Shown: piece by piece, positions 1-64,000 of the stretch
Numbering within the stretch: position 1 is the stretch's first letter
How the letters are laid out: each line of letters opens with the position of its first letter
IMG/VR virus record: IMGVR_UViG_3300042503_001656
Coordinates: 1-64,000 of that record
DNA: 64,000 nt
Direction: 5' to 3' (one strand)
Origin: a virus
The notes under the pieces: model-generated
Told to the model about the DNA's origin: nothing
The model's input: only the letters and a program-made list of their open reading frames with translations
Database searches by the model: none
Position numbers and translations under genes: made by a program

Positions 1-396
1 AATGATAAAGCAAGCATGGTTCTTGACCATTGCCACGAGAGTGGATTGGCACGAGGCTTTCTTTGCAGTCCGTGTAACACAAAAGAGGGAACTAGTTTCA
101 ACGACGTTGAGTGGGAAATCTACAGAAGGTTTCCACCAACTGTTTTGCTTGACTTGAAGTTTTACTACAACGACTTCGGTAGAGCTCCATACCCTGTCCA
201 GGCCGAGATATCTAAAGAAAAAGTGGATACAAAGGTCAAGGCCTGGGACAACGAATTTTGTTATCAGGTCGTAAAAGATTACTGTGGGTATAGGTCGAGC
301 CTTAATTGGATAAGTTCATCAGACATGAGGGAATTAATTCGTAAATCGATAGCATATGTCAGAGAATCATCGGCATATGTAAATAAACAGGTGTAA
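1..396 (+). CDS. Recombination endonuclease VII-like protein (5' partial)
   Basis: The reading frame is open from base 1, so the N-terminus lies outside the window; the first internal ATG is at 16. Residues around DHCHESGLARGFLCSPCN match the zinc/His core of phage endonuclease VII (T4 gp49 family, HNH-like His-Me finger nucleases that cleave branched DNA), where D-H-C-H is followed about 14 residues later by C-x-x-C-N. The C-terminal ~90 residues are not recognisable. Role by family: resolving branched DNA before packaging, or general HNH-type cleavage. Confidence 0.75.
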   Translation, partial: NDKASMVLDHCHESGLARGFLCSPCNTKEGTSFNDVEWEIYRRFPPTVLLDLKFYYNDFGRAPYPVQAEISKEKVDTKVKAWDNEFCYQVVKDYCGYRSSLNWISSSDMRELIRKSIAYVRESSAYVNKQV

Positions 397-401
397 CAAG
401 C

Positions 402-581
402 ATGGACCCAGCAATTATCACAGAAACATGCATTAAGTGCGACAAATTAATGCGGGCAGAAGATGGCAGCAGAATCGGTGGGATAGTTTCAACTCTTTCA
501 TTTCGTAATGAAACAATTTGGAGTATTACTTGCTGGGAGTGTTCGCTATTGCCTAATTCACGAATCTGGGAAGAAGAATAG
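402..581 (+). CDS. 59-aa zinc-ribbon-like small protein
   Basis: Small ORF starting 5 bp after the endonuclease VII-like stop codon. Two C-x-x-C pairs (CIKC near residue 10, CWEC near residue 44) are spaced as in zinc ribbons. No obvious family; position suggests co-transcription with the upstream gene. Confidence 0.6.
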   Translation: MDPAIITETCIKCDKLMRAEDGSRIGGIVSTLSFRNETIWSITCWECSLLPNSRIWEEE

Positions 582-590
582 ATAAACGTC

Positions 591-1304
591 ATGGAAACAA
601 TAAGAATACAAAAAGCTATAGACAAAGCAAGGGTCTCTACCCCGTTAATTATCGCTCAAGCTAATAATAAACATAGGGCAATGCAGGAAATCAGAGAAGA
701 AAAGTTCCAAAAAGAAATATCAAGATTAAAGTCTCTAAAGTTAAAAGCCTCAAGAGAAACTCAATACGATAAAGACTTAAGAATATATGTCCCCAGAGAC
801 AGGATTGTGGGATGTGATGGCGTCGTGAGGACAACCAGGCTTCGCAACGAGCAACCAATGTCTATGCCAGAAGAAAGCGACTACAAAAAACTTTTTAGGG
901 CGTTTTCAGAAATGAGAAGGAAAGGCATTGATGCTAAATGGAACATACTTGCATCTACATACGGAGCCTATTATTGTGAGGTTGTCGAGGATGGAACTCC
1001 AAGGGTTACGCACTATAAACCAGACGGAACCCTAAATTCACCCCTCTCTCGTGGATTAACATGGAATCGCGAATGGGACGCCGTCCAAGACCAGATTGAC
1101 ATAGAGACTTGGTGTGGAGCAAAAGATGAGGCTGTTGAAAGTTTGAAAAAATACGGCCTGAGAACAGAACAAAACCCACATAGCAACGATGAAAATCATC
1201 TTGTTATTTTGTTCAGAGGAGAAGTAAAATCAAATTATTCAATTTGGAATTGGATAGATAACTGCATAAGCGATTCCCCCACGGACCCCCCACCAATCCC
1301 CTAA
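591..1304 (+). CDS. Hypothetical protein, 237 aa
   Basis: Starts 9 bp after the preceding small ORF, so likely the same operon. The N-terminal ~70 residues are highly charged (Lys/Arg/Glu) and helical; the C-terminal half (TWNREW, WNWIDN) is aromatic-rich and looks globular. Ends in a Pro-rich tail. Not recognised. Confidence 0.7.
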   Translation: METIRIQKAIDKARVSTPLIIAQANNKHRAMQEIREEKFQKEISRLKSLKLKASRETQYDKDLRIYVPRDRIVGCDGVVRTTRLRNEQPMSMPEESDYKKLFRAFSEMRRKGIDAKWNILASTYGAYYCEVVEDGTPRVTHYKPDGTLNSPLSRGLTWNREWDAVQDQIDIETWCGAKDEAVESLKKYGLRTEQNPHSNDENHLVILFRGEVKSNYSIWNWIDNCISDSPTDPPPIP

Positions 1305-1331
1305 AAGTTCTCATAAAAGATAAGGAAAACA

Positions 1332-1559
1332 ATGAGTAAAACAAAATCGACCCATACGACTGATTCAATAAAGCAGTACATAGGCAAGTCTGTAGAAATC
1401 AAAACAGATTACTGTCATCTCTATGGCGAGACAGCCGTTCGTATTGAAGGAGATAGTCTTGTTACCGAGTATCATCACTCGCTCAAGACCCCCGAAGATG
1501 GCCTTCTCCGCGAGCATTGGGTAGAAATCTCCCGTATTGAGTCAATCCAAGCGGTTTAG
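1332..1559 (+). CDS. Hypothetical protein, 75 aa
   Basis: Preceded by an AAGGAAAAC ribosome-binding site about 4 nt before the ATG. Alternating polar/hydrophobic pattern (KSVEIKT, VEISRIESI) suggests a small beta-barrel. It ends 14 bp upstream of the tRNA gene. Not recognised. Confidence 0.65.
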   Translation: MSKTKSTHTTDSIKQYIGKSVEIKTDYCHLYGETAVRIEGDSLVTEYHHSLKTPEDGLLREHWVEISRIESIQAV

Positions 1560-1573
1560 CGGTTTTAAAAATC

Positions 1574-1647
1574 GGGCCCTTAGCTCAGTTGGTTAGAGCG
1601 CCGGACTCATAATCCGTTGGTCGTGGGTTCAAGTCCCACAGGGCCCA
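1574..1647 (+). tRNA. tRNA with CAU anticodon (probably Ile2; Met cannot be excluded)
   Basis: Complete cloverleaf: 7-bp acceptor GGGCCCT/AGGGCCC, D-arm AGCTCAGTTGG, anticodon loop CTCATAA with anticodon CAU, T-arm GGGTTCAAGTCCC, discriminator A, no encoded CCA. The TTGGTCG variable region and TTCAAGTCC T-loop resemble bacterial tRNA-Ile2, whose CAU anticodon becomes lysidine-modified to read AUA. An elongator Met identity is the alternative. Confidence 0.9.
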
Positions 1648-1682
1648 CAAGCGTAAAACCTAGTTGACGGGGTTTTATGTCA

Positions 1683-1776
1683 GGAAAACAGCAAGGCAAG
1701 CCTCGCCGAACTTTTCGTTTCTATCAGTGTCAATTGTCAACCTCTTGATAGATAGGCGGGGGCCTTGTTGTTTTCC
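1683..1776 (+). other. Long imperfect inverted repeat, candidate structured RNA
   Basis: A 15-nt arm at 1683-1697 (GGAAAACAGCAAGGC) pairs with 1762-1776 with one mismatch, is extended by CTCGCC/GGCGGG, and encloses a second stem CTATCA/TTGATAG. It fills the gap between the tRNA and the next gene. It could be a processing or leader structure; no known riboswitch recognised. Confidence 0.4.
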
Positions 1777-1802
1777 GAACACCTCTAAACGAAAGAAAAG
1801 TT

Positions 1803-1988
1803 ATGGATAAATTTATTTGCATCTCATTCCCACCATCGCCATTTGATGACGACAATGTTGAATACTGTGACGTTGTAGAGGTCAATGACGACATGACTGG
1901 AACCATCTGGGTACGCAGCGTCGAAAAATCAAAAGGAATGACCATCGCTAAGGCTCTCAATGACGCAAGCAACAACCCAAAGGGGTGA
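1803..1988 (+). CDS. Hypothetical acidic protein, 61 aa
   Basis: ATG preceded by AAAGAAAAG. Acidic (DDDN, NDDM) with no recognisable domain. Overlaps the start of the next ORF by 29 bp, which suggests translational coupling or that the downstream gene starts later than its first ATG. Confidence 0.5.
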   Translation: MDKFICISFPPSPFDDDNVEYCDVVEVNDDMTGTIWVRSVEKSKGMTIAKALNDASNNPKG

Positions 1989-2244
1989 AAATAGGCTCTC
2001 TATCGAGCCTGTCATGGCGATGTTCGCCGAAAAGGACCTCTGCGTCAACGACATAGGCGAGGTGTGTGGGTTTTCTCGCAAGACCTACTACCGCCTACTT
2101 CAAAATGGCGTCCCCTTAACCTGGGCTGAGAAGATAGCCCACAGCTTGGGCCTCCACCCAACGGAGATTTGGGGCAGTGCATACACCATGCTCTGTGCGG
2201 CCGAGGACGAATTCTGTGCCCAGGAATCGCCTTCCGCCAATTAA
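1960..2244 (+). CDS. Putative helix-turn-helix regulator, 94 aa
   Basis: Residues ~25-70 (VNDIGEVCGFSRKTYYRLL, then WAEKIAHSLGLHPTEIWG) look like a short HTH: helix, turn, recognition helix with R-K-T-Y-Y, and a trailing LGLHPTEIW segment typical of Xre-like and small phage HTH proteins. The start is uncertain; an in-frame ATG near 2014 would remove the overlap with the upstream gene. Confidence 0.55.
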   Translation: MTQATTQRGENRLSIEPVMAMFAEKDLCVNDIGEVCGFSRKTYYRLLQNGVPLTWAEKIAHSLGLHPTEIWGSAYTMLCAAEDEFCAQESPSAN

Positions 2245-2432
2245 ACGCCCCACAGGGCTTCCCAGGCCCCAATCCGGGCCCCCACGCCCCCGCCCGACCG
2301 CAACTATCCGGCATCGTTAAGTTGTATTAAAGAATCCAGCGCGCAGCGCTCCGCGAAATTTTTTAGAAAAACCAACAAGATGCAAAAAAGCCCGCTAAAT
2401 TTATCCAAGAAGCACCGAGAAAGTTGAATATT

Positions 2433-2729
2433 ATGACCAACCCTCAACCGTATGTAGCAAAAAACGACGGAGCTACCATGCGTCACCGTCAAATGAGCCT
2501 CCGTTTGGTTAAATTTATCCACGAATACCGTGAAGAAAATGGATTTCCCCCGTCAGTACGAGAAATCTGTGCAGAAATGGGCTACAACTCGACAAGCTCC
2601 GGCAAAACTCTCCTAGAAAACACGCAAAAGCGTGGATGGATTCAGGTCAACACGAAAATTCCACGAGGAATCAAGATTCTGGACGAAGGAATGGCCGTGT
2701 TGCTGCAAGAAATTCAGGAAACTGAATAA
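2433..2729 (+). CDS. LexA-type winged-helix DNA-binding protein
   Basis: Residues ~20-70 (LVKFIHEYREENGFPPSVREICAEMGYNSTSSGKTLLE..RGWI) follow the LexA N-terminal DNA-binding domain, including PPSVREI and the STSS turn. There is no C-terminal S24 peptidase, so it cannot self-cleave like LexA. The ATG at 2433 has GAGAAAG 9 nt upstream and is preferred to an in-frame TTG at 2424. TTGGATAAATYTA motifs flank the gene and are candidate operators. Confidence 0.75.
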   Translation: MTNPQPYVAKNDGATMRHRQMSLRLVKFIHEYREENGFPPSVREICAEMGYNSTSSGKTLLENTQKRGWIQVNTKIPRGIKILDEGMAVLLQEIQETE

Positions 2730-2743
2730 AAAACGCCCCCTTT

Positions 2744-2757
2744 GGATAAATCTATCC
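2744..2757 (+). promoter_or_regulatory. Palindromic GGATAAATCTATCC motif
   Basis: Between the LexA-like gene and the next gene. Related half-copies lie at 2396-2408 (reverse orientation, upstream of the LexA-like gene), 2511-2520 and 3044-3054. Candidate operator for the neighbouring winged-helix protein; inference only. Confidence 0.35.
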
Positions 2758-2817
2758 GAACAGAATCTCACTCCCGTTAGATTTTTAGGGGTACCAGCTC
2801 CTGTAAGGTACAGAATT

Positions 2818-3027
2818 ATGACACTACGTGACAATAACCAGTACATGAGAGAGATTGTCGAACGATTTGAGCGTTACGACCACCCCAAAGCTCGTGCCTA
2901 CGTGCAGTACTACAAAGAGAATGGCCATTTCCCGCCGGGAATTTGGGATGACGTGCAGATACTTGACATGCGATTCAACATGCAGATTGCAATGGGTGAA
3001 CGCCCTGAGGATATTGAAGAAGACTAG
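2818..3027 (+). CDS. Hypothetical protein, 69 aa
   Basis: Helical, with YKENGHFPPGIWDDVQILDMRFNMQIAMGERPEDI. The ENGHFPP segment echoes the ENGFPPSV of the LexA-like neighbour, possibly coincidence. A longer ORF in this frame starts inside the upstream gene; I use the ATG at 2818 because it clears that gene. Confidence 0.6.
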   Translation: MTLRDNNQYMREIVERFERYDHPKARAYVQYYKENGHFPPGIWDDVQILDMRFNMQIAMGERPEDIEED

Positions 3028-3055
3028 TCCTTCTGGGGAGTTTGGATAAATCTAG

Positions 3056-4330
3056 TGGAGATTTTGTGAACTCAAAAATTTGCGATTTTGACCCCCCCAG
3101 CCCGTGACGTCCCCCCGGAAGGTTTCACGGGGCTGCCTAGACCCCTTTCCCCGACCCCATACCCCACTATGTACGGCACACGGCATAGCACACACGCAAT
3201 CACATAGCACATACGCAACGCACACGCAAGCACACAGCACACAGCACACACGCAGTGATACACGCACACGCACACACGCACACAATCGCTTATGGGTTGT
3301 ATGGGTTGTATGGGTTGTACGGGTTACGGGTATCGCACACACACGCACACACGCAGTGTGTATCGCAATCGCACACCACACCACATCACACGCAATCGCA
3401 CACATACGCAAACGAATACACACACATCACATCACACAGTGACGTCACACGACAGTGACGTCACACGCAGTGACGCAACACATCATCACATCACGCCATA
3501 ACACATCATCACATCACATCACATCACAACGCACACATACACATACGCACACACAGTGACACATCACATCATCACGCACGTATCGCATACACACATCACA
3601 CGCACACACACGCACACGCATAGTGTCATCACATCACATCACATCACATAGTGACGCACACATAGTGACGCACACGCACACGCAGTGACACACGCACATC
3701 ACACATCACACACACACACGGTGACGCACGCACGCACGCACACGCATAGGTACGCATAGGTACACACATAGGTACACACGCATACACACACGCACACGCA
3801 CATAGGTCGCTAGGCGTCACGGGTTGCCTTCGGGTTACACACACACATAGGTACATACACATACACACACATAGCGCACGCTATGTCACTCACCTACATA
3901 GGCATACACCACATCACCCCATAGGCATACACCCCTACCCCCTATGCCCCCTACCTACATAGCCCACATACATACACACCCCTACACATCAGCTACCCCT
4001 AGTGAGGTGAGGCGCAAGGTGCTATGGGTAGCCCTACGGGTATCACACACATACCTAGTACCCACCTAGTACCTACCTAGTACCTACCTACATAGGTACA
4101 CATACATACATACCTACATACCTGCCTACCTGCCTACCCTATGTACCTACCTGCCTAGTATCCATAGCCCTATCGCCATTAGCCCCATTAGCCCTATCAC
4201 TATGCCCATACATACCACTGTCGTATCCATACATACACGCTACCCATACACACCCCTACATACCCCATTGCCCAATAGGCGAGGGACACCCCACCTACCC
4301 ACACCCCATACACATACCCCATACACAAAT
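3056..4330. repeat. 1.27-kb low-complexity CA-, CATCA- and CTAC-rich intergenic tract
   Basis: No credible gene. The plus strand is built from short imperfect repeats: CACACGCA from about 3180, CACATCACATCA around 3480-3650, then CCTACCTACATA and CCCCATACACAC to 4330. It includes four consecutive TATGGGTTG-type units near 3290-3325 and two TGACGTCA palindromes near 3440-3470. Strong strand bias (C and A on plus). Could be a replication origin, a replication/transcription barrier or a packaging element; the sequence does not decide. Confidence 0.8.
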
Positions 4331-4332
4331 GC

Positions 4333-4361
4333 TTGACTTTATCCACAAGGGGGATTACTGT
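4333..4361 (+). promoter_or_regulatory. Promoter of the LysM-like membrane protein gene
   Basis: TTGACT, 17-bp spacer, TACTGT, then 7 nt to the ATG at 4369; predicts a leaderless transcript. Confidence 0.55.
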
Positions 4362-4368
4362 AAGAGGT

Positions 4369-4659
4369 ATGGAAAACAGCACCACATACAGCACCTACTA
4401 CAAGAGGCGCATAGCAGTAGCCAGCATCATCACTATCGTAGTGATGGTACTGTCCTACCTGCTAGGCACAGACATTGACAATGGCTATGACTACACCTGC
4501 CCTATGGCGAGCGTGACAGTAGAGCAAGGCGAGACACTTGCCAGCATCACAGAGAGATACTGTGAAGGTCACACACTCCAAGCAAGTTGGGACATAGCAG
4601 AGAAGCGTGGCACTAGCGCAGTGGACATAGGCGACATCATTCATCTAGGGGGCAAGTGA
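4369..4659 (+). CDS. Membrane-anchored LysM-like protein, 96 aa
   Basis: A basic N-terminus is followed by a transmembrane segment (residues ~18-35, VASIITIVVMVLSYLLG) and then a LysM-like region (VTVEQGETLASITERYCEG ... GDIIHLGG). Architecture suggests a type II-anchored protein presenting a peptidoglycan-binding module outside the membrane. I start at 4369 because the upstream TTG start at 4333 coincides with the -35 element. Confidence 0.65.
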   Translation: MENSTTYSTYYKRRIAVASIITIVVMVLSYLLGTDIDNGYDYTCPMASVTVEQGETLASITERYCEGHTLQASWDIAEKRGTSAVDIGDIIHLGGK

Positions 4660-4660
4660 G

Positions 4661-4978
4661 GTGAAGCACATCAGCGAACTACTAACAGAGGTCGTGGCAA
4701 AACTTGTCGGTCAAGAGGGGGAGCAGATAGTATTAGAGGAGAGCGACAAGGAGAACGCAATGTCATTAGACGACAACTCACACACACGAACACACGACAA
4801 GTTCGCACTCTGCCCACGTTGTGAAGGCTTTATCCCAAACAACGACACCCCAGGTGCTTACCCAGGTGCTATCTCACGACTAGACAACAAGACAGAAATC
4901 TGTTCAGAGTGTGGAACGATTGAGGCAATGCTTGATTGGCAAGGTGAACTCACTGATTGGCGTAAGCCACAGGAGTAA
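4661..4978 (+). CDS. Zinc-ribbon phage protein, 105 aa
   Basis: GTG start 1 bp after the upstream stop. The second half has CPRCEGFIPNN ... GAISRLDNKTEICSECG, a two-knuckle (CxxC...CxxC) zinc ribbon of a kind frequent in small actinophage proteins. Function unknown; probably co-transcribed with the LysM-like gene. Confidence 0.65.
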   Translation: MKHISELLTEVVAKLVGQEGEQIVLEESDKENAMSLDDNSHTRTHDKFALCPRCEGFIPNNDTPGAYPGAISRLDNKTEICSECGTIEAMLDWQGELTDWRKPQE

Positions 4979-5007
4979 AAACATCACGTCACCTGTACTA
5001 TTCAGGT

Positions 5008-5286
5008 ATGAATGATGAGCCAAAAGAACTAGCACTCGTAGCCTTCTCAATGGAGGAACTAAACGAACTACGCCGAATACTCAAAGGCCACTGTCGCTCA
5101 CTCGCAAACAGAGAAGCGAGAGGCGACGAAGTCCCGGCAATCAAAGTGGAGCTCGCCAACACAATGCTCCACAATGTAACTGACACGCTGTTAGAGATTG
5201 AGACATACGACATCATTGGTGACGCAATGAGAGACGGCACGTTTGAGGAAGTCGTTAGAAGTTGGCAAGGCGACACGGGTGCTTGA
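5008..5286 (+). CDS. Hypothetical protein, 92 aa
   Basis: Predominantly helical acidic protein (MEELNELRRILKGHCRSL ... IEVELANTML-like helices). Followed closely by a strong bidirectional terminator, so it is the last gene of the 4.4-5.3 kb operon. Not recognised. Confidence 0.65.
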   Translation: MNDEPKELALVAFSMEELNELRRILKGHCRSLANREARGDEVPAIKVELANTMLHNVTDTLLEIETYDIIGDAMRDGTFEEVVRSWQGDTGA

Positions 5287-5316
5287 CGGGTATCCACTAC
5301 ACATAACGCATACATA

Positions 5317-5361
5317 ACAAAAGCCCCCTCTCCTGATTGCTCAGTGCGAGGGGGCTTTTGT
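5317..5361. terminator. Bidirectional intrinsic terminator
   Basis: Perfect 14-bp stem ACAAAAGCCCCCTC/GAGGGGGCTTTTGT with a 17-nt loop and A/T tracts on both sides, between the converging genes at 5286 and 5403. Confidence 0.85.
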
Positions 5362-5402
5362 CTAAGAGGGATTGGAATGGAAACGCTCCCCCTTAGTTCT
5401 TG

Positions 5403-5852
5403 TTAGAACGGCTCGTCATCTGCTCCGACATTAGCGAGTGTGCGCTTTGTGTTGGGGCGTGGGGCATTGGTGCGAGCACCACCCTGACCACCTTCTGAAC
5501 GCTGACGGCGAGTTACCTGCTCAATGGCTGAGGTGTTGATAGCGATTTGCTCTGCTACTACCTCAACTGCTGAACGGGTGTTGCCTTCTTTGTCCTCGTA
5601 GGTGCGCTGTTCCAAGCGACCGATTACTACAACGCCAATTCCTTTTTCCAAAGTCTTTGCTGCGTTTTCTGCTGTGTATCGCCAAGCAACAACATTCACG
5701 AAAGAAGTCTTTTCCTGCTTTTCGTTGTTGGCGTCGTACCAAACATAGTTCACTGCTACTGAGAAGCCAAGTCGTGCTTGACCACTCGTTGTAAAGGTGA
5801 GTTCGGGGTCTTGGGTGATGTTCCCAATTACCGTGATTGGACTGTTATTCAT
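5403..5852 (-). CDS. ssb: Single-stranded DNA-binding protein
   Basis: 149 aa. The N-terminal ~105 residues form a bacterial-type SSB OB-fold: ITVIGNITQDPEL, FSVAVNYVW, SFVNVVAWRYTAENAA, KGIGVVVIGRLEQRTYEDKEG. The linker is Gln/Arg/Gly-rich and the tail ends DDEPF, an acidic tip like the DDDIPF of cellular SSBs that recruits partner proteins. Expected to coat single-stranded DNA during phage replication. The start is preceded by GGAGATGA on the minus strand. Confidence 0.95.
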   Translation of the reverse strand: MNNSPITVIGNITQDPELTFTTSGQARLGFSVAVNYVWYDANNEKQEKTSFVNVVAWRYTAENAAKTLEKGIGVVVIGRLEQRTYEDKEGNTRSAVEVVAEQIAINTSAIEQVTRRQRSEGGQGGARTNAPRPNTKRTLANVGADDEPF

Positions 5853-5958
5853 TTCATCTCCTTGTGGGGCTAGGAGACTTACGATAACAGCTCACTACAC
5901 CTCACGCAACACCGAAACGCCATTTTCTTTTACGACAACATTTTACACAGGGTCGTGG

Positions 5959-5988
5959 TTGTGATAGCCTCTACGGGTGGGCTAGGGT
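5959..5988 (+). promoter_or_regulatory. Cassette-type promoter, divergent member
   Basis: TTGTGA, 18-bp spacer containing CGGGTGGGC, TAGGGT, 6 nt to ATG 5995. Confidence 0.6.
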
Positions 5989-5994
5989 GACCAA

Positions 5995-6336
5995 ATGACA
6001 GACACACCCAAGACCCCCGAACAGAGCGAAGCCTTCATAGCAGTAGTGACAGCAGTCGGAGACGCTCTCTTTCTGCTCCTCTCTGATGAGACATTCACAG
6101 AGGACGAAATAGAAAGTTTTAGTGCTGACACCAATGAGGTAGCCATTCTTGCTCTCGGAGCGTTTGACCCACAGGTGATTGACACAGAAACACTCGGTGA
6201 CGGCTCAAAGAAGTTCACATTCAGTATGACTATCCCGACTACTGACACTTTTGACACATTCTGGAACCACTACAAAGAAGTCCTCGGAGAGTACCCCACA
6301 GATGACGACGATGAAGACGACGAAGACGAAGAATAG
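5995..6336 (+). CDS. Hypothetical acidic protein, 113 aa
   Basis: Globular N-terminal part (EAFIAVVTAVGDALFLLLSD, KFTFSMTIPTTDTF) followed by a run of Asp/Glu at the C-terminus (DDDDEDDEDEE). Monocistronic under the promoter at 5959. Acidic tails of this kind occur in DNA-mimic and chaperone-like phage proteins, but no function can be assigned. Confidence 0.65.
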   Translation: MTDTPKTPEQSEAFIAVVTAVGDALFLLLSDETFTEDEIESFSADTNEVAILALGAFDPQVIDTETLGDGSKKFTFSMTIPTTDTFDTFWNHYKEVLGEYPTDDDDEDDEDEE

Positions 6337-6445
6337 TCAATAAACACAAGTGTCCTAGACACTAAAACACAGGTGTAAAATAGATACACACCAAACGCCC
6401 CCCTACTAACAGGGCAGTCCTATCCCCTTATCAAAGGAAAGACCA

Positions 6446-7552
6446 TTGCCAAATAACCAGCGTTACCTACTGCCCTTTCTCATTGCCTCGCTTTTTACGG
6501 CGAGCACTGCCCACGCTCTAAGCGTAGATAAGGGGGTCGGCTCAACAGCTGGTCAAGAGACCACATCAACACTCGTGGTCTTGGCAAAGCCTCTCTCTGC
6601 TCCTTCACACACAACTCTTGCTTTTGACAAGACCCCCAACGCTCCGGTAGAGTTTTGGGAGAAAATGGCTGTCTGTGAAACCAACAGCAATTGGCAGAAC
6701 ACGGGTCAATGGGCAGGTGGACTAGGTATCTACACAAAGGGCGAGTTCCCTCAGTCAAGTATGGGCACTTGGGAACGCTACGGTGGCGAGGAGTTTGCTC
6801 CCTCTCCCGACAAAGCGACCAAAGAACAGCAAATCATCATTGCTAACCGTATTTCCGTAGAGGGTTGGAAAACCACAGTGACCCGTGACGAAGTGCGAGC
6901 AAAGGCTATGGGTGTCCCACAGGTCTATGAGTGGCATCAAAAACCCGTTGGGTTCACAGGGTGGGGTTGCTACAAATCCAAATCAACAGGCAAGTACCGA
7001 ATGGCGAAGCCTCTGTTGCTCCACTACGACCCAAAGATGGTTCCGATAGTTCAGTACCATTTCAACCAAAGAGGCATCATTGTTCAGGACTTACAGAAAC
7101 TAATCGGCGTTACTCCTGACGGTCACTACGGGGTAAAGACAAGAGAAGCACACATTCGTTACCTCAAAGAACACAAACTATCAACACTTGGAGTTGGTGT
7201 TCTACCGACATTCCTTAGTGGGAACTATCCAAAAGACAAGACAAAGCGTTGTCCACAGTGGGAGGGTCGCCTTCGTTTTCACGGACTACAACCCGTAGAC
7301 CGTTTCTCTTACATAATGTGGAGAGAGAGCCGTTGTCAAGAAAAGATAGTTTCTAAACCAAACTCAAACGGTACAAGAGACTACGGGTTGCTACAAATCA
7401 ACTCATCTTGGGTCACAGTAACAAAGAAACTGTGTGGTGGCAAGGATATGAAAGTCCTACTGAACCACAAGTGTAATCTCAAGGTGGCGAAGTATCTACT
7501 TGACAACGGTGGGCTTGGTCATTGGTCTGCTACATCAGGTTCAGACAAGTAA
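6446..7552 (+). CDS. Secreted peptidoglycan hydrolase with Rpf-like and lysozyme-like domains
   Basis: 368 aa, TTG start with AAAGGA 8 nt upstream. Signal peptide at residues 1-25 (LLPFLIASLFTASTAHA, AxA site). Residues ~68-135 (FWEKMAVCETNSNWQNTG ... GLGIY ... TWERYGGEEFAPSPDKAT) match the resuscitation-promoting-factor lysozyme-like fold: W-x-x-[ML]-A-x-C-E, GGL, T-W-x-x-[YF]-GG. A middle region resembles a peptidoglycan-binding repeat (VQDLQKLIGVTPDGHYGVKT). Residues ~285-345 (YIMWRESRC ... RDYGLLQINSSW) resemble a lytic transglycosylase/lysozyme with catalytic E followed by GLLQIN. Likely exported to remodel host or neighbour cell walls rather than the main endolysin, which is at 56.1-56.6 kb. 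Confidence 0.8.
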   Translation: MPNNQRYLLPFLIASLFTASTAHALSVDKGVGSTAGQETTSTLVVLAKPLSAPSHTTLAFDKTPNAPVEFWEKMAVCETNSNWQNTGQWAGGLGIYTKGEFPQSSMGTWERYGGEEFAPSPDKATKEQQIIIANRISVEGWKTTVTRDEVRAKAMGVPQVYEWHQKPVGFTGWGCYKSKSTGKYRMAKPLLLHYDPKMVPIVQYHFNQRGIIVQDLQKLIGVTPDGHYGVKTREAHIRYLKEHKLSTLGVGVLPTFLSGNYPKDKTKRCPQWEGRLRFHGLQPVDRFSYIMWRESRCQEKIVSKPNSNGTRDYGLLQINSSWVTVTKKLCGGKDMKVLLNHKCNLKVAKYLLDNGGLGHWSATSGSDK

Positions 7553-8263
7553 CTACGGAGAGACTTTTCCGTTAGCAATCCAGCTTTCGTAAGTAATTGG
7601 CATTTCCTTAGAAAACAATGTCTCAACAGCGTTTGCGTATTTGCGAATGTCAAGTTGTGCGTTCTCGTCTGTCCTGAGCGAAAGAAAGTTCATCAAAGCA
7701 CGGGCGTTCACTGTCCAATAGAACTGAGTGAACATTCCCATTGGTAGGACAGTTCTCGCCAACTCCTTAGCAACACCAAGAGCCAGCATCTCAGCGTAAG
7801 CCTCATAGGCGTTACTGTTACTCTCAGTAATTATCTCGGTCGTTCTCAGTGCCGTACTCATATCAGCCTGCTTGAACTTGTAAGCCCCGGGCTTACCTGT
7901 CTGCTCTCGCACCTCAGCAAGCTCAGGCACGAACATCTCATTAGGAACCTCTGAGTAGCGAGCCGAGAACTCATTGAAAGAACCAATACGGTGACGAAAC
8001 CACTCACGGGCTACAAACACAGGGCACTTGATGTGGAAACGAAAAGCGTTATGCTCAAACGGAGTACCGTGACGCTCTCTCATTAGGAAGTTGATTAGTC
8101 CAACTTCTGCGTCTGTCATCTCGACTTCATCTTCCCTATTGCGAGCAAAACTCACACGGGCTGAGTTCACAACAGAATAATCGTCAGCCATACAGTTGTC
8201 AAGCCGAACGAATCCGTTACCAATGTTTAGTGTGTTGCTGTCTATGTTGTTCATAGCGAACAT
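7553..8263 (-). CDS. thyX: Flavin-dependent thymidylate synthase
   Basis: 236 aa, typical for ThyX. The diagnostic motif RHRIGSFNEFSARYSE (RHRx(7)S) lies at ~89-104. Further conserved parts: SARVSFAR, HGTPFEHNAFRFHIKCP, and the C-terminal RTDENAQLDIRKYA. Makes dTMP from dUMP with FAD, NADPH and methylene-tetrahydrofolate. Converges exactly on the secreted hydrolase gene (stops adjacent) and lies 9 bp downstream of tRNA-Arg on the same strand. A second ATG at 8254 is a possible start. Confidence 0.96.
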   Translation of the reverse strand: MFAMNNIDSNTLNIGNGFVRLDNCMADDYSVVNSARVSFARNREDEVEMTDAEVGLINFLMRERHGTPFEHNAFRFHIKCPVFVAREWFRHRIGSFNEFSARYSEVPNEMFVPELAEVREQTGKPGAYKFKQADMSTALRTTEIITESNSNAYEAYAEMLALGVAKELARTVLPMGMFTQFYWTVNARALMNFLSLRTDENAQLDIRKYANAVETLFSKEMPITYESWIANGKVSP

Positions 8264-8272
8264 ACTACTCTG

Positions 8273-8514
<242 letters not shown>

Positions 8515-8517
8515 TAG

Positions 8518-8589
8518 CACCCCCGATAGGAATCGAACCTACGCACATAGTTTAGGAAACTACTGCTCTATCCACTGAGCTACGGGAGT
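8518..8589 (-). tRNA. tRNA-Arg (CCU)
   Basis: Acceptor ACTCCCG/CGGGGGT (one G-U), D-arm TAGCTCAGTGGA, anticodon loop TTCCTAA with anticodon CCU, T-arm GTAGGTTCGATTCCTAT, discriminator G. Reads AGG; with the UCU tRNA it covers both AGR codons. Confidence 0.93.
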
Positions 8590-8595
8590 TTGACA

Positions 8596-8976
8596 CTACG
8601 CCTGCGCTGCTGCGTCAAGGAACCATTGGTTGTGTGGGCAAATGTTCAAAACTGCGTGTCGCACCATAAATCCGATAAGAGCAACATCTCCACCTTGGGG
8701 AACCATTCGTGCCAAATCACTAAGAGACATTCCTTCGTCAATCGCGTCACAAGCAATTTGACCGAACTCCACAATCCACTTGCGACCGTGAATGTTTACT
8801 GCGTCAGGGAAGCCTTCCATCACTGCGTCAAAGTAACCCTCGACACCACCTCTAGACTCAGGTGCTGTCACGGGTGGGTTTGTTGATTCAGGCGTAGTAG
8901 CTTCAACTACAACAGTTCTTGTTCCACACCCGACAAGAGTTACGCTTGCGAGTATTACGAGTATTGCTTTTTTCAT
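8596..8976 (-). CDS. Secreted lipoprotein, DUF732-like
   Basis: 126 aa from the ATG at 8976, which has GGAGAG 4 nt upstream; the longer frame upstream runs through tRNA-Lys and is rejected. Signal peptide with lipobox at ~14-19 (SVTLVGC), Thr/Pro-rich linker, then FGQIACDAIDEGMSLSDLA ... GFMVRHAVLNICP, the paired-Cys helical pattern of DUF732 proteins secreted by actinobacteria. Function unknown; lies between tRNA genes. Confidence 0.7.
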   Translation of the reverse strand: MKKAILVILASVTLVGCGTRTVVVEATTPESTNPPVTAPESRGGVEGYFDAVMEGFPDAVNIHGRKWIVEFGQIACDAIDEGMSLSDLARMVPQGGDVALIGFMVRHAVLNICPHNQWFLDAAAQA

Positions 8977-9008
8977 TTTCTCTCCGTTTGTTAGATACAC
9001 AAGTATCG

Positions 9009-9081
9009 TACCCCTAGCAGGGCTCGAACCTGCGACGCACGGATTAAAAGTCCGACGCTCTACCAACTGAGCTATAGGGGC
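9009..9081 (-). tRNA. tRNA-Lys (UUU)
   Basis: Acceptor GCCCCTA/TAGGGGT, D-arm TAGCTCAGTTGG, anticodon stem-loop CGGACTTTTAATCCG with anticodon UUU, T-arm GCAGGTTCGAGCCCTGC, discriminator A. Confidence 0.95.
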
Positions 9082-9085
9082 GTGA

Positions 9086-9220
9086 TTAATCTAGGTAGTA
9101 ATCGTTTTCTCTCTTTTTACGCCTTGCGTCTCGAGCGTTTCTTTCTGCGTTCTGAGCAAAGAAAACACCAGCGAAAAAGATAGCTGTCGTCTGTATCAGA
9201 AAAATGATTAATTCAACCAT
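9086..9220 (-). CDS. 44-aa membrane microprotein
   Basis: MVELIIFLIQTTAIFFAGVF forms one N-terminal transmembrane helix; the rest is highly basic (RNARDARRKKREN). It has its own promoter and AAGGA immediately before the ATG, which argues that it is real. It ends 4 bp before tRNA-Lys on the same strand. Function unknown. Confidence 0.6.
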   Translation of the reverse strand: MVELIIFLIQTTAIFFAGVFFAQNAERNARDARRKKRENDYYLD

Positions 9221-9226
9221 TCCTTA

Positions 9227-9255
9227 AACCTAACACCTAAAAGCACATAAGTCAA
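9227..9255 (-). promoter_or_regulatory. Promoter of the 44-aa membrane microprotein and tRNA cluster
   Basis: TTGACT, 17-bp spacer, TAGGTT, 6 nt (TAAGGA) to the ATG at 9220. Confidence 0.6.
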
Positions 9256-9290
9256 GCATTTACGCAAGCTCGCCTGCTCCCGGGCCCCGT

Positions 9291-9575
9291 TCACTCGTCA
9301 AGGTCGTCGTCTGGCTCAATCCCTATGGCATAGCCAAAGATAGCGTCCCAACGTTCTTCTTCAGTCATTTGTCGTGCCTTCTCTGTAACCGAGTAAAGCC
9401 ATTGACCGTCATCTGTTATGCCTGTGACGGTGACGAGCCCGAGCGCAACTAGCGTTTCTAGTTCTCGCTCTATTTCCTTACGGGGGTCATCTTCGTCATA
9501 ATCCACAATAAACGAATAATACCACCAGCCCGTGGTCGCAAAATCAGCAAGTAATCGTGGTCTTATCAACAACAA
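9291..9575 (-). CDS. Small winged-helix-like protein, 94 aa
   Basis: EIERELETLVALGLVTVTGITDDGQWLYSVTEKARQMTEEE has the helix-strand-strand pattern of a wing. A related protein is at 27511-27711 (LVKAGLLDVAMREDGEWVY ... LSMTEEE). Overlaps the 3' end of the upstream phosphoesterase gene by 32 bp, so a later start is possible. Confidence 0.6.
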   Translation of the reverse strand: MLLIRPRLLADFATTGWWYYSFIVDYDEDDPRKEIERELETLVALGLVTVTGITDDGQWLYSVTEKARQMTEEERWDAIFGYAIGIEPDDDLDE

Positions 9576-10413
9576 TGTTGTCCGTGCTAACGAACTCCAA
9601 ATCTGCGCTTCTGTCGGTGATGCTCATAAACAATGCGCCGTGATGCTTATTTGACAAGAAAGCAGAGCCCTCTACGGGTGTCCTGACACGACGTAAATCT
9701 TTTCCACCAGTGCCGACAACGAACTGAACAGGCTGTGTGTCAAATCGTTCGTAATGATGGTCGTGTCCACTCAGCAGGACATCAACACCATACTGAGTCA
9801 TCAGGTCAAAAGAGTCCTTCATAAACTTGGAAGAACCGTGAACTCCTGACGAGTATCTAGGGTGATGGGCCATCACAACAACACACCTCGATGCGTTCTT
9901 TTGTAGTTCCGACTCGAGCCATAAGTATTGGTCTGAGCCTTTTCCACAATAAACGAACCGACACTCATCATTCGTGTTCATTACCACGGCAACCCAATCG
10001 CTGTTGATGTCGAAAGAGTAATACCCAGGCTTCGGATACTTCACCCACGTCGCATAGTAACCACGAGCCCCGGCTTCTGCGTACTCGTGGTTGCCAGCAA
10101 CAGGCTTGGCAATAGGTATCAGGTCAGACCAAATGGGCGCAAAGTTCTCTTGGAAGTTCTTGATTGTATGACTTTGGTACTGAATGTCCCCTAGAAGGAA
10201 CAGGTGGTCGGGCTGTCTACTGCGAACGACAGAAGCAACATCTGCGTCTACACAAGGATACTTTCCACTGTTTCGCTGTGTTTTTGAGCAGGAAATGTCA
10301 CCAACAGAAGCAACAATCACGGGTTCAGGCTTTGTCTCAATGGTTGTTGTAGTCGGGGAGTTGTTTGAGCAGGCGTACAGAAAGACGATAAACGCACTCA
10401 TAATCTTTTTCAT
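9544..10413 (-). CDS. Secreted lipoprotein metallophosphoesterase
   Basis: 289 aa from ATG 10413. Signal peptide with a lipobox-like FLYAC (Cys ~15), Thr linker, then calcineurin-like motifs in order: VGDIS, FLLGDIQY, GNHEY, MAHHPRY, SGHDHHYERF. The set matches extracellular purple-acid/alkaline-phosphatase-like phosphoesterases. Expected to hydrolyse phosphate esters at the host surface. The ATG lies 2 bp from the stop of the SGNH hydrolase gene, indicating an operon of secreted enzymes. Confidence 0.8.
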   Translation of the reverse strand: MKKIMSAFIVFLYACSNNSPTTTTIETKPEPVIVASVGDISCSKTQRNSGKYPCVDADVASVVRSRQPDHLFLLGDIQYQSHTIKNFQENFAPIWSDLIPIAKPVAGNHEYAEAGARGYYATWVKYPKPGYYSFDINSDWVAVVMNTNDECRFVYCGKGSDQYLWLESELQKNASRCVVVMAHHPRYSSGVHGSSKFMKDSFDLMTQYGVDVLLSGHDHHYERFDTQPVQFVVGTGGKDLRRVRTPVEGSAFLSNKHHGALFMSITDRSADLEFVSTDNIVVDKTTITC

Positions 10414-10414
10414 T

Positions 10415-11023
10415 TCAGAACCAAGCCTTCTTGATAGTACGGGCAATGTATTTTGCTCTTAGTTTTGACCCAGTGCTACCGTAGTGAACTCCGTCAGGAT
10501 TTAGCAACTCTCTGTGCTTTGTGATAACTTTGTCCCAGTAGATAATAGAAAAACCGTATTTATCCGACTTTTTCTCCAACATTGCGTTCCAGTTACGGGC
10601 TGACGGGTTGTTTTTCTTGCCCTTCCACACTGTCACCCAAGCAACTCTCATTCCTTTGAGTTCCCTCATTACGGAAGCAACACGAGTTCCGACATCTTGA
10701 TACTTCCAAGCAGGGCTGTCGTTTGTCCCCAATGCGATTACCCAGCAAGTATTTTGGTCAGACCTTTTCTTCCAATACTTCACAGCCTCTAAGCCAGTGT
10801 GCCTATCGTTAGGCAACTTACTCAACACTGAGCGACTGCCGTGAGCAGAGATAACAGCGTTCGGGTATCCGAGTTTCTTGTATTCCTTTTGTTGGAACTC
10901 TCGGGAATGGACACTGAGCGAGTCTCCAATGTGGACAATGTTTGAGCAACCCTCTGTGGCTCTTGCTTGCTGAGGGATAGCGATAGCAGTGACGATAAGT
11001 GCTGGCAGTAGAAGCTTCTTCAT
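10415..11023 (-). CDS. Secreted SGNH/GDSL hydrolase
   Basis: 202 aa from ATG 11023. Signal peptide LLLPALIVTAIAIPQQARA, then block I IVHIGDSLSVHS (catalytic Ser), block III-like ALGTNDS, and block V DGVHYG (Asp-x-x-His). Members are esterases or acetyl-esterases acting on lipids or cell-wall glycans. The substrate cannot be read from sequence. The upstream extension of the ORF to 11356 lacks support and overlaps another gene. Confidence 0.82.
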   Translation of the reverse strand: MKKLLLPALIVTAIAIPQQARATEGCSNIVHIGDSLSVHSREFQQKEYKKLGYPNAVISAHGSRSVLSKLPNDRHTGLEAVKYWKKRSDQNTCWVIALGTNDSPAWKYQDVGTRVASVMRELKGMRVAWVTVWKGKKNNPSARNWNAMLEKKSDKYGFSIIYWDKVITKHRELLNPDGVHYGSTGSKLRAKYIARTIKKAWF

Positions 11024-11129
11024 TCCGGGCCCCGTTCCTAGTAGATAAGACGGCAGAGCCCTAGTCCGAACACAGGCTCTACCGTCTTGATGTGACAGGC
11101 TACTAAAGGAAGGCTGGTCTGCCAACCCC

Positions 11130-11333
11130 TTAGAAGTTGGCTCGTGGGACTTCTGCGCCACACGGGTACTCAGCAACACGACCCCACGGACGGCAGTCAC
11201 AATGGACACAACGGTCAAACTGAGGGTCAAAGTAGTGGGTGTTGTAATTTTCCGACTTTTCTGCGTCCGACCCCGAAAAAGGGACAGGGGCATTGACGGT
11301 GAATGGGGCAAGGATTTCGCTGTTTGTTTCCAT
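11130..11333 (-). CDS. Small protein with METNSEI start, 67 aa
   Basis: Leaderless-type start directly after a cassette promoter. The N-terminus METNSEI recurs in the genes at 13285 (minus) and 30999 (plus). The C-terminal part CVHCDCRPWGRVAEYPCG is Cys-rich (probable metal site). Function unknown. Confidence 0.65.
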   Translation of the reverse strand: METNSEILAPFTVNAPVPFSGSDAEKSENYNTHYFDPQFDRCVHCDCRPWGRVAEYPCGAEVPRANF

Positions 11334-11339
11334 ACCCAA

Positions 11340-11369
11340 ATCTTAGACAAACCCACCCATACCCGACAA
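11340..11369 (-). promoter_or_regulatory. Cassette promoter
   Basis: TTGTCG, 18-bp spacer with ATGGGTGGG, TAAGAT, 6 nt to ATG 11333. Confidence 0.75.
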
Positions 11370-11448
11370 GTTTCACTACGGGCAGGTAGTTGGGACTATG
11401 ATGAGTTCAGATAAATCTATCCATACGGGTAGGAAGGACACACGGAAA

Positions 11449-12474
11449 ATGGCACACGAACTAGAGTTTGACCGTAAGGGCTTGGCGAAAATGGCTTACG
11501 CCGACCGAGAAGTGCCGTGGCACAGGCTAGGAACGCCTATGAAGGGCTTACAGACGGCTGAGGCGATGCTGGCAGCAGCACAGGCTGACTATGACGTAGT
11601 TCTTGCCAAAGTTGCCGTAGTGGACGACGAAGGCAACTTCATCACCAACCCTGACGGGACTCCGGTGCTGGTGGACGACAGCCGTGCCACAGTCCGAGTG
11701 AACCCTGACGGCTCATTTGACGGATTGTCCACAGTTGGGACAAGGTATGTAGTCCAACAGAACCGTGAGTGTCTTGAGTACGCCCTCGCCATTGTGGGTG
11801 CGTCTAAGGGTGACGCAGTTGTGGACACTTGTGGAGTTCTCCACGGTGGGCGTGAGTTCTTTTCATCTATTGACTTGGGTGGTCTAATCATTGACCCAAA
11901 GGGAGTGAATGACAAGATTGAGCGTTACCTGCTTGTTCGCAATGGTCACGATGGCAAGACAGCGATTACTTTCGCAAACACAAGCATTCGTGCCGTTTGT
12001 AAAAATACCGTTATCGCTGGAATGAACAATGCTCAACGGGTATTCACGGCTCGCCATACAAGAAATGTGGAAACTGCTCTCGCAGAGGCTCAAAGCATTC
12101 TCAACATCTCAACCGAGTGGGCTAAGTCGTTCAGCGCAACAGCCGAGAAAATGTTGTCAATACCAATGAGTTTGAGTTCAGCAAGAATGGACACGCTTAT
12201 CGGTGCTCTCTATCCCGAAAAGCCCCAAGAAACCGACAGACAAAAGCGCAATAGAGACAACATAACTATGACCATTCGTGCTCTCTATCAGACAGAAAGA
12301 AACTCTGCTGGATACGGAGACAACGGCTGGTCTGCTTACAACGCTGTCGTGGAATACCTTGACCACTACCGAGACGGTGGAATTACGGAACGGGCGATTG
12401 CGTCTATGGACGCAAACTCATCAGTCACACACAAGAAGATAAAAGCCCAAGAAGTTATCTTGTCATTCGCTTGA
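11449..12474 (+). CDS. TIGR03299/DUF932 family phage-plasmid protein
   Basis: 341 aa. Starts MAHELEFDRKGLAKMAYADREVPWHRLG and contains RYVVQQNRECLEYALAIV, RYLLVRNGHDGK, FANTSIRAVCKNT and NAVVEYLDH, the order typical of this family, which is widespread on phages and plasmids and sometimes called phage-plasmid-like or DUF932. The molecular function is unknown. The region just upstream contains GATAAATCTATCC. Confidence 0.85.
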   Translation: MAHELEFDRKGLAKMAYADREVPWHRLGTPMKGLQTAEAMLAAAQADYDVVLAKVAVVDDEGNFITNPDGTPVLVDDSRATVRVNPDGSFDGLSTVGTRYVVQQNRECLEYALAIVGASKGDAVVDTCGVLHGGREFFSSIDLGGLIIDPKGVNDKIERYLLVRNGHDGKTAITFANTSIRAVCKNTVIAGMNNAQRVFTARHTRNVETALAEAQSILNISTEWAKSFSATAEKMLSIPMSLSSARMDTLIGALYPEKPQETDRQKRNRDNITMTIRALYQTERNSAGYGDNGWSAYNAVVEYLDHYRDGGITERAIASMDANSSVTHKKIKAQEVILSFA

Positions 12475-12520
12475 CACACCCACGGGTTATCATTGTTGTA
12501 CGGACTGAAGGGACGGAACA

Positions 12521-13006
12521 ATGGATTTCTTTGATGAAGAAGACGACGAAACGTTCGCAAGCCCCGAGGAGCTCGCTGTCTGGCTGAGCGAGTTTATGGC
12601 TCAAACATCAGACGCAGAAGTAATGTACCGAAACCACTTCTGTACGATGATTGCCAACCGTGTCTATGACGAGTTCGGACACGAAGGCCTGTGCGAACTA
12701 ATGATAGCAATGGACAAGAAGGCTGGCTGGATTTCGGACATCATCATTGAGAACAATGACCTCGATGAAATACTGTTCAAGAAGTACGGCGTGTATGACC
12801 ACAACATTGTCTCGAAAGCTCGCAAAACAGAAGCCGTTCAGGAAATGAACACAAAGATTTGGAAGTTACGCCGTAAGTACGCCAAAGCAATAGTGGACGA
12901 GCTGATGGTAGCCCCGTCTGACCCCACCCCGATTGACCCACTGCTAGAAGAACAAGAGACGCAAAAGCCCACCGACAGCGACAACGGTGGGACTTCTACG
13001 GAGTAG
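12521..13006 (+). CDS. Hypothetical protein, 161 aa
   Basis: Starts with an acidic block (DFFDEEDDE), has a helical middle (MYRNHFCTMIANRVYDEFG) and a Pro/Thr/Glu-rich tail. RBS GAAGGGACGG precedes the ATG. Not recognised. Confidence 0.65.
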   Translation: MDFFDEEDDETFASPEELAVWLSEFMAQTSDAEVMYRNHFCTMIANRVYDEFGHEGLCELMIAMDKKAGWISDIIIENNDLDEILFKKYGVYDHNIVSKARKTEAVQEMNTKIWKLRRKYAKAIVDELMVAPSDPTPIDPLLEEQETQKPTDSDNGGTSTE

Positions 13007-13051
13007 ACAACGGGGGGCGTTGCCTGCTCAGATTTGTGAGGTTGCGACTAT

Positions 13052-13285
13052 TTAGTAGTCCTCGTCATCACCCCAGCCGATACCAGCAAGGGCGTTAGAG
13101 TCAGCCCAGCCGTCAGTTTCGTACGGCTCCGTACTGTCATCACGGACAACGCAGTCGCAGTCATCTTCACATTCGCAGTCTTGCTCCCACTCACAAGCAC
13201 CCTCGTGCTCAAACTCCAAGTCGCAATTTACGCAATACGACATAATGTAAGGGGCAGTTTCGGCAATTTCGCTGTTCATTTCCAT
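13052..13285 (-). CDS. Acidic Cys-rich small protein, 77 aa
   Basis: Leaderless-type start (MEMNSEIAETAP). Contains CVNCDLEFEH and a dense Cys/Asp/Glu stretch (CECEDDCDC), and ends WADSNALAGIGWGDDEDY. The same tail pattern (WADxxALxxIGWGDDEDY) ends the gene at 30999-31271, so these are paralogues. Possibly metal-binding. Confidence 0.7.
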   Translation of the reverse strand: MEMNSEIAETAPYIMSYCVNCDLEFEHEGACEWEQDCECEDDCDCVVRDDSTEPYETDGWADSNALAGIGWGDDEDY

Positions 13286-13291
13286 ACACAC

Positions 13292-13321
13292 AGATTAGCA
13301 AGACCCACCCCAGCCCGACAA
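13292..13321 (-). promoter_or_regulatory. Cassette promoter
   Basis: TTGTCG, 18-bp spacer, TAATCT, 6 nt to ATG 13285. Confidence 0.75.
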
Positions 13322-13325
13322 GTTT

Positions 13326-15236
13326 CTACATTCCCATCAGGTCAAACAGCAGTTGTGCTGTATCTACATCATCTACGGGTGAACCACCGTCTACAGCCCT
13401 ATTGACCACGCTTCTCTTGCGTTCTATGAGGGAATAGATTTCCTCATCTATCGTGCCGTCTGTGAGTAGATAGGTAGCCACCACGCTTCCCTTCTGCCCT
13501 AGTCTGTGGCATCGTGAGTATGTTTGGTCTACATCAGCAGGCGTCCACGGTAGTTCCACGAATAAGACATCTTGCGCCGATGTCAGCGTGTGACCCGTCT
13601 TGGCTGCCTGAATGGACAGCACGATGACCGGGGCTTCATCTACCGGCAGCGTTTGGAACTTCTTCTTCTGTTCCTCTACTTCCTCAACGCTCATTCCACC
13701 CTGAATACGCAGGTTGCCGAACTTCATTGCTAACTCATCAACAATGTCTCTGTGATGGGCAGCAATTACAACTTTCTTTCCATCTTCTATTCGCTGCTTT
13801 ACCCATTCTTCTACTACGGGCATCTTTGCTCTTGCTGACAGCCTTCGCAGCACAGACAAGCGAACTAAATGTTCGTTGCTTTCTGCTTTGATACGAGCAA
13901 CAACGGCAGCAGACCCTACGGGTTCTCCAAGTTCTCTCGCTATTTCCTTTGCTCTGTCAATGAGATACTGAATAATGTCTACTTCTGCTTTTTTGTATTC
14001 CTTCATCGCAGCAGCACTTCCCTCAACCAATACGGGGCTGTGGATGACGGGGGGCAGTTCCGATAGCACTTGGTCTTTTGTTCTCCTGATGTAGCAAACA
14101 CCACGAAGCCGTTCGTTTAGTTCGTCAAGGTGTGAATGTCCACTGATGTTCCATTGACCGAAACTATCCTGAAAAGCATTACAGTAACGCCGATAAAAGC
14201 CCCACAAACCACCGAATTCTTTCAGTTTCCCAAGAATGTCGAGTTGTGATGCGTACTCTGACGGGCGATTAGTAACGGGCGTTCCTGTTAGACAAAGAAC
14301 AATTCCGTCTTTTGGTGCGCTTTTAGCAACCTTTTGTGCGCTTTTAGTTCTCTGTGCTGTAACAGTTTTACAGTAATGGCTTTCGTCAAAAACATAGGAA
14401 CGGTGTTTAGACAACTCTTTTTCCCATTTAGTGATGTTGCTGTATCCAACAACAACGACATCATAAGTTCCACTTTCGGGGAATTCTTTTCTGTTCGTTA
14501 CAACAGAAACTCTGCGACTAGGAAGCCAACGGGCGTATTCAGCTTGCCAATTGAGAACAAGAGAAGGTGGGCAAACAACGACTGCTGGGTAACTGTCCAT
14601 AACATACTCAACGGTGGCAATGGCTTGGAGAGTTTTGCCTAGACCCATTTCGTCAGCAATAAAAGTTCTGCGAGCATTAGAAGCGTAAGCAACGCCTGCT
14701 CTCTGATAGGGAAGAAGTTCTGCCGTTAGTGACGGAATAGAAATCTCAGCATCTACTGAGCGAGAAGCCTCAATGAGGGCATTTAGATTATTTGTGACAT
14801 TCTCTGAACACGACCTTAGTTCATCGGACACCTCAATGTCAAAGTATTCAGCCCACCTGATGACATCGTTCGCCGATGTGAGCGGGGCCCTCCACGCCTT
14901 CTTGGTTGCGTTCCAAGTGATAGACGGTATTTTCTTGACGCTGTTGATGACTACCTTCTCATACGGGAATGTAATAAAAATCCAATCGCCTTCTAGCCAA
15001 ATGGAATTGACAGCTTTCCTAACCGGTGGGGTGATTAGCAGTATCTCTGTATCAACCTCTATGTCGTGCTTTATTGCGAAAGCTCTTGCTTCGGACATAG
15101 AGGTAACCGGAACTCTCCATACCTTTGAGACCTTGTCCCATTTAGCCCCTGCGATTTTTTTGACCTCATCAACTTGGTCTTTGTCGTAGGGAAAATCGAG
15201 AATTATTTGGTCGTCTACAAGTCTTGCCGTGCTCAT
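13326..15236 (-). CDS. SNF2-family DNA helicase/translocase
   Basis: 636 aa. Two N-terminal repeats (IILDFPYDKDQVDEVKKI ... WRVPV and IFITFPYEKVVINSVKKI ... WRAPL) resemble HARP-like modules of SMARCAL1-type proteins. Helicase motifs: Q/I LLPYQRAGV and DEMGLGKT (Walker A), II DESHYCK, III LTGTPV, then the C-terminal RecA lobe with IAAHHRDIV, LSIQAAKTGHTLT and QTYSRCHRLGQ (motif VI). Probably an ATP-dependent translocase that remodels or anneals DNA in phage replication/recombination. Confidence 0.93.
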   Translation of the reverse strand: MSTARLVDDQIILDFPYDKDQVDEVKKIAGAKWDKVSKVWRVPVTSMSEARAFAIKHDIEVDTEILLITPPVRKAVNSIWLEGDWIFITFPYEKVVINSVKKIPSITWNATKKAWRAPLTSANDVIRWAEYFDIEVSDELRSCSENVTNNLNALIEASRSVDAEISIPSLTAELLPYQRAGVAYASNARRTFIADEMGLGKTLQAIATVEYVMDSYPAVVVCPPSLVLNWQAEYARWLPSRRVSVVTNRKEFPESGTYDVVVVGYSNITKWEKELSKHRSYVFDESHYCKTVTAQRTKSAQKVAKSAPKDGIVLCLTGTPVTNRPSEYASQLDILGKLKEFGGLWGFYRRYCNAFQDSFGQWNISGHSHLDELNERLRGVCYIRRTKDQVLSELPPVIHSPVLVEGSAAAMKEYKKAEVDIIQYLIDRAKEIARELGEPVGSAAVVARIKAESNEHLVRLSVLRRLSARAKMPVVEEWVKQRIEDGKKVVIAAHHRDIVDELAMKFGNLRIQGGMSVEEVEEQKKKFQTLPVDEAPVIVLSIQAAKTGHTLTSAQDVLFVELPWTPADVDQTYSRCHRLGQKGSVVATYLLTDGTIDEEIYSLIERKRSVVNRAVDGGSPVDDVDTAQLLFDLMGM

Positions 15237-15272
15237 TGCTATTATTCTACTCTCTGAAACAAAGGAGAGCGA

Positions 15273-15521
15273 ATGCCCTTAGAACAAGAACCAACGGTAG
15301 AAAGTCTCAGCAAGAGAATTGACGAGCTCGAGCAAATCGTCAAGCAACTCAAGACAACTATCGAGAGAATGGAAAGCTCTACAAAGAAGCTTCCGGTAAT
15401 TCCACAAATTTCTATTCCCGGCTCACTTGGTGACAACACTCTGTCTATTGGCAAAAGACAAGCGACACTCCACGAGAACGAGCAACGCCTAGCGTGGGAA
15501 CGAGCAACCGGGGCTCAGTAG
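15273..15521 (+). CDS. Coiled-coil protein, 82 aa
   Basis: Residues 8-42 form a heptad coiled coil (VESLSKRIDELEQIVKQL...TTIERME), followed by an IPQISIPGSLGDNTLSIG stretch. Strong RBS AAAGGAGAG. Divergent from the SNF2 gene. Function unknown. Confidence 0.65.
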   Translation: MPLEQEPTVESLSKRIDELEQIVKQLKTTIERMESSTKKLPVIPQISIPGSLGDNTLSIGKRQATLHENEQRLAWERATGAQ

Positions 15522-15530
15522 AAAGTAGAG

Positions 15531-15577
15531 TGCCACAGAACTAGGGGAACAGCGACGAAAACCCTAGCCCTGTGGCA
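15531..15577. terminator. Stem-loop terminator between converging genes
   Basis: TGCCACAG..CTAGGG pairs with CCCTAG..CTGTGGCA around a ~16-nt loop. Confidence 0.55.
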
Positions 15578-15592
15578 GACCGAACTCTATCA

Positions 15593-16108
15593 TTAGCAGA
15601 TAGAGAAACCCCCACACTCTGAGAGAAACTCAGCAAACTGCGAGACATTCTCAACATTGAACGGATAGTGCGAAGCCCACGATTCTTTTGTGCCCACTCC
15701 GTCACAAGCGTTACACCAACCGTGTGTGCGACCTGTAAGAATCTGAACCTCTACCGATAGTTCACGCTCAGGATGTCCAGACTCAATGCCTAGTGCGTCT
15801 CTGCGTATTCCAGTCGCTTCACACAAAGCGCAATCCTCACGGGGAAGGTTTGCTATGTATTCGTAGTAAGACTGCTGATGAGCAAGAGCACCACCATTTT
15901 CTATTTCCTCACGGAGAATGTTTGCCAACTCCAATGAGCCTTCCTCATCTAGTCCTTCTCCGTCATTGGTATGACCACTCACTTCACTACATAGGTGAGG
16001 TGCGACTATTTCGCAATAATCCCACAGTGGTCGCCACCACCAAACATTGTTACGAAAATACTCACCCTTCTCGCTTGAAGGATTCTGTCCGTAAACATCC
16101 ATACCCAT
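15593..16108 (-). CDS. Conserved phage protein MGMDVYG family, 171 aa
   Basis: MGMDVYGQNPSSEKGEYFRNN-type opening with WWWRPLWDY is a form I have seen in many actinophage hypothetical proteins. A later CxxC..CNAC arrangement (CALCEAT, GWCNACDGVG) resembles a DnaJ-type zinc knuckle. The start at 16108 is preceded by GAGAGGAAAAG; upstream ATGs overlap the promoter -10. Function unknown. Confidence 0.75.
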   Translation of the reverse strand: MGMDVYGQNPSSEKGEYFRNNVWWWRPLWDYCEIVAPHLCSEVSGHTNDGEGLDEEGSLELANILREEIENGGALAHQQSYYEYIANLPREDCALCEATGIRRDALGIESGHPERELSVEVQILTGRTHGWCNACDGVGTKESWASHYPFNVENVSQFAEFLSECGGFSIC

Positions 16109-16143
16109 AGTCGCTTTTCCTCTCGGCTCGCTTGTTTCTCTCA

Positions 16144-16173
16144 ACATTATCTCAACCCACCCTCAACCGACAA
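16144..16173 (-). promoter_or_regulatory. Cassette promoter (leadered gene)
   Basis: TTGTCG, 18-bp spacer GTTGAGGGTGGGTTGAGA, TAATGT; a ~30-nt leader with RBS follows before ATG 16108. Confidence 0.75.
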
Positions 16174-16194
16174 GTTTTTACCTGTGAGGCAAAT

Positions 16195-16226
16195 CTTTAT
16201 CTGTGAGGCGGGGCTCACAGATAAAG
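16195..16226. terminator. Palindrome with CCCCGC/GCGGGG loop
   Basis: 13-bp perfect stem CTTTATCTGTGAG/CTCACAGATAAAG, 6-nt loop. Confidence 0.7.
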
Positions 16227-16261
16227 AAGCACCCAGTGTCGGGGGGTGACACTGGGTGCTT
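16227..16261 (-). terminator. Terminator of the 50-aa minus-strand gene
   Basis: AAGCACCCAGTGTC/GACACTGGGTGCTT perfect stem, followed on the minus strand by CTTTAT. Confidence 0.7.
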
Positions 16262-16281
16262 ACTGGAGAGAATTGCTGGGG

Positions 16282-16434
16282 CTAAACACCCTTGGCGATG
16301 AGCAGGTCTATCAAGACGACGAGACGCTGGGCGTCCATCTCGCTCTTTGTGATTCTGCCACGCTTGAGCTGGTCGTCCAACTTCTCCAACTGGAGAAGGG
16401 CTTGTTCTATTGGGGATGTCGCTGTTGTTTCCAT
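16282..16434 (-). CDS. 50-aa helical protein with METTATS start
   Basis: Leaderless-type gene. METTATSPIEQALLQLEKLD ... KSEMDAQRLVVLIDLLIAKGV is a helical hairpin-like small protein. Placed exactly 6 nt from a cassette promoter and followed by its own terminator, so real despite its size. Function unknown. Confidence 0.7.
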   Translation of the reverse strand: METTATSPIEQALLQLEKLDDQLKRGRITKSEMDAQRLVVLIDLLIAKGV

Positions 16435-16440
16435 AAGAAC

Positions 16441-16470
16441 AGCCTAGCATCACCCACCCCAGGCCGACAA
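16441..16470 (-). promoter_or_regulatory. Cassette promoter, abutting parS
   Basis: TTGTCG, 18-bp spacer GCCTGGGGTGGGTGATGC, TAGGCT, 6 nt to ATG 16434. The -35 touches the parS site at 16471. Confidence 0.75.
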
Positions 16471-16486
16471 TGTTTCACGTGAAACA
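16471..16486. promoter_or_regulatory. parS site (exact consensus)
   Basis: TGTTTCACGTGAAACA, the 16-bp chromosomal ParB-binding palindrome conserved across bacteria. It sits between two divergent cassette promoters. Confidence 0.9.
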
Positions 16487-16516
16487 TTTTGCCCGACAAG
16501 AGCCCCGATGGCTAAC

Positions 16517-16546
16517 TTGTCGGGCAAGGGTGGGTCGTGATAATGT
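16517..16546 (+). promoter_or_regulatory. Cassette promoter
   Basis: TTGTCG, 18-bp spacer GGCAAGGGTGGGTCGTGA, TAATGT, 7 nt to ATG 16554. Confidence 0.8.
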
Positions 16547-16553
16547 GATGTGT

Positions 16554-16784
16554 ATGGAAACAGCGACAACACTCACCAACATTCAGATGCTCCTTATGAT
16601 TGAGCGCATAATGAACGCCTGCGAGCAACGCACGGAATGGGACGACACGACAAAGAAAGTGTTCCTCTCAATGCACACTGCGTGGCACGCGCTCGTGGAC
16701 GCAAACACGCTCTCGGTGTTCAAGGAAGAAACCCAAGCGTCCTACACGCACCCAGACAGCAACGCATTCATCACTTGGGATTAG
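16554..16784 (+). CDS. Small helical protein with METATT start, 76 aa
   Basis: METATTLTNIQMLLMIERIM ... WHALVDANTLSVFKEE; two helices, unknown. Start set by promoter spacing; the longer ORF would begin inside parS. Confidence 0.7.
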   Translation: METATTLTNIQMLLMIERIMNACEQRTEWDDTTKKVFLSMHTAWHALVDANTLSVFKEETQASYTHPDSNAFITWD

Positions 16785-16851
16785 GAGCCCAACACGAAGC
16801 ACCCACGGGTGTTTCGTGAACAAAAGCCCCGTTCCCGTGAGTTCGGCTGAT

Positions 16852-16881
16852 TTGTCGGCTAAGGGTGGGTCGGTGTAAGGT
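16852..16881 (+). promoter_or_regulatory. Cassette promoter
   Basis: TTGTCG, 18-bp spacer GCTAAGGGTGGGTCGGTG, TAAGGT, 6 nt to ATG 16888. Confidence 0.8.
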
Positions 16882-16887
16882 TTGGGT

Positions 16888-17196
16888 ATGGAAACAACAG
16901 CGACAACAAAAGCAGCAATCATCGCAGAATGGTACGACAACCGTTTTGGTGCAGAAGTGTTCGGAGCACTCATCAACATTCTCCGTCTCGCAGGAGCAAC
17001 GGAGTTCACAATCCCAACTGCTTGGCTTGACTTTCAGCCCAACGGTCAGGAAGGCGAGATTGCTTTCCGCTTCGCTCACACGCTCTCTTGGGAGAACGGT
17101 GAGACAGCACCAGTCATCAAGGCTCTCCGTGAAGTAGCCCGTATCAAGTCGGTGGACTGGGACACAGACGCTCCGAGAGATTGGGACTACGACTAG
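16888..17196 (+). CDS. Hypothetical protein, 102 aa
   Basis: METTATTKAAIIAEWYDNRF opening shares the repeated METTATT start. The rest (FRFAHTLSWENGETAPVIKAL ... WDTDAPRDWDYD) is globular with an acidic tail. Monocistronic. Confidence 0.7.
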   Translation: METTATTKAAIIAEWYDNRFGAEVFGALINILRLAGATEFTIPTAWLDFQPNGQEGEIAFRFAHTLSWENGETAPVIKALREVARIKSVDWDTDAPRDWDYD

Positions 17197-17203
17197 TCCC
17201 AAC

Positions 17204-17233
17204 TTGTCGGCTAAGGGTGGGGTGAACTAAGGT
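17204..17233 (+). promoter_or_regulatory. Cassette promoter
   Basis: TTGTCG, 18-bp spacer, TAAGGT, 6 nt to ATG 17240. Confidence 0.8.
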
Positions 17234-17239
17234 ATGGGT

Positions 17240-17437
17240 ATGACATCAACAGCGAAATGGATTAGCGAACTCCCAACAGTAGAGGAGTGCGACAAGGAGA
17301 TTGCTCGCCTCTCTCACTGGCTGGAAACAAAGCGATACGAGATGAGCGCACGAGAGGCAGTTGCCCTCGCTGACCGTATTCGCACTTGGGAGAAAAAGCG
17401 CATTTGGGCGAGACGCTACGGAAAGTGTGACTACTGA
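17240..17437 (+). CDS. Hypothetical helical protein, 65 aa
   Basis: MTSTAKWISELPTVEECDKE ... ADRIRTWEKKRIWARRYGK; strongly helical with a basic C-terminus. Coupled to the next gene by a TGATG overlap. Confidence 0.65.
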   Translation: MTSTAKWISELPTVEECDKEIARLSHWLETKRYEMSAREAVALADRIRTWEKKRIWARRYGKCDY

Positions 17438-17613
17438 TGAAGAAGTACAGCGCAACAATCTCTCTGTTCATTGACGAGTTTGAGGCAGAGGACAGGGAGA
17501 GTGCTAGGGCGATTGTCGGCAAATACATTGACCACCTCATTGACATTTGTGAGGTCAATGAGGGCGAACTCACTTGGGGTGGGGTAGACGAGTCAATAGA
17601 AGAAGAACAGTAA
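17437..17613 (+). CDS. Hypothetical protein, 58 aa
   Basis: MKKYSATISLFIDEFEAEDR, with the beta-strand-then-helix pattern F-x-[AE]-E-[DN]-x-x-x-A shared with genes at 40004 and 40392, typical of the small family of phage proteins that begin with a Y/V-x-A-T-I-x-[LV] strand. Start overlaps the upstream stop. Confidence 0.65.
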   Translation: MKKYSATISLFIDEFEAEDRESARAIVGKYIDHLIDICEVNEGELTWGGVDESIEEEQ

Positions 17614-17629
17614 GAGAGACGGGGCTCTC

Positions 17630-17776
17630 TTACTTCTTTTTCTTTATCGTGTAGCCGTTTGCTTTGAGGTCTTTGACTATCCGTTCTGGAATGCCACCCC
17701 AAATGGGGATACCAGAAGAGGCCAGTGAGCGAGCGATAATGTCAAGCTTTTTCTTACGGTGGAGTTGTCTGAACAT
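17630..17776 (-). CDS. Possible 48-aa basic protein
   Basis: MFRQLHRKKKLDIIARSLAS ... IPERIVKDLKANGYTIKKKK. Converges on the upstream plus gene and ends in a GAGAGCCCCGTCTCTC hairpin. No clear promoter or RBS, so support is moderate. Confidence 0.45.
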   Translation of the reverse strand: MFRQLHRKKKLDIIARSLASSGIPIWGGIPERIVKDLKANGYTIKKKK

Positions 17777-17795
17777 TCTGAAAGCATACAACGAT

Positions 17796-17825
17796 TTGTC
17801 GGCCTGGGGTGGGGTGGGCTAAGAT
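17796..17825 (+). promoter_or_regulatory. Cassette promoter
   Basis: TTGTCG, 18-bp spacer, TAAGAT, 6 nt to ATG 17832. Confidence 0.8.
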
Positions 17826-17831
17826 TTAGGT

Positions 17832-18011
17832 ATGGACAGCGACAAAGACCTGATGGAAATACTGGAACAGATAGAGAAGATTATGCGCCCACTGGCCGAG
17901 TGCTGTGGGAAAATCCCACAAGGCGTATGGTTAGAGCGCACCTACTGCGTTTACTGCGAGATGAGTGCCGAGTGGTGCCAGTGTGATGTGTCCGACTTCT
18001 GCGACTGCTAG
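17832..18011 (+). CDS. Cys-rich small protein, 59 aa
   Basis: MDSDKDLMEILEQIEKIMRP then AECCGK, YCVYCEM, WCQCDVSDFCDC: eight cysteines in the C-terminal half, probably a zinc or Fe-S site. Monocistronic and leaderless-type. Confidence 0.7.
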   Translation: MDSDKDLMEILEQIEKIMRPLAECCGKIPQGVWLERTYCVYCEMSAEWCQCDVSDFCDC

Positions 18012-18077
18012 CAATCGGCCAGACATCTGACGGCCTTGCTACGCAGGCACGAGGCCGGGGCTACGTGCCTGCGTGAT

Positions 18078-18107
18078 TTGTCGGTCGAGGGTGGGTCGGA
18101 GTAATGT
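18078..18107 (+). promoter_or_regulatory. Cassette promoter
   Basis: TTGTCG, 18-bp spacer GTCGAGGGTGGGTCGGAG, TAATGT, 6 nt to ATG 18114. Confidence 0.8.
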
Positions 18108-18113
18108 GTGTGT

Positions 18114-18431
18114 ATGGAAACAAACAGCACATACCCAACACCCGAAGCCCAAGCAGTAGCCGAAGGCACAACCGTTCACGAGAGTGGAGCAATCTCTCTC
18201 GACAACCCAGCAAGCATTGAGCACTTGCGTTTCGTGAGCGCAATCAGCGCACTCTCACTCGAAGCAAAGACGGGAATGAAAATGACCCGAGTCCCAATGA
18301 CACGCTTTTGCCGTGAGAACTACGGAACAACGAAGCGCACCCTGAAGGGTTGCTTGCGTGAGATGCTCGACCTCTACAAAGAGGTGTACGGGCGTGAGAG
18401 CGAGTTTGAGAAGTCCTACAGCCAACTGTAG
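18114..18431 (+). CDS. Hypothetical protein, 105 aa
   Basis: METNSTYPTPEAQAVAEGTT opening. The second half (LEAKTGMKMTRVPMTRFCRE ... TTKRTLKGCLREMLDLYKEV) is helical and basic and could bind nucleic acid. Followed by a clear terminator. Confidence 0.7.
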   Translation: METNSTYPTPEAQAVAEGTTVHESGAISLDNPASIEHLRFVSAISALSLEAKTGMKMTRVPMTRFCRENYGTTKRTLKGCLREMLDLYKEVYGRESEFEKSYSQL

Positions 18432-18436
18432 GACTC

Positions 18437-18466
18437 TCGACCACAGGAACGGCAGCCTGTGGTCGA
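18437..18466 (+). terminator. Terminator hairpin
   Basis: TCGACCACAGG/CCTGTGGTCGA, 8-nt loop, directly after the 18431 stop. Confidence 0.65.
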
Positions 18467-18501
18467 CAAACCCCCCTGAGCCCCGGCTATTGGGGGTTTG
18501 T
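18466..18501. terminator. GAGCCCCG-loop palindrome merging into the next promoter
   Basis: ACAAACCCCC pairs with GGGGGTTTGT; the right arm contains the first bases of the next -35 (TTGTCG). Confidence 0.55.
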
Positions 18502-18527
18502 CGGTTTGGGGTGGGTACTGATAAAGT
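18498..18527 (+). promoter_or_regulatory. Cassette promoter
   Basis: TTGTCG, 18-bp spacer, TAAAGT, 6 nt to a GTG start at 18534. Confidence 0.8.
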
Positions 18528-18533
18528 GGAATC

Positions 18534-18773
18534 GTGAACAGCAAGCCAAACTCAATTTTTGACATTTTCGTAGACGGTTGCGAATGCGACAACTGCCAAG
18601 AGAAAGTGTCAAAGCCAGACCTATTCGCCAACATCATCACGGTCAATGGAAAAAGCTCCATTCAGGTGTTCAACAGCGATTACAAGCATTTAGAAGCAGT
18701 CAAGTACTCAAGTATCTTTGATGCTATGGCAGTCATCAGAGAGAACGGTCTAACGCTCCTAGCGTCCATCTGA
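18534..18773 (+). CDS. Hypothetical protein, 79 aa
   Basis: GTG start fixed by promoter spacing. MNSKPNSIFDIFVDGCECDN with a CxC..C pair, then strand-rich segments (SSIQVFNSDYKHLEAVKYSS). Coupled by ATG overlap to the next gene. Confidence 0.7.
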   Translation: MNSKPNSIFDIFVDGCECDNCQEKVSKPDLFANIITVNGKSSIQVFNSDYKHLEAVKYSSIFDAMAVIRENGLTLLASI

Positions 18774-18985
18774 TGACATACAACGAGTTTCTATTCCAAT
18801 TCATCAAGAGCCTTCCCAATGACGGAGAGACACGCATTGGACAGCATTACTTCAACACGCTCAACGAAGTACGGCCAGAAATAGCCAAGAGAATAAGAGC
18901 GATGAAGATTGACCCGTTCTATTTGAACTCAGTCCCCGAAGAAACGGAAAAGGTCGTACGGGGCTTATGGGAGCAGAAGCTGTGA
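18773..18985 (+). CDS. Hypothetical protein, 70 aa
   Basis: TGATG overlap with the upstream stop. LFQFIKSLPNDGETRIGQHYFNTL ... ERGLWEQKL-like helical end. Resembles short helical phage proteins with conserved R-x-G-Q-x-x-F; not identified. Confidence 0.65.
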   Translation: MTYNEFLFQFIKSLPNDGETRIGQHYFNTLNEVRPEIAKRIRAMKIDPFYLNSVPEETEKVVRGLWEQKL

Positions 18986-18987
18986 AC

Positions 18988-19017
18988 TTGTCGGTTTGGG
19001 GTGGGGTGAACTAATCT
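18988..19017 (+). promoter_or_regulatory. Cassette promoter
   Basis: TTGTCG, 18-bp spacer GTTTGGGGTGGGGTGAAC, TAATCT, 6 nt to ATG 19024. Confidence 0.8.
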
Positions 19018-19023
19018 GTGTGT

Positions 19024-19152
19024 ATGGACAGCGATTACCAAAACGAATACCAAGACCATTGCGAAGACCTCGCAAACTCTTTCCTCTGTGACACGGCAGA
19101 ACCAAAAGAACAGCCCGATTACGGAGACATTGAGAGCGATGGAGTTTTCTAA
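19024..19152 (+). CDS. 42-aa acidic protein
   Basis: MDSDYQNEYQDHCEDLANSF ... GDIESDGVF, acidic; leaderless-type start and TAATG coupling to the next gene. Confidence 0.6.
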   Translation: MDSDYQNEYQDHCEDLANSFLCDTAEPKEQPDYGDIESDGVF

Positions 19153-19505
19153 TGGGAGCATTTGAGCAAGCACAAGAAGAGATGTGGAGAAACGCCGTGA
19201 GCGTTCGCATCTCACCGATTGACCTTCCCGATGAACCAATGAGCGAATGGATGTGGGATGTTGAGATTGTCGTTCCAAATAATCAGTGGGAGAACTCTGA
19301 TGAAGATGGGAACTTCACGATTGAGCAATGTGGCATTGACTCTTTTCATTCGCTTGAGTCAGCTTTTGAGTGGGCGTACAAGTGGCTCAAGGGTCGTGGC
19401 TATGATGTCTCCAACATTGAACTTTCATTGACCTCAATGGTGGGCAGTGGGATTACTCACAACAACGATTTACAAAAAGTTATGGAAGCGAGAACAAATG
19501 CTTGA
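19152..19505 (+). CDS. Hypothetical protein, 117 aa
   Basis: MGAFEQAQEEMWRNAVSVRI; contains DSFHSLESAFEWAYKWLKGRG, an amphipathic helix bearing paired aromatics. Coupled to both neighbours by start/stop overlaps, giving a four-gene operon 19024-20031. Not recognised. Confidence 0.7.
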   Translation: MGAFEQAQEEMWRNAVSVRISPIDLPDEPMSEWMWDVEIVVPNNQWENSDEDGNFTIEQCGIDSFHSLESAFEWAYKWLKGRGYDVSNIELSLTSMVGSGITHNNDLQKVMEARTNA

Positions 19506-19878
19506 GGCATTGCCAAAGGAATGTAGTGAGTGCGGGGCTCACTACCCATCACACCAGCAAGAAGGTCGCTTTATTGACTACGGGTGGTCTTTCAACTACC
19601 TCACTCTCGGTCACTACGGAGGATTTACCGATTGCGTTCCCGACAGGGGAGATGATTGGGATGATGAGAAATACATTGTCCACCTTTGCCACGATTGCTG
19701 TCTGAAACTAATACGGGCATTGCCTAGTGTCTTTAGAAAAGCTCTCGGTGACTTAGGTTGTCATCCAGGCAATGTCGGACAGCCAGCGTGCTGTGAGTAT
19801 GCGTGGACAACAGACAATTCAGGCTTTCACTACAGAGGGTCGGCTGATGGCTCTTGGACTTTGGTTGGTAAGGACTGA
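19498..19878 (+). CDS. Cys/His-rich protein, 126 aa
   Basis: ATG 19498 overlaps the upstream stop (ATGCTTGA). CSECGAHYPSH, HLCHDCCLKL and GCHPG...CCEYAW give several zinc-type ligand pairs. A perfect 8-bp hairpin with the GGGGCT loop sits inside the coding sequence at 19523-19545. Function unknown. Confidence 0.75.
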   Translation: MLEALPKECSECGAHYPSHQQEGRFIDYGWSFNYLTLGHYGGFTDCVPDRGDDWDDEKYIVHLCHDCCLKLIRALPSVFRKALGDLGCHPGNVGQPACCEYAWTTDNSGFHYRGSADGSWTLVGKD

Positions 19879-19893
19879 TGTACCATTGAGTAC

Positions 19894-20031
19894 ATGAGTG
19901 AAGAGCAACAGCCAAAAGAACAGCCACAAAAAGCTGAGAAAAAAGTTACCGAGGTGAACATCACCAAGCCCCGTCCCGGGAAGCTAAGGACAACAGTTAT
20001 TCGGAAGGTTTGTTGCCGTCGCGGAAGATAA
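19894..20031 (+). CDS. 45-aa basic protein
   Basis: MSEEQQPKEQPQKAEKKVTE followed by a basic tail (KLRTTVIRKVCCRRGR). Its last 35 bp overlap the converging membrane-protein gene, so it is only moderately supported. Confidence 0.45.
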   Translation: MSEEQQPKEQPQKAEKKVTEVNITKPRPGKLRTTVIRKVCCRRGR

Positions 20032-20218
20032 GCCACTGTCCGTAGCAAGAGTTGAGAACAGCGCACAAAATAAGAATTATCGCTAATACTGTCCCTACAA
20101 AGAAAGACATGTAAGCGATAACAAGACTCAATCCAATGTGAAGCAACCCCTTCATGACGGGGTCTTCAGGAATCCATCTATCAATAACTGAAATCAGCTT
20201 TTCCAATGGTTTCTCCAC
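19997..20218 (-). CDS. Small two-helix membrane protein, 73 aa
   Basis: Amphipathic N-terminus (MEKPLEKLISVIDRWIPED), then hydrophobic stretches GLLHIGLSLVIAYMSFFVGT and VLAIILILCAVLNSCYG, a holin-like layout; the true holin candidate is at 54.8 kb. Last gene of a minus-strand trio. Confidence 0.65.
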   Translation of the reverse strand: MEKPLEKLISVIDRWIPEDPVMKGLLHIGLSLVIAYMSFFVGTVLAIILILCAVLNSCYGQWLIFRDGNKPSE

Positions 20219-20433
20219 TGACTAGGTGAATGACCTTCCTCAGCCTCTGCTTTATCTTCCGGAGATTCATAAAGACGAATGGCGTGGATACATGGGTCTC
20301 CACCTTCTTCCCACATTTCTTCTTCTGCTTTTGTCTGTGGCAATCCGTCATGGGTTTCGCAAAGAGGTGGTGAACACCAACCTTGTTGCATGCCATAGGT
20401 AATCCATTCGTCAAAGTTGTTTATCTCGGCCAT
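20194..20433 (-). CDS. Conserved small phage protein, 79 aa
   Basis: MAEINNFDEWITYGMQQGWC ... PPLCETHDGLP ... EGGDPCIHAIRLY. The W-C-[ST]-x-P-x-C-x-T-H-D-G signature recurs in actinophage hypothetical proteins and is probably a metal site. Overlaps the downstream membrane-protein start. Confidence 0.75.
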   Translation of the reverse strand: MAEINNFDEWITYGMQQGWCSPPLCETHDGLPQTKAEEEMWEEGGDPCIHAIRLYESPEDKAEAEEGHSPSQWRNHWKS

Positions 20434-20442
20434 GTCTAATCC

Positions 20443-20649
20443 TTAGAAAAGTGTTGGGTCATTGTCTACGCCGTCTTTGACGCAGTACTCATGAATGTAT
20501 CGGAAATCTTCTGTAATTATTGAATGGACGCTTCTGCCTTTTCCCTTCAACCAAACCGTAGCTTGCCGGACGACAGTGCTCGAGTTTCTATCTAAGGGAT
20601 GGCCACACTTCTCACAATAATAAAGCGATGGCATTTTCATGGTTCGCAT
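20443..20649 (-). CDS. Zinc-finger small protein, 68 aa
   Basis: MPSLYYCEKCGHPLDRNSST with CxxC near the start and HEYC later as likely second ligand pair. First gene of the minus-strand trio; no cassette promoter seen. Confidence 0.65.
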   Translation of the reverse strand: MRTMKMPSLYYCEKCGHPLDRNSSTVVRQATVWLKGKGRSVHSIITEDFRYIHEYCVKDGVDNDPTLF

Positions 20650-20653
20650 CTTA

Positions 20654-20676
20654 TAGGAATAGCCCCGCTATTCCTA
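20654..20676. terminator. CCCCG-loop palindrome
   Basis: TAGGAATAG/CTATTCCTA, 9-bp perfect stem, loop CCCCG. Confidence 0.6.
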
Positions 20677-20698
20677 CACACAGGGAGAAGGGCGAAAC

Positions 20699-20729
20699 TT
20701 GTCGGCTAAGGGTGGGGTCTTGCTAAACT
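20699..20729 (+). promoter_or_regulatory. Cassette promoter (leadered gene)
   Basis: TTGTCG, 19-bp spacer, TAAACT; a ~40-nt leader with AGCGAAAGGAAAAGCA precedes GTG 20776. Confidence 0.75.
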
Positions 20730-20775
20730 GGCAAAGCCGAAAGGCACACAGCGAAAAACAGCGAAAGGAAAAGCA

Positions 20776-21129
20776 GTGGCACTTACAGCACAGGAACTTG
20801 CGAAGCTCCCGATTTGGGAAGCAGAAGCGTTCGGGCGTTGGCTCGCAGGCGAAGCGTTTGATGACGGTTCTGACGATTATTACGATTCTTCCGAGGGAGA
20901 ACTTTACGCCGAGTTCGTCTCATCTTGGGTTTCGGGTGGAGGTCTTTACTCTGACGCCTCTCGGGCGTGGAATTCAGGTATCGCTCACCGTAACGGTTAC
21001 GCTTCAGCTCCCGAGGGAGATTACGAGGAACGCCCTGATTGGCTTCCTCGTTACGGCACCCCTGAATGGGAAGCTTACGAGCTTGCGATGGACGCACGAG
21101 ATTACATGGAAGAAATGCGAGGTTATTAG
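20776..21129 (+). CDS. Hypothetical protein, 117 aa
   Basis: GTG start with AAAGGAAAAG upstream. MALTAQELAKLPIWEAEAFG; rich in Asp/Glu, Tyr and Trp, with RPDWLPRYGTPEWEAYELAM. Not recognised. Confidence 0.7.
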   Translation: MALTAQELAKLPIWEAEAFGRWLAGEAFDDGSDDYYDSSEGELYAEFVSSWVSGGGLYSDASRAWNSGIAHRNGYASAPEGDYEERPDWLPRYGTPEWEAYELAMDARDYMEEMRGY

Positions 21130-21130
21130 G

Positions 21131-21313
21131 ATGCGAGCGATTCACAACACACCAATTCCCGACGAGCAAGAGTTCCCTATCCCCGACGATTGCGTTTGCG
21201 ACGGTGACGAGCTTTGCGAAGCTTGTCAGCGTGTCATCGCCGACGACCTGCGTCAGCAGGAGGAAGAGGAGGCGGGGCTCCTCTTGTACTTGTCGGTTGA
21301 GGGTGGGGACTAA
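21131..21313 (+). CDS. Acidic Cys-containing protein, 60 aa
   Basis: CVCDGDELCEACQR gives a CxC..CxxC set. The last 17 codons are written by the GGGGCT palindrome and the next promoter (ending LYLSVEGGD), so this gene's 3' end doubles as the intergenic regulatory unit. Confidence 0.65.
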   Translation: MRAIHNTPIPDEQEFPIPDDCVCDGDELCEACQRVIADDLRQQEEEEAGLLLYLSVEGGD

Positions 21314-21319
21314 TAAAAT
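21290..21319 (+). promoter_or_regulatory. Cassette promoter inside the upstream gene
   Basis: TTGTCG, 18-bp spacer, TAAAAT, 6 nt to ATG 21326. Confidence 0.8.
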
Positions 21320-21325
21320 TAGGTC

Positions 21326-21529
21326 ATGCTGATAACGACATATTGCAAAAACGAAAAGTGCGCTGAATTTGAGAACGACTTTGACGACCAAGAAGTTGAT
21401 TTAGACGGCGATTACACACTCAAGGATTGGGTTGAGTACGAATGGGATTGCCCAGAGTGTGGAGAGACCAGCACCCACTATGAGCAAGCGAAAGACCTGC
21501 ATCATGGTTATTGGTCAGATGACTACTAA
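21326..21529 (+). CDS. Zinc-ribbon protein, 67 aa
   Basis: MLITTYCKNEKCAEFENDFD ... WDCPECGETSTHYE; CxxxxC and CxxC pairs form a rubredoxin/zinc-ribbon knuckle around an acidic strand. Function unknown. Confidence 0.7.
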   Translation: MLITTYCKNEKCAEFENDFDDQEVDLDGDYTLKDWVEYEWDCPECGETSTHYEQAKDLHHGYWSDDY

Positions 21530-21552
21530 CCGATAGCGCAATGCTTGTTGCG

Positions 21553-21590
21553 CTATCTAAAGGTATAGACGGGGCTATACCTTTAGATAG
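21553..21590. terminator. 16-bp palindrome with ACGGGG loop, bidirectional
   Basis: CTATCTAAAGGTATAG/CTATACCTTTAGATAG perfect, between converging genes. Confidence 0.75.
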
Positions 21591-21591
21591 A

Positions 21592-21903
21592 TTATCGCAG
21601 AGCTTCTTTTCCTTCTTCAGTGATTTCGCAAACCTGCATCGCCGAACCGGCCGAAGAAGGTCGAGTTTCACCGGTGGGAACAATCAAGCCGTTAGCACGA
21701 AGTTCTGAGCACCTCTTCCAATAGCAACACTTTGGCTTCGAAGCAAGTCCAGTGGCTATGCCAGCTTCCTCATCAGTTAGACCACCGTGTAAATATTCAG
21801 CAAGTAACAGCATCGCTTGTGAGCGTTTACGAGGCTTGACATCTTCAGCACCCATCGCCGAAGTGGCCGGGTCTGCACTACGAAACATTGGTAAGTCGTT
21901 CAT
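21592..21903 (-). CDS. Winged-helix regulator-like protein, 103 aa
   Basis: LLAEYLHGGLTDEEAGIATGL (helix 2-3) ... CSELRANGLIVPTGETRPSS ... QVCEITEEGKEALR, the pattern of small phage winged-helix proteins in which the wing follows LRxxGLI. Probably DNA binding. Confidence 0.7.
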   Translation of the reverse strand: MNDLPMFRSADPATSAMGAEDVKPRKRSQAMLLLAEYLHGGLTDEEAGIATGLASKPKCCYWKRCSELRANGLIVPTGETRPSSAGSAMQVCEITEEGKEALR

Positions 21904-21965
21904 AAGTTTCCTTCATCTATTTGTTTTCAAGTCTAAACATTATGCCAAGCGTTTGAACATCTGTC

Positions 21966-22008
21966 AATCTCACCACTACGGGAGCCCCGCCCCCGTAGTG
22001 GTGAGATT
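21966..22008. terminator. 17-bp palindrome with AGCCCCGCC loop
   Basis: AATCTCACCACTACGGG/CCCGTAGTGGTGAGATT; the last stem base is the first base of the next -35. Confidence 0.7.
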
Positions 22009-22037
22009 TGTCGGCTAGGGGTGGGTCGTGATAAGTT
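22008..22037 (+). promoter_or_regulatory. Cassette promoter (long leader)
   Basis: TTGTCG, 18-bp spacer, TAAGTT; about 127 nt of leader before ATG 22171. Confidence 0.75.
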
Positions 22038-22170
22038 ATTTACAGACAAGGAAGTAAGCCAAGTCGGTGGGGAAGCCTAGAAAGCACCACATTGTTGAAG
22101 CCGAGAGGTGGAGATGTGAATGACGGTGTAGCCCACATAAAAACCACCCAACAACAGCGAAAGAGAAAAA

Positions 22171-22287
22171 ATGGGATACGACTACGATTACGACTGGGAC
22201 GACCGAGACGAACTCGCAGGTCATCACGCCGCAGGCGCAGCCGAGGCACGAGCTGAGGACGAGCTGGACTGGGAAGAGGAGGAATAA
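22171..22287 (+). CDS. 38-aa acidic protein
   Basis: MGYDYDYDWDDRDELAGHHA, Asp/Tyr-rich, acidic. RBS AAAGAG upstream and AACAGCGA in the leader. Its long untranslated leader (22044-22170) is unusual for this array. Confidence 0.55.
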   Translation: MGYDYDYDWDDRDELAGHHAAGAAEARAEDELDWEEEE

Positions 22288-22292
22288 CCAGT

Positions 22293-22328
22293 CCCCTACG
22301 GGCGTAGCCCCGGCTTACCCCGTAGGGG
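22293..22328. terminator. GCCCCG-containing palindrome
   Basis: CCCCTACG/CGTAGGGG with GG/CC extension around GCGTAGCCCCGGCTTA. Confidence 0.6.
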
Positions 22329-22332
22329 TGAT

Positions 22333-22362
22333 TTGTCGGCTAGGGGTTGTCTTTGCGAGAAT
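22333..22362 (+). promoter_or_regulatory. Cassette promoter, weak -10
   Basis: TTGTCG, 18-bp spacer GCTAGGGGTTGTCTTTGC, GAGAAT; leadered gene starts at 22407. Confidence 0.55.
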
Positions 22363-22406
22363 GCAGGAGTGAACTCCATTGGGGGGTTCAGGAAGGAACA
22401 GCGATT

Positions 22407-22670
22407 ATGTGTCAATGTGAAGACCGACCCTGTTGTGGTCACCCAGCAGAGGAACTTGCTGATGCTCGTTATTGGGCAGAGCGTGAGTATTACGGCGATG
22501 ATTATGACCGTGATTACGACGAATACGACGGAAGCGACGAACGCTGTGAGGGCTGTGGGGGAACATTTGATGACCCTGAAGACGACGAAGCGTGTCTCTG
22601 TCGTGGCACCGATGGCTCTTGGGGGCGTGAAGATTCTGCTCTTGAGTCGTCGCTTTTTGGAGATTGCTAG
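22407..22670 (+). CDS. Acidic zinc-binding-like protein, 87 aa
   Basis: MCQCEDRPCCGHPAEELADA ... RCEGCGGTFDDPED ... CLCRG. The MCQCxxRPCCGC-type opening and CxxC knuckle recur in actinophage proteins. ATG 22407 has AGGAAGGA upstream; an overlapping frame starting at 22333 is rejected. Confidence 0.75.
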   Translation: MCQCEDRPCCGHPAEELADARYWAEREYYGDDYDRDYDEYDGSDERCEGCGGTFDDPEDDEACLCRGTDGSWGREDSALESSLFGDC

Positions 22671-22684
22671 ATAACCTCTAGGTA

Positions 22685-22730
22685 GTTGTAGGGGGTGGGT
22701 GTCCTGGATATTTGCCCACCCCCTAACAAC
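22685..22730 (+). terminator. Strong GC hairpin after 22670
   Basis: GTTG..AGGGGGTGGG pairs with CCCACCCCCT..CAAC; the 22671-22884 gap otherwise holds only this and a small CAGCAG/CTGCTG hairpin with the GGGGCT loop at 22791-22809. Confidence 0.65.
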
Positions 22731-22884
22731 CTCTCACCATTTGCGGTGGGGCGATGCGGTCTTTGGGGCAACCACATAGTCAAGACCCTAACAGCAGCGG
22801 GGCTGCTGTAGTGAAAGAATCAGAGCTGATAAATAATTCTGATTAGTTCTGACATTGTTTGACGCAAGGTCACTTCTATTAGGT

Positions 22885-23184
22885 ATGACAGCACTTATCC
22901 CTTCACCATCTGCTTACCATTCCAAGTCCCCTGATGAGTGGACACCACGAGACCTCTTTGAGCGTGAGGTGGATTGGTATTGTCAAGGCCATAGCCGTGT
23001 TCGCTACCGTTCTAAGGAGTGGATTGAGTTCACAGAACGCTTTGTACCGTACTGCGAAGATTGGAACGGCTGTTGGGTTGCTGAGGAAGCGTGGCGTGAG
23101 TTCACGCTTTATCTAACGCTCCCTGAGGGCGAGTATTACCCCGATGAATACCCTGAGGGGTGGCACTTCAGACGAGGCTATTAG
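22885..23184 (+). CDS. Hypothetical protein, 99 aa
   Basis: MTALIPSPSAYHSKSPDEWT ... LFEREVDWYCQGHSRVRYRS ... YCEDWNGCWV. Aromatic- and Glu-rich. No TTGTCG promoter, unlike its neighbours; TTGTTT/TTGACG and GATAAATA lie upstream. Its last 17 bp overlap the converging gene. Confidence 0.65.
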   Translation: MTALIPSPSAYHSKSPDEWTPRDLFEREVDWYCQGHSRVRYRSKEWIEFTERFVPYCEDWNGCWVAEEAWREFTLYLTLPEGEYYPDEYPEGWHFRRGY

Positions 23185-23599
23185 AGTCTGAATCTACCCA
23201 CACATACGGAAGGTCGTCAGGTACGCCTTCCCAAATGCCACCGTAGAACTCAGGTGCTTTACGAATGAGATTACTTCTATGGGAATCAACAATGTCCATA
23301 CGACCCCACCATTCAGGAAGGTCTGTTTCATCGGGCTTTACTAACTCAACAATTTTGTCCATTGTTGTGTCTTTGTAGCCTCTTGACTTCCACTCAAGAC
23401 ACATAGCAACTCCGTAGGCAGATAGCCCCGGCAAGTTGTCTGCCCACATACGAGAAGCTGGGTGATTCCTCCAACCGTTTGTCATTCCTAGATTCGCACG
23501 AAGAATCTGAAATGTCTCGACCCGTTGCTTTCCTAGTCTCCGATAGTCGAGAACCTTTGCGATACTTTGGAAATCTAATTCGGGAACAAATACTTGCAT
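23168..23599 (-). CDS. MSMEG_6728-like / pyrimidine-dimer glycosylase-type protein
   Basis: 143 aa from ATG 23599 (RBS AAAGAGA). MQVFVPELDFQSIAKVLDYR, RRLGKQRVETFQILRA, GWRNHPASRMW, AYGVAMCLEWKSRGYKDT and HRSNLIRKAPEFY follow a family common in actinobacteria and related to T4 endonuclease V-type proteins (PF03013). A DNA-repair N-glycosylase role is plausible but not shown. Confidence 0.8.
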   Translation of the reverse strand: MQVFVPELDFQSIAKVLDYRRLGKQRVETFQILRANLGMTNGWRNHPASRMWADNLPGLSAYGVAMCLEWKSRGYKDTTMDKIVELVKPDETDLPEWWGRMDIVDSHRSNLIRKAPEFYGGIWEGVPDDLPYVWVDSDSNSLV

Positions 23600-23688
23600 A
23601 ACATCTCTTTTCAGTAGACAGCCAACGATAGTCATACTTCTACTGATTAGCAACACAAGTACGGGGCTCAGCCCTTGATGGCTGAGAT

Positions 23689-23718
23689 TTGTCGGCTAGG
23701 GGTGGGCGTTGTTAGATT
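23689..23718 (+). promoter_or_regulatory. Cassette promoter
   Basis: TTGTCG, 18-bp spacer, TAGATT, 6 nt to ATG 23725. Confidence 0.8.
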
Positions 23719-23724
23719 GTTCGT

Positions 23725-23946
23725 ATGGAAACAGCAACACAAACAGACCACCCGTACCTAGTCCAATTGCGTGACGAAGACGGCGCACCTATCGGTGCTC
23801 TTTACTTTCGCAACCTTGCGAACGCACAGGGCTACGCATTCACAATGCTCGGACATGAAAAGAGCACAGGGCTCGTTTGCTCGGCAGAGATTATGACGAA
23901 GCAAGCAGATGGTTGTTACATCGTCACAGAAGAAATGGAGTACTAG
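23725..23946 (+). CDS. Hypothetical protein, 73 aa
   Basis: METATQTDHPYLVQLRDEDG ... ALYFRNLANAQGYAFTMLGH: beta hairpin then helix. First gene of a two-gene unit. Confidence 0.7.
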   Translation: METATQTDHPYLVQLRDEDGAPIGALYFRNLANAQGYAFTMLGHEKSTGLVCSAEIMTKQADGCYIVTEEMEY

Positions 23947-23948
23947 AA

Positions 23949-24347
23949 ATGGGCGACAGAGCAGTAACAGGATTTAGGGAAACACCCGAATCACCAACGA
24001 TTTTCATTTACCAACATTGGGTAAATGGTGACCAGTGTGACGTTCTAGCAAGCGCATTAGAAGCGTCACGCCCTAGATGGAAAGACGATTCATACGCCAC
24101 CCGTATCTGTCTCTCTCAAATTATTGGAGAGAGTTGGAGTGGCGAATTGGGCTACGGCATTTACGCAAGTGGCACATCACACGGTGCCGACTACGATTAC
24201 ATTTTGGTAGTTGATTGGTCTCGTATGGTTGTGATGGTTTGTCGCAATGATGATTCGGATTCCGTAATTGGAGAATTGTCTTTTGACGATTTTCTTCTAC
24301 ACCCACAAACAGCAGTATCCGACATTCTTGACAGCGTGAGGAGTTGA
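23949..24347 (+). CDS. Conserved phage protein, 132 aa
   Basis: ATG 23949 follows the upstream stop by 2 bp. FIYQHWVNGDQCDVLASALE ... RWKDDSYATRICLSQIIGE ... GYGIYASGTSHGADYDYILV resembles a hypothetical family found in several actinophages. No function assigned. Confidence 0.75.
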   Translation: MGDRAVTGFRETPESPTIFIYQHWVNGDQCDVLASALEASRPRWKDDSYATRICLSQIIGESWSGELGYGIYASGTSHGADYDYILVVDWSRMVVMVCRNDDSDSVIGELSFDDFLLHPQTAVSDILDSVRS

Positions 24348-24348
24348 T

Positions 24349-24376
24349 AACAGGGGGAGCCCCGTCTCCCCCTGTT
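24349..24376. terminator. CCCCGT-loop palindrome
   Basis: AACAGGGGGAG/CTCCCCCTGTT, perfect. Confidence 0.7.
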
Positions 24377-24383
24377 ATTGGAT

Positions 24384-24413
24384 TTGTCGGTTGAGGGTGG
24401 GTCTTGCTAATCT
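24384..24413 (+). promoter_or_regulatory. Cassette promoter
   Basis: TTGTCG, 18-bp spacer, TAATCT, 6 nt to ATG 24420. Confidence 0.8.
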
Positions 24414-24419
24414 GATTAC

Positions 24420-24620
24420 ATGAACACAGCGACAGACATTCAGTTAGCAGAAGCACTACTCACGAGCCTTGCCCGTGTGATTGTGCGAAACTCAAAAGAC
24501 CACGATGAAATGGTTTCACAGTTCATCACCACTTGCACCACCTATCGCATTGAGTTGATGACCAACATGGCAGAGAACCTTTGGCAGAAGGTTCTCACCG
24601 TTCAGGAAGGAAACAAGTAA
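24420..24620 (+). CDS. Helical protein, 66 aa
   Basis: MNTATDIQLAEALLTSLARV ... MAENLWQKVLTVQEGNK, all-helical. TAATG overlap with the next gene. Confidence 0.65.
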   Translation: MNTATDIQLAEALLTSLARVIVRNSKDHDEMVSQFITTCTTYRIELMTNMAENLWQKVLTVQEGNK

Positions 24621-24796
24621 TGGCTTGCCGATGCGACTCACTTGGGTATCAGTGCCCTGATTGCGACAGGTTCTACACCAACAGCGAACGCTACGCACAC
24701 ATTCACGATGCGAAGTTTGACCGTAATGGCAACTTCACAGGGCGTGACAGTTGGAAAGACAACGATGAGTTTTTTGATGGGGACTGGGACGACTAA
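24620..24796 (+). CDS. Zinc-finger protein, 58 aa
   Basis: MACRCDSLGYQCPDCDRFYT has CxC and CxxC pairs, with a His pair (AHIH) nearby: a plausible C2H2/C4 zinc site. Coupled on both sides by TAATG. Confidence 0.65.
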   Translation: MACRCDSLGYQCPDCDRFYTNSERYAHIHDAKFDRNGNFTGRDSWKDNDEFFDGDWDD

Positions 24797-24972
24797 TGGG
24801 ATTATTTACTTCCTACGTTTTTTATCGTGTTGGCAAGAGTCGTGGCGAGCGAAAAGCGAGACAACGAGACCACGGGGCTCCGGCTTGTTATGACGAGCGG
24901 TGCGATGATTACTACTACTGCAAAGCAAGTGAGAACTGCAACGGTCAATGCACTTACGAGAATCAAGAGTAG
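24796..24972 (+). CDS. Cys-rich basic protein, 58 aa
   Basis: MGLFTSYVFYRVGKSRGERK then CYDERCDDYYYCKASENCNGQC with five to six Cys. The N-terminus of this class (G-L-x-x-S-x-x-x-Y-[RK]) precedes small metal-binding phage proteins. Third gene of the unit. Confidence 0.65.
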   Translation: MGLFTSYVFYRVGKSRGERKARQRDHGAPACYDERCDDYYYCKASENCNGQCTYENQE

Positions 24973-24979
24973 CTCTCGC

Positions 24980-25000
24980 TTGCGTAGCCCCGCTACGCAA
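24980..25000. terminator. CCCCG-loop palindrome
   Basis: TTGCGTAG/CTACGCAA. Confidence 0.65.
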
Positions 25001-25020
25001 TAAGCACGGCCATTCTCGAT

Positions 25021-25050
25021 TTGTCGGTTAGGGGTTGACGTTGCTAATCT
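25021..25050 (+). promoter_or_regulatory. Cassette promoter
   Basis: TTGTCG, 18-bp spacer GTTAGGGGTTGACGTTGC, TAATCT, 6 nt to ATG 25057. Confidence 0.8.
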
Positions 25051-25056
25051 TTGAGC

Positions 25057-25494
25057 ATGGAAACAGCAACACACGCCGAGCAGATTCTGCAGGCAGACCG
25101 TACTATCAGAGACCGCAAGGTTACTTATGTCTGGAAGAATCAGACTCTCGATAAGGATTGGGACGGCACGCCTGCAGGCGAACAGGTCGAGATAGAACTA
25201 CGTCACGACACCAAGCGCAAGCAATACACCGCAACTATTCGACTTGTTTGGTGGCAACCTAATGACCGTGGGTTTACCGTCACCATGTACGCACCATTCG
25301 ACAACGTGACTTATCCGTCTTCACGCTTTCATAGTCAAGGCGTGAACCGATACAGCGATAAGTCGTTTGCGCAATTCGAGACAGATTCTCTTTCTATTGT
25401 TTCTGAAGTTCTGCATGAACTCGAGAACTCCGATAGAGACAAGTCGACAGACACAGTCCTTGTTCGACTACTCGATAAAGTTCTAACTTTCTAA
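25057..25494 (+). CDS. Hypothetical beta-rich protein, 145 aa
   Basis: METATHAEQILQADRTIRDR ... QVEIELRHDTKRKQYTATIR ... RGFTVTMYAPFDNVTYPSSR. Mostly beta strands, with a helical C-terminus. Not recognised. Followed by a long palindrome. Confidence 0.7.
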   Translation: METATHAEQILQADRTIRDRKVTYVWKNQTLDKDWDGTPAGEQVEIELRHDTKRKQYTATIRLVWWQPNDRGFTVTMYAPFDNVTYPSSRFHSQGVNRYSDKSFAQFETDSLSIVSEVLHELENSDRDKSTDTVLVRLLDKVLTF

Positions 25495-25530
25495 TCGAGA
25501 GAGGCCAAGCATCTTATGGTGCTTGTGTCT

Positions 25531-25562
25531 CTCCCTACGGGAGACGGGGCTCCCGTAGGGAG
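25531..25562. terminator. 13-bp palindrome with ACGGGG loop
   Basis: CTCCCTACGGGAG/CTCCCGTAGGGAG. Confidence 0.75.
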
Positions 25563-25572
25563 ATTGTCCGGT

Positions 25573-25602
25573 TTGTCGGTTAGGGGGTGGGCATACTAAG
25601 GT
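25573..25602 (+). promoter_or_regulatory. Cassette promoter
   Basis: TTGTCG, 18-bp spacer, TAAGGT, 6 nt to ATG 25609. Confidence 0.8.
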
Positions 25603-25608
25603 GGGTGC

Positions 25609-25887
25609 ATGGAAACAGCGACAACATACACGGTAACCATTTCAGACAATGTGTTCTGCGATTGGAGAACGCGCGGCCTTATTGACAACATCAACGAGGA
25701 CACCGAGCGTTGCGTAATCGTAAAGAGAACGAAAACACTCTGCACACTGACAATGGATAAAGAAGCACTGAACTACCTCATCAGTGACTTGGAATACCAA
25801 ATAGAAATCATTCAACAGAACGGCGACGGAGATAGTCCGGCAATGTTCAAGAGGGCACTAGCAAAACTCAACGCAGCGAAAGGATAA
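25609..25887 (+). CDS. Hypothetical protein, 92 aa
   Basis: METATTYTVTISDNVFCDWR ... MDKEALNYLISDLEYQIEII. The helix at ~48-66 resembles the DKEALxELxSDAxYY helix of small actinophage proteins. Unknown function. Confidence 0.7.
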   Translation: METATTYTVTISDNVFCDWRTRGLIDNINEDTERCVIVKRTKTLCTLTMDKEALNYLISDLEYQIEIIQQNGDGDSPAMFKRALAKLNAAKG

Positions 25888-25891
25888 AGCA

Positions 25892-26002
25892 ATGCGTAAC
25901 CCATTCATCATCAAGACCGGCCCAAACGAGGGCTACACCTACTTCCGTCTCATCAAGGCGAAGGCGTATCTTCGCTACTTGCGTATTCGCTACGCAAGGT
26001 AG
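25892..26002 (+). CDS. 36-aa basic peptide
   Basis: MRNPFIIKTGPNEGYTYFRL then a basic helix (KAKAYLRYLRIRYAR). RBS AAAGGA 8 nt before the ATG supports translation. Confidence 0.5.
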   Translation: MRNPFIIKTGPNEGYTYFRLIKAKAYLRYLRIRYAR

Positions 26003-26007
26003 TCGAG

Positions 26008-26080
26008 AAGTATCCGGATGCTCACCGGCTGAGTATCCGGATACTTTACCGGCTGCGTGTCCGGCTATTCTTCCCGGTTG
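26008..26080 (+). repeat. Three tandem ~24-bp repeats
   Basis: Units start at 26008, 26032 and 26056: AGTATCCGGATRCTYWCCGG-like, the third diverged. Noncoding, just upstream of the next palindrome/promoter. Confidence 0.65.
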
Positions 26081-26081
26081 C

Positions 26082-26109
26082 AAATCAGCAGCGGGGCTTC
26101 TGCTGATTT
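26082..26109. terminator. GGGGCT-loop palindrome
   Basis: AAATCAGCAG/CTGCTGATTT; overlaps the next -35 by two bases. Confidence 0.65.
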
Positions 26110-26137
26110 GTCGGTCGAGGGGTGGCGTTGCTAAGGT
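26108..26137 (+). promoter_or_regulatory. Cassette promoter (leadered gene)
   Basis: TTGTCG, 18-bp spacer, TAAGGT; AACAGCGA-like leader and AAAGGGG RBS precede ATG 26166. Confidence 0.75.
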
Positions 26138-26165
26138 GATTACGTCTACAGCGAAAGGGGACACT

Positions 26166-26459
26166 ATGCCGAACACGGCTATCAAAATCCGCAAAACCAA
26201 AAGTGGTAGAGGCGTTATCTACAAGCTCGAACCAGCACTGGTTACTGAGTCGGGCCCAGTCGAGTATGTCATTTACGAGTGCATCTCGAACCCACAAACA
26301 TACGGTGGAATGATTTCGCCAGTGAAGGTCACAACTCTCGTGGCCTGCGTACCTTCAGAGAATGGTTACGACACAAAGAGAGCACTTTTCTCTCGCCGAT
26401 ATGACGGCAAGAGACTGTCGGTACAGAAGGCCTTCGAGCAGATTGGATACTCAGCATGA
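26166..26459 (+). CDS. Hypothetical protein, 97 aa
   Basis: MPNTAIKIRKTKSGRGVIYK, beta-rich (VEYVIYECISNPQTYGGMIS). The longer GTG-started ORF overlaps the -10 and is rejected. ATGA-coupled to the next gene. Confidence 0.7.
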   Translation: MPNTAIKIRKTKSGRGVIYKLEPALVTESGPVEYVIYECISNPQTYGGMISPVKVTTLVACVPSENGYDTKRALFSRRYDGKRLSVQKAFEQIGYSA

Positions 26460-26689
26460 AACACTATTTCATTGTTTGCTTCGACGCAGAGTCGAACACT
26501 TGGGATTGGGATACGGAGCAAGAGGAGGCCTCACTCACTGACGGCACTTGCTTCGATGAGAAATCTGGAGAATGGGTTTACGCCTATCTCGGTGATGGTG
26601 AGTACATCGACGACGAAGACCTACTGTCAGAACAACTGTGCAGCCATCTCAGAATGATGAACAACGAAAGGAAAGCTGCTGCCGAATAG
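26456..26689 (+). CDS. Acidic protein, 77 aa
   Basis: MKHYFIVCFDAESNTWDWDT ... YLGDGEYIDDEDLLSEQLCS. Acidic, unknown. Confidence 0.7.
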   Translation: MKHYFIVCFDAESNTWDWDTEQEEASLTDGTCFDEKSGEWVYAYLGDGEYIDDEDLLSEQLCSHLRMMNNERKAAAE

Positions 26690-26706
26690 CGCAGCAAAAT
26701 TCCGGT

Positions 26707-26731
26707 GCAGCAAGCAAGCGGGGCTTGCTGC
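26707..26731. terminator. GGGG-loop palindrome
   Basis: GCAGCAAG/CTTGCTGC around CAAGCGGGG. Confidence 0.5.
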
Positions 26732-26745
26732 AGGTCGTCAAGAGT

Positions 26746-26775
26746 TTGTCGGCTTGGGGTAGGGCCAACTAAGAT
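26746..26775 (+). promoter_or_regulatory. Cassette promoter
   Basis: TTGTCG, 18-bp spacer GCTTGGGGTAGGGCCAAC, TAAGAT, 6 nt to ATG 26782. Confidence 0.8.
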
Positions 26776-26781
26776 AAAGAC

Positions 26782-26994
26782 ATGGAAACAGCGATGAACA
26801 TTCAGGTAACAACGGAACACGAAAATTGCGAATACTGCAATAACTTCATTGACGGAAGTGTTGAGCAATTTCTCTCCGATGACAGGTACAACGTTGCTAG
26901 CGGTTACGGGCACATCACTTCTGCTGGTGGCTACGGTGGCACAACGGCAGACGGCGTAACTCACTCCGCTATGGTGCGTTGGGCTACGGCCTAA
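26782..26994 (+). CDS. Hypothetical protein, 70 aa
   Basis: METAMNIQVTTEHENCEYCN with a CxxC, then a Gly/Thr-rich segment (SGYGHITSAGGYGGTTADGV). The 202-nt gap after it holds GCAGCACAA-type repeats and the next palindrome. Confidence 0.65.
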   Translation: METAMNIQVTTEHENCEYCNNFIDGSVEQFLSDDRYNVASGYGHITSAGGYGGTTADGVTHSAMVRWATA

Positions 26995-27123
26995 CAAAAA
27001 TTCCGGCAGCGGAAAACACGCAGCAGCGCAGCACAAGCAACGAGCTGCACGCAGCACAAGTAACGGCAGCAGTTATTACGGCAGCACAAAACACTGCGGC
27101 ACAAACCAGGCAGCAATGCGGCC

Positions 27124-27160
27124 ATACATAGGTGCATAGCCCCGCTATGCACCTATGTAT
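27124..27160. terminator. 16-bp palindrome with CCCCG loop
   Basis: ATACATAGGTGCATAG/CTATGCACCTATGTAT, perfect; directly abuts the next -35. Confidence 0.75.
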
Positions 27161-27190
27161 TTGTCGGCTTGGGGTGGGTAGTGCTAAGGT
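27161..27190 (+). promoter_or_regulatory. Cassette promoter
   Basis: TTGTCG, 18-bp spacer, TAAGGT, 6 nt to ATG 27197. Confidence 0.8.
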
Positions 27191-27196
27191 AAAGAC

Positions 27197-27409
27197 ATGG
27201 CAACAGCGAAAACAAAAAAACTCAAAGTTCAAGATGTAGTTGGCAACGAAGTGCGTTTGCACTCTCAGCTGTGGATACAGGGATACTGTGACGGTATCTG
27301 CACTGGCTACGACAGCAAGCGTGGAGTGTTCTTCTTCCGTCGTCATGGCCAGCAACTTGATGAGGGTACTTACGAAGTACGCAACATCTCACAGTTTGAA
27401 TTGCTGTAA
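27197..27409 (+). CDS. Small beta-barrel-like protein, 70 aa
   Basis: MATAKTKKLKVQDVVGNEVR ... GYCDGICTGYDSKRGVFFFR: basic start followed by SH3-like strands. Unknown. Confidence 0.65.
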   Translation: MATAKTKKLKVQDVVGNEVRLHSQLWIQGYCDGICTGYDSKRGVFFFRRHGQQLDEGTYEVRNISQFELL

Positions 27410-27510
27410 GGGAATGAGGGAACCGAAAGGTTCCCTTTACCCGTATTGAGCCCCGGTATTGGCTGCATCGATTGCGCAGCAGAAATCACTGCGGCACAAA
27501 AGTACTGCTG

Positions 27511-27711
27511 CTAGTCTTCCGGCAAATCGTCGTATTCGTCGAGCCTGGAGATAAGGTCAGCTTTCTCTTCTTCGGTCATCGACAGTGCAGCTTCGCTTGG
27601 CCGGTACACCCACTCCCCATCTTCTCTCATTGCTACATCGAGCAGCCCGGCTTTCACCATCAGGTATAAGTCGCGGGCCAGGTCATCAGTTGTGTATTCG
27701 CTATTTGCCAT
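27511..27711 (-). CDS. Small winged-helix-like protein, 66 aa
   Basis: DDLARDLYLMVKAGLLDVAM ... DGEWVYRPSEAALSMTEEEK; shares the LxxxGLL..DGxW.Y..MTEEE pattern with 9291-9575. Isolated minus gene in the plus-strand array. Confidence 0.6.
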   Translation of the reverse strand: MANSEYTTDDLARDLYLMVKAGLLDVAMREDGEWVYRPSEAALSMTEEEKADLISRLDEYDDLPED

Positions 27712-27761
27712 CCAGGCAGCATAGACCGGATGGCAGCAAAAACACGGGGCTCAAAACAGAT

Positions 27762-27791
27762 TTGTCGGTTAGGGGTGGGGGGTAGTAAGGT
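27762..27791 (+). promoter_or_regulatory. Cassette promoter driving structured RNA A
   Basis: TTGTCG, 18-bp spacer GTTAGGGGTGGGGGGTAG, TAAGGT; no protein gene follows. Confidence 0.75.
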
Positions 27792-27798
27792 GGTTCTT

Positions 27799-28006
27799 GT
27801 GAGGGAGACCCACCGCCTCTCCTCCGATACAACCGAATCGCACCAGTCCCTCCGCAGGATAAGGCTCTGGACAGCAAGCCTCTGATGGGCGTACGACCAT
27901 CAAGCATCCGCCACAGTCCACCCGTCCTCCCTCTCGCGCGATAACTGCTCTAGGCTCGGGGGTGCTAGCCCCAGTATCGGAGGTGGGGCGGGGGGTCTTT
28001 TTCTTT
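27799..28006 (+). ncRNA. Structured RNA A (novel family, paralogue of RNA B)
   Basis: About 208 nt from the predicted start of transcription to a T-run. The ends pair: GACCCACCGCC (27806-27816) with GGCGGGGGGTC before TTTTTCTTT, and CTCCGATAC (27822-27830) with GTATCGGAG. Internally it contains GGATAAGGCTCTGG, CCGTCCTCC and GGGGGTGCTAGCCCC. RNA B at 29433 keeps these blocks and the closing helices but with different paired bases, and the shared GGATAAGGCTCT lies in different frames in the two, which argues against coding. Not a family I recognise. Confidence 0.7.
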
Positions 28007-28036
28007 GTGCCAAAAGCGGGGCTTGGCACAAAGAAA
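28000..28036. terminator. GGGGCT-loop palindrome after RNA A
   Basis: TTTCTTTGTGCCA/TGGCACAAAGAAA. Confidence 0.7.
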
Positions 28037-28038
28037 GT

Positions 28039-28068
28039 TTGTCGGTCGTGGGTGGCCTGTTCTAAGAT
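28039..28068 (+). promoter_or_regulatory. Cassette promoter
   Basis: TTGTCG, 18-bp spacer GTCGTGGGTGGCCTGTTC, TAAGAT, 6 nt to ATG 28075. Confidence 0.8.
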
Positions 28069-28074
28069 TGTCTT

Positions 28075-28377
28075 ATGAAAACAACAGCGAACAACGAAAC
28101 AAGGGCAGCAATGAACGCTGCGTATCTAAACCCATTCGTCACGACATTGACTCTTGACGAAGTGCCGCACAAACGCAAATACACAAAAGAGCTGCGGGCT
28201 GGAGATTTCGTGGCCGTGTTTGTCAGCACCTCTCAGAAAGTTTGGGAAGGCTATTTTTCTTGGAAAGAAATCCGGACGATTGCTGCGACCCCCCAGGCCT
28301 ATGTCCTGAAGTTCACAGACGGAACAGACGAACGACACCCAAAGTTCTCAGCAGGTAAATGGGAAGTGATGAAATAA
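28075..28377 (+). CDS. Hypothetical protein, 100 aa
   Basis: MKTTANNETRAAMNAAYLNP ... LRAGDFVAVFVSTSQKVWEG: helix then SH3-like beta strands. Unknown. Confidence 0.7.
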   Translation: MKTTANNETRAAMNAAYLNPFVTTLTLDEVPHKRKYTKELRAGDFVAVFVSTSQKVWEGYFSWKEIRTIAATPQAYVLKFTDGTDERHPKFSAGKWEVMK

Positions 28378-28408
28378 CCCGCCGGAAATTCCGGCAGCCG
28401 CACGCACG

Positions 28409-28431
28409 AGTGGCTAGCCCCGCTAGCCACT
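28409..28431. terminator. CCCCG-loop palindrome
   Basis: AGTGGCTAG/CTAGCCACT. Confidence 0.7.
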
Positions 28432-28458
28432 AATACGTGAGTGCTCCTCTTTCGTAAA

Positions 28459-28488
28459 TTGTCGGTTAGGGGTGGGTGGGTGTAATGT
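28459..28488 (+). promoter_or_regulatory. Cassette promoter
   Basis: TTGTCG, 18-bp spacer, TAATGT, 7 nt to ATG 28496. Confidence 0.8.
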
Positions 28489-28495
28489 TGGAGAC

Positions 28496-28792
28496 ATGAA
28501 CACAACAGCAACAACACACACACAGTCAGCCCAACTAATTGACGATGCAACCCGTGAGGGTCGCCTCTATCACTTCAACGGTGGGCAGGCATACATCAAA
28601 GCAAGTGAGGACGATGTTCTCCTAATCATTGACATGACACAGGAAACACCCGACTTCACTTACCACTATGGTGAGTTTGCCTCTAACTACTTCCGTAACA
28701 ACCACCCACAGCCCACAGACAGGGAACCACTTGTTCCGTTCTACGCAGAAGTGGACAAAAGAAAATTGTCGGTTCAGGGTGGGAAGAACTAA
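28496..28792 (+). CDS. Hypothetical protein, 98 aa
   Basis: MNTTATTHTQSAQLIDDATR ... HYGEFASNYFRNNHPQP. Its 3' codons (LSVQGGKN) are formed by the next gene's promoter. Confidence 0.7.
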   Translation: MNTTATTHTQSAQLIDDATREGRLYHFNGGQAYIKASEDDVLLIIDMTQETPDFTYHYGEFASNYFRNNHPQPTDREPLVPFYAEVDKRKLSVQGGKN

Positions 28793-28795
28793 GAT
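28766..28795 (+). promoter_or_regulatory. Cassette promoter inside the upstream gene
   Basis: TTGTCG, 18-bp spacer, TAAGAT, 6 nt to ATG 28802. Confidence 0.8.
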
Positions 28796-28801
28796 AGAGA
28801 C

Positions 28802-28984
28802 ATGGAAACAGCACAAGCATTCATCATCGTCACTTGGTTCTTGGTCAAGTGTGCAGGACTCGCAATCTTTGCAGTCGGCGCATACACCACTATCCAATGG
28901 ATTAGGAAAAATGTCTCATTCTTCACTTACGAAGATGTAGACCCATCAGAAGACCCCGACTGGGTTCGGGAAAACTACGGATAA
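28802..28984 (+). CDS. Small membrane protein, 60 aa
   Basis: METAQAFIIVTWFLVKCAGL AIFAVGAYT forms one or two transmembrane helices; acidic cytoplasmic tail (EDVDPSEDPDW). Unknown. Confidence 0.65.
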   Translation: METAQAFIIVTWFLVKCAGLAIFAVGAYTTIQWIRKNVSFFTYEDVDPSEDPDWVRENYG

Positions 28985-29051
28985 CAATCCGTAGACAGCG
29001 ACAGCGAGAAAGTTCTTGCTCCCAGTTTGTCGCTGTACTGGTTGAGCAGAA

Positions 29052-29085
29052 AGAGAAAGAGTCACTTTCGGGTGGCTCTTTCTCT
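29052..29085 (+). terminator. Intrinsic terminator
   Basis: AGAGAAAGAGTCAC pairs with GTGGCTCTTTCTCT. Confidence 0.75.
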
Positions 29086-29109
29086 ATGTGGAGCCCCGGT
29101 TCTCCGGAC

Positions 29110-29313
29110 AAAAAGAAAGAGCCCCAGCAATAAAGCTGAAGCTCTTCTCTCCTTGTGACTCACCATTAGAGCTCTCAAGGAAGAGCTTATGTCTGGTCGT
29201 GAGCCAATCCAGCAAGGGGGACTTCCTTACCCGATAGTTGGTATCTGCCGATGTCCCTAACCCAATCGAGCTAAGTACGGTTTCGTTCCTCAACAGCAGT
29301 GTCCCTGACTGAT
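29110..29313 (-). ncRNA. Candidate minus-strand small RNA
   Basis: Bounded by a consensus promoter at 29320-29348 and an imperfect 10-bp hairpin (GAGCTTCAGC/GCTGGGGCTC) followed by TTTCTTTTT. Any ORF here would start upstream of the predicted transcription start, so noncoding is more likely. Lies between structured RNAs A and B. Confidence 0.4.
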
Positions 29314-29319
29314 AGGTAA

Positions 29320-29348
29320 ACATTACCAGCATTTCTCCAGCTTGTCAA
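29320..29348 (-). promoter_or_regulatory. Consensus sigma-A-type promoter
   Basis: TTGACA, 17-bp spacer, TAATGT on the minus strand; unlike the cassette type. Confidence 0.5.
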
Positions 29349-29396
29349 CTCAAATAGTCACGGCCTCAATCTAGGCAACGGGGCTCATTTCCCGAT

Positions 29397-29426
29397 TTGT
29401 CGGGTCAGGGGGGGTGGTGATAAATT
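29397..29426 (+). promoter_or_regulatory. Cassette promoter driving structured RNA B
   Basis: TTGTCG, 18-bp spacer GGTCAGGGGGGGTGGTGA, TAAATT. Confidence 0.75.
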
Positions 29427-29432
29427 GGTCTT

Positions 29433-29641
29433 GTGAGCGAGGCTCTTCGCCTCTCCCACACACAACATAAGTGCATAGTCTCCCTTCTGGATAAGGCTCT
29501 TGTCACTGCGATAGTCCCTCCACTCTCCGGAAGTGCGATACTCCCTCCAGTCAGACAATCCGTCCTCCTCTGAATAGACCTCTCCTTATGGGGGTGACGA
29601 CCTCGTGTGTGGGTGGGGCGAAGGGGCTCGCTCTTTCTTTT
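29433..29641 (+). ncRNA. Structured RNA B (paralogue of RNA A)
   Basis: About 209 nt. Closing helix GAGCGAGGCTCTTCGCC pairs with GGCGAAGGGGCTCGCTC, followed by TTTCTTTTA; the inner helix CCACACAC/GTGTGTGG replaces the CTCCGATAC/GTATCGGAG of RNA A, i.e. compensatory change. Shared unpaired or junction blocks: CGCCTCTCC, GGATAAGGCTCT, CCGTCCTCC, GGGGGTG, GGTGGGGCG. Same promoter type and same length as RNA A. Confidence 0.7.
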
Positions 29642-29674
29642 ACATAGGGGCAAGCCCCGTCTTGCCCCTATGTA
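29641..29674. terminator. 14-bp palindrome with CCCCGT loop
   Basis: TACATAGGGGCAAG/CTTGCCCCTATGTA; directly followed by a parS-like site. Confidence 0.75.
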
Positions 29675-29690
29675 TATTTCACGTGAAACA
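29675..29690. promoter_or_regulatory. parS-like site (one mismatch)
   Basis: TATTTCACGTGAAACA versus TGTTTCACGTGAAACA; lies 6 bp before the next -35. Confidence 0.75.
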
Positions 29691-29696
29691 TTGGAC

Positions 29697-29726
29697 TTGT
29701 CGGTCAGGGGTGGGTGCGACTAAGGT
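29697..29726 (+). promoter_or_regulatory. Cassette promoter
   Basis: TTGTCG, 18-bp spacer GTCAGGGGTGGGTGCGAC, TAAGGT, 6 nt to ATG 29733. Confidence 0.8.
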
Positions 29727-29732
29727 GGGGGT

Positions 29733-30035
29733 ATGGAAACAGCAACAACATTGGAAACATCAGTCGGCAACCAACTCCCAAAGGGAAACGGCTCATTCTC
29801 GGTCACTACGATTGTCAATGGACTGATTATCACGCCAAGCAACTCATCAGCGATTAGTCAAATCAACTACCTCGCTGATGACAGCGTTCTTGTCGTGACA
29901 TACAGCAACGGTGGTATGTACCACTACAAAGAAGTCCCAGCAACGGTGGTATTCCACTTATTGGTTGCCGAGAGTTTTGGAAAGTTCATCAACGCACACA
30001 TCAAGCCACACTACGAGTTTCGCAAAATCTGGTAA
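29733..30035 (+). CDS. KTSC-domain protein, copy 1
   Basis: 100 aa. METATTLETSVGNQLPKGNG leader region, then SSAISQINYLADDSVLVVTY ... MYHYKEVPATVVFHLLVAES ... GKFINAHIKPHY, matching the KTSC domain (PF13619; short domain found in phage and lysyl-tRNA-synthetase-associated proteins, function unknown). About 70% identical by eye to copy 2 at 30565. Confidence 0.8.
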   Translation: METATTLETSVGNQLPKGNGSFSVTTIVNGLIITPSNSSAISQINYLADDSVLVVTYSNGGMYHYKEVPATVVFHLLVAESFGKFINAHIKPHYEFRKIW

Positions 30036-30050
30036 CAAGTCCCCCCAATA

Positions 30051-30087
30051 GATAGCCCCACCTGATACCCCGTCAGGTGGGGCTATC
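30051..30087 (+). terminator. Intrinsic terminator
   Basis: GATAGCCCCACCTGA/TCAGGTGGGGCTATC followed by GCTTTATT. Confidence 0.8.
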
Positions 30088-30088
30088 G

Positions 30089-30125
30089 CTTTATTACGGG
30101 GAAGCCCCGTTTCCCCGTAATAAAG
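30089..30125. terminator. GCCCCG-loop palindrome
   Basis: CTTTATTACGGGGAA/TTCCCCGTAATAAAG. Confidence 0.75.
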
Positions 30126-30127
30126 AT

Positions 30128-30157
30128 TTGTCGGTCAGGGGTGGGCCGCGATACAGT
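30128..30157 (+). promoter_or_regulatory. Cassette promoter
   Basis: TTGTCG, 18-bp spacer, TACAGT, 6 nt to ATG 30164. Confidence 0.8.
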
Positions 30158-30163
30158 GGAGAC

Positions 30164-30379
30164 ATGAGCAGCGACACAACATACACAGAACAGCAGTACG
30201 GAACCATTGAGGAAGTTTGCATAGAACACGCCGTGTTTGGTTTCATTGAGGAGTACGGCCTGGTGGAGTCAGACTTCATCAAATGGGCTTCCGACAACGG
30301 CGTGAGCTATGAGGACTTACTGGACAACATGTACGACCACATCGACGACTTTGTGAAGGACTTGTCCACTTCTCGATAA
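30164..30379 (+). CDS. Hypothetical acidic helical protein, 71 aa
   Basis: MSSDTTYTEQQYGTIEEVCI ... GFIEEYGLVESDFIKWASDN. Acidic, helical; start set by promoter spacing. Confidence 0.7.
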   Translation: MSSDTTYTEQQYGTIEEVCIEHAVFGFIEEYGLVESDFIKWASDNGVSYEDLLDNMYDHIDDFVKDLSTSR

Positions 30380-30386
30380 GGCCGCC

Positions 30387-30425
30387 AGCCCTGACCGATT
30401 CCTCCTGGTCGGTCAGGGCTTTATT
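30387..30425 (+). terminator. Intrinsic terminator
   Basis: AGCCCTGACCGA/TCGGTCAGGGCT then TTATTC. Confidence 0.8.
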
Positions 30426-30506
30426 CTCTCCTGAGCCCCGATTGTCCTGGTAAGAGAGTTCCATAACGAGACTGTACGAACGTACGTACGGGGCTCCCGT
30501 AGGGAG

Positions 30507-30522
30507 TGTTTCCCGTGAAACA
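30507..30522. promoter_or_regulatory. parS-like site (one mismatch)
   Basis: TGTTTCCCGTGAAACA, 6 bp before the next -35, the same placement as at 29675. Confidence 0.75.
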
Positions 30523-30528
30523 TTGGAT

Positions 30529-30558
30529 TTGTCGGTTAGGGGTGGGTTGTAATAAAGT
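30529..30558 (+). promoter_or_regulatory. Cassette promoter
   Basis: TTGTCG, 18-bp spacer GTTAGGGGTGGGTTGTAA, TAAAGT, 6 nt to ATG 30565. Confidence 0.8.
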
Positions 30559-30564
30559 GGGGGT

Positions 30565-30861
30565 ATGGAAACAGCAACAACATTAGAAACATCACTCGGC
30601 AACCAACTTCCTTCGGGCAACGGTACTTTCACTGTCCTTGACAGTGGAAACCTCATCATCAGACCAACCTCATCAGCAATCAGCAAAGTCAATTACCTCA
30701 TTGACTCGCAAGTACTTGTTGTGAAATACAACGGCAGTGAGACCAAATACTTCTATCGGAATGTTCCCGTAGCAGTGGCGTTCCACCTGCTAATCGCTGA
30801 CAGTTTCGGCAAGTTCATCAACGCTCACATCAAGCCCAACTACGAGTTCTGGACAAGTTAG
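30565..30861 (+). CDS. KTSC-domain protein, copy 2
   Basis: 98 aa. METATTLETSLGNQLPSGNG, then SSAISKVNYLIDSQVLVVKY ... KYFYRNVPVAVAFHLLIADS ... GKFINAHIKPNYEF. The whole unit (parS-like site, promoter, N-terminus, KTSC, terminator) repeats that of copy 1, so it arose by duplication of the cassette. Confidence 0.8.
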   Translation: METATTLETSLGNQLPSGNGTFTVLDSGNLIIRPTSSAISKVNYLIDSQVLVVKYNGSETKYFYRNVPVAVAFHLLIADSFGKFINAHIKPNYEFWTS

Positions 30862-30880
30862 CCCCACCAGTCCCCCAACA

Positions 30881-30919
30881 GATAGCCCTACCCGATACTC
30901 CTAGTCGGGTAGGGCTATC
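30881..30919 (+). terminator. Intrinsic terminator
   Basis: GATAGCCCTACCCGA/TCGGGTAGGGCTATC then GCTTTT; homologous to that after KTSC copy 1. Confidence 0.8.
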
Positions 30920-30925
30920 GCTTTT

Positions 30926-30955
30926 CCCATAGGGAAGCCCCGCTGCCCCTATGGG
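30926..30955. terminator. GCCCCG-loop palindrome
   Basis: CCCATAGGG/CCCTATGGG. Confidence 0.65.
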
Positions 30956-30962
30956 AGTGGAC

Positions 30963-30992
30963 TTGTCGGCTTGGGGTGGGTGCTGCTAAATT
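30963..30992 (+). promoter_or_regulatory. Cassette promoter
   Basis: TTGTCG, 18-bp spacer, TAAATT, 6 nt to ATG 30999. Confidence 0.8.
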
Positions 30993-30998
30993 GGAGTT

Positions 30999-31271
30999 AT
31001 GGAAACAAACAGCGAAATCAGCACCGCCCACCTTCCCCACTTCTGTGGTGAAACTTGTATGTTGGAAGCCGAGCAAGTTGGCTACTTCACGGGTGACGAT
31101 TGGGTAAATACCGAGCAAGAGTTCACCCACGAGAATCCCCATTGCGATTGGTGTGGCGAGTCTGATGATGACGGTGATGAAGATTCAGCGTGGGCAGACG
31201 CAGACGCATTACGCTCTATCGGTTGGGGTGATGACGAGGATTATGGATACTGTGGTGGTGACGACTACTAA
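30999..31271 (+). CDS. Acidic Cys-rich protein, 90 aa
   Basis: METNSEISTAHLPHFCGETC ... HCDWCGESDDDGDE ... WADADALRSIGWGDDEDYGY. Shares both its N-terminal NSEI and its WADxxALxxIGWGDDEDY tail with 13052-13285. Probable metal site; function unknown. Confidence 0.7.
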   Translation: METNSEISTAHLPHFCGETCMLEAEQVGYFTGDDWVNTEQEFTHENPHCDWCGESDDDGDEDSAWADADALRSIGWGDDEDYGYCGGDDY

Positions 31272-31383
31272 GTAACAGGGGAAGGTTAGCCTTCCCCTTA
31301 TTCTCTGCCTGAGTCCCGTTTGCTGCTGTGACTAAGTCTCTTTACAGAACTGTACGAACATACGTACGGGGCTCCGGATGAAC

Positions 31384-31413
31384 TTGTCGGCCTGGGGTTG
31401 GCCCTGGTAGTGT
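31384..31413 (+). promoter_or_regulatory. Cassette promoter, diverged spacer
   Basis: TTGTCG, 18-bp spacer GCCTGGGGTTGGCCCTGG, TAGTGT, 6 nt to ATG 31420. Confidence 0.7.
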
Positions 31414-31419
31414 CTGGGT

Positions 31420-31596
31420 ATGGAAAAAACAGTGACTATCCCGTACGCGCTACTACTCGAACTCTATGAGTCCCAGGTGTACGATGCGTACTACAACCCC
31501 CAGACAATCTACGGCCCTGGGCGACCAGAAGCCCTGGAGTTCATTGCCAAGATGAATGAGTTCGTGGCCGAGCAAGACCAATACGAAGAAGAGTAA
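31420..31596 (+). CDS. Hypothetical protein, 58 aa
   Basis: MEKTVTIPYALLLELYESQV ... RPEALEFIAKMNEFVAEQDQ. Helical. Followed by AAAGCCC/GGGCTTT and the 31627 palindrome. Confidence 0.65.
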   Translation: MEKTVTIPYALLLELYESQVYDAYYNPQTIYGPGRPEALEFIAKMNEFVAEQDQYEEE

Positions 31597-31626
31597 CCAA
31601 AGCCCTGGCCTAGCAGCTGGGGCTTT

Positions 31627-31658
31627 ATCTCTATTGGAGCCCCGTCTCCAATAGAGAT
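31627..31658. terminator. 13-bp palindrome with CCCCGT loop
   Basis: ATCTCTATTGGAG/CTCCAATAGAGAT. Confidence 0.75.
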
Positions 31659-31672
31659 ACCCCCGACAAGAT

Positions 31673-31702
31673 TTGTCGGGCAGGGGTGGGTCGGTCTAAG
31701 AT
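31673..31702 (+). promoter_or_regulatory. Cassette promoter
   Basis: TTGTCG, 18-bp spacer, TAAGAT, 6 nt to ATG 31709. Confidence 0.8.
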
Positions 31703-31708
31703 GGAGGC

Positions 31709-32017
31709 ATGACATCAACAGCGATTCAGTATCAAACAGCACAACACGACCTTCCAATGCCAAAGGGCAACGGAACATTTATTGTCTTTGCAGACGGAAC
31801 CCTAATGGGTCACCCCGAATCATCGGCAGTAGCAGAATGGAACTACCTTGTCCACACGGCAACGCTTGTAGTGGAATACAAGGGAAGCCCCAAGCAATAC
31901 TTCTACGAAGAAGTACCTTCCTACAAGGTCTTCCAAATGCTCGCCAGCGAAAGCATTGGGGCTTTCATCGCCAAGGCAATCAAGCCACACCATCAAGTGT
32001 GGTCGCCCGAGCGCTAA
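31709..32017 (+). CDS. KTSC-domain protein, copy 3 (diverged)
   Basis: 102 aa. LPMPKGNGTFIVFADGTLMG, SSAVAEWNYLVHTATLVVEY, QYFYEEVPSYKVFQMLASES, GAFIAKAIKPHH. Same layout as copies 1 and 2 but a different N-terminus (MTSTAIQYQTAQHD). Confidence 0.8.
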   Translation: MTSTAIQYQTAQHDLPMPKGNGTFIVFADGTLMGHPESSAVAEWNYLVHTATLVVEYKGSPKQYFYEEVPSYKVFQMLASESIGAFIAKAIKPHHQVWSPER

Positions 32018-32041
32018 TCCCAACAGTTCCCCCCAAGAACG

Positions 32042-32076
32042 GAGAGCCCACCCACCCCCATTTGGGTGGGCTTCTC
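32042..32076 (+). terminator. Intrinsic terminator
   Basis: AGCCCACCCA/TGGGTGGGCT within GAGA/TCTC. Confidence 0.65.
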
Positions 32077-32157
32077 TGCTTGTGAGCCCCGTTGCAGCCA
32101 GGGAGACCGCTGCACCCCCGGACACGAAGCAGCAGCTGCGGGGCTATAAATCACGAT

Positions 32158-32187
32158 TTGTCGGGCAGGGGTGGGGGTTGCTAAGGT
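32158..32187 (+). promoter_or_regulatory. Cassette promoter
   Basis: TTGTCG, 18-bp spacer, TAAGGT, 6 nt to ATG 32194. Confidence 0.8.
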
Positions 32188-32193
32188 GGAGGT

Positions 32194-32502
32194 ATGACAA
32201 CAGCGAAGAGCACGCAGAATGTTTCACGTGAAACATTTGAGCGAATCAGTGAAGCGGCCGAAGAATTGCGTAAAGCACTCAAGGCCTTGAACCCAGAGAC
32301 AGGGCAACTGCCCTCCTACAGCAATCCTCACCCACGAGGATGGACATCGTCTTGGGATGTCGCCCGACCTTGGGATGACACGACAATCTCCAATGCAGTC
32401 CACTACGCATTCGCCCTCATCCTTGACGAGGGCTGGGAAGACGAGATGGCCGAGAAGCAGGCCGAACTTGACGAGTTCAACAAGGAAGACGAGGAGGGAT
32501 GA
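32194..32502 (+). CDS. Hypothetical protein with parS in its 5' end, 102 aa
   Basis: MTTAKSTQNVSRETFERISE: the NVSRETF codons are the parS palindrome. Helical C-terminus (DEMAEKQAELDEFNKEDEEG). ATGA-coupled to the next gene. Confidence 0.7.
   Translation: MTTAKSTQNVSRETFERISEAAEELRKALKALNPETGQLPSYSNPHPRGWTSSWDVARPWDDTTISNAVHYAFALILDEGWEDEMAEKQAELDEFNKEDEEG
32220..32235. promoter_or_regulatory. parS site (exact consensus) inside a gene
   Basis: TGTTTCACGTGAAACA, starting 26 bp into the coding sequence, about 2.3 kb before the ParA-like gene. Confidence 0.9.
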
Positions 32503-32786
32503 TGGACTTCATTCAGGAACCGAAACTGATGACCAGAGTCAAGAAGGAGAAGACCAAGGAGAAGACCAAGTACAAGGTCAGAGGATGGGTCGAGGACTTG
32601 ATGGAGAACCCGAACCGATGGGCAATCTATTCACGCCGACCGCTAGACCGACAGGGCATGGTCATGGCCTACAGTTCAATGGATGGATACAGGAAGCGTT
32701 ACCCACACATTGAATGGGCAATCTCAAAAGAAGATGACGCTTACGCAGTGTGCGGCCGATACACACCACCGACCGAGGAAGGGTAA
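32499..32786 (+). CDS. Basic protein, 95 aa
   Basis: MMDFIQEPKLMTRVKKEKTK ... WVEDLMENPNRWAIYSRRPL. Lys-rich N-terminus; NPNRWA resembles the NPGxWA motif of small phage proteins. Unknown. Confidence 0.65.
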   Translation: MMDFIQEPKLMTRVKKEKTKEKTKYKVRGWVEDLMENPNRWAIYSRRPLDRQGMVMAYSSMDGYRKRYPHIEWAISKEDDAYAVCGRYTPPTEEG

Positions 32787-32827
32787 TCAGGGGAGCGGGG
32801 CTTACCTGATTACCGGCAGCTGAAAAC

Positions 32828-32857
32828 TTGTCGGTCAGGGGTTGTTTCAACTAAGGT
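32828..32857 (+). promoter_or_regulatory. Cassette promoter
   Basis: TTGTCG, 18-bp spacer GTCAGGGGTTGTTTCAAC, TAAGGT, 6 nt to ATG 32864. Confidence 0.75.
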
Positions 32858-32863
32858 TTATTT

Positions 32864-32896
32864 ATGAAAACATTTGCTGAGAGGGCAGAGAAATGA
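32864..32896 (+). CDS. 10-codon leader peptide
   Basis: MKTFAERAEK begins at the exact leaderless position; its TGA overlaps the start of 32893 (ATGATGA) and its codons contain GAGAGGG as an RBS for that gene. Confidence 0.45.
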   Translation: MKTFAERAEK

Positions 32897-33321
32897 TGAG
32901 AACGCCAGAACTGATTGCACAAGACCATCTTCAATGGTGCGTGGACAACCAAGACGACTGTTTCTTCAAGCCAGAAGCAGAGTTGTACGGTGTCACAGAT
33001 AAAGAGCAGTTTGTAAAGATTGCATCTGCAAAAGATGTCTATGCCCTGCTGGAAATCACTTACTCACTTCCACACAACAAGTACATCGCTCTCGCTATCC
33101 ATGTGACAGGGTTAGCGTCTCCCTTTGATGAAGATGACCCAACTCCACCATCAGAGAGAGAGGACAGCAGGCGAGTCTCTCTCGTCACTATCACCACAGA
33201 AGAGGGCATGGGGTCAGCACTAGCCTTTTCAGATACAGAAGAGATAATCACAGATGAAGGTGAAGCGTCTGGGGGTCTAGCAGAAGCCCTGCTCGATTGT
33301 TGGTTCAGGTCAGCATCATGA
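32893..33321 (+). CDS. Hypothetical protein, 142 aa (paralogue of 35699)
   Basis: MMRTPELIAQDHLQWCVDNQ ... SRRVSLVTITTEEGMGSALA FSDTEEIITDEGEASGGLAE. The C-terminal half aligns with 35699-36172 (RRVRLMSCVRRS ... FGDTDEVTTDEGSATGALAEA). Unknown function. Confidence 0.7.
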   Translation: MMRTPELIAQDHLQWCVDNQDDCFFKPEAELYGVTDKEQFVKIASAKDVYALLEITYSLPHNKYIALAIHVTGLASPFDEDDPTPPSEREDSRRVSLVTITTEEGMGSALAFSDTEEIITDEGEASGGLAEALLDCWFRSAS

Positions 33322-33404
33322 AAAACCTGATGCTCTTCATAGTCACCGTCAGCTCGCTGGCGACCATCTTCTACATCACGCAACTCATCACTCGCCTTTT
33401 CTAA
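33318..33404 (+). CDS. 28-aa membrane peptide
   Basis: MKNLMLFIVTVSSLATIFYI is a single transmembrane helix; ATGA overlap with the upstream stop. Confidence 0.5.
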   Translation: MKNLMLFIVTVSSLATIFYITQLITRLF

Positions 33405-33410
33405 CACCTG

Positions 33411-33441
33411 AGCCCCGCGTGCCTTGTTGGGCAACGGGGCT
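33411..33441. terminator. AGCCCCG/CGGGGCT stem-loop
   Basis: Here the conserved GCCCCG motif itself forms the stem arms, with TGCC/GGCA inside. Confidence 0.5.
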
Positions 33442-33450
33442 GCCCAGATA

Positions 33451-33515
33451 GATAGTTGCGCCCACAACTATCTAGTTGCGCACTCAACTAATAAAGATAG
33501 TTGCGCCCACAACTA
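33451..33515. repeat. Three TAGTTG-N6-CAACTA inverted repeats
   Basis: Copies start at 33453, 33473 and 33498, spacers CGCCCA, CGCACT, CGCCCA; candidate operator array. Confidence 0.65.
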
Positions 33516-33560
33516 ATAAATTCCGTTTGTCGGGGAAACGACCAGAGTGTCCGTACTTCA

Positions 33561-33576
33561 TGACGGTGGTGGATGA
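33561..33576 (+). repeat. 16-bp repeat TGACGGTGGTGGATGA, copy 1
   Basis: Noncoding; ends 8 bp before the next -35. Confidence 0.7.
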
Positions 33577-33584
33577 GTCTGAAT

Positions 33585-33614
33585 TTGTCGGTTAGGGGTG
33601 GGTGCTACTAAGTT
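33585..33614 (+). promoter_or_regulatory. Cassette promoter
   Basis: TTGTCG, 18-bp spacer, TAAGTT, 6 nt to ATG 33621. Confidence 0.8.
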
Positions 33615-33620
33615 GGTGGC

Positions 33621-34067
33621 ATGACGAAAGCACTTTTCATCCCAGCGACAGGCGAACCACGCACCATCATTCTCCCAAAGGAGAACGCACATAAGACAAT
33701 CCACGAACTAATCGGTGGATGGTTTGACTGTGTGTCCCTATCTGACGAAGTTGTCATGTATGTCCATGACGAAGGTCTGCTCATCGGGCTTGACCCCAAT
33801 GTCACTGCCAGCACCCTGTACGGCAACCCCATCGCTGGCGATGTTCTCTTGGTCGGCACACTCAACGCACAAGGCGAGCGTGACGGTTACGACTACGACT
33901 TGCCCGAGTTCATGTTTGAGCCAACCTTTGTGGCACGAGTGAACGAAGTGAACAGCAACCCGATTCACCGAGAAATAATCTCTCTCTACATGGCACAGAT
34001 GGACTTGACTCCACGCATTACAACCCTGACAGATGACGAGTTCAACGAGTGGTTGGGGGCTAAGTGA
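33621..34067 (+). CDS. DUF3846 protein, 148 aa
   Basis: MTKALFIPATGEPRTIILPK ... IHELIGGWFDCVSLSDEVVM YVHDEGLLIG ... NPIAGDVLLVG follows the DUF3846 layout (start strand, LQ/IHELVGG, DE-G-L, GDVVVVG), common in actinophages. Function unknown. ATGA-coupled to the next gene. Confidence 0.8.
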   Translation: MTKALFIPATGEPRTIILPKENAHKTIHELIGGWFDCVSLSDEVVMYVHDEGLLIGLDPNVTASTLYGNPIAGDVLLVGTLNAQGERDGYDYDLPEFMFEPTFVARVNEVNSNPIHREIISLYMAQMDLTPRITTLTDDEFNEWLGAK

Positions 34068-34411
34068 TGTTTGACGAAGAACCAATCGCACAACTTGAAC
34101 GAGAGTTCACCAAACTTGAATTGTCGGTCATCATTGAAGCACTAATCAACTATCGCAGTGGTGGTGTAAGACCTGACTTTGACTCAGTAGACCCTGAGAC
34201 AGTCACTATGGAGAACATTGACAGAATTGAAATTCCTGTCAAAGAGATGACCGAAGAAGATGAAGAAACAATCACAGAAATGATGATGTTGTTCATCGCT
34301 GGATTTACTCAGGTTCTCAGCGCAGAAGCTGAGATGATGGAAGAAGCAGTCACCAAAGGCACAAAGACGCTCATGGGTGAAATTACGGAATTCCTGAAAG
34401 AGCAGAAGTAA
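34064..34411 (+). CDS. Hypothetical helical acidic protein, 115 aa
   Basis: LELSVIIEALINYRSGGVRP ... EEDEETITEMMMLFIAGFTQ VLSAEAEMMEEAV. Helical, Met/Glu-rich. Second gene of the DUF3846 unit. Confidence 0.7.
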   Translation: MMFDEEPIAQLEREFTKLELSVIIEALINYRSGGVRPDFDSVDPETVTMENIDRIEIPVKEMTEEDEETITEMMMLFIAGFTQVLSAEAEMMEEAVTKGTKTLMGEITEFLKEQK

Positions 34412-34419
34412 TCCCCCGG

Positions 34420-34452
34420 CTAGATACAGGGGGCGGGGCTCCCTGTATCTAG
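34420..34452. terminator. 12-bp palindrome with GGCGGGGCT loop
   Basis: CTAGATACAGGG/CCCTGTATCTAG. Confidence 0.75.
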
Positions 34453-34454
34453 AT

Positions 34455-34484
34455 TTGTCGGTCAAGGGTGGGTAGAAATAAGAT
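34455..34484 (+). promoter_or_regulatory. Cassette promoter
   Basis: TTGTCG, 18-bp spacer, TAAGAT, 7 nt to ATG 34492. Confidence 0.8.
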
Positions 34485-34491
34485 GGAGAAC

Positions 34492-35064
34492 ATGAACAAG
34501 ATACAAGTATCAGCACGCAAGGGTGGCCTAGGGACAACAACAGTCGCTTGCGCTATCGCACTCACCTATTCACGCAATCACCCAACACTCAAAGTTGGGC
34601 TAGTTGATGGGTCTAGGTTCAACGACTGTCTATCAGTAATGGGGCTCAACCCTCAATCGCCAAGTATTGACGGAGTTACCGTTATCGGCAAAGAGACAGA
34701 CGGCTATGACGTTCTTGTCATTGACGCTGGAGTTACTGACCGACTAGACCCTGACGCAATCATTGTCAATGTCGTTCGCAATGAATACCTGCCTCTCAGA
34801 GCAGAGACATTCGCACGCTTGAAAAGTGACTACACAGTCGCTCTCATTCACGAGGACAACGCTCTCACTGCCAAAGATGTCGCTAATGTTCTTGGGGCAA
34901 AGATTATGAACTTCCCTATCTCATCACAGATGAGCAGAGCCATTGACGCTGGACTGTTCACTTCACGATTTGAGCAACTAGGTAACGAGTGGGCTACCGA
35001 GTTGGTGGAGAGCCTTGCGTTTAGGAACGGCCACGAACTTTTGTCGGTCAAGGGTGGGGAGTAG
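34492..35064 (+). CDS. ParA/MinD-like ATPase with altered P-loop
   Basis: 190 aa. KIQVSARKGGLGTTTVACAI is a deviant Walker A of the ParA/MinD class (KGGxGKTT), but the P-loop lysine is Thr15; the signature lysine (K10) is kept. VGLVDGSRFNDCLSVMGL matches the region after Walker A, YDVLVIDAG the Walker A'/B strand, and QMSRAIDAGLF the C-terminal signature of actinobacterial ParA/VirC1-like proteins. No parB follows. Likely binds nucleotide poorly or not at all; could compete with host ParA. Four parS-type sites occur in the window, three within 5 kb upstream. Confidence 0.8.
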   Translation: MNKIQVSARKGGLGTTTVACAIALTYSRNHPTLKVGLVDGSRFNDCLSVMGLNPQSPSIDGVTVIGKETDGYDVLVIDAGVTDRLDPDAIIVNVVRNEYLPLRAETFARLKSDYTVALIHEDNALTAKDVANVLGAKIMNFPISSQMSRAIDAGLFTSRFEQLGNEWATELVESLAFRNGHELLSVKGGE

Positions 35065-35070
35065 TAAGGT
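35041..35070 (+). promoter_or_regulatory. Cassette promoter inside the ParA-like gene
   Basis: TTGTCG, 18-bp spacer, TAAGGT, 6 nt to ATG 35077; encodes the ParA-like C-terminus LSVKGGE. Confidence 0.8.
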
Positions 35071-35076
35071 AGAGAC

Positions 35077-35361
35077 ATGGAAACGAACACACTCAACGAA
35101 TACAACGAACTACGAATTGGCGACAAGGTTGGCAGTGGTGGCGAACGAATGGTTATCGCCCACACGAAGCGCAACGAACGCATTGTTGGCGAACTCTACG
35201 CAACTTGGATTGCCATTTGCGTAGACGAGACAGCGTTCCACCCTTACGCCGTTTGGACAGTCGTGGCTCGCCCTAACGGCTGGCACGCCGAGAGTGGCGA
35301 CTACTGCAAGACGCTTGATGAAGCGTTGGTCGCCTACAGGGAGCGAGGTGGAGAGGCGTGA
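35077..35361 (+). CDS. Hypothetical protein, 94 aa
   Basis: METNTLNEYNELRIGDKVGS ... YATWIAICVDETAFHPYAVW: strand-rich with an aromatic core. Overlaps the next gene by 4 bp. Confidence 0.7.
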   Translation: METNTLNEYNELRIGDKVGSGGERMVIAHTKRNERIVGELYATWIAICVDETAFHPYAVWTVVARPNGWHAESGDYCKTLDEALVAYRERGGEA

Positions 35362-35540
35362 GAGTAGACCTCTCTACTTCCATTGAGCAATTGGATTTTG
35401 TGCACAGTCTCTTTCAAGAACTGGAGACACAGAATGTCGAGTTGCCAATGGGGGACTATCACCTCATTTATCACTATCTCGAGAACGCTCGAGAGGCACT
35501 CATTGAGTTTGAGGAAGAATTGGAAAGCCAGCTCGAGTAG
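35358..35540 (+). CDS. Helical protein, 60 aa
   Basis: GTG start in a GTGA overlap. MRVDLSTSIEQLDFVHSLFQ ... ALIEFEEELESQLE, two helices. Confidence 0.65.
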   Translation: MRVDLSTSIEQLDFVHSLFQELETQNVELPMGDYHLIYHYLENAREALIEFEEELESQLE

Positions 35541-35630
35541 TTGGTTTTCTTTTTCCTGAGCCCCGATTTATTGCTGCATCCACCGGGAGCAACGGGGCCC
35601 CCGATGCCACCACTCCACTACCTACGAAAC

Positions 35631-35660
35631 TTGTCGGTTAGGGGTGGGTCTTACTAATGT
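35631..35660 (+). promoter_or_regulatory. Cassette promoter (leadered gene)
   Basis: TTGTCG, 18-bp spacer, TAATGT; leader with ACAGCAAC and AAAGGGG before ATG 35699. Confidence 0.75.
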
Positions 35661-35698
35661 GGTACTCGCAACAGCAACTCCCACGAAAGGGGAACACA

Positions 35699-36172
35699 AT
35701 GTCCACCACACTCACCGAAATCGCCACCGAAGCAGAACTCTTTGTTCATGACTTCTTGGGTGCTTTCACCAACGAACAGGACAGTCTCTACATGAGCAAC
35801 GCCCACCTTCTTGTTGTCAAGGCAACTGATGACGGCGTAATCGTTGAGCCTGTCACTTCTGGCGAAGATGTGTACGAACTCATTGACGAAGTAATCGCTG
35901 AAACTCCGTTTCCTGTTCGTGCTTCTGACATTCTCGCCATTGTCACAACAGGGTGGGCTGCCCCACTCAACGCACAAGGCGAAGTAGATGGGCGACCTTC
36001 TGAACACGCACAACGCCGTCGTGTCCGTCTTATGTCATGCGTTCGCCGTAGTGACCTTCGTGTAGCAAGCGTTCTCCGTTTTGGAGATACTGACGAAGTA
36101 ACTACTGACGAAGGAAGCGCAACGGGCGCACTTGCCGAAGCCATGCTGGCTCTTGGTAACGCTGGCAAGTAA
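35699..36172 (+). CDS. Hypothetical protein, 157 aa (paralogue of 32893)
   Basis: MSTTLTEIATEAELFVHDFL ... LLVVKATDDGVIVEPVTSGE ... ILAIVTTGWAAPLN. The C-terminal TDEVTTDEGSATGALAEAML matches 32893-33321. Unknown function. ATG overlap with the next gene. Confidence 0.7.
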   Translation: MSTTLTEIATEAELFVHDFLGAFTNEQDSLYMSNAHLLVVKATDDGVIVEPVTSGEDVYELIDEVIAETPFPVRASDILAIVTTGWAAPLNAQGEVDGRPSEHAQRRRVRLMSCVRRSDLRVASVLRFGDTDEVTTDEGSATGALAEAMLALGNAGK

Positions 36173-36405
36173 TGAACAACTACTACCGTTTCTATCGGGC
36201 AGTTTGGGTGGGGAGAGTTACGGCTCTCCCCACTACCGAGCTGTACGGTGCTGTTGTTGGCACTTACTACCCAACTGACGACACCGACCTTTCTACTGCC
36301 ATTGCCGACCTTGCTTATGAAGAACTATCTAGGCGTGGCGAAATGAGACCCCGGGGCTCAGCCACGCCTACTGTCGCAAAACTTGTCGGTTTGGGGTGGG
36401 CGTGA
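36172..36405 (+). CDS. Hypothetical protein, 77 aa
   Basis: MNNYYRFYRAVWVGRVTALP. The C-terminus (KLVGLGWA) is written by the next promoter. Confidence 0.6.
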   Translation: MNNYYRFYRAVWVGRVTALPTTELYGAVVGTYYPTDDTDLSTAIADLAYEELSRRGEMRPRGSATPTVAKLVGLGWA

Positions 36406-36412
36406 CTAAGGT
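36383..36412 (+). promoter_or_regulatory. Cassette promoter inside the upstream gene
   Basis: TTGTCG, 18-bp spacer, TAAGGT, 6 nt to ATG 36419. Confidence 0.8.
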
Positions 36413-36418
36413 TGAGCC

Positions 36419-36556
36419 ATGACCAATAAACAAGAACAAGAAATGTGTGAGCGCAACTACTGTGACGAAGTAGCCGTGAACACTTGCCCTAACGGTTTCC
36501 TGGTGTGCCAAGCGCACGCTGAAGAGGCATGGGAGAAAGACGGTATCCACTCATGA
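36419..36556 (+). CDS. Small Cys/His protein, 45 aa
   Basis: MTNKQEQEMCERNYCDEVAV NTCPNG ... CQAHAEEAW; C-x4-C and C..C-x-x-H suggest a zinc site. ATGA overlap with the next gene. Confidence 0.65.
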   Translation: MTNKQEQEMCERNYCDEVAVNTCPNGFLVCQAHAEEAWEKDGIHS

Positions 36557-36975
36557 GCGAGACAGTTATCGCCACTGGCGAAATCACCAATACCTGCACC
36601 TGTCTTCTTTATGAGGAAGACGGTGAAACAAAGTCAATTGACGAAAAATACGGTTCTTCCTGTTTCGGAGACTGTTGGGAGTTCGCCGTTGAGGACTTTG
36701 CAATGATTACTGAGGAACTTCGCAACTCAAATGAGACCGACTGGTGGAAGGTTGAGGACTTGCGCTTATGGAGTGGCAATGTCTCAGGCTACTTTCACGG
36801 AAAGACCGTCTCAGCCATTATTGAGGGAATGACAGTCCGTAGCGAGTGGAACATGACCTACAAGGTATTCAGTGACCGTATTGAGTATTCACTCAGCCAC
36901 CATGACGCAATGGGTAGCGCAAGCACGCTACGCCCTGTCTCTGATGATGAGCGTGAAGAAATGGGGCTCTACTGA
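36553..36975 (+). CDS. Hypothetical protein, 140 aa
   Basis: MSETVIATGEITNTCTCLLY ... CFGDCWEFAVEDFAMITEEL ... YKVFSDRIEYSLSHHDAMGS. Strand-rich with a C-x-C pair. Between two Cys-rich genes in a three-gene unit ending with WhiB. Confidence 0.7.
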   Translation: MSETVIATGEITNTCTCLLYEEDGETKSIDEKYGSSCFGDCWEFAVEDFAMITEELRNSNETDWWKVEDLRLWSGNVSGYFHGKTVSAIIEGMTVRSEWNMTYKVFSDRIEYSLSHHDAMGSASTLRPVSDDEREEMGLY

Positions 36976-37223
36976 TGAGCATGGAACTTGACGAACGTAA
37001 CTGGACAGAACTGGCGAACTGTAAAGACATGGACAAGTCCGTGTTCTTCCCTAGCACTGTTACTGGCATAAAGGTTGCTAAGAAAGTGTGCTCCACCTGT
37101 CCTGTATCTGCCGAGTGTCTGCAGTACGCAACCGACAACGGGCTTGAGTACGGAGTGTGGGGAGGACTTGGAGAGAGTGACCGACTTCGGTTGGCGAGGG
37201 ACGCTAGGCGTGCCGGGCTCTAA
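36975..37223 (+). CDS. whiB: WhiB-family Fe-S transcription regulator
   Basis: 82 aa. NCKDMDKSVFFP (first Cys), VCSTCPVSAECLQYA (CxxCx5C), YGVWGGLGESDRLRL (G[VI]WGG turn) and a basic C-terminus: the full Wbl signature. Expected to hold a 4Fe-4S cluster and bind the host primary sigma factor region 4. Phage WhiB proteins such as TM4 WhiBTM4 repress host whiB2 and cell division. ATG overlaps the upstream stop. Confidence 0.92.
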   Translation: MSMELDERNWTELANCKDMDKSVFFPSTVTGIKVAKKVCSTCPVSAECLQYATDNGLEYGVWGGLGESDRLRLARDARRAGL

Positions 37224-37326
37224 CCAAGCTCCGGAGCCCCGGGCTTGCGTGGGGACAGCAAGTCTCCCCACGCAACTCACTTTCGTGCCGGTGCGCTAGG
37301 GCTGGCCATGAAGGGGCTCCCTTACT

Positions 37327-37342
37327 TGACGGTGGTGGAAGA
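37327..37342 (+). repeat. 16-bp repeat TGACGGTGGTGGAAGA, copy 2
   Basis: Noncoding; ends 5 bp before the next -35. Confidence 0.7.
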
Positions 37343-37347
37343 GAAAC

Positions 37348-37377
37348 TTGTCGGTCAAGGGTGGGTTCTACTAAGGT
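37348..37377 (+). promoter_or_regulatory. Cassette promoter
   Basis: TTGTCG, 18-bp spacer, TAAGGT, 7 nt to ATG 37385. Confidence 0.8.
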
Positions 37378-37384
37378 GGCAGAC

Positions 37385-37852
37385 ATGGGATTAGACCAAT
37401 ATTTATACGCAAAGAACTACCTCTCACCAATGGAGTGGCGAGGTGAAGAAATGAAAGACAAGTTCAACGCTGTTGCTGACGCAATCGGAGTTAGGGACTT
37501 CATGGACAAGGAAATGCCTTCTATCCAATGCCAAGTGAAGATTGGCTATTGGCGAAAGGCTAATGCCATTCATGATTGGTTCGTACAGAACTGCCAAGAC
37601 GGAAACGACGATTGCCGTGAGAGTTATGTCTCTGTTGAGCAACTAGAGGAACTTCGCAAAGTCTGCAAAATGGTCTTAGAGAACCATGCACTAGCAAGCG
37701 AGTACCTGCCTACTACCACAGGTTTCTTCTTTGGCTCAACCGAATATGACGAATGGTACTTCCGAGACCTTGAAAGCACCGTTGAAATCATTGACAACGC
37801 TCTCTCAAAGATTTCGGACGATTGGTCTTTCTGCTATCAGAGTTCGTGGTAA
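37385..37852 (+). CDS. Conserved phage protein MGLDxYLYA family, 155 aa
   Basis: MGLDQYLYAKNYLS opening, then IGYWRKANAIHDWFVQNCQD ... YVSVEQLEELRKVCKMVL ... TTGFFFGSTEYDEWYFRDLE. This combination defines a hypothetical family seen widely in phages; function unknown. Confidence 0.85.
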   Translation: MGLDQYLYAKNYLSPMEWRGEEMKDKFNAVADAIGVRDFMDKEMPSIQCQVKIGYWRKANAIHDWFVQNCQDGNDDCRESYVSVEQLEELRKVCKMVLENHALASEYLPTTTGFFFGSTEYDEWYFRDLESTVEIIDNALSKISDDWSFCYQSSW

Positions 37853-37855
37853 GTC

Positions 37856-38059
37856 ATGGCTCTCAACGCAAAGGAAAGTAGCTTTGATTGGCTTGTCTGT
37901 GATTGTGGAAATAATCCACATTCCGACGGGTTTGACACATGCCTCAAAGACGGAACGATTGTCTATCCAACGCCCGATGAGTGGGACGGAATTCATTACA
38001 TTTGTTATCGCTGTAACAAGGTTTACAACGTGGACACAATGGAAGAGGTCACCGGGTAA
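37856..38059 (+). CDS. Zinc-ribbon-like protein, 67 aa
   Basis: WLVCDCGNNPHSDGF ... HYICYRCNKVYN: CxC and CxxC pairs. Follows the MGLD gene by 3 bp. Confidence 0.7.
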   Translation: MALNAKESSFDWLVCDCGNNPHSDGFDTCLKDGTIVYPTPDEWDGIHYICYRCNKVYNVDTMEEVTG

Positions 38060-38096
38060 GTCCGGATACGGGGCTCCCTCACCGACATACGGAAAA

Positions 38097-38126
38097 TTGT
38101 CGGTTAGGGGTGGGCTCTACTAAGGT
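38097..38126 (+). promoter_or_regulatory. Cassette promoter (leadered gene)
   Basis: TTGTCG, 18-bp spacer, TAAGGT; the leader contains CTACTAGAAAAAAGGAACAG before ATG 38170. Confidence 0.75.
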
Positions 38127-38169
38127 GGGTATTACCAGCCCACCACTACTAGAAAAAAGGAACAGGGAA

Positions 38170-38586
38170 ATGGCACAGAAATCCATAAATGTAAAGGTCA
38201 GTACGGCAAAAGTCGTAAAGGCTTTGGAAACAGCACTCGCTAATCGCAAGAAGCAAATTGCCGATTACGAAAAGTCAGTAGAGAACCACAAAAAGGTTGT
38301 CGCTGATTGGGAAAAGTCAATCATTGAGCACATCAAGTCGGGCAAGGCAAAAGTTTCAGATGTTTCTGAAAACTCAAATTGGCGTACCGATACAAAGGAA
38401 GCCCGTGTGACCATCACACTCCCAGCAAGCCTTGTCTGCCCTCAGTCCCCCGACAAGCCCTCAGAAATGTGGAACATCAACAATGACATTGAGGAATTGG
38501 AGAACGCTATCGCTCTACTCAAAATGACAGACGAGGAGTATGTCTCCACAAGCACCTACAAGGGTGTCGCACGACTTATCAAGTAA
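38170..38586 (+). CDS. Coiled-coil protein, 138 aa
   Basis: MAQKSINVKVSTAKVVKALE; long helix ~12-60 (ALANRKKQIADYEKSVENHK...), then VTITLPASLVCPQSP and a second helical segment. Unknown. Followed by a strong terminator. Confidence 0.7.
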   Translation: MAQKSINVKVSTAKVVKALETALANRKKQIADYEKSVENHKKVVADWEKSIIEHIKSGKAKVSDVSENSNWRTDTKEARVTITLPASLVCPQSPDKPSEMWNINNDIEELENAIALLKMTDEEYVSTSTYKGVARLIK

Positions 38587-38607
38587 GAGGTCGTTTCCAT
38601 AACGGAG

Positions 38608-38636
38608 AAAGGGTAGGAGAAATCCTGCCCTTTCTT
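38608..38636 (+). terminator. Intrinsic terminator
   Basis: AAAGGGTAGGA/TCCTGCCCTTT, GAAA loop, then CTTTAT. Confidence 0.85.
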
Positions 38637-38682
38637 TATGCCCGAGCCCCGGCTTGGGCAGCTTTGCCGGTTGAGGGAAAAT

Positions 38683-38712
38683 TTGTCGGTTAGGGGTGGG
38701 TAGAAATAGGAT
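38683..38712 (+). promoter_or_regulatory. Cassette promoter
   Basis: TTGTCG, 18-bp spacer, TAGGAT, 7 nt to ATG 38720. Confidence 0.75.
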
Positions 38713-38719
38713 TGACGAC

Positions 38720-39058
38720 ATGAACACAAACAAGACACAAAACCAATTGGAGTCACTGATGCAACTCCATTGGGATGTCATCAAATCATTTGGGCCGACA
38801 ACAGCAATAGAGATTCGCTTTCACGCAAATCGCTCACTGAAGTCATACCAACTACTAGCAACATGCTCAGAAGCGGGCTCTGTTTATTACACGCTCCACT
38901 ACAACCCACGAGGGAACTACCCAATGTCACTGAGTTACATCAGTGGTCATGACAGCACAGACGTCACTCTGCCAATGAAAGCCTATTCAGGCTGGCAGTC
39001 TGATGTGCTTGCGTGGATTATCAGTAACCCTGCCTACACAGTAGACGAGGTCTACTGA
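38720..39058 (+). CDS. Hypothetical protein, 112 aa
   Basis: MNTNKTQNQLESLMQLHWDV ... YQLLATCSEAGSVYYTLHYN. First of a four-gene coupled operon (38720-39878). Unknown. Confidence 0.7.
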   Translation: MNTNKTQNQLESLMQLHWDVIKSFGPTTAIEIRFHANRSLKSYQLLATCSEAGSVYYTLHYNPRGNYPMSLSYISGHDSTDVTLPMKAYSGWQSDVLAWIISNPAYTVDEVY

Positions 39059-39378
39059 TGAGAGAGGTAGACGAGACACTGATTGATGCTTGGATTGAGC
39101 AATATAAGCCCATCCCCAATCACATTGGAGAGGGTGGCTGGATTATCAATGAAGTCCCCATCATGTTTGAGACATACGGTGATGAACTTGAATTCGTATT
39201 CAATCAGCCTGCGCACAATGTGTGGACTTGGGTTGATGGAGATGAAGGAAGTTTCATTGTTGCTGGGTTCAGTTATGTGAACAGAATCGGCTATTTCGTC
39301 ACCAAAGAACCATGGGCCCAATTTGAAGAGATTCAGGTTGATTACTACGAGGAAGAGGACGACGATGAAGACCTCTGA
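39058..39378 (+). CDS. Acidic protein, 106 aa
   Basis: MREVDETLIDAWIEQYKPIP ... VWTWVDGDEGSFIVAGFSYV NRIGYFVTKEPW; beta-rich with an acidic tail. TGATG overlap upstream. Confidence 0.7.
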   Translation: MREVDETLIDAWIEQYKPIPNHIGEGGWIINEVPIMFETYGDELEFVFNQPAHNVWTWVDGDEGSFIVAGFSYVNRIGYFVTKEPWAQFEEIQVDYYEEEDDDEDL

Positions 39379-39625
39379 TGTAATCAAAGAACTGTCAAAT
39401 ATTGACAAAGACGAAGAAGTCATCTGCGTCTGGTTCAAAAAAGAAGACTTTCCCCTCGGAATCAATGACGATTACGAGTACGAGACCCTTCCCAACACTC
39501 AGTGGAATGAGGTAGTCTCTAGGTTTGAGAGCACTAAATGGGACAACCCCACAAGCAGCTCGTGGACGGAAGTCCATAAAGATATCTATCAACTCGTGGG
39601 AGAAAAAGTAAATGCAGGCGTCTGA
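39365..39625 (+). CDS. Hypothetical protein, 86 aa
   Basis: MKTSDVIKELSNIDKDEEVI CVWFKKEDFPL. The VIKELSxIDKDEEV..VWF pattern also opens the gene at 41604 (VIDMLSRYSPEDELCILWWD), so the two are related. Overlaps its neighbours. Confidence 0.7.
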   Translation: MKTSDVIKELSNIDKDEEVICVWFKKEDFPLGINDDYEYETLPNTQWNEVVSRFESTKWDNPTSSSWTEVHKDIYQLVGEKVNAGV

Positions 39626-39878
39626 GGAAGCAAAGAGAGCATTCATGACAAACGCTGTTTCGTTTGTGTTATCTGAATATCCACGCGATGTAGACATCAT
39701 GGATATCCCGACTCTCGTTGAGTATGTCGACAAGCGCGTCCTTGTGTGGGAACCATTCTCGAGACGCTCCGGCATCGAACTGGCAGACATCATCGACCAA
39801 TTGTTCGAGATGAATCTGCAGACACACATGCAGCTGATGGAGGGCGGGGCTCCCGAGCCAGCCAACCACCCCGAGTGA
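39612..39878 (+). CDS. Hypothetical helical protein, 88 aa
   Basis: MQASEEAKRAFMTNAVSFVL ... LADIIDQLFEMNLQTHMQLM. Helical; ends in the GGGGCTC motif region. Confidence 0.7.
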   Translation: MQASEEAKRAFMTNAVSFVLSEYPRDVDIMDIPTLVEYVDKRVLVWEPFSRRSGIELADIIDQLFEMNLQTHMQLMEGGAPEPANHPE

Positions 39879-39947
39879 TGATAACCACGCTGCGTGGTTA
39901 TTCAGAAATCCGATAATTCAACAGACTCACCCCAGACAATTTCTACA

Positions 39948-39963
39948 TGACGGTGGTGGAAGA
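39948..39963 (+). repeat. 16-bp repeat TGACGGTGGTGGAAGA, copy 3
   Basis: Noncoding; ends 4 bp before the next -35. Confidence 0.7.
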
Positions 39964-39967
39964 GAAT

Positions 39968-39997
39968 TTGTCGGGTTGGGGTGGGTAGTTGTAAAGT
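39968..39997 (+). promoter_or_regulatory. Cassette promoter
   Basis: TTGTCG, 18-bp spacer, TAAAGT, 6 nt to ATG 40004. Confidence 0.8.
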
Positions 39998-40003
39998 GTT
40001 GTT

Positions 40004-40192
40004 ATGAAGAAATTCCTAATCCGAGTAACAGAATCAATCAATCACGATTACGAGATTGAGGCAGAGACCGAAGAAGAGGCTTTGGCTATCTATTACTCGT
40101 ACGACAACGACGAACTGAAAGAACATGACCTTGACGGTCAGGGTGAATGGGATTCACATCCTTGGGACATTGAGGAAATCAAGGAAGACTGA
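40004..40192 (+). CDS. Hypothetical protein, 62 aa
   Basis: MKKFLIRVTESINHDYEIEA ETEEEAL: beta strand followed by an [EA]-E-[TN]-E-E-x-A helix, the fold class also seen at 17437 and 40392. Acidic tail. Confidence 0.7.
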   Translation: MKKFLIRVTESINHDYEIEAETEEEALAIYYSYDNDELKEHDLDGQGEWDSHPWDIEEIKED

Positions 40193-40395
40193 TGAGTGAA
40201 GAAAGAGAAAGCGAGTTGATGGATGACCTCTTTGAGACCATCACCAACATCGTTCACTATTACAACGGCATTCTTGACGAGATGAAGGCTGGCAAGTACA
40301 CGCCCGAAAAGGCATACCAAGACCACCAGCAACTCATGTTCAACGAAGGAAACGACATCATGCACATTCTTGAAGAACTGGCAGAACTATCATGA
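40192..40395 (+). CDS. Helical protein, 67 aa
   Basis: MSEERESELMDDLFETITNI ... MHILEELAELS. Coupled on both sides by TGATG/ATGA overlaps. Confidence 0.65.
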   Translation: MSEERESELMDDLFETITNIVHYYNGILDEMKAGKYTPEKAYQDHQQLMFNEGNDIMHILEELAELS

Positions 40396-40556
40396 CCGTC
40401 TACCGAGTAAGCGTTTGGGCTTCCATTGAGGTTGAGGCAGAGAACGAACGAGATGCTGAAGAGAAGGCTCACGATGCCGTTCTCAACGGCGAGATACGGA
40501 TGCGTGACTACGAGTTCACGGCTGAGGAAACTAACCATGAATCGCCAGAACTGTAA
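40392..40556 (+). CDS. Hypothetical protein, 54 aa
   Basis: MTVYRVSVWASIEVEAENER DAEEKAHDAV: same strand/AExExxAE helix design as 40004; probably duplicated from it. Confidence 0.65.
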   Translation: MTVYRVSVWASIEVEAENERDAEEKAHDAVLNGEIRMRDYEFTAEETNHESPEL

Positions 40557-40557
40557 T

Positions 40558-40587
40558 TTGTCGGTCAAGGGTGGGTCTAACTAAAGT
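40558..40587 (+). promoter_or_regulatory. Cassette promoter
   Basis: TTGTCG, 18-bp spacer, TAAAGT, 6 nt to ATG 40594. Confidence 0.8.
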
Positions 40588-40593
40588 ATGTCT

Positions 40594-40923
40594 ATGACCT
40601 TTCATCACTACATCAGAGTTCTTACGGAAGTTGTTTATCCAGAAGACGGCCCGTATTTCCATAAATGGGATTATTTCTCAATTTCCGACGAAGAGCTTCC
40701 CGAACGCTTTCGCCCCACACCAAACAAGGTTGGGTCGGCTAGCGACAACAACATGAAGTATCTTCACCCTTTGTCATCAGAACTGTACGACTGGCTCAAC
40801 GAGGGTGGCTATTGGATAAAGGGCTGGCAAGAGATTAGCCAAGACCAAGAGAAGTGGCTTGACGAGAATGACATTCTCGCAGGTCAGCAAACAGAGACGA
40901 CTCTGGAAGCAGAGTTCATCTAA
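40594..40923 (+). CDS. Hypothetical protein, 109 aa
   Basis: MTFHHYIRVLTEVVYPEDGP ... LSSELYDWLNEGGYWIKGWQ. Aromatic-rich. Unknown. Confidence 0.7.
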   Translation: MTFHHYIRVLTEVVYPEDGPYFHKWDYFSISDEELPERFRPTPNKVGSASDNNMKYLHPLSSELYDWLNEGGYWIKGWQEISQDQEKWLDENDILAGQQTETTLEAEFI

Positions 40924-40925
40924 AT

Positions 40926-40955
40926 TTGTCGGTCAGGGGTGGGTAGAACTAAACT
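40926..40955 (+). promoter_or_regulatory. Cassette promoter (leadered gene)
   Basis: TTGTCG, 18-bp spacer, TAAACT; leader CTACTAGAAGGAACAG precedes ATG 40990. Confidence 0.75.
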
Positions 40956-40989
40956 GACTGATGTCCCCAACTACTAGAAGGAACAGAAA

Positions 40990-41607
40990 ATGCCAAATTG
41001 GGTATCAACCACACTGAGCGTAAAAGGCTCAAAAGAAGAAGTACAGCGATTCCTTGATGGAATCACCGAGAATCAGATTCTCAGGTCCTATGTCCCCTGC
41101 CCAGCAGAACTGACAGACACGGTCTCGGGATTCTTGTCGGACGAAGAGCAAATGGCTGAATTGCGCAAGAAGCAAGAAGCGAACAGAGCCAAGTACGGAT
41201 ACACGGACTGGTACGAGTGGTCTTACGAAGAGTGGGGTACCAAGTGGGGCGATTGCGATACTCACTTTGAGCCACTGACCGAACTTGCTGACGGCTCAGC
41301 AGAAGTACAGGGCTGCTTCCAAACAGCGTGGGGTCCAGCCGATACTGGATTCCGTAAAGTCTCAGCACTCTTCCCAACGCTGACATTCCTCTTTGACTAC
41401 GACGAAGAGGCTGGGTTCTTTGCTGGTCTCCACGCAATGAAAGACGGCGAGATTGTCTTTGAGTCAATGTTTGAGCCTTGTAACTACGAGGGAGAAGTTG
41501 ATTGGGACGACGACGAGTCCATTGACAAGTATGAGGCTTGGAAGACTGAGAACAACGACAGAATCTTTGATGAGTATCAGTTGTTCTTGGGTGGTGTTCC
41601 CCAGTGA
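40990..41607 (+). CDS. Api92/YubB-like ferredoxin-fold phage protein
   Basis: 205 aa. MPNWVSTTLSVKGSKEEVQR FLD, then WYEWSYEEWGTKWGDCD and FQTAWGPADTGFRKVSALFP, the order of the Api92-like/DUF1281 family (MPNW...NWGTKW...TAWSPP). Such proteins are widespread on plasmids and phages; function unknown. Confidence 0.85.
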   Translation: MPNWVSTTLSVKGSKEEVQRFLDGITENQILRSYVPCPAELTDTVSGFLSDEEQMAELRKKQEANRAKYGYTDWYEWSYEEWGTKWGDCDTHFEPLTELADGSAEVQGCFQTAWGPADTGFRKVSALFPTLTFLFDYDEEAGFFAGLHAMKDGEIVFESMFEPCNYEGEVDWDDDESIDKYEAWKTENNDRIFDEYQLFLGGVPQ

Positions 41608-41915
41608 AAATCAAGCAGGTCATAGACATGCTGAGTCGCTACTCACCAGAGGATGAACTGTGCATCCTCTGGTGGGACAAGCCTCAGTTTGACAACCTAG
41701 ACGGACTAGTCCTTGACGATGAGGCGTGGGCTCGCATCTGTAAGGAGTTTGACGAATGGGACGATGCTGGAGCAGACGTGAATCAATGGATTCTTGATGC
41801 CAGTATTGATTACGCAGAATTAGTGAAAGAAGAAGGCATTACTAAATCTGAATACGCAAGTAAGATGGGACTTGCAGAAGAAGCAGTAGACAATTGGAAG
41901 GACCCAGATGCCTGA
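41604..41915 (+). CDS. Hypothetical protein, 103 aa
   Basis: GTG start in a GTGA overlap. VIDMLSRYSPEDELCILWWD resembles 39365-39625. The C-terminal part is helical, with an HTH-like ITKSEYASKMGLAEEAVDNW. Confidence 0.7.
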   Translation: MKIKQVIDMLSRYSPEDELCILWWDKPQFDNLDGLVLDDEAWARICKEFDEWDDAGADVNQWILDASIDYAELVKEEGITKSEYASKMGLAEEAVDNWKDPDA

Positions 41916-42186
41916 TAAGAAAATCAAGAAACACGAATTGATGAATATTCTCGAGGAGAATTACTACACGCTCTCCACAACTGGCTCTGAAGCAGTGGCT
42001 TCAATCTTTGACGATTACTCAAAGGGACTGTTTGAGCCGAACCTCGTAGAATGGGGCATAACCGATGAGCGTCTACTTCAAGTCATCAACAGCATGGTTG
42101 ACGACTGGTGCAGGACCGGGAAGATGGACACGCCTGCATCTGAATTCTACAAGCGCAAGGGATACTTCTTCTCTGACAAGAGGTGA
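41908..42186 (+). CDS. Hypothetical protein, 92 aa
   Basis: MPDKKIKKHELMNILEENYY ... LLQVINSMVDDWCRTGKMDT. Helical, unknown; last gene of the Api92 unit. The 270-nt gap after it holds only a GC-rich stretch, 16-bp repeat copy 4 and the next promoter. Confidence 0.7.
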   Translation: MPDKKIKKHELMNILEENYYTLSTTGSEAVASIFDDYSKGLFEPNLVEWGITDERLLQVINSMVDDWCRTGKMDTPASEFYKRKGYFFSDKR

Positions 42187-42329
42187 GCCATGGAGCCCCG
42201 GCGGGTCGCGAAGGCGAAGGGCCCGGGGGAGTTATCGTCTAGACGGCAGCAGACAACTCCGGAGCTCGCGGCGGCATGCGGCAGAAAATCAAAAAATCGT
42301 ATTTAATTCTGGACCGAGTCAAAATTATC

Positions 42330-42345
42330 TGACGGTGGTGGATGA
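42330..42345 (+). repeat. 16-bp repeat TGACGGTGGTGGATGA, copy 4
   Basis: Noncoding; 51 bp before the next -35. Confidence 0.7.
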
Positions 42346-42396
42346 CCCCAGAAACTATGACACACCCCCTGAAAAAATTCATTTTCTGAATAACTT

Positions 42397-42426
42397 TTGT
42401 CGGTTAGGGGTGGGTCCCAGTAGAAT
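42397..42426 (+). promoter_or_regulatory. Cassette promoter (leadered gene)
   Basis: TTGTCG, 18-bp spacer GTTAGGGGTGGGTCCCAG, TAGAAT; leader CAACTAATAGAAAGCAGG before GTG 42458. Confidence 0.75.
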
Positions 42427-42457
42427 CCGAAAAACCAACTAATAGAAAGCAGGCCCA

Positions 42458-42961
42458 GTGTCTACAGGATTTATTACAGATGATTTGATTAATTCGAATC
42501 ATAAGAAATTGTGGGGGAAAGCTATCGATGAATACGGAGACGCATTCAGAGTTCCACAAGATGTGGCCACAAAAATAAATGAAACAACTCGTGCTCTTTA
42601 CACTCTTCAAGTGTGGCAAAGAAGCGGGGCTGCGGGGAACCCAGCAAAGTTCCTATCGGCCTACTCCATATATCCCGATGTGTTGATGGAAGTAGTGCGG
42701 GACTTCTGTTCTATGGAAATCGATTCTATGGAAGAAGTGATTGTCAAGACCGAGAAGCGTTCAGATAAATACGATGCTTTCATTGATTGGACAAAGGCCC
42801 ATACATTCGAGCAGTACACCACTGAGCAATTGGTAGAAATAGCTGGATTCTCATATCCCACTACTCTGAAGTTCATCCAGGAGTCACCGGTATTTCGCAA
42901 AATAAAGAAGGGATTGTGGGAAATCCGTGACCCCAAGGCCGATAGAGAGGCCGATAAATAA
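42458..42961 (+). CDS. Hypothetical protein with C-terminal winged-helix-like region, 167 aa
   Basis: GTG start. Helical N-terminal two thirds; residues ~115-160 (YTTEQLVEIAGFSYPTTLKF ... FRKIKKGLWEIRDP) read as an HTH followed by a wing. May be a regulator. Confidence 0.7.
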   Translation: MSTGFITDDLINSNHKKLWGKAIDEYGDAFRVPQDVATKINETTRALYTLQVWQRSGAAGNPAKFLSAYSIYPDVLMEVVRDFCSMEIDSMEEVIVKTEKRSDKYDAFIDWTKAHTFEQYTTEQLVEIAGFSYPTTLKFIQESPVFRKIKKGLWEIRDPKADREADK

Positions 42962-42964
42962 AAA

Positions 42965-42994
42965 TTGTCGACCAGGGGTGGGTCCATATAATCT
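42965..42994 (+). promoter_or_regulatory. Orphan cassette promoter
   Basis: TTGTCG, 18-bp spacer ACCAGGGGTGGGTCCATA, TAATCT; no start codon at the expected distance, tandem with the next promoter. Confidence 0.65.
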
Positions 42995-43043
42995 GTCCCT
43001 TGTCAACCCGACAACATTCCCCATATAGGCCATCAGACAAAAT

Positions 43044-43073
43044 TTGTCGGTCAAGGGGGGGTGCTGTTAGTTT
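43044..43073 (+). promoter_or_regulatory. Cassette promoter of the MoxR-VWA operon
   Basis: TTGTCG, 18-bp spacer GTCAAGGGGGGGTGCTGT, TAGTTT; leader CTACTAGAAAAGGAACTAG before ATG 43110. Confidence 0.7.
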
Positions 43074-43109
43074 GTTCAATGTCAACCGCTACTAGAAAAG
43101 GAACTAGAC

Positions 43110-43841
43110 ATGACAGCAACACCCGATTCAACAACCACACTCCCTGAGTGTTGGCAGATGTTTGAGGACGCAATCACAAACGGCATTGACCGTGTTGTGC
43201 TTTACGGACCATCAGGCATTGGCAAGACCTATGCAGGTCTCAACATGGGCAACACCGATGGTGGAGCCTTCCGTCTCGTTTGCACCGAGGACATGACCAA
43301 CATGGATGTGACTGGTGCATTCATGCCAAGTTCAGACAAAGGCTTTCAGTGGGTCAATGGCTCCGCTATCAAGGCTTGGGAAGGCAACGGCATCGTTGGT
43401 GGTCGTCTCATCGTTGATGAAGTGGACAAGGCATCAGGCGATGTGTTCGCAACGCTTCTCGCAATGCTTGATTCTCCTGAATCTGCAACTTGGGAACACC
43501 CTGAGACTGGTCGCATCGTTCGTCCTCGTGAAGGCTTTACAGCAATCATGACCACCAATGTGGAGAACATGGATGAATTGCCAACAGCATTGGCTGACCG
43601 ATTCCCTGTTCGCATTCGCATCAATGCGCCACACCCAACTGCACTGCTCGCACTGTCTCCTGACTTGCGCAACTTCGCAGTCCGTATGGCTGATGCTGGT
43701 GAACGCCGAATCTCGCTTCGTGCATTCGCATCGTTTGACAAACTTCGCAAGGGTCTTGGCGATGCTCGTGCATCACAGATTGTCTTTGGCTCACGCTCAG
43801 AATCAATCCTTGACGCAATCGCAATTGACAAGGTTTCCTGA
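43110..43841 (+). CDS. MoxR/CobS-like AAA+ ATPase
   Basis: 243 aa. Walker A GPSGIGKTYA (~35), Walker B GRLIVDEVDKASGDV (~100), sensor 1 FTAIMTTN (~150), and Arg-rich ALADRFPVRIRI. Layout fits the MoxR/CobS group that partners with VWA proteins; CobS-like genes are also known in marine T4-like phages. Predicted to act as a remodelling ATPase together with the downstream VWA protein. 1 bp from the next gene. Confidence 0.9.
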   Translation: MTATPDSTTTLPECWQMFEDAITNGIDRVVLYGPSGIGKTYAGLNMGNTDGGAFRLVCTEDMTNMDVTGAFMPSSDKGFQWVNGSAIKAWEGNGIVGGRLIVDEVDKASGDVFATLLAMLDSPESATWEHPETGRIVRPREGFTAIMTTNVENMDELPTALADRFPVRIRINAPHPTALLALSPDLRNFAVRMADAGERRISLRAFASFDKLRKGLGDARASQIVFGSRSESILDAIAIDKVS

Positions 43842-43842
43842 G

Positions 43843-45339
43843 ATGAATCATCAGACAGCAATTTACGCCGAGCCTGAATGGCTTGGACGCAATGACGCCG
43901 ATAACGGAAGGTGGGTTGTATCGGAGTGCAACCCACGCCGTGGCGAACCAATGACTGCAATCGCAGAACGCATCATGCGTGTGCCGGTGATGAACACCGA
44001 ACTCGCTCGTGTGATTCGTGCGCACGAGATGATGCATGCAAAAGTTTCTCCACTTGGTGATTCGTTTCAACAATGGATTCAACGAGGCATCGCAACTGAA
44101 AAAGCGATGACAGTCGTTGAGGAATTGCGTGTGAACTTTCTGATTCAACAACGTGGATTCGATGCAAAGGCCCATCTTGCAGACGGTGGAGAAACTGCAG
44201 ACGGTGAACGCTTTGCGAACACCAACGACTGGCAGGGTGCTGTTCACATGGCAATCGCAACTGCTGGCACTGCAAGTAACAAACTGTTCTTGAACGGTGT
44301 ACGCCGACACAATCGCATGTGGGGTGAATCGCTTGCCGATATCTCCAAGCGAGCAGTGAAAGAAATGCAGAAGGCGTATAAGACTGGAACGCTTGCATCA
44401 ACTGCTGTTGATACTCGCACTGGTTTGTTCCCATACGGATTCTCTCACACCGAGCGCATCGCTGAATGGATTGACCGTCTCGCTTCAATCTCTCCTGAGG
44501 AACTTCACGAGGGTGAAGAAGGCGAATCGCAAGAAGGTGCAGAAGGCGAGAGCAACGAGGGTGCAGAAGGCGAACCTGCAAAGGCATCACACTCCAACAA
44601 GGGTCGTGGTCGTCCTAAGAAAGGCACTGGCAAGCGTCTCACTGGAATCACGCCGAGCGAATACACTCGCAACATTCCAATGTGGGGTGAACTGAATATC
44701 GGAAAACTTTCAATGCCACTCGCAACGAAAGGCAACATCGGCAAGAAGCGCACTGCATCAAACATCGGTCGCTCTCCACGCCGTATGCACCGAATCATGA
44801 CCGACCCACAAATGCGTGTCTTTGACAAAGTGACACGAGGCAGTGGTGGCGTTGTCGTGATTGATGCATCAGGTTCAATGAACTTCACGCACGAGCAGAT
44901 TCGCAAGATTGTTGAGAACGCACCCGGTGCAACTGTCATCTCTTACTCAGAGATGGGTGGCAAGGAAACTCCCAACGCTTACATTCTCGCTGATAAGGGT
45001 CGAATGGTCAAAGACTTGCCGACACAAGGTTCAGGCAACGGTGTTGACTTCCCTGCACTTGAATGGGCAGTCAAGAATCGCCAACGCTCAAACTCTCCAA
45101 TCATTTGGGTTACCGATGGTGGCGTGTGCGGAACGAACAGTGGATTCCACAATTCACTTGCGATGCAGTGCATCAACTTCTGCAAGAAGCACAACATCGT
45201 TGTCGTGCCATTCGTTGATGAGGCAATCGCTGAACTTCGCAAAATGAAGAACGGTGGAAAGCCCGAATCTCGCTATCCCGAGATGCTTCGCATGGCGTGG
45301 AAAGAATCAATCGGAACAGAACTCCCAATCAAGGGATAA
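43843..45339 (+). CDS. HExxH + VWA-domain protein (CobT/DUF2201-like)
   Basis: 498 aa from ATG 43843. N-terminal helical domain with HEMMH (~65), an HExxH zinc-peptidase-like motif as in DUF2201 metallopeptidase-VWA proteins; acidic low-complexity linker (~225-250, EGEEGESQEGAEGESNEGAE); basic segment; C-terminal VWA domain with MIDAS VVIDASGSMNFT and IIWVTDGG. MoxR-VWA pairs act as metal-insertion or protein-remodelling machines. Whether the zinc motif is catalytic is untested. Upstream extension to 43558 overlaps the ATPase and is rejected. Confidence 0.85.
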   Translation: MNHQTAIYAEPEWLGRNDADNGRWVVSECNPRRGEPMTAIAERIMRVPVMNTELARVIRAHEMMHAKVSPLGDSFQQWIQRGIATEKAMTVVEELRVNFLIQQRGFDAKAHLADGGETADGERFANTNDWQGAVHMAIATAGTASNKLFLNGVRRHNRMWGESLADISKRAVKEMQKAYKTGTLASTAVDTRTGLFPYGFSHTERIAEWIDRLASISPEELHEGEEGESQEGAEGESNEGAEGEPAKASHSNKGRGRPKKGTGKRLTGITPSEYTRNIPMWGELNIGKLSMPLATKGNIGKKRTASNIGRSPRRMHRIMTDPQMRVFDKVTRGSGGVVVIDASGSMNFTHEQIRKIVENAPGATVISYSEMGGKETPNAYILADKGRMVKDLPTQGSGNGVDFPALEWAVKNRQRSNSPIIWVTDGGVCGTNSGFHNSLAMQCINFCKKHNIVVVPFVDEAIAELRKMKNGGKPESRYPEMLRMAWKESIGTELPIKG

Positions 45340-45344
45340 GGATT

Positions 45345-45378
45345 CATGGGCCAGTGAGGAAAGCTTCACTGGCCCATG
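45345..45378 (+). terminator. Terminator of the MoxR-VWA operon
   Basis: CATGGGCCAGTGA/TCACTGGCCCATG, 8-nt loop. Confidence 0.7.
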
Positions 45379-45493
45379 ACACCGCACACAGTGGGTCTCT
45401 TTGACCCATGGGTGTTGTTCCTTTCCCATAGAGGTTGGAGACTCACTGTTGTGTCGGTAACATCACAATCAATTACTAGAAACGGAAAAACAA

Positions 45494-45763
45494 ATGGAAA
45501 AGATTTATTCTTTCATCGGAGATGCGACTCACGAGGATTCGCTTGATGGTCTCAACTACTGCATCGTTCTTTGCGATGATGCACCCGGGGACATCGTTGA
45601 TGAGGTAATGGAAGAATCTGAAGATGCAATCTTCTACAAGATAGACAGAGCACAGATGGATTCACTCGCCAAGAGCATTGAGATGGACGTAGACCGTCAT
45701 GCAATGGGTGACGGGTACCTGTTAGACCTCACAGAGCCTTACATCCTCGCTACGGCTGATTAG
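45494..45763 (+). CDS. Hypothetical protein, 89 aa
   Basis: MEKIYSFIGDATHEDSLDGL NYCIVLCDD ... GDGYLLDLTEPYILATAD. Leader carries ATTACTAGAAACGG like other leadered genes. Unknown. Confidence 0.7.
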   Translation: MEKIYSFIGDATHEDSLDGLNYCIVLCDDAPGDIVDEVMEESEDAIFYKIDRAQMDSLAKSIEMDVDRHAMGDGYLLDLTEPYILATAD

Positions 45764-46089
45764 GACCGCTTGGGCCCACTGTCCCTCATGGTCCTAGCCC
45801 ACGAGCGACAGAAGATAATTACTCCAGCGACTAGCACGCAGTTAGTCCAGGAGATATCCCAGCCGAACATCTGTGACGGCTCGAGAAGCTTGAAGATAAT
45901 CCAGGCACCGGTGCCGTACAGAACCGACGTCAACATGAACCCAACAATGAGACCAAAGAAAATCATTCCGACAAAACCTATTACAGCTTTTTCTTCGAGG
46001 ACTTCGTCCGAAGGTATGGGCCGGTGCTTATTAATCGACGGTGGTGGAAGAAACAGTTCCGACCTTCTTAGTCGGTCATCCTTGCGCAT
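45760..46089 (-). CDS. Membrane protein, ~109 aa
   Basis: Two transmembrane segments (AVIGFVGMIFFGLIVGFMLT and VLVAGVIIFC) with a basic C-terminus. Start uncertain (46089 or 46104). Its codons for PPPSI are the antisense of 16-bp repeat copy 5. Confidence 0.55.
   Translation of the reverse strand: MRKDDRLRRSELFLPPPSINKHRPIPSDEVLEEKAVIGFVGMIFFGLIVGFMLTSVLYGTGAWIIFKLLEPSQMFGWDISWTNCVLVAGVIIFCRSWARTMRDSGPKRS
46036..46051 (+). repeat. 16-bp repeat CGACGGTGGTGGAAGA, copy 5
   Basis: Antisense to the membrane-protein gene; first base differs. Confidence 0.65.
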
Positions 46090-46462
46090 CGATGTCTCGC
46101 ACAATCTGATGTACCCGCTGGCGACTCAAATCAAATTCGTCGGCAATCTGGCGGAGCGATTTTCCGGCCGCACGCATTTCGAGAATTCTATTATTTCGAT
46201 TAATGTCCGTCGCAGGCCCTGGACGAAGAGGTCCCCATACCCATCCCGCGATACTCGAGAGCTCTTTAACTCTTTCTTCAGAAAGTTGATTTTTTCTGTA
46301 ACGTTGCCTGGCGTAACCAACCCAAGCTCCCAGATTAATTTCAGATTCTTCGATTTTTTCGACATGCGCGGCCGGTACGTGAGTGTGCCCTTCTCGTTCG
46401 GCGAACTGCTTAAGCGCTTTGATGTAAATATTGAAACGTGTGGTGTTGTCCATAGTCGTCAT
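46076..46462 (-). CDS. Helicase-associated-domain plus HTH protein, 128 aa
   Basis: N-terminal FAEREGHTHVPAAHVE ... LGAWVGYARQRYRKNQLSEE matches the helicase-associated domain (PF03457: W..ALxxF.xxxGHxxVP ... LGxWVxxQR..YR.G.L..ER). The C-terminal NNRILEMRAAGKSLRQIADE FDLSRQRVHQI is a sigma-70 region 4/invertase-like HTH. Likely a DNA-binding regulator; first gene of a minus pair. Confidence 0.8.
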   Translation of the reverse strand: MTTMDNTTRFNIYIKALKQFAEREGHTHVPAAHVEKIEESEINLGAWVGYARQRYRKNQLSEERVKELSSIAGWVWGPLRPGPATDINRNNRILEMRAAGKSLRQIADEFDLSRQRVHQIVRDIDAQG

Positions 46463-46503
46463 AGTAATACATTAACAAGTCAAAGGATGAGAGCACATTG
46501 GAC

Positions 46504-47025
46504 ATGAGCCCAGAACCCGTATACAATCCCATAAACAGATATTGCCGGTTTGGCAGGAAGACAGAGGCCCCCGTGGAGGATGAGGATTACAAGAAAATCT
46601 TCAATTTCGAAGAAAGCGAAGAATTGCTGAGTGAGCTCAACGGCTTTAAAGACCTTTCTCCAGAATTAGCAAACAATATGCGGCGAGAATTGGCCCAGGT
46701 TATGGAAAACCCGGAGAATGTTCTCATCGTAGGTACCGATGGGGACAAAACAATAACAATTGTTACCGCCCCAGAGGAAGTGGTTGGAGGCCATGGCCCA
46801 GTACTCATCCCAACTTTAGATAAAAACCGAATTCTTTCAATGGTCTCTTCGGAATTTATTACAGAAATGGCCGAAAATTGCCGAGAAATGGAAGACCAAG
46901 ACGGGGCTCAGGATTTCTGGAGCTTGCTTCTGGAGAACTTTTTCGAAAAAACGTTAGAATTGTCCGAACGTGGCGGCGGAGCTCTACTGGAAATTCCAGA
47001 TTTTATCCCCGAGGAGGGTTTTTAA
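46504..47025 (+). CDS. Hypothetical protein, 173 aa
   Basis: MSPEPVYNPINRYCRFGRKT ... ENVLIVGTDGDKTITIVTAP. Acidic, mostly helical. An in-frame TTG at 46498 is the alternative start (AAAGGA 10 nt upstream). Confidence 0.65.
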   Translation: MSPEPVYNPINRYCRFGRKTEAPVEDEDYKKIFNFEESEELLSELNGFKDLSPELANNMRRELAQVMENPENVLIVGTDGDKTITIVTAPEEVVGGHGPVLIPTLDKNRILSMVSSEFITEMAENCREMEDQDGAQDFWSLLLENFFEKTLELSERGGGALLEIPDFIPEEGF

Positions 47026-47026
47026 G

Positions 47027-47590
47027 ATGACGGTGGTGGAAGACCTTGGTTACGAAGAGCCAGCTACCTGGGATGACGCAGCGGAGCTGACAGTTTCTCA
47101 GATTTTCAGATTTAATCTGGTGGCCCTTAATCGCCTGGACGATATGCGTGCGCAGCTGGATTATATGATTTCTAAAAATGTAGGAATTCTCCCAGTGGCC
47201 TGGATGTCTTCCGACGAGATGTCTGATTTTTGGAAAATACTCGGAGCTATTACACGTGCCGCAGCTGCGGAATCAAAAATTGAGTTTTTCGGAATTAATC
47301 CAGAACGTGCTGCGGCGGACGAAAATCTCGAAAAAATGATTAAAGACATTGCCGGGCTCATAATTCGCAAACAAAGAGATTACGGCAGCGACAATATTCT
47401 TCGATTTGGAAGATTAGGTCTCCTGGTCCGGGTTCATGACAAAATCGCGAGATTAGAGAATTTAACAGCTCGCGGCACTGAACCCAGTAATGAATCAATT
47501 TCGGATAATTACATGGATGTAATTGGTTACTGCACGGTAGCCATGATGTTCGAACGCGGTTGGTTTACGCTGCCGCTGCAGGAAAAGTAA
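47027..47590 (+). CDS. DUF1599 / nucleotide-modification-associated domain 1 protein
   Basis: 187 aa; RBS GAGGAGG. Residues ~105-185: IRKQRDYGSDNILRFGRLGL LVRVHDKIARLENL ... SISDNYMDVIGYCTVAMM, the Nmad1/DUF1599 pattern (K.xDYG..N...FG..G.L.R..DK..R..NL....E...D...D..GY). The family is linked by context to nucleotide metabolism or DNA modification and resembles MazG-like all-alpha NTP hydrolases. The start is embedded in 16-bp repeat copy 6. Confidence 0.85.
   Translation: MTVVEDLGYEEPATWDDAAELTVSQIFRFNLVALNRLDDMRAQLDYMISKNVGILPVAWMSSDEMSDFWKILGAITRAAAAESKIEFFGINPERAAADENLEKMIKDIAGLIIRKQRDYGSDNILRFGRLGLLVRVHDKIARLENLTARGTEPSNESISDNYMDVIGYCTVAMMFERGWFTLPLQEK
47028..47043 (+). repeat. 16-bp repeat TGACGGTGGTGGAAGA, copy 6
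   Basis: Overlaps the DUF1599 start codon (MTVVED). Confidence 0.7.
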
Positions 47591-47595
47591 AAAAG

Positions 47596-47811
47596 ATGGA
47601 AAATGCGAAAGCCCCCAGAGGAACGACGAGAGTCCGCCACCTACAAACCCGTTACAGAAAAGCAACTTCGCTCAACTCTGGGGAGCTTCGCAATGCCGCG
47701 CCAGCAACTGAAAGGGAAATTGCTATGCGGCTCATAGACGATAGCACATCCATGGCCTGTGGAAAAGAAACTCAAAGAAATTCTTGTTTCCAGGTTGACG
47801 GTGGTGGATGA
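47596..47811 (+). CDS. Doubtful basic protein, 71 aa
   Basis: MENAKAPRGTTRVRHLQTRY; basic, low complexity, no good RBS; ends in repeat copy 7 (QVDGGG). An alternative 43-codon frame starts at 47604. Either could be spurious. Confidence 0.35.
   Translation: MENAKAPRGTTRVRHLQTRYRKATSLNSGELRNAAPATEREIAMRLIDDSTSMACGKETQRNSCFQVDGGG
47796..47811 (+). repeat. 16-bp repeat TGACGGTGGTGGATGA, copy 7
   Basis: TTGACG here is 17 bp from TATCGT, a possible -35/-10 pair. Confidence 0.65.
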
Positions 47812-48050
47812 GCCTGCTATCGTGTCCCACTACTCGGCCTTAGGGCCACATAAGAGTGACGTCACATCTACAGCCACCTGATTGAAGTTCGCGGAGAATT
47901 CCGAGGGCCTACTTTGAGTTTGCCAAAAACTGGTTTTCAAAAAGTAAAGGTTCCCCCGGACCCCCTCCAAAGTTCATCAACTGACTGACTATTACAACTC
48001 ACTCTTAGTTACATTGCTAATTAACTACTATCACTACAACTTGAGAATTT
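47812..48050. other. Intergenic region upstream of the replication-type operon
   Basis: No gene. Contains AGTGACGTCACA near 47847, GGTTTTCAAAAAG and an A+T-rich stretch 47960-48060. Candidate origin or control region by position only. Confidence 0.4.
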
Positions 48051-48067
48051 AAGTCTCGATGAGACTT
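48051..48067. promoter_or_regulatory. Operator-like inverted repeat on the -35
   Basis: AAGTCTCGATGAGACTT, perfect 7-bp arms; its end overlaps the TTGACA hexamer. Confidence 0.55.
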
Positions 48068-48095
48068 GACAAAACCTTCTCACGGGGATTAAACT
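48066..48095 (+). promoter_or_regulatory. Promoter of the replication-type operon
   Basis: TTGACA, 18-bp spacer, TAAACT, 6 nt to ATG 48102: same geometry as the cassette promoters but a consensus -35. Confidence 0.7.
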
Positions 48096-48101
48096 AAGAA
48101 A

Positions 48102-48458
48102 ATGACCGAGAAACCGAAACGAATTACTAAAAAAGTTCTCGAAAGAAATTCCGCCGCAGCAAAAATCCCAGAAGACCAAATTCTGGAAGTTTTTGAATTC
48201 TGGAAAATGACGTTTAAAAAGCGCAGCTCTGTAGCTCTGGACCATGGTCGAAGAGTTCTTATTGGCAGCGCTATTTACCACTACGGAATAGACGGCGCAA
48301 AAGATGCAATTATCGGCTGCACCAGGTCAGATTTCTGGATGGGTCGCAACAAGCGCAATAAAGCGTATACAGGCATAGAGCACATCTTCAAAGACAACGC
48401 ACGCATCGAGTCGATGTTGGAATTACTACCGGAGGACGGCAATGAAGCAAATTGGTAA
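48102..48458 (+). CDS. Phage replication-type protein, 118 aa
   Basis: ILEVFEFWKMTFKKRSSVAL DHGRRVLIGSAI ... SDFWMGRNKRNKAYTGIEHI FKDNARIESML. The FWMGRNKRxKxY...LE.I..D...IE..L block is characteristic of the C-terminal part of phage replication organiser/initiator proteins. Probably helps load replication proteins; exact role inferred. Confidence 0.7.
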   Translation: MTEKPKRITKKVLERNSAAAKIPEDQILEVFEFWKMTFKKRSSVALDHGRRVLIGSAIYHYGIDGAKDAIIGCTRSDFWMGRNKRNKAYTGIEHIFKDNARIESMLELLPEDGNEANW

Positions 48459-48981
48459 AAAAGCAAAAAAGTCCGCCGCAGCTGCGGCCGGAAACAAAAC
48501 GGCAGAAAAGCGATTTTCTCCCCAGGCTTACCCGCTGTACGTGTGGGGGCTATGGGCGGAAACAGTTCGGAGTACTAACCCAGCAACTGGGTTCAAGCTT
48601 CTGGGGTACAAGTACCACACTGACCGGTTAACCATCGTCGGCTGGATGCAGATGAGTGACACCCGTGTCGAGCCAATGGTGTTTACGTCTGAGTGGGGAG
48701 TAGTGCCCATCTACGAGCTGGCGGGCTCCTGGCCTGCAGAGTACGGCCAGCTGCCGGATTATTACGAATTAATCCAGGACCGCGATGGAGCTCCAATGGT
48801 TGTCCCCCATGAAGACTTCGTCCTGGTAGATATAGCAATGTCACAGCCAGACAGGGAGATGTTCGAGGCAACCAAGCAGCAGCACCTGACGAACTGCTCG
48901 CTATATGCAGGAACAGAGGATGGCGAGTTAAAAGACCTAAGTTCCTCGACGGTGGTGGAAGAGAATAAAGATGGCAAGTGA
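48442..48981 (+). CDS. Hypothetical protein, 179 aa
   Basis: Basic N-terminus (MKQIGKKAKKSAAAAA), then YPLYVWGLWAETVRSTNPAT ... VFTSEWGVVPIYELAGSWPA. Overlaps both neighbours. C-terminal STVVEENK is repeat copy 8. Unknown. Confidence 0.7.
   Translation: MKQIGKKAKKSAAAAAGNKTAEKRFSPQAYPLYVWGLWAETVRSTNPATGFKLLGYKYHTDRLTIVGWMQMSDTRVEPMVFTSEWGVVPIYELAGSWPAEYGQLPDYYELIQDRDGAPMVVPHEDFVLVDIAMSQPDREMFEATKQQHLTNCSLYAGTEDGELKDLSSSTVVEENKDGK
48947..48962 (+). repeat. 16-bp repeat CGACGGTGGTGGAAGA, copy 8
   Basis: In frame as TVVEE; 8 bp before the ATG at 48971. Confidence 0.65.
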
Positions 48982-49225
48982 AGACCGGTACGTAGCTAGC
49001 AAAATCGAAAATTCGGATTTTCCAGGGATAGTTCAGATAAATCTAGCCGAAAATCTTGAGGACGTCGCGCTCTTATTGCTTGTGTCATTAATGGCCGCGC
49101 AAAAATATCCAGATTCAATAAGCGAAGCTGAAGTCCACAGGGAGATTACTGACCTAGCAGATGCTGGTAAGTGGGATGAGCTGGCATTCAAAGGCCTAAA
49201 GTGGATTCAGGAGATTGGGCAATGA
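48971..49225 (+). CDS. Hypothetical protein, 84 aa
   Basis: MASEDRYVASKIENSDFPGI ... LEDVALLLLVSLMAAQKYPD. Hydrophobic helix in the middle. Unknown; coupled by ATGA to the next gene. Confidence 0.65.
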   Translation: MASEDRYVASKIENSDFPGIVQINLAENLEDVALLLLVSLMAAQKYPDSISEAEVHREITDLADAGKWDELAFKGLKWIQEIGQ

Positions 49226-49710
49226 AAAAAATCGAATGCGAGGAATTGGTTCGTATTGCCTACGCAACGTATAACCTCCAGATTCTCATCGCCGACGAAA
49301 AACATATTTTCCGAGCATGGTACGCGCTACTGGGAGACCTGGAGTATGAAGACGTGCGCGACGCATTTACCGAATTAGCAACTTATGCGGATTTTATGCC
49401 TCGACCAGGGGAGGTCCGCCGAAGGACGATAGACAACCTGAGTGGCGGCTCAAACCATCCAGATGCTGCAACGGCCTGGGGAATGCTCCAATCGATGCGT
49501 AAAGCAACTGAGGGAGGACAGTTCTACGAGGGGGAGAGACCAGAAGCTCTCATCGAGACGCTCTCTCTCCTGGGTGCATCAGCCTATGACCTCCACACCA
49601 ACGGAGATAGGGAAACTTTTATACGGGTATATAACAAGACCATAGAAAAGTTTGAAAAAAAGAAGTACAAGAAGACTTCCAGTCTGACGGTGGTGGATGA
49701 AGATGCCTAA
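49222..49710 (+). CDS. Helicase-loader-like phage protein, 162 aa
   Basis: MKKIECEELVRIAYATYNLQ ... IFRAWYALLGDLEYEDVRDA FTELATYADFMPRPGEVRRR. The WYxxLGDLxYxxVxxAxxxL...xFxPxxxEIRR pattern is that of phage replicative-helicase loader/inhibitor proteins (G39P-like). Fits the replication operon. C-terminal TVVDEDA is repeat copy 9. Confidence 0.7.
   Translation: MKKIECEELVRIAYATYNLQILIADEKHIFRAWYALLGDLEYEDVRDAFTELATYADFMPRPGEVRRRTIDNLSGGSNHPDAATAWGMLQSMRKATEGGQFYEGERPEALIETLSLLGASAYDLHTNGDRETFIRVYNKTIEKFEKKKYKKTSSLTVVDEDA
49685..49700 (+). repeat. 16-bp repeat TGACGGTGGTGGATGA, copy 9
   Basis: In frame as TVVDE at the end of the helicase-loader-like gene. Confidence 0.65.
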
Positions 49711-49743
49711 ACTGGGATACCCAAACAAAAAGAGGGAAACTAA

Positions 49744-49863
49744 ATGAAGTACATTATTGGTTCGGTACTTATTTACCTCACTTTTAAATCCCCACGAATC
49801 GACCCATTATCGAAGATAACGCTCTACGCCGCGATTGCTGGCGTGGTGTACTATCTTCCCTGA
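49744..49863 (+). CDS. 39-aa membrane peptide
   Basis: MKYIIGSVLIYLTFKSPRID ... YAAIAGVVYYLP, two short hydrophobic segments. RBS AGAGGGAAAC; TGATG overlap with the next gene. Confidence 0.55.
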   Translation: MKYIIGSVLIYLTFKSPRIDPLSKITLYAAIAGVVYYLP

Positions 49864-50030
49864 TGAAGCGAAACCCTGGACGACCAACAGTAAAACCAAC
49901 TAAGCCTTATACGACGGTAACAATCCGCGTAAGTAAAGAGTTTAAAGAAAAATTAATTCAACAAGCAGAAGCTGTTGATTTAACCCTGACCGACTATCTC
50001 ATCGCTCTCGTCGAACGAGATAGTGCGTAA
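49863..50030 (+). CDS. Ribbon-helix-helix protein 1, 55 aa
   Basis: Basic arm (MKRNPGRPTVKPTKPY), strand TTVTIRVSKEFKEKLIQQAE, then VDLTLTDYLIALVERD: strand-helix-helix of Arc/CopG-type DNA-binding proteins. Confidence 0.7.
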   Translation: MKRNPGRPTVKPTKPYTTVTIRVSKEFKEKLIQQAEAVDLTLTDYLIALVERDSA

Positions 50031-50364
50031 GCCTCAGAAGTCCCGTCACCCCGACAAGTGGTCAGAGATACACGTACGGCTGAAGGGGTCGCTCAAGAAT
50101 GAGCTGATTGACTATGCACGCCGCCACGACCTGTCCGTCGGCCAGATAGTAAATTACGCAATATTCCTATTACTCCAGGAGGAGAAGGGAATCCCTGCCC
50201 CCGGTTCTCCCCAGTACTCTCTCCCCACGATGGAGGAGTCTATTGTCGCCTACATGAAGGGCGAGACACTCTTGCAACCCTGTGGGCAAGTTAGTTGCGA
50301 TATGAAACTGACCCAGTTAGATGGCCTGAGTTTCTGTGATACCTGCAATCTTCGCATTTTGTAA
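50023..50364 (+). CDS. Ribbon-helix-helix protein 2 with C-terminal Cys pairs, 113 aa
   Basis: GTG start overlapping the upstream gene. WSEIHVRLKGSLKNELIDYA RRHDLSVGQIVNYAIFLLL is another RHH unit; the tail has CGQVSC and FCDTC, a possible zinc site. Paralogous in arrangement to the preceding RHH gene. Confidence 0.7.
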   Translation: MRKPQKSRHPDKWSEIHVRLKGSLKNELIDYARRHDLSVGQIVNYAIFLLLQEEKGIPAPGSPQYSLPTMEESIVAYMKGETLLQPCGQVSCDMKLTQLDGLSFCDTCNLRIL

Positions 50365-50498
50365 TTTGCTTTTGTAATTTTGAAAATTGAAAATGGGCTG
50401 GAAAAGTAAGTTTTTCCGACTTCTTTTTGAAGCTGTTAAGGGCAGAAACTTCTTTCTGCTGGTTGCAATCCCAGAATCACCCCCGTACAATTCTCTGT

Positions 50499-50571
50499 AC
50501 CCATCCAGTAGGTATTAAGTTCACCAGAGAAAAGGCTGAACTGCTAACGGCTATCTACTGGGTGGGTTTTT
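50499..50571 (+). terminator. Structured terminator
   Basis: ACCCATCCAGTAG pairs with CTACTGGGTGGGT followed by TTTTT; the 43-nt loop has an inner AGTTCA/TGAACT hairpin. Confidence 0.65.
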
Positions 50572-50577
50572 ACATTC

Positions 50578-50649
50578 TCAGTATTTAGTAATCATGAACA
50601 GAATGCCGATAATACAGCTAATCATGATGATGACTAATGCGCCTTCCAT
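50578..50649 (-). CDS. 23-aa membrane peptide
   Basis: MEGALVIIMISCIIGILFMI is one transmembrane helix; its ATG overlaps the stop of the WhiB gene (TAATG). Confidence 0.5.
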   Translation of the reverse strand: MEGALVIIMISCIIGILFMITKY

Positions 50650-50981
50650 TACACCCCCCACATCTGAGCAAGAGTCGGCCTTATCGGCTTTATCCCTCTT
50701 CTTCTCTGTTCAGCAGCTAACTGTCTACTAGTCAATCCGGCCCATACTCCATGCATATCCGCTGCCGGAAACTCAAGTGCATACTCTAAGCACGGTTCCT
50801 TAACAGGACAGTTACTGCATATCCTTCTAGCCTCCGCTATATAAGTAATATCCTTATGTTCTTTAGGGAACATTAGATTGGTCAATCCCTTACAAGCAGC
50901 GTGTTCAAACCAGTCCTTTCTGCCAATATACAATCCATTTAATGGTTGACTATTATTATTGGTAGATTTTTCTTTGGTCAC
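50649..50981 (-). CDS. whiB: WhiB-family regulator 2
   Basis: 110 aa from GTG 50981 (AAGAAAGG upstream). WFEHAACKGLTNLMFP, RRICSNCPVKEPCLEYA (CxxCx5C), MHGVWAGLTSRQLAAEQRRRG (G-V-W-A-G turn, basic tail). Divergent in sequence from the WhiB at 36975. The longer ORF start at 51131 overlaps the divergent gene and is not used. Confidence 0.9.
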   Translation of the reverse strand: MTKEKSTNNNSQPLNGLYIGRKDWFEHAACKGLTNLMFPKEHKDITYIAEARRICSNCPVKEPCLEYALEFPAADMHGVWAGLTSRQLAAEQRRRGIKPIRPTLAQMWGV

Positions 50982-51062
50982 TATAGTGAGCCTTTCTTGA
51001 TAGGTTTCATTAATTACAGCACACAAAAATAGGCAACCGTGATACCGTTTTAGTAAACTCGA

Positions 51063-51326
51063 ATGTGTAATAATTGCTGTATGCCAGTTACCTATGGACA
51101 CCCACAAGACATGCCGTTTAACCAGTCTCACGACATAGACCAGTACACAAAGTGGTTTAATCTCATGAATATGGACTTCGAACTACGCCATATCGGTAAT
51201 AGCTGGATATGTAACGCTTGGTCTAGAGAAGCAGATTCGGTGCTAACGAGCAGTTCGGGGACTAAGCAGACAATCTCTGAAGCACTACAGCAGTGTTACT
51301 CAGACATACGTGCTCTTACTAGGTAA
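51063..51326 (+). CDS. Hypothetical protein, 87 aa
   Basis: MCNNCCMPVTYGHPQDMPFN ... FNLMNMDFELRHIGNSWICN AWSREADSVLT. Start may be the ATG at 51081. Divergent from WhiB 2. Unknown. Confidence 0.6.
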   Translation: MCNNCCMPVTYGHPQDMPFNQSHDIDQYTKWFNLMNMDFELRHIGNSWICNAWSREADSVLTSSSGTKQTISEALQQCYSDIRALTR

Positions 51327-51405
51327 GTTGTTTCTCCCCTATGGGGATTCCTAAGCTTTTCGAAACTACATGGCACCTTAAAGAAGGCGGCCTTTGTTAT
51401 CAGGC

Positions 51406-52038
51406 TTATTTCTCTGAGGTTTTACGGTATGGGGCCTCTTGGACAAAAGTCTGGAAAGGCGAACCCGTATAAGGGTCAAACTTAGAAGCGACGGTAAGTG
51501 CTTTTGTGCAGATAGACCTAGCTTGGGTCAGTGTTGGACGCTTATTCCCTACCAGAGAGTACAAAGCTCCTAAGGCATAGGAAGAACCAGTACCCGTAGA
51601 GTAGAGATAATTTGCCTCTGTTGTCCAGCTGTAATCGGACTCAATAATGTAGATTGCGCCGTTTACTACGACTACTACAGAAGAACCCTGTTCAGCACGA
51701 TGCTCTTTGGAATCCCCGGAATCTGGAGGAGAATAACCTTGAGAATCAAAGCAAGCTCTTAAACTTGGGATAAATTTACCCGTAATAAAGGCATCGAGCT
51801 TCTTTCCCCTTAGTCCTGGGGTTATAGGAGGAGGTTGGAATACATGGTGCAATATGTTAATTGCACGCATTTCGCCAGCCGCACCGAGCAAATATTTTCC
51901 ATTTGCGGCGATTTTGGACGAGCCATTGCCTAGTGTCGATACCTGATAGGCGCTTCCGTCGTCGCCAAAGGATGAGATACGAGTATCGCACCCCACCACG
52001 GCAAAGCCGTCCCCCTGGATTCCGACGATAGTTGTCAT
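51406..52038 (-). CDS. Proteasome beta/HslV-like Ntn hydrolase
   Basis: 210 aa. MTTIVGIQGDGFAVVGCDTR: Thr2 would become the N-terminal nucleophile after Met removal, with Asp18 and Lys42 (SSKIAANG) in the positions of the HslV/proteasome catalytic Asp and Lys. YLLGAAGEMRAINILHH and GTGSSYALGALYSL...A match later conserved blocks. Proteasome-like proteins are reported in several large phages; they may act in head maturation or host-protein degradation. Coupled to the phosphoesterase gene by a 1-bp overlap. Confidence 0.8.
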   Translation of the reverse strand: MTTIVGIQGDGFAVVGCDTRISSFGDDGSAYQVSTLGNGSSKIAANGKYLLGAAGEMRAINILHHVFQPPPITPGLRGKKLDAFITGKFIPSLRACFDSQGYSPPDSGDSKEHRAEQGSSVVVVVNGAIYIIESDYSWTTEANYLYSTGTGSSYALGALYSLVGNKRPTLTQARSICTKALTVASKFDPYTGSPFQTFVQEAPYRKTSEK

Positions 52039-53228
52039 TATTCCGCTATGTACTCAACTCCACGGAACATGCACCAGCCGTTGTATATCGGTGCCACTTC
52101 ATAGGAGAACTTGTGCTTGCCAGTATCTTCGTAGGTGACTACGCCAATACCCTGTTGCCAGTTTTCGTGTCTTGTGAGCGGGCGACCATCAAGGTCTACG
52201 CCACCACGGGTCGATGGGATGGCCCCATCTATACGGCAAAGGCATCCTGGGGACGCAGCCATGATAGTGCGAGCACCGTCAAAGTCTTCACGGGTCTTGA
52301 ATGCTGTCTCGATACGGTGAATATGGCCGTAAATGACAGAATGCTTCTCGTTATTTAGATATACATGGGCAGTTGAGCCGGAAGACTTAACGCGGTCTCC
52401 GTGAATAATGCGCAATTTCTTATTTATCCACAAGTCTGCTGCCGGATATCCGGGCTTGTACTCAATTCCATAATCGTCCATTCGGCACAAATAGGGAACC
52501 GACAGTACGGGCCATGAGTCTGGGGTGTTACCTTTTCTGAGTCCATATGCCGCTCCGGCATTCTGGACAAGATACTTAGGCATCCTTTCCTCATGGTTTC
52601 CTGCCAACCATACGATTCTGGCATGGGGAGCAGCCGACCGCATTTGAGCGCAGAACATTGCGGCCCTATCAATAGAAGCCTGGGTGGTCTGGGCGTATGC
52701 TGGGTAGGTGACGTACTTACCCATCTCTGGAAGGTCAAGATTGTCTCCAACACAGGCAATTAGCTCTGGTTGAAGCTTCTTTATCATTGCCAGCACGATG
52801 TCTAGGGCCTTATCATCATGTGATGGCTCTAATTCGCCTTCCTTGTTACGGAAGAAACCTATCTGTATATCAGGCACCACAACGCAGGTTTTGAAGGTGG
52901 TTGGGGCTTTCGGTTTTGTCGTTGTCTTTTGTAGTTGTATTGGCTTGCTTTGCTGGACAATTGGCCACTCTGGGCCGGTATCCCACTTGGGTGAAAACTG
53001 AATAGCGACCCTGCTTGAATCCCTTGTTTCTAAAGGATTGTCTGGGTTCTGAGTAGAAGACTGATTAATTGAGATTTTTTTGATTTCGCCTACATCGTCT
53101 AAGCTGATATCCTTAAGACGGAGCATCTCTGCAATTGAGTCAAGAACCTTTTTGTTTTGCTCAGACTGCTTTTTGTCCTTCGTAATAGAACTAAGGGCTG
53201 AAGATAGTGGTTGTTTTTTAGCGGTCAT
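52038..53228 (-). CDS. Metallophosphoesterase (Mre11/calcineurin-like)
   Basis: 396 aa. N-terminal ~120 residues Lys/Gln-rich and probably flexible; then VVVPDIQIGF, ELIACVGDNLDLPEM, VWLAGNHEERM, RIIHGDRVK and VIYGHIHRIE, the five metallophosphatase motifs. No signal peptide, so intracellular; likely a nuclease or phosphatase used in phage DNA metabolism. Middle gene of a minus trio. Confidence 0.88.
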   Translation of the reverse strand: MTAKKQPLSSALSSITKDKKQSEQNKKVLDSIAEMLRLKDISLDDVGEIKKISINQSSTQNPDNPLETRDSSRVAIQFSPKWDTGPEWPIVQQSKPIQLQKTTTKPKAPTTFKTCVVVPDIQIGFFRNKEGELEPSHDDKALDIVLAMIKKLQPELIACVGDNLDLPEMGKYVTYPAYAQTTQASIDRAAMFCAQMRSAAPHARIVWLAGNHEERMPKYLVQNAGAAYGLRKGNTPDSWPVLSVPYLCRMDDYGIEYKPGYPAADLWINKKLRIIHGDRVKSSGSTAHVYLNNEKHSVIYGHIHRIETAFKTREDFDGARTIMAASPGCLCRIDGAIPSTRGGVDLDGRPLTRHENWQQGIGVVTYEDTGKHKFSYEVAPIYNGWCMFRGVEYIAE

Positions 53229-53512
53229 TATTTGCCCTCATTCTTTGCTAGACATGAATCTATTGTTTCTCGGATGCAGCAGTTAAAAGAAGGGTCTTTG
53301 AAACACGCTCTTTTTGTTCCTACAACATCTCTTCCGATAGAGTGACCATCAGCACATAGTGCTCTTGTGATGTCCATTGTTGATGCTTCACTAGCCATAG
53401 CTACTATTAGTGCATCTTTTGTTTCACTATCTAAAGAGTTTGTTATTGAGCCAAACTTGCATATCTTTTTGCTTTCGCCATTGGCTACAGCTTTTAACGC
53501 ATCTTTTAACAC
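53228..53512 (-). CDS. Hypothetical protein, 94 aa
   Basis: GTG start with GGAGGAAAC upstream. MLKDALKAVANGESKKICKF ... MDITRALCADGHSIGRDVVG TKRACF: helical, HTH-like in the middle with S-x-G-R-D-x-V, similar to small terminase-type or resolvase-like HTHs. Unknown. Confidence 0.65.
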   Translation of the reverse strand: MLKDALKAVANGESKKICKFGSITNSLDSETKDALIVAMASEASTMDITRALCADGHSIGRDVVGTKRACFKDPSFNCCIRETIDSCLAKNEGK

Positions 53513-53563
53513 GTTTCCTCCACGGCAATAACGACACCTACGGCATCACTTCTGTCAACATGA

Positions 53564-53596
53564 ATACTACACTATTGCCACAGGGTGATGTAGTAT
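53564..53596. promoter_or_regulatory. Operator-like inverted repeat
   Basis: ATACTACA/TGTAGTAT arms 17 bp apart in the divergent control region; candidate binding site for the winged-helix protein next to it. Confidence 0.5.
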
Positions 53597-53602
53597 GAGC
53601 GC

Positions 53603-54058
53603 ATGAAGGTCGACAAATCTGCAGAAGTAAAGAGGGCCCTAGAGGAAGCGCTGAGTTCTTCTGTATCTAGCGACTCCGGTGACATCGTTGATGCTGTTCT
53701 TAAAACACTTGACAAACAGAAGGTTTTCAGGTATCACAACGAAAATTCAATAAATCTCATATCTACGTCCGGGCGAGTGTTGATTGCCTTGATGGAAGAC
53801 CCGACAATGACTCAGCGTGCTCTTTCTGTTTATTTAGATTTAAGCGAAACAATGATTGACAAAACGGTCAAATTGCTCATACAAAATAAGCTCATTACAA
53901 AGACAAAAACACAACGACAAAATATTTACAAAGTAAATTTAGAAGAAGTGAAAAAACACCCTGATATACAGCACCTAAAAGAAGCTATAGCAGGAATATT
54001 CGATGCAAAAACTATGCCGAATAAGAATAAAAACGGGTTTGAAGAGTCTGTTTTCTAA
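53603..54058 (+). CDS. Winged-helix (MarR-like) regulator, 151 aa
   Basis: Residues ~55-120: GRVLIALMEDPTMTQRALSV YLDLSETMIDKTVKLLIQNK LITKTKTQRQNIYKVN, a clear helix-turn-helix plus wing. N- and C-terminal extensions are Lys/Glu-rich. Divergent from the minus trio and probably regulates it. Confidence 0.8.
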   Translation: MKVDKSAEVKRALEEALSSSVSSDSGDIVDAVLKTLDKQKVFRYHNENSINLISTSGRVLIALMEDPTMTQRALSVYLDLSETMIDKTVKLLIQNKLITKTKTQRQNIYKVNLEEVKKHPDIQHLKEAIAGIFDAKTMPNKNKNGFEESVF

Positions 54059-54071
54059 GTAAACTGTCGTT

Positions 54072-54365
54072 ATGAAAATTCGTGACGACCTAAGTGTCAT
54101 CTTCAAAGAGAACTCGTGCTCTCATTATGTGTTGAAGTACGTAAAGTTCAAGGGTGGCAAAGCAGACGTAACAGAGTCTTCATCACTGTTTAAAGGAAAA
54201 GTACAGGATAAGAACAAGGCTAGGAAATCTGCCCAGGTTCTAGTGAAGGATGGATGCCTTCTTTGTATATCAGGTGATACCCATCAAATAACCGCAAAAG
54301 GTTTAGACGTTATTATGTCTATTGGTCGGAGGAACTCTCACCTAAAGCCAGACCCCCGAGACTGA
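54072..54365 (+). CDS. Hypothetical protein, 97 aa
   Basis: MKIRDDLSVIFKENSCSHYV ... AQVLVKDGCLLCISGDTHQI TAKGLDVIMSIG. Strand-helix pattern. Overlaps the converging gene by 47 bp. Confidence 0.65.
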   Translation: MKIRDDLSVIFKENSCSHYVLKYVKFKGGKADVTESSSLFKGKVQDKNKARKSAQVLVKDGCLLCISGDTHQITAKGLDVIMSIGRRNSHLKPDPRD

Positions 54366-54672
54366 CTAGCCAAGCGCTAAACACTTCGTCAGCTATTGGC
54401 ATGAACCATACTTGACAGGATTCAATGTCTCTAGGATTTCCAGATAGCGTCCAGCATATATCCAAAGATTTATCTGCATAACAGGAGCCAACATTGCATT
54501 CCATGCCAAACCTGTTGGCAAACCATTTGACCGCACACCCATAGTCTTCCACGAAACATGCGCCCTCGTTACCGTGAGGACAGTAAACAGATTCTATTTC
54601 TATTTCGGATTTAACGATTTTAAGAATTAGCTTGTGACCATCGTTGTGCCACATCATCTCGTCGATTGCCAT
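54319..54672 (-). CDS. Hypothetical Cys-rich protein, 117 aa
   Basis: MAIDEMMWHNDGHKLILKIV ... CFVEDYGCAVKWFANRFGME CNVGSCYADK ... VWFMPIADEVFSAWLVSLGG. Six Cys. The C-terminus overlaps the converging gene. Unknown. Confidence 0.65.
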   Translation of the reverse strand: MAIDEMMWHNDGHKLILKIVKSEIEIESVYCPHGNEGACFVEDYGCAVKWFANRFGMECNVGSCYADKSLDICWTLSGNPRDIESCQVWFMPIADEVFSAWLVSLGGLALGESSSDQ

Positions 54673-54704
54673 CTATAACTCTCGTTTGGATAAATTTGAA
54701 AAAA

Positions 54705-54737
54705 TTAGCTCAGCTCTTAACAGCAGCACTGAGCTAA
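54705..54737 (-). terminator. Stem-loop
   Basis: TTAGCTCAG/CTGAGCTAA, 15-nt loop. Confidence 0.5.
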
Positions 54738-54746
54738 CTACAAAAT

Positions 54747-54792
54747 AGCACTACACCTAGGCTCTCAGGCGCTAGGTGTAGGTGCTTTTTTT
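54747..54792. terminator. Strong intrinsic terminator
   Basis: AGCACTACACCTAG/CTAGGTGTAGGTGCT with a T7 run on plus and ATTTTG on minus; contains the stop codon of the holin-like gene. Confidence 0.7.
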
Positions 54793-55070
54793 CTAGGTGT
54801 TTTCTGTGCTGTTTCAGAGTCTGCAACTGCTCCTTTTTTGTCGAATCTAGAAAACACTGTGTTTATTTCACTGACAGTAAGTTTTCCGTCATCAAGGAAT
54901 GCACGGGAGAGGCCCTCGATAACAGTGGCAACTCCTGCTATACCAGCCATCATTATGGCTTTAGTCATGCTGACGCCAGCGATTGCGCCAGCACCTACAA
55001 CTCCGAGACCGGAGGCTGCAAATGTTGCAAATATTCGAAGAAGAACGTTAAGAAACAGTTCTTTCTTCAT
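54765..55070 (-). CDS. Holin-like membrane protein, 101 aa
   Basis: Residues ~5-55 hold two hydrophobic segments (LLRIFATFAASGLGVVGAGA, TKAIMMAGIAGVATVIEGLS), then DDGKLTVSEINTVF, a tail type common in actinophage holins, and a basic end. Last gene of the lysis cassette. Confidence 0.65.
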   Translation of the reverse strand: MKKELFLNVLLRIFATFAASGLGVVGAGAIAGVSMTKAIMMAGIAGVATVIEGLSRAFLDDGKLTVSEINTVFSRFDKKGAVADSETAQKTPRKKAPTPSA

Positions 55071-55318
55071 TACGACTCAGGTGTCTCTTCGGCCTTCTCT
55101 GCTTCAGGTTCTGCGACAACTTCTGCTTCTGCAGGTGCTTCTTCTACCTTTGGCTCTTCGGCAACTGGCTCTTCAGCTTTCACTTCTTCGACAACTGGGG
55201 CCTCTTCCTGCTTCTTCTTCTTTGCAGGCTTTTCTTTGATTTCAACAGGCTGAGAGACAGGAGCTACTGCTTCTGCTGCCTTCTTTGCTGCTCTTTCTTC
55301 GGGGGTAAGTTTTCTCAC
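55070..55318 (-). CDS. Low-complexity Glu/Ala/Pro/Lys protein, 82 aa
   Basis: EEAPVVEEVKAEEPVAEEPK-type repeats; disordered, coiled-coil-prone. Position between lysis and structural genes. Unknown. Confidence 0.6.
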   Translation of the reverse strand: MRKLTPEERAAKKAAEAVAPVSQPVEIKEKPAKKKKQEEAPVVEEVKAEEPVAEEPKVEEAPAEAEVVAEPEAEKAEETPES

Positions 55319-55611
55319 AGTATTTCCTCGTCTTCGTGTGTGGTTTCTTTTACTTCTTCTGGCTGAATTGCCTTGTTTTCAAGAACAGGAGGGAAAGATT
55401 CTTTCACTGGTTCAGGCTGAACTTCTGGCTGTACTGGCGCTTCGACCTCTACTTCAGCTTCTACTTCAGCCTTTTTCTTGGACTTTGCTTTTGATTGCTC
55501 TTTTTCTTCCTCGAGCGAATCATTTTTTTCAGCAACAAAAGAAGGGGTAACGCCCTTGTTTTTTTTCACCAGTTGAGCCTGGCGTGCCCTGTAAATTGGA
55601 CTATCGTTCAT
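55315..55611 (-). CDS. Low-complexity charged protein, 98 aa
   Basis: Start at 55611 (MNDSPIYRARQAQLVKKNKG); the rest is Glu/Val/Pro-rich (KKAEVEAEVEVEAPVQPEVQ). ATGA overlap with the next gene; probably related to it in composition. Confidence 0.6.
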   Translation of the reverse strand: MNDSPIYRARQAQLVKKNKGVTPSFVAEKNDSLEEEKEQSKAKSKKKAEVEAEVEVEAPVQPEVQPEPVKESFPPVLENKAIQPEEVKETTHEDEEIL

Positions 55612-55858
55612 CTTTTTCTTCTCCTGAATCTGTTTGGACCATTTTAAACGATTGTTCAGCACATCTGATTGAACAAAAGCTTTCTTCTCCTCTAATCCTT
55701 ATCATTCCTCGGACGGACTGCCTTGAGCAGTACGAACAGACGGAAGGGGAGTTCTTGGTTCCAAAAACTTTGAACAGTGTTCCATAGATAGAGGGGTCGA
55801 GAATCTGTTGGACCTTAGACTGGCCCGCTACTGGTTTTGCTGGTTTCTTGCCTGCCAT
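55601..55858 (-). CDS. Zinc-finger protein, 85 aa
   Basis: VCSYCSRQSVRGMIRIRGEE SFCSIRCAEQ: C-x-x-C ... C-x-x-x-C zinc motif. Unknown role within the cassette. Confidence 0.65.
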   Translation of the reverse strand: MAGKKPAKPVAGQSKVQQILDPSIYGTLFKVFGTKNSPSVCSYCSRQSVRGMIRIRGEESFCSIRCAEQSFKMVQTDSGEEKDER

Positions 55859-56106
55859 TAGAGGTCTCCTTTTGCATGGTCACGAATGTGCTCGTCAATT
55901 TTTGCTTCTGTACGCTCTACGCCTTTTTCAACTCTGTCAATTGATATTCCAAGAGTTTTGCCCATTGTGTCGATTTTGTCCACGACAAAGTTATGGTCAG
56001 CCTTGTTTTCTTCCCAGCGGCTTTTGTCTGAACGTCTTCCGTGCTCCATAAAGCCAACAATGACCATTCCAATCATGCTGATTAAAGCAATGATTATCTC
56101 GTTCAT
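55858..56106 (-). CDS. Membrane-anchored coiled-coil protein, 82 aa
   Basis: N-terminal transmembrane helix (IIIALISMIGMVIVGF) followed by a heptad helix with VDKIDTMGKTLGISIDRVEK. This layout (as in DUF2746 or spanin-like proteins) next to an endolysin fits a lysis accessory role. Confidence 0.6.
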   Translation of the reverse strand: MNEIIIALISMIGMVIVGFMEHGRRSDKSRWEENKADHNFVVDKIDTMGKTLGISIDRVEKGVERTEAKIDEHIRDHAKGDL

Positions 56107-56639
56107 TATGCAGCGCCAGGCTTAGGAATGGACCTCCACGCTGCTTCCATTTTTGCAGCGTCTTTTGCAAATTCAGGCTCGAGTTCTATGTGTATCCACT
56201 TCCCTCCGAATGAGCCAGCATTATCTTTTTCGTTATAAATTTTCACCCCTGCAGCGCCCTCGCCGCGCGAGCACCTGAAACCGCGACCGAAGCCGGGCTT
56301 CTTGTCTGTTGCGTTTGCATCGAATGCGTAGTCGTGAATTTCCACAATGCCAAGAGCTTCTGCGTTTGCAAGGAACCAATCCCACATTGCTACGCCGATT
56401 TTGCGGTCTGTGTAGCCGATGTCTGCTGCTGCGCCAGTTGCATGGACGCTCAGAAACTTCTCCATGCCTGGGTCGCCAATTTTCTTGCCAGCAGTCTTCG
56501 AATTTCTCATCAATCGATTGGAATAGATTCCCATGTTCGTCGTTTTCCATCTTCTGGAACAAGCATTAACAAACCAGACAGTTCCGTCTCCAGCCTTTTT
56601 TCCGTCAAAAGCGGGGAAATATGGGTACTTTCTTGTCAT
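56106..56639 (-). CDS. Endolysin, M15-type peptidase
   Basis: 177 aa. MTRKYPYFPAFDGKKAGDGT opening; SVHATGAAADIGY supplies the zinc His and Asp (H-x6-D), WIHIEL the second zinc His, in the D-Ala-D-Ala carboxypeptidase/L-Ala-D-Glu peptidase fold. No signal peptide, consistent with holin-dependent export. First gene of the lysis cassette. Confidence 0.82.
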   Translation of the reverse strand: MTRKYPYFPAFDGKKAGDGTVWFVNACSRRWKTTNMGIYSNRLMRNSKTAGKKIGDPGMEKFLSVHATGAAADIGYTDRKIGVAMWDWFLANAEALGIVEIHDYAFDANATDKKPGFGRGFRCSRGEGAAGVKIYNEKDNAGSFGGKWIHIELEPEFAKDAAKMEAAWRSIPKPGAA

Positions 56640-56753
56640 TTTGGTCCTCCATAAATAGGTTGTGGGGCGTGCAAAACTATGGCAAGTTAAAACACACCAA
56701 TATTATACCTCATCAAAAATGATGGGTAATAAAGGAGCTATGCGGCAGTTGGT

Positions 56754-58190
56754 TTATTTTTGTTTTGCTTTTTTGAAAATTATCAAAAAGAAGCCAAAGC
56801 AAATTGCATAAACACTTAACAGCACCCTGTACAGGAATTGAGCACCAGTTTGTGGAAGATTTGGTTCGTGGCTATGAGAACTATGGTCATGAACTGTGGT
56901 TGTAGTGATAGGTGCTTCAACAACAACGCTAGTAGTGCTTGATTGTTCCGTGCTCGGCACTGGGGGTTGTGTTGTTGTTATAACTGGCTCAACAGTTGTA
57001 CTAGGAGCAATAGTCGTAGTTGGAGCAACTGTAGTAGTTGTAGGGGGAACAGTGGTTGTAGGAGGATTCCACGTTACGGTTGCAGAAACTGTCTTAGAAA
57101 CACCACTAACAACAGCCGTAGCTGTATATACGGCTGAACCTGTTGAGCTTGTGCGTACAACTATTGTTGCCACACCGGAAGCGTTAGTCACGGCAGTGAG
57201 TGTTTGACCAGCATCTGGCCCACTGCTAACCGTAACTGTAACTGTAACTCCAGGCTGGGCAACGCCAGAAATAGTCTGTGCCGTTGCCGTGATTGTGAGG
57301 TCCTCACCTGCGTTTGGGTTCTGGGGAGAAACAGCAAGAGTAAATGAGCTAGGCAAAGAGACAGAGCCTCCACCGATAGATACAGCTTTTCTTGTGCTAG
57401 ATGCTGATGGGTACGGATAATCGGCCAAAACTTTTAGCGTTCCCACATTCCCAGTAAAGTATCCGTGCCAGCAGGCGGCAACCATTGTGTTTGATAAACC
57501 GAAATCCGAAATTCCATCTGCTGCCGCATCTGGTCCACCATTGCATCCGCCATCGTTGAATGTTGCAGTTGGAAGAAGAGCCGTTAACCAGCCGTATGGG
57601 TTGTAGCTAGAAAAAAGTCCACCTCCAGAGTTAACAAAGTCTGCAATTTTTTCAGCATTTGTTGTAAACAATCCATTTATGGCAGAAGACCGACTCCAGT
57701 CGTCTGGTATCCAAATCATTTTTGGAGGATTTGATGTTATCCCAGAAGAAAAAAATGTGTTTAATTGCGCTGATGTCGATATAAATTCAACGCTTGGTTG
57801 AAGACTGGAAGACGCATTACCAAATTGTGTTAAAAATTTTGTAGAAAGAAGAGTGTTCCAGTTATTGCCACAACCGCCAGCACTGTTTGCATTATCTATG
57901 CCAAGAATTGCAATTTTTCCATTATTTCCAGGAATTATGGATTGGTCGTAAACGCTTTTAACAACCTTGGCAATGTATTGGTCTGTATTCTCGCCCATTG
58001 CAGCGTGACAAACTGGGTCCATGCCGTCAAGAACAATAGGTCCTCCGCCAGTATTTGCACTTGCTGGATTTCCCCACGTTAAAGAATTTTGATTCTTGGA
58101 ATAATCAAGGGGAAAGATGCTAATTCCCAAAACAACACAAGCAACAGCAATTACTTGAACAATCCTGTAGTTAAATTTATCTAAATACAT
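56754..58190 (-). CDS. LPXTG-anchored surface protein with Ig-like domain
   Basis: 478 aa. N-terminal hydrophobic export signal (VIAVACVVLGISIF). Residues ~50-270 form a globular domain with MDPVCHAAMGENTDQYIA, FVNSGGGLFSSYNPYGWL, resembling a Rossmann/glutamine-amidotransferase-like surface fold. Residues ~285-370 are an invasin-like Ig repeat (LAVSPQNPNAGEDLTITATA ... VTVTVSSGPDAG ... VATIVVRTSS). Then a Thr/Pro stalk and LPQTG + hydrophobic helix + KKAKQK, a complete sortase cell-wall sorting signal. Implies covalent attachment to the host wall. Confidence 0.85.
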   Translation of the reverse strand: MYLDKFNYRIVQVIAVACVVLGISIFPLDYSKNQNSLTWGNPASANTGGGPIVLDGMDPVCHAAMGENTDQYIAKVVKSVYDQSIIPGNNGKIAILGIDNANSAGGCGNNWNTLLSTKFLTQFGNASSSLQPSVEFISTSAQLNTFFSSGITSNPPKMIWIPDDWSRSSAINGLFTTNAEKIADFVNSGGGLFSSYNPYGWLTALLPTATFNDGGCNGGPDAAADGISDFGLSNTMVAACWHGYFTGNVGTLKVLADYPYPSASSTRKAVSIGGGSVSLPSSFTLAVSPQNPNAGEDLTITATAQTISGVAQPGVTVTVTVSSGPDAGQTLTAVTNASGVATIVVRTSSTGSAVYTATAVVSGVSKTVSATVTWNPPTTTVPPTTTTVAPTTTIAPSTTVEPVITTTQPPVPSTEQSSTTSVVVEAPITTTTVHDHSSHSHEPNLPQTGAQFLYRVLLSVYAICFGFFLIIFKKAKQK

Positions 58191-58191
58191 T

Positions 58192-58365
58192 TTAGTCTTC
58201 TTTCTTTATTACTATTCCAGTGAGATGAACCAATAGGGCAATGCCGGAAATCCACATGCCCATTGTTCTTGTTTCTCCGGAAAGGGTTATTAATACGGTC
58301 ACCGCTCCGGCGAGAGTCCATGCAAGAGCATGGAATTCTTTGATTACTTTTTTAAAAGCTTTCAA
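58192..58365 (-). CDS. 57-aa two-helix membrane protein
   Basis: TTG start with AGAAGGAG upstream. MKAFKKVIKEFHALAWTLAG AVTVLITLSG and MGMWISGIALLVHLTGIVI are membrane helices, ending KKED. Between two surface-protein genes, 1 bp from the LPXTG gene. Holin- or anchor-like; unknown. Confidence 0.6.
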   Translation of the reverse strand: MKAFKKVIKEFHALAWTLAGAVTVLITLSGETRTMGMWISGIALLVHLTGIVIKKED

Positions 58366-60272
58366 TTTATTCTCCTTCTATTAGAAGTGTTTTTGTTTTC
58401 AGATGGGCCTGCACCGCCGCCGCCACCGCCACTATTCCCACTCGGAGAAGATGGAGAAGATGGGGCACCGGCCGACATGGTTATGCTTGTTGCGGCAATG
58501 GCAGCTGCGACAACGACTCTTCTTGTTCCAACATCCACGGCAGAGCCAAGCGGAACATATGTGTCGATTGCTCCGTCAAATACGTTGATTTCAGATTCCA
58601 TTGCTTCTCTGACTTCAGTTGGGGCGTCTTGGGCAGCTTCAACCAGCTCTGCTGCTTCTTCCGCTGTTACGTTTGAAATGTCAACCGCGTCAAAGATTTC
58701 TGTTGCCTGTTCGCCGTCAATGCTCTGCAAAACCTTTTCACTTGTAGCAAGTTCGGTAGCTTGGTCCTCGTTTACACCAGCTTCCAGAACAGAATCAACT
58801 GCGCTCGCAACCTGCTCTTCTGTGACGCTGTCGTTTTCAAGGACGTCCACCACTGCAGAAAACTGTTCATCAGTTAGTGGTTGGTCTAAAACTTGAGAAA
58901 TAACTTCGTCAAACTTTTCATCAGACAAAGGCTCATCAAACACGGCTTCAAGAACATTCGTTAATTCGTCTGTTGAAAGAGGTCGTGAAAAAACTTCATC
59001 AATAACAGCAGAAAACTGTTCTTCGGTCAGCGGTTTATCAAGAATGTCGTTTACGGCCTCACCCAAAGCGTCCGGATTTGTAATTTCGTCAATAATTTCA
59101 GAAACTGCATTTGACAAAGCTGTAGTAGATATGTTTTCAGTATCCAGATTGTCAATTTCGTCTTGTTTTTCTTCTTCTAATTCTGGCGCATCCGGCGTTG
59201 TTGGCGTTTGTTCTTCGGCATATTGTGGTATCTCGGGGGCGGGTTCATCGCTTTCGGGATTACTCGTGCTCGGGGGTGTCTCAAGTGGTACCTCTGTTTC
59301 TGGGGCGACCGTTATTACGGTAGGAACATCGATTTCTTCTGGAACGGTTGTAGTGGTTGTACTAGTTGTGGTTGCGCTGGTTGTAGTAGTAGGTAGTGTT
59401 ACGCCGTTAACTTCATTACTCCAGCTGGAGTAAACGGGAATTGAGTCGTTATCTGCCCTCACTTTGAACTGACAAGACTGTTCAGGCTCAAAATTTTCAA
59501 TTACAGCAGAAGTTATTGGCGAAGCTATGGCAAATCCAGAAGCCCAATTATCACAAGACCAAAAAACCGCATATCTTTCGACACTGGCATTTGACTCTTC
59601 TGGGGCATCCCAAGATAAATAGACCTTACTTTCATTGGTTGAAGTCACCATAAGGTTTTGCGGACTGTTTAGATATGGAGCAATTGTTGTAGTCGTAGTA
59701 GGTGCTACTTGTTGAGTAAATGCACTGTCTGGGACCACGGCCCAACCTGAACCAATGTCCCAATAAAGCGTGGTCCACGCACCTCCACCGTTTTCGTAGA
59801 ACCACATTTCAAATTTCTTAGATACGCCAGCCTCAAAATCAACATAACTTGACAGTGTTCCACCGCCACCTTTGTCTCGCCAGTCGTCTTGTATGCGTAC
59901 ATCGTCTACATAGAGCTGTGTTCCGTCATCAGCCTGAGGCCAAAATCTAAAAGAACCAGAAACAGGAGAGGTTATGAAACCCTCATATCGGACAATAAAG
60001 TCTTCATACATCCCAAATGGCGGACTTTGGTCAAAGTTTTGCTCCACCCTTGACACCGTTGTTTGACCCACGGACGGTCTGCCAGAAACTGTAGGAAGCG
60101 GCGGATTGGAGTTGTAGCCAAAATTGTTATAAACGGTCATTAATAAACCGGGGTCAACATCAGCTCTAGCGAAGCCAGAAAATGTGCTAACTATTGACAA
60201 TATTGCTACAGGGAGGGTCAACCATGCTGAACGTCTAAATTTAAACCTAGTGTTCCCAAAAAATGACACCAT
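58362..60272 (-). CDS. PA14/fibronectin-III surface protein with 22-aa repeats
   Basis: About 636 aa from ATG 60272 (signal peptide SAWLTLPVAILSIVSTFSGF ARA; the ORF opens earlier). PA14-like domain ~45-170 (YNNFGYNSNPPLP, YEDFIVRYEGFITSPVSGSF, DDGTQLYVDD, MWFYENGGGA). FN3 domain ~210-295 (SPQNLMVTSTNESKVYLSWD). Thr/Pro stalk, then five to six 22-residue units of the type PLTDEQFSAVIDEVFSRPLS. The C-terminus has a hydrophobic stretch and GNSGGGGGGAG. Likely a surface or virion-associated adhesin. Confidence 0.75.
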   Translation of the reverse strand: MVSFFGNTRFKFRRSAWLTLPVAILSIVSTFSGFARADVDPGLLMTVYNNFGYNSNPPLPTVSGRPSVGQTTVSRVEQNFDQSPPFGMYEDFIVRYEGFITSPVSGSFRFWPQADDGTQLYVDDVRIQDDWRDKGGGGTLSSYVDFEAGVSKKFEMWFYENGGGAWTTLYWDIGSGWAVVPDSAFTQQVAPTTTTTIAPYLNSPQNLMVTSTNESKVYLSWDAPEESNASVERYAVFWSCDNWASGFAIASPITSAVIENFEPEQSCQFKVRADNDSIPVYSSWSNEVNGVTLPTTTTSATTTSTTTTTVPEEIDVPTVITVAPETEVPLETPPSTSNPESDEPAPEIPQYAEEQTPTTPDAPELEEEKQDEIDNLDTENISTTALSNAVSEIIDEITNPDALGEAVNDILDKPLTEEQFSAVIDEVFSRPLSTDELTNVLEAVFDEPLSDEKFDEVISQVLDQPLTDEQFSAVVDVLENDSVTEEQVASAVDSVLEAGVNEDQATELATSEKVLQSIDGEQATEIFDAVDISNVTAEEAAELVEAAQDAPTEVREAMESEINVFDGAIDTYVPLGSAVDVGTRRVVVAAAIAATSITMSAGAPSSPSSPSGNSGGGGGGAGPSENKNTSNRRRIN

Positions 60273-60421
60273 TTCCCCAAATGTGATAGTCGATTGCCCC
60301 AAAGACAAAACAATTTTACCATTTTTACAAACATTAAAAATCACGGACATTAATATTGTTAGCGCCAAATTAACAAAAGCACTGTGACTTACTTGCTACT
60401 CAGGTGTTTTCTCTCAACTAC

Positions 60422-60429
60422 AATAAATA
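60422..60429 (+). promoter_or_regulatory. Possible late-promoter-like AATAAATA
   Basis: Resembles the TATAAATA/NATAAATA late element of T4-like phages, 25 bp before the first tail gene; weak evidence. Confidence 0.3.
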
Positions 60430-60453
60430 CTGGAGAATCTCTAGGAGTTGGCC

Positions 60454-60819
60454 ATGATTGCAGGCATTTACAACATATTTTGTCAGCAGGGTGCTACCTT
60501 TACGCGAATCATCGACCTCCAGTATCCCGACGCCGTTGACCCCACAATTTTTTACCCGTACGACCTTGAAGGTTTTACTGCGAGGATGCAAGTAAGAAGA
60601 ACTATTTCTTCTACAACAAAAATAGTTGAGCTAACTACTGAAAACGGAAGAATAGAAATAGTTCCAGAAGACGGAAGAATTATTCTGAATATGCCACCAT
60701 CAGTGACCGCGGCGATAACAAGCAGCGGAGTCTATGACCTAGAAATTCAAAGCACTGAAGGGGTCGTGTCAAGAGTTGTTCAAGGAAGCTTTACTCTTTC
60801 CGAGGAAGTAACAAGATGA
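60454..60819 (+). CDS. Structural protein (neck/tail type), 121 aa
   Basis: AGGAG 7 nt before ATG 60454. QQGATFTRIIDLQYPD ... YDLEGFTARMQVRRTISS ... DGRIILNMPPSVTAAITSSG VYDLEIQ resembles the conserved G-A-T-F..DLTGYTA.MQ.R..Y.LE protein upstream of fibre genes in many marine and T4-like phages. ATGA overlap with the next gene. Confidence 0.7.
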   Translation: MIAGIYNIFCQQGATFTRIIDLQYPDAVDPTIFYPYDLEGFTARMQVRRTISSTTKIVELTTENGRIEIVPEDGRIILNMPPSVTAAITSSGVYDLEIQSTEGVVSRVVQGSFTLSEEVTR

Positions 60820-61133
60820 GCAATGTTCCGAACCAGGTAAATATTCATGAGGACACTCCAAACCAAGTAATAATTAATCAGGATTCACCGAATCAAGTAA
60901 TTGTTAGAGGTGGGGGTATCGGAGGAAACTCCGCCAATACGAGTAGACACGTACATGCTCAGAGTGTTGCTTCAGACGAATGGGTAATTACTCACACTCT
61001 TGGTGGCTACCCTTCCGTATCCATTGTTGATTCTGCAAAAACAGCAGTCTTTGGTGAAGTACAATATGACAGTACGACACAAGTGACAGTGTACTTCACC
61101 GTGCCGTTCTCTGGATTCGCATACCTAACATAA
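60816..61133 (+). CDS. Tail-associated protein, 105 aa
   Basis: Opens with three PNQVxIxxD repeats (VPNQVNIHED, TPNQVIINQD, SPNQVIVRG), then HVHAQSVASDEWVITHTLGG YPSVSIVDS, a C-terminal beta domain typical of small phage tail/fibre proteins (W.I.H.L...P.V.I.D). Confidence 0.75.
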   Translation: MSNVPNQVNIHEDTPNQVIINQDSPNQVIVRGGGIGGNSANTSRHVHAQSVASDEWVITHTLGGYPSVSIVDSAKTAVFGEVQYDSTTQVTVYFTVPFSGFAYLT

Positions 61134-61146
61134 GGACAAAGGGCTG

Positions 61147-62451
61147 ATGGCAACTAAATTTCTTACAAATATTGACCTAAATCAAAACCAACTGGTCAAT
61201 GCCACCTTTGAGGTAGTCGGCACAGACCCTAACTCCGGCAACTTTGAAGGCCGGATGATTTACAACAGTACCACAGACTCAATCAAAGTCTACGGCAATG
61301 GTGCGTGGCGTTCATTTGTAAATGGCATATCTTCTGGTGGCGGAGCAGGAATTTCTGAAGCCCTTACTGTTTCTGAATCAAACGGCGTCGTAACCCTTAC
61401 GCTAAATGTTGCCGATGTTGATTCTGCTGGTTTACTTTCTTCAACATTTTGGGGATTGCTTAACGGTGCAACTTCTGATGCGACAGTTTCCACTCTTGTA
61501 AAAAGAGATAGCAGCGGCAATATTAAGGTTGCCACTCCTACCGACGCTGCTCATGCTGCCACCAAGGGGTATGTAGATGCAGCTCGTCAGGGCCTCGATG
61601 TTAAGCAGTCAGTTCGTGCTGCTACTACTGGTCCAGTCAACCTTTCAAATGAACTTGAGGCTGGAGACACGATTGACGGCACGGTAACCCTCGTTGCTGG
61701 TGACCGCGTTCTCGTTAAAAACCAAGGAACAGCATCACAAAACGGTATTTATGTTGTTCAAGAGACTGGTGCACCAGTTCGTGCAACTGACGCAAATGGC
61801 ACTGCCGATACGGGAACAGTATCTGGTGGAACATTTACCTTCGTTGAAGAAGGTACTGCAAACGCCGACTCTGGTTGGGTGGTTTCAAGCAACGGAGTCA
61901 TCACTGTTGGCACCGATGCAATGAACTGGGTTCAGTTCTCTGGTGCTGGTGCAGTAGTTGCTGGTGACGGTCTTACAAAAGATGGTGCAACAATCAATGC
62001 TGTCGGAACAACCGACCGTATCTCAGTTTCTGCTAATGCTATTGACATTGCTTCCACGTATGCTGGTCAAGCAAGCATTACAACTCTTGGCACAATTACC
62101 ACAGGTACATGGAATGGCGTAGACATTGCAGTTGCTGACGGTGGTACCGGTGCTTCAACAGCAGCAGATGCTCGTACAAACCTTGCAAGCACTTCAACTT
62201 CTGGTCAGACAACTTCTACTGCAGTTCTTGCAAGAGTTGTACATCAGGCTTGTGCCGCTTCTTCGGTTGGCGTTTCGACCACAACAGTTACGCACAACTT
62301 TGGCACAAAGAATGTGACTGTTCAGGTTTACCAAGTATCAACTGGTGAAACAGTAAACTGCGATGTTGTTCGTTCAAGCAATGACTCAGTTGTTGTTACA
62401 ATGAACGGAACAATCTCGTCTGACGATTTCCATATCGTAGTAACAGGCTGA
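61147..62451 (+). CDS. Tail fibre protein, 434 aa
   Basis: MATKFLTNIDLNQNQLVNAT opening and EGRMIYNSTTDSIKVYGNGA W are typical of phage fibres. Contains TPTDAAHAATKGYVDA and DGTVTLVAGDRVLVKNQGTA ... NGIYVV (the fibre repeat of T4-like cyanophages), GGTGASTAADARTNL, and a C-terminal beta domain like that of the preceding gene (TVTHNFGTKNVTVQVYQV). Confidence 0.88.
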   Translation: MATKFLTNIDLNQNQLVNATFEVVGTDPNSGNFEGRMIYNSTTDSIKVYGNGAWRSFVNGISSGGGAGISEALTVSESNGVVTLTLNVADVDSAGLLSSTFWGLLNGATSDATVSTLVKRDSSGNIKVATPTDAAHAATKGYVDAARQGLDVKQSVRAATTGPVNLSNELEAGDTIDGTVTLVAGDRVLVKNQGTASQNGIYVVQETGAPVRATDANGTADTGTVSGGTFTFVEEGTANADSGWVVSSNGVITVGTDAMNWVQFSGAGAVVAGDGLTKDGATINAVGTTDRISVSANAIDIASTYAGQASITTLGTITTGTWNGVDIAVADGGTGASTAADARTNLASTSTSGQTTSTAVLARVVHQACAASSVGVSTTTVTHNFGTKNVTVQVYQVSTGETVNCDVVRSSNDSVVVTMNGTISSDDFHIVVTG

Positions 62452-62494
62452 TAGTCCGCCCTGAGGGGCAAAAATGTAGGAAGCGATTGAGGTC

Positions 62495-64000
62495 GTGGCA
62501 CAAAAATTTATAACCCCAATTACAATCAAGCAGCTGTCATCTGCTGGCTCTGATGGGTTGACAATTTTTGTAGACGGCGACACCTACGCAAGACTTCAAG
62601 TTCAAGGTGGTGGTCGCCTTGTTTGGGGTGACGGAACTGCAGTCGGAGATGTAAATCTCTACCGTGACGAAGCAAATGTTCTCAAGACTGACGACACCCT
62701 AAAAGTACCTGCTCTCTATATTGACGGAATTGAAGTTGACACTTCAGGTGCTTCATCAGGTCAGATTCTTCGTTTTGATGGTGCCAAGTTTGTTCCCTAT
62801 ACGGGTGATGCTGGTCCAACTGGTCCTACGGGTCCGACTGGACCTACTGGACCACAAGGTGCAGATGGTTATGTAGGTTCAGACGGCGCTACTGGGGCAA
62901 CAGGTCCTGCAGGCCCAACTGGGCCAGGTTACGATGTTTACTCCACTACCGAGCATTATCCCGGCCCGTCCGGCCCGACTGGTACTGGATGGTTTCATTT
63001 TGCAGTAGAAGAAAGTGGGGCATACACACCAGGACAATATGTCCGTGTTGCCAGTATCTCTTCTCCGAATAGCCGATACATAGAAGGCACTATTGCAGAA
63101 GTAGTAACAGACACTGAAATTGTTGTTGCTCCTGCTCAATATATTCCCTCTGGACCTACGGGCCCAGAATATTTAGTTGACGACTGGCGTTTTACCTTAA
63201 TCGGTCGCCCAGGACCGACTGGTGCAACTGGTGCAAGTGGTGTTGCAGGGCCCACGGGAGCAACTGGACCAGAAGGGGCTACAGGTCCGACTGGTAACAA
63301 CGGTTCGGATGGTCTTTCCGTAAGAGTTAAATCTCCTGTAGCAACATATGAAGACCTAGAGTTGCTGGGACCTAGTGGAACAAGTATTGGAGACCTCCGC
63401 TATGTGATTGACGAAGGAAACTTGTATTCTTTCGGACCTACTGGTGCTGGTTATGGGTGGGTTGATAGTGGTCACATAGAAGGACCAACGGGTCCGACAG
63501 GTGCTACTGGACCGACAGGGCCTCAAAGCGCTAACTACTTAGGCAACTATGACGATGAGTATCCATACGTACTTAAAGACGTGGTTACATATCAAGGTTC
63601 ACTTTGGGGGAGGGCTACTAACCCAGGCGTGGCAGGCGTTGAGCCACCAACAGATTGGGTTCTTTTGGTCTCTGTTGGCGCAACCGGTGCAACCGGTGCA
63701 ACCGGACCCACAGGCTCAACCGGCGCTACGGGAGCAACCGGCGATACTGGCTCAGTAGGTGCAACTGGCCCAACAGGCCCTGCTGGTCCGCTCGATGAAT
63801 TAACTGATGTCATTATTACTACCCCAGGAGAATTTCAGTCTCTTCAATACGACGGAACAAACTGGGTAAATACATATGCATCAACTGCTACCTATGTAAG
63901 AAATGCAGAATCAACAACATTAACTACTGGAACCGTTGTTTATCTTTATGGCGCAACCGGTGACCATGCTTCTGTAAAAAGAGCAGACAATAGTTCTGAT
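62495..64000 (+). CDS. Collagen-like tail fibre (3' partial)
   Basis: GTG start with GAGG upstream; open to the window end (502 codons). N-terminal ~110 residues are beta-rich (YARLQVQGGGRLVWGDGTAV GDVNLYRD), followed by repeated collagen-like Gly-x-Thr/Pro triplets (GPTGPTGPTGPTGP, GATGATGPAGPT) interrupted by small beta modules such as SLWGRATNPGVAGVEPPTDW (carbohydrate-binding-like) near 63590. A receptor-binding role is likely. Confidence 0.85.
   Translation, partial: MAQKFITPITIKQLSSAGSDGLTIFVDGDTYARLQVQGGGRLVWGDGTAVGDVNLYRDEANVLKTDDTLKVPALYIDGIEVDTSGASSGQILRFDGAKFVPYTGDAGPTGPTGPTGPTGPQGADGYVGSDGATGATGPAGPTGPGYDVYSTTEHYPGPSGPTGTGWFHFAVEESGAYTPGQYVRVASISSPNSRYIEGTIAEVVTDTEIVVAPAQYIPSGPTGPEYLVDDWRFTLIGRPGPTGATGASGVAGPTGATGPEGATGPTGNNGSDGLSVRVKSPVATYEDLELLGPSGTSIGDLRYVIDEGNLYSFGPTGAGYGWVDSGHIEGPTGPTGATGPTGPQSANYLGNYDDEYPYVLKDVVTYQGSLWGRATNPGVAGVEPPTDWVLLVSVGATGATGATGPTGSTGATGATGDTGSVGATGPTGPAGPLDELTDVIITTPGEFQSLQYDGTNWVNTYASTATYVRNAESTTLTTGTVVYLYGATGDHASVKRADNSSD

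Follow-up and report, generated by a model that had tools for sequence, protein, structure and literature searches.

What reads a bacterial centromere site in a phage genome? Four copies of the parS palindrome, exact or nearly so, raise this question in a window of 64,000 nucleotides, the whole stretch of viral DNA analysed here. The chromosomal parS consensus is the 16-bp palindrome TGTTNCACGTGAAACA (PMC7022226). A scan of the window finds TGTTTCACGTGAAACA exactly at 16471-16486 and 32220-32235, and parS-like sites with one mismatch at 29675-29690 (TATTTCACGTGAAACA) and 30507-30522 (TGTTTCCCGTGAAACA), bearing out the two exact and two single-mismatch sites that a sequence-only reading had claimed at these four positions. 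They are the only parS matches in the window at up to three mismatches; dinucleotide shuffles of the window give a mean of 0.53 such matches, and four are reached in 0 of 100 shuffles. No further site with up to two mismatches occurs across the 118-kb record. All four sites fall within 15.8 kb, three of them intergenic, and by their sequence they look like real parS.

Retention of the palindrome in the phage family

Comparison with relatives suggests that the palindrome is kept by selection. At L225/L229, parS is 16/16 identical before the same gene and the flanks have diverged, while the promoter-operator there has been replaced; L131/L036 show the same pattern, with a swapped promoter-operator beside an unchanged parS. 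The mismatch at 29675 is private to the window, the orthologous site being exact in a near-identical (99%) relative, G002. In L131 the site before a KTSC-type gene, the counterpart of that at 30507, is also exact, and the site at 32220 is retained in L131 and L129. A symmetric, two-sided variant, TGTTCCACGTGGAACA, is fixed in two related sister branches, as expected for a site read by a dimer. One phage of the family (G006) carries a hybrid form, and the T, C and hybrid forms of parS are all present in genomes of one actinobacterial class, as they are in the phages.

Absence from close relatives had been named in advance as evidence against the parS idea; the relatives retain the sites, which favours it. 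Bacillus phage phi29 is a known precedent for use of host segregation machinery; in the present family, several branches have retained parS. At up to two mismatches parS is absent from many family members, several long records among them, and the trait is therefore dispensable. Individual phages carry few sites, often one or two, and the number varies. The genes downstream of parS differ from clade to clade, which makes a function for the replicon more likely than the control of a single gene.

The phage and its host

The family comprises large (about 150 kb) contractile-tailed phages. Their host is most likely actinobacterial, because a comparison of tail sheaths places mainly actinophages closest among cultured phages and a WhiB gene is present. 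There are no DNA-level relatives among cultured phages, and matches to cultured-phage proteins are of single proteins at 30-43%. A single-sequence search of genome contigs found no family member. The best match in a profile search of genome contigs is a 50% homologue on an Acidimicrobiaceae metagenome-assembled genome (MAG) contig, with no parS near it and none of the repeated operators of the phages; this homologue is probably chromosomal and is therefore a weak hint to the host.

No tyrosine or serine integrase was found in any of 18 family records, several of them 145-172 kb long, and in this the family resembles phage-plasmids (episomal prophages). Matches to 'replication initiation' PHROGs are confined to one protein, and no gene could be assigned confidently as a repressor or plasmid replication gene.

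A missing reader

The HTH_ParB domain was found in 0 of 38 family records (this record and 37 relatives) by a search that was positive in 9 of 14 known genomes used as controls. The earlier statement that no ParB is seen holds within the window; elsewhere in the record it fails, since a gene with a ParB_N domain lies at 97335-98141 on the minus strand. This gene lacks the helix-turn-helix that reads parS and belongs to phage ParB-like families, and it was ruled out as the parS reader. A 2025 survey found that phage ParB-fold proteins are often fused to non-HTH domains (PMC12704722). A self-contained phage-plasmid ParABS system, with its own HTH-bearing ParB, is not what these phages encode.

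Since the sites come without a reading protein of their own, the virus probably borrows the segregation machinery of its host. The sequence-only reading had proposed the host chromosomal ParB as the reader, and this identification is now well supported by sequence comparison: the record and 37 related records hold no parS-reading ParB, the sites are kept while operators change, a coordinated symmetric variant marks sister clades, and the same variants occur in genomes of one actinobacterial class.

Proposed use of host ParABS

Whether the four sites are working parS for the host chromosomal ParB, through which host ParABS positions the unintegrated phage genome or secures its inheritance, we judge to be about evenly balanced; it is the explanation we prefer. 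We infer that ParB would bind the sites and spread from them to the benefit of the phage. During infection, clamps of host ParB-CTP would load at the site cluster and slide outward across the small-gene region. The phage genome would then mimic a chromosome origin, on which host ParA, and probably also SMC loaded by ParB, could act. The phage would most likely benefit because its genome, while not integrated, is positioned or faithfully inherited in a latent, carrier or slow infection. If this is true, non-integrating phages could ride host chromosome segregation with a 16-bp tag and no partition genes of their own, which would help to explain the persistence of large phages in slow-growing actinobacteria and would tie phage biology to ParB-CTP clamp loading.

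Promoters beside the sites

The sites lie among copies of a repeated promoter-operator (TTGTCGG...GGGGTGGG...TAGGCT). The exact site at 16471, inside a 20-bp palindrome (AATGTTTCACGTGAAACATT), is flanked by divergent promoters. On its left, with no gap (0 bp), lies the -35 of the copy on the minus strand (16435-16470, first base 16470), which reads a 51-codon ORF at about 16279-16434, seen directly in the sequence; 30 bp to its right begins the plus-strand partner (16517-16553), which reads ORF 16554-16784. The sites at 29675 and 30507 each stop 6 bp short of a plus-strand -35 (TTGTCGG), in promoter-operators at 29697-29732 and 30529-30564. Downstream of them are a KTSC-domain gene (29733-30035, plus strand; PF13619, E 4e-16) and its paralogue (30565-30861, plus strand; PF13619, E 3e-11). 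Since the two KTSC-domain genes are paralogues in similar surroundings, the sites before them probably belong to a single cassette that was duplicated and do not count as independent. These positions agree with the contacts first reported, two sites at 6 bp from a -35 and one touching another. The fourth site, at 32220, is not intergenic. It encodes NVSRET near the start of ORF 32194-32502, a small plus-strand gene with no assigned function; the -35 of this gene, in a plus-strand promoter-operator at 32158-32193, precedes the site by about 60 bp.

Effects of ParB on these promoters are possible. Host ParB bound beside a -35 might slide over the promoter and repress or tune early small genes, so that the phage senses ParB or the state of the cell cycle, in the manner of KorB and VirB at their own sites; we hold it a doubtful possibility that this is what the sites are for. 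Of 15 intergenic sites read in the family, 14 are followed after 0-13 bp by the promoter-operator in use at that locus, and this spacing holds across several different operator sequences. In Pseudomonas aeruginosa, ParB represses the genes beside two intergenic sites, parS3 and parS4, and a test promoter is expressed less when parS stands upstream of it (PMC7022226). Against this, only three intergenic sites accompany 45 promoter copies, the downstream genes vary between clades, one site is intragenic, and sites of the G053 group sit downstream of the promoter. Proximity is also partly explained because the sites fill the short slot from an upstream terminator hairpin to the -35; this slot is the main untranscribed space and would alone place sites near a -35.

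That the intergenic sites nearly always stand beside a promoter-operator would fit a regulatory role too, and it counts against the partition reading.

Other readings of the sites

Replicating genomes with several parS sites might instead draw ParB, and SMC with it, off the host origin, disturbing segregation to the benefit of the phage. Four phage sites face one exact site of this form in many of the class genomes sampled, a replicating phage would outnumber the host sites, and ectopic parS can disturb segregation (PMC7083940). Titration of this kind is nevertheless unlikely, as phages of the family carry few sites and in variable number, and loss of ParB affects transcription little in several bacteria (PMC7022226).

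It is very unlikely that a phage-encoded regulator with a specificity of its own binds the palindrome. The sites touch phage promoters, and the highly repeated operators of the family imply that phage regulators probably exist; these operators change between relatives while the palindrome stays, and the palindrome is the parS consensus with its natural variants, enriched in unrelated viruses of many hosts.

A gene at 34492-35064 (plus strand) encodes a ParA/MinD-fold protein in which the signature lysine is present and the P-loop lysine is absent (KGGLGTTT). Its start 2.3 kb downstream of the nearest parS site and its predicted fold, which matches ParA/Soj/MinD structures, made it an attractive parS partner. 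The candidate was rejected, as its presence does not follow parS: the gene is absent from parS-bearing phages (G004, G006, G015, G053) and present in parS-less ones (G018, G025, G036, G038). With neither co-occurrence nor a P-loop lysine, the family shows no ParA of its own linked to the sites. A hybrid system, in which this protein would work with the sites and host ParB, has position and predicted fold in its favour; the missing P-loop lysine and the lack of co-occurrence make it highly improbable.

Least credible is passenger DNA, sites captured with small-gene cassettes and functionless in the phage, for which a duplicated cassette and an intragenic site could speak and which 16/16 retention despite diverging flanks, together with the symmetric variant, contradicts.

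parS in other viruses

The palindrome is strongly enriched in viral contigs when compared with two shuffled palindromes, in unrelated viruses of many different hosts, and exact parS is present in isolated Gordonia, Lactobacillus and Bacillus phages of public collections, the Gordonia phages Sticker17 and Kampe among them. None of the 34 larger parS-bearing viral contigs encodes a ParB HTH domain. We propose, tentatively and as a minority view, that borrowing of host centromere proteins is a general, under-recognised phage strategy and that in the present family ParB loading at sites by the -35 also couples small-gene transcription to the state of the host segregation machinery.

On this view, many unrelated phages, some of which are probably virulent, would bear parS but no ParB, and their sites would agree with the parS variant of the host.

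Comparison with known systems

KorB and VirB (PMC7022226, PMC10676424) are alike in that a promoter-proximal protein of ParB type could set expression. They differ in being encoded by the element that carries their sites, which is not the case here.

The ParA and ParB of phage-plasmids such as P1 and of extrachromosomal mycobacterial prophages (PMC7157519) are encoded by the phage and have private sites, whereas the present family encodes no parS-reading ParB. The likeness lies in the suggested benefit, partition of an unintegrated genome, and in the missing integrase.

In Corynebacterium glutamicum, ten chromosomal parS sites lie together in a stretch of 35 kb; nine of them are intergenic, and a single site suffices (PMC7083940). 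The phage sites are of the same 16-bp type and are likewise clustered within tens of kilobases, mostly intergenic with one in a gene, but they lie off the chromosome and not beside oriC or parAB.

Phi29 is the only case found in the literature of phage parS read by host ParB. As far as the account of Meijer et al. (2005) is cited in PMC9437464, its genome is captured by host Spo0J (ParB) and entrapped in the spore. The part of the phi29 record that was read holds one parS-type site, TGTTCCACGTGAAACA, in gene 15. The 19-kb phi29 infects a spore-former, and its site serves spore entry; here the phages form a family with genomes of about 150 kb and have as many as four sites, next to promoters of small genes, and nothing points to a sporulating host. 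In both, a parS-type site occurs without a phage ParB to read it (HTH_ParB in 0 of 38 records here), and by analogy with phi29, a phage without a described ParB that relies on the host chromosome segregation protein, the same reliance is proposed for the present family.

parS sites and their promoters

Motif search of the window recovers the four parS or near-parS sites of the sequence-only reading: TGTTTCACGTGAAACA occurs without mismatch at 16471 and 32220, and the sites at 29675 and 30507 each differ from it at one position. No other match appears in the window with up to three mismatches allowed or in the remainder of the 118-kb record with up to two, and four matches were reached in 0 of 100 shuffles of the window. 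The site at 32220 lies near the start of an ORF (32194-32502). The sites at 29675 and 30507 are likely one duplicated cassette, because both precede KTSC-domain paralogues in similar surroundings. Three such small genes (29733, 30565, and 31709) have their own promoter copy, and a parS-like site accompanies two of them.

A repeated promoter-operator, TTGTCGG...GGGGTGGG...TAAGGT, recurs over 11369-42440 of the window, where the pattern TTGTCGG-x(4-5)-GG[GT]T[GT]G matches 45 times. A -10-like TAxxxT almost always comes next, then usually a start codon, and most copies drive a single small gene. Many promoters between 16000 and 32000 follow a hairpin whose loop is constant (AGCCCCG or CGGGGCT) and whose stem varies; these hairpins probably terminate the upstream gene and often end 0-6 bp ahead of the -35. 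At the 29697 promoter this gap is 22 bp, being taken up by parS and a further 6 bp, and the parS-like site sits in the short untranscribed gap from terminator to promoter. The site-to-promoter distances noted earlier are correct: two sites lie 6 bp from a -35 and a third abuts one (0 bp).

Judged by gene content elsewhere in the record (terminase, portal, tail sheath, ThyX, SSB, WhiB, exonuclease, and helicase), the phage is contractile-tailed; its tail sheath is nearest to those of actinophages. Repeated operators vary among family members, each related phage having its own sequence (e.g., TTGTTAGTCGTGCGTAACG, GGTGTAGCATGAC, and GGCTGGAGTTTCCTA), which recalls the immunity-group operators of Cluster A mycobacteriophages.

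Conservation in relatives and other viruses

The sequence-only reading named absence of the sites from close relatives as one refuting outcome, and parS is present in the related records G001-G005. The near-identical G002 (148 kb) has all four, its 29675 counterpart being exact; three sites occur in each of the more distant G001 and G003 (77% in the ParA-like protein), and a single one in each of G004 and G005. A conserved AAA ATPase led to 80 loci. Of 50 further records, 11 have parS, bringing the total to 17 of 56: nine T type (TGTTTCACGTGAAACA) and eight symmetric C type (TGTTCCACGTGGAACA). G006, counted here as T type, contains hybrid sites (TGTTTCACGTGGAACA) as well. In a quick ATPase tree of moderate support the types cluster: T-type records are those of the window clade and G045/G048, and C-type records fall into two groups. 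The large remaining clade has no parS, absence being weaker evidence than presence because many records are fragments.

Exact T-type sites occur in at least 120 IMG/VR stretches, against 1 and 11 for two control palindromes of the same letters in other order. The parS-reading domain HTH_ParB is found in 0 of 34 parS-bearing IMG/VR contigs with lengths of 30 kb or more, and parS is enriched among viral contigs that lack this domain. A cultured-phage collection gives 473 matching records at a permissive threshold, chance matches near the threshold included. Among the phages whose exact sites were checked are Gordonia phages Kampe and Sticker17, Lactobacillus phage Bacchae, and Bacillus phage vB_BcoS-136; the last has four within ~1 kb (2505-3510 of stretch L255). 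Small 'bajarodino' viruses (~6 kb, some with a Zot gene) have 10-12 strand-doubled places listed per virus.

Candidate readers

As first read, the window encodes no ParB. The proposed search for parB beyond it yielded a ParB_N-domain protein at record 97335-98141 (13335-14141 of L127, part of the same record; minus strand) that is without the HTH. HTH_ParB was found neither in the record nor in 37 related records, by a search that detected it in 9 of 14 known genomes used as control. A possible second ParB_N protein was seen by eye at record 95262-95816 (L127 11262-11816; minus strand); the ParB_N gene or genes lie near terminase, RuvC-like, and PAPS-reductase-like genes. Host ParB, the likely reader in the original account, is the plain candidate.

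A ParA-like protein of ~190 aa (34492-35064) has a predicted fold (pLDDT 74) matching ParA, Soj, and MinD and a conserved R-x-IDAG motif, and it is common to many family members independently of parS. It was rejected as the parS partner because its KGGLGTTT motif has no P-loop lysine and its presence does not track parS across 50 records.

The host-side sample comprised 60 genomes from the class of an Acidimicrobiaceae MAG holding a distant ATPase homologue. At least one TGTTYCACGTGRAACA occurs in 35 of these 60, in T, C, and hybrid forms, and the reversed control pattern in none. All three forms also occur among the phages, which is consistent with a possible matching of phages to hosts.

Possible function

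ParB-CTP loads at parS, closes into a clamp, and slides, and accumulated ParB recruits ParA (PMC12704722). ParB also loads SMC; in C. glutamicum one parS suffices and nucleates a zone that extends over 26 kb (PMC7083940). The 16-32 kb site cluster might thus form a single ParB domain over the small-gene region. Positioning or inheritance of an unintegrated phage genome would be the most economical benefit, because searches of 18 family records turned up neither a tyrosine nor a serine integrase.

The main rival is promoter repression through sliding ParB. By eye, parS ends 0-13 bp ahead of the local promoter-operator in 14 of 15 intergenic family sites, counts that are not independent, given that sites and cassettes have been duplicated and inherited in common; in the G053 group of related records, parS lies downstream of the promoter, within the leader. 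Stretches L225 and L229 carry the same gene behind two different operators, with parS identical at 16 of 16 positions and the flanks diverged; L131 and L036 likewise retain parS while operators differ. Genes after parS vary from clade to clade. Since sequence and general placement are kept and the accompanying gene is not, the pattern argues more for a function of the DNA molecule, a promoter role also being possible. Titration of ParB ranks behind promoter repression.

Comparison with phi29

The closest precedent is phi29, which carries TGTTCCACGTGAAACA in gene 15 and whose genome is captured into spores via host Spo0J (PMC9437464, citing Meijer et al., 2005). No other described case was found in the literature searched, whose coverage was partial. 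Common to both would be the use of a host segregation protein by a phage, whereas the present phage is of another type, with multiple sites flanking promoters, and its parS is kept in several family branches showing matching site variants.
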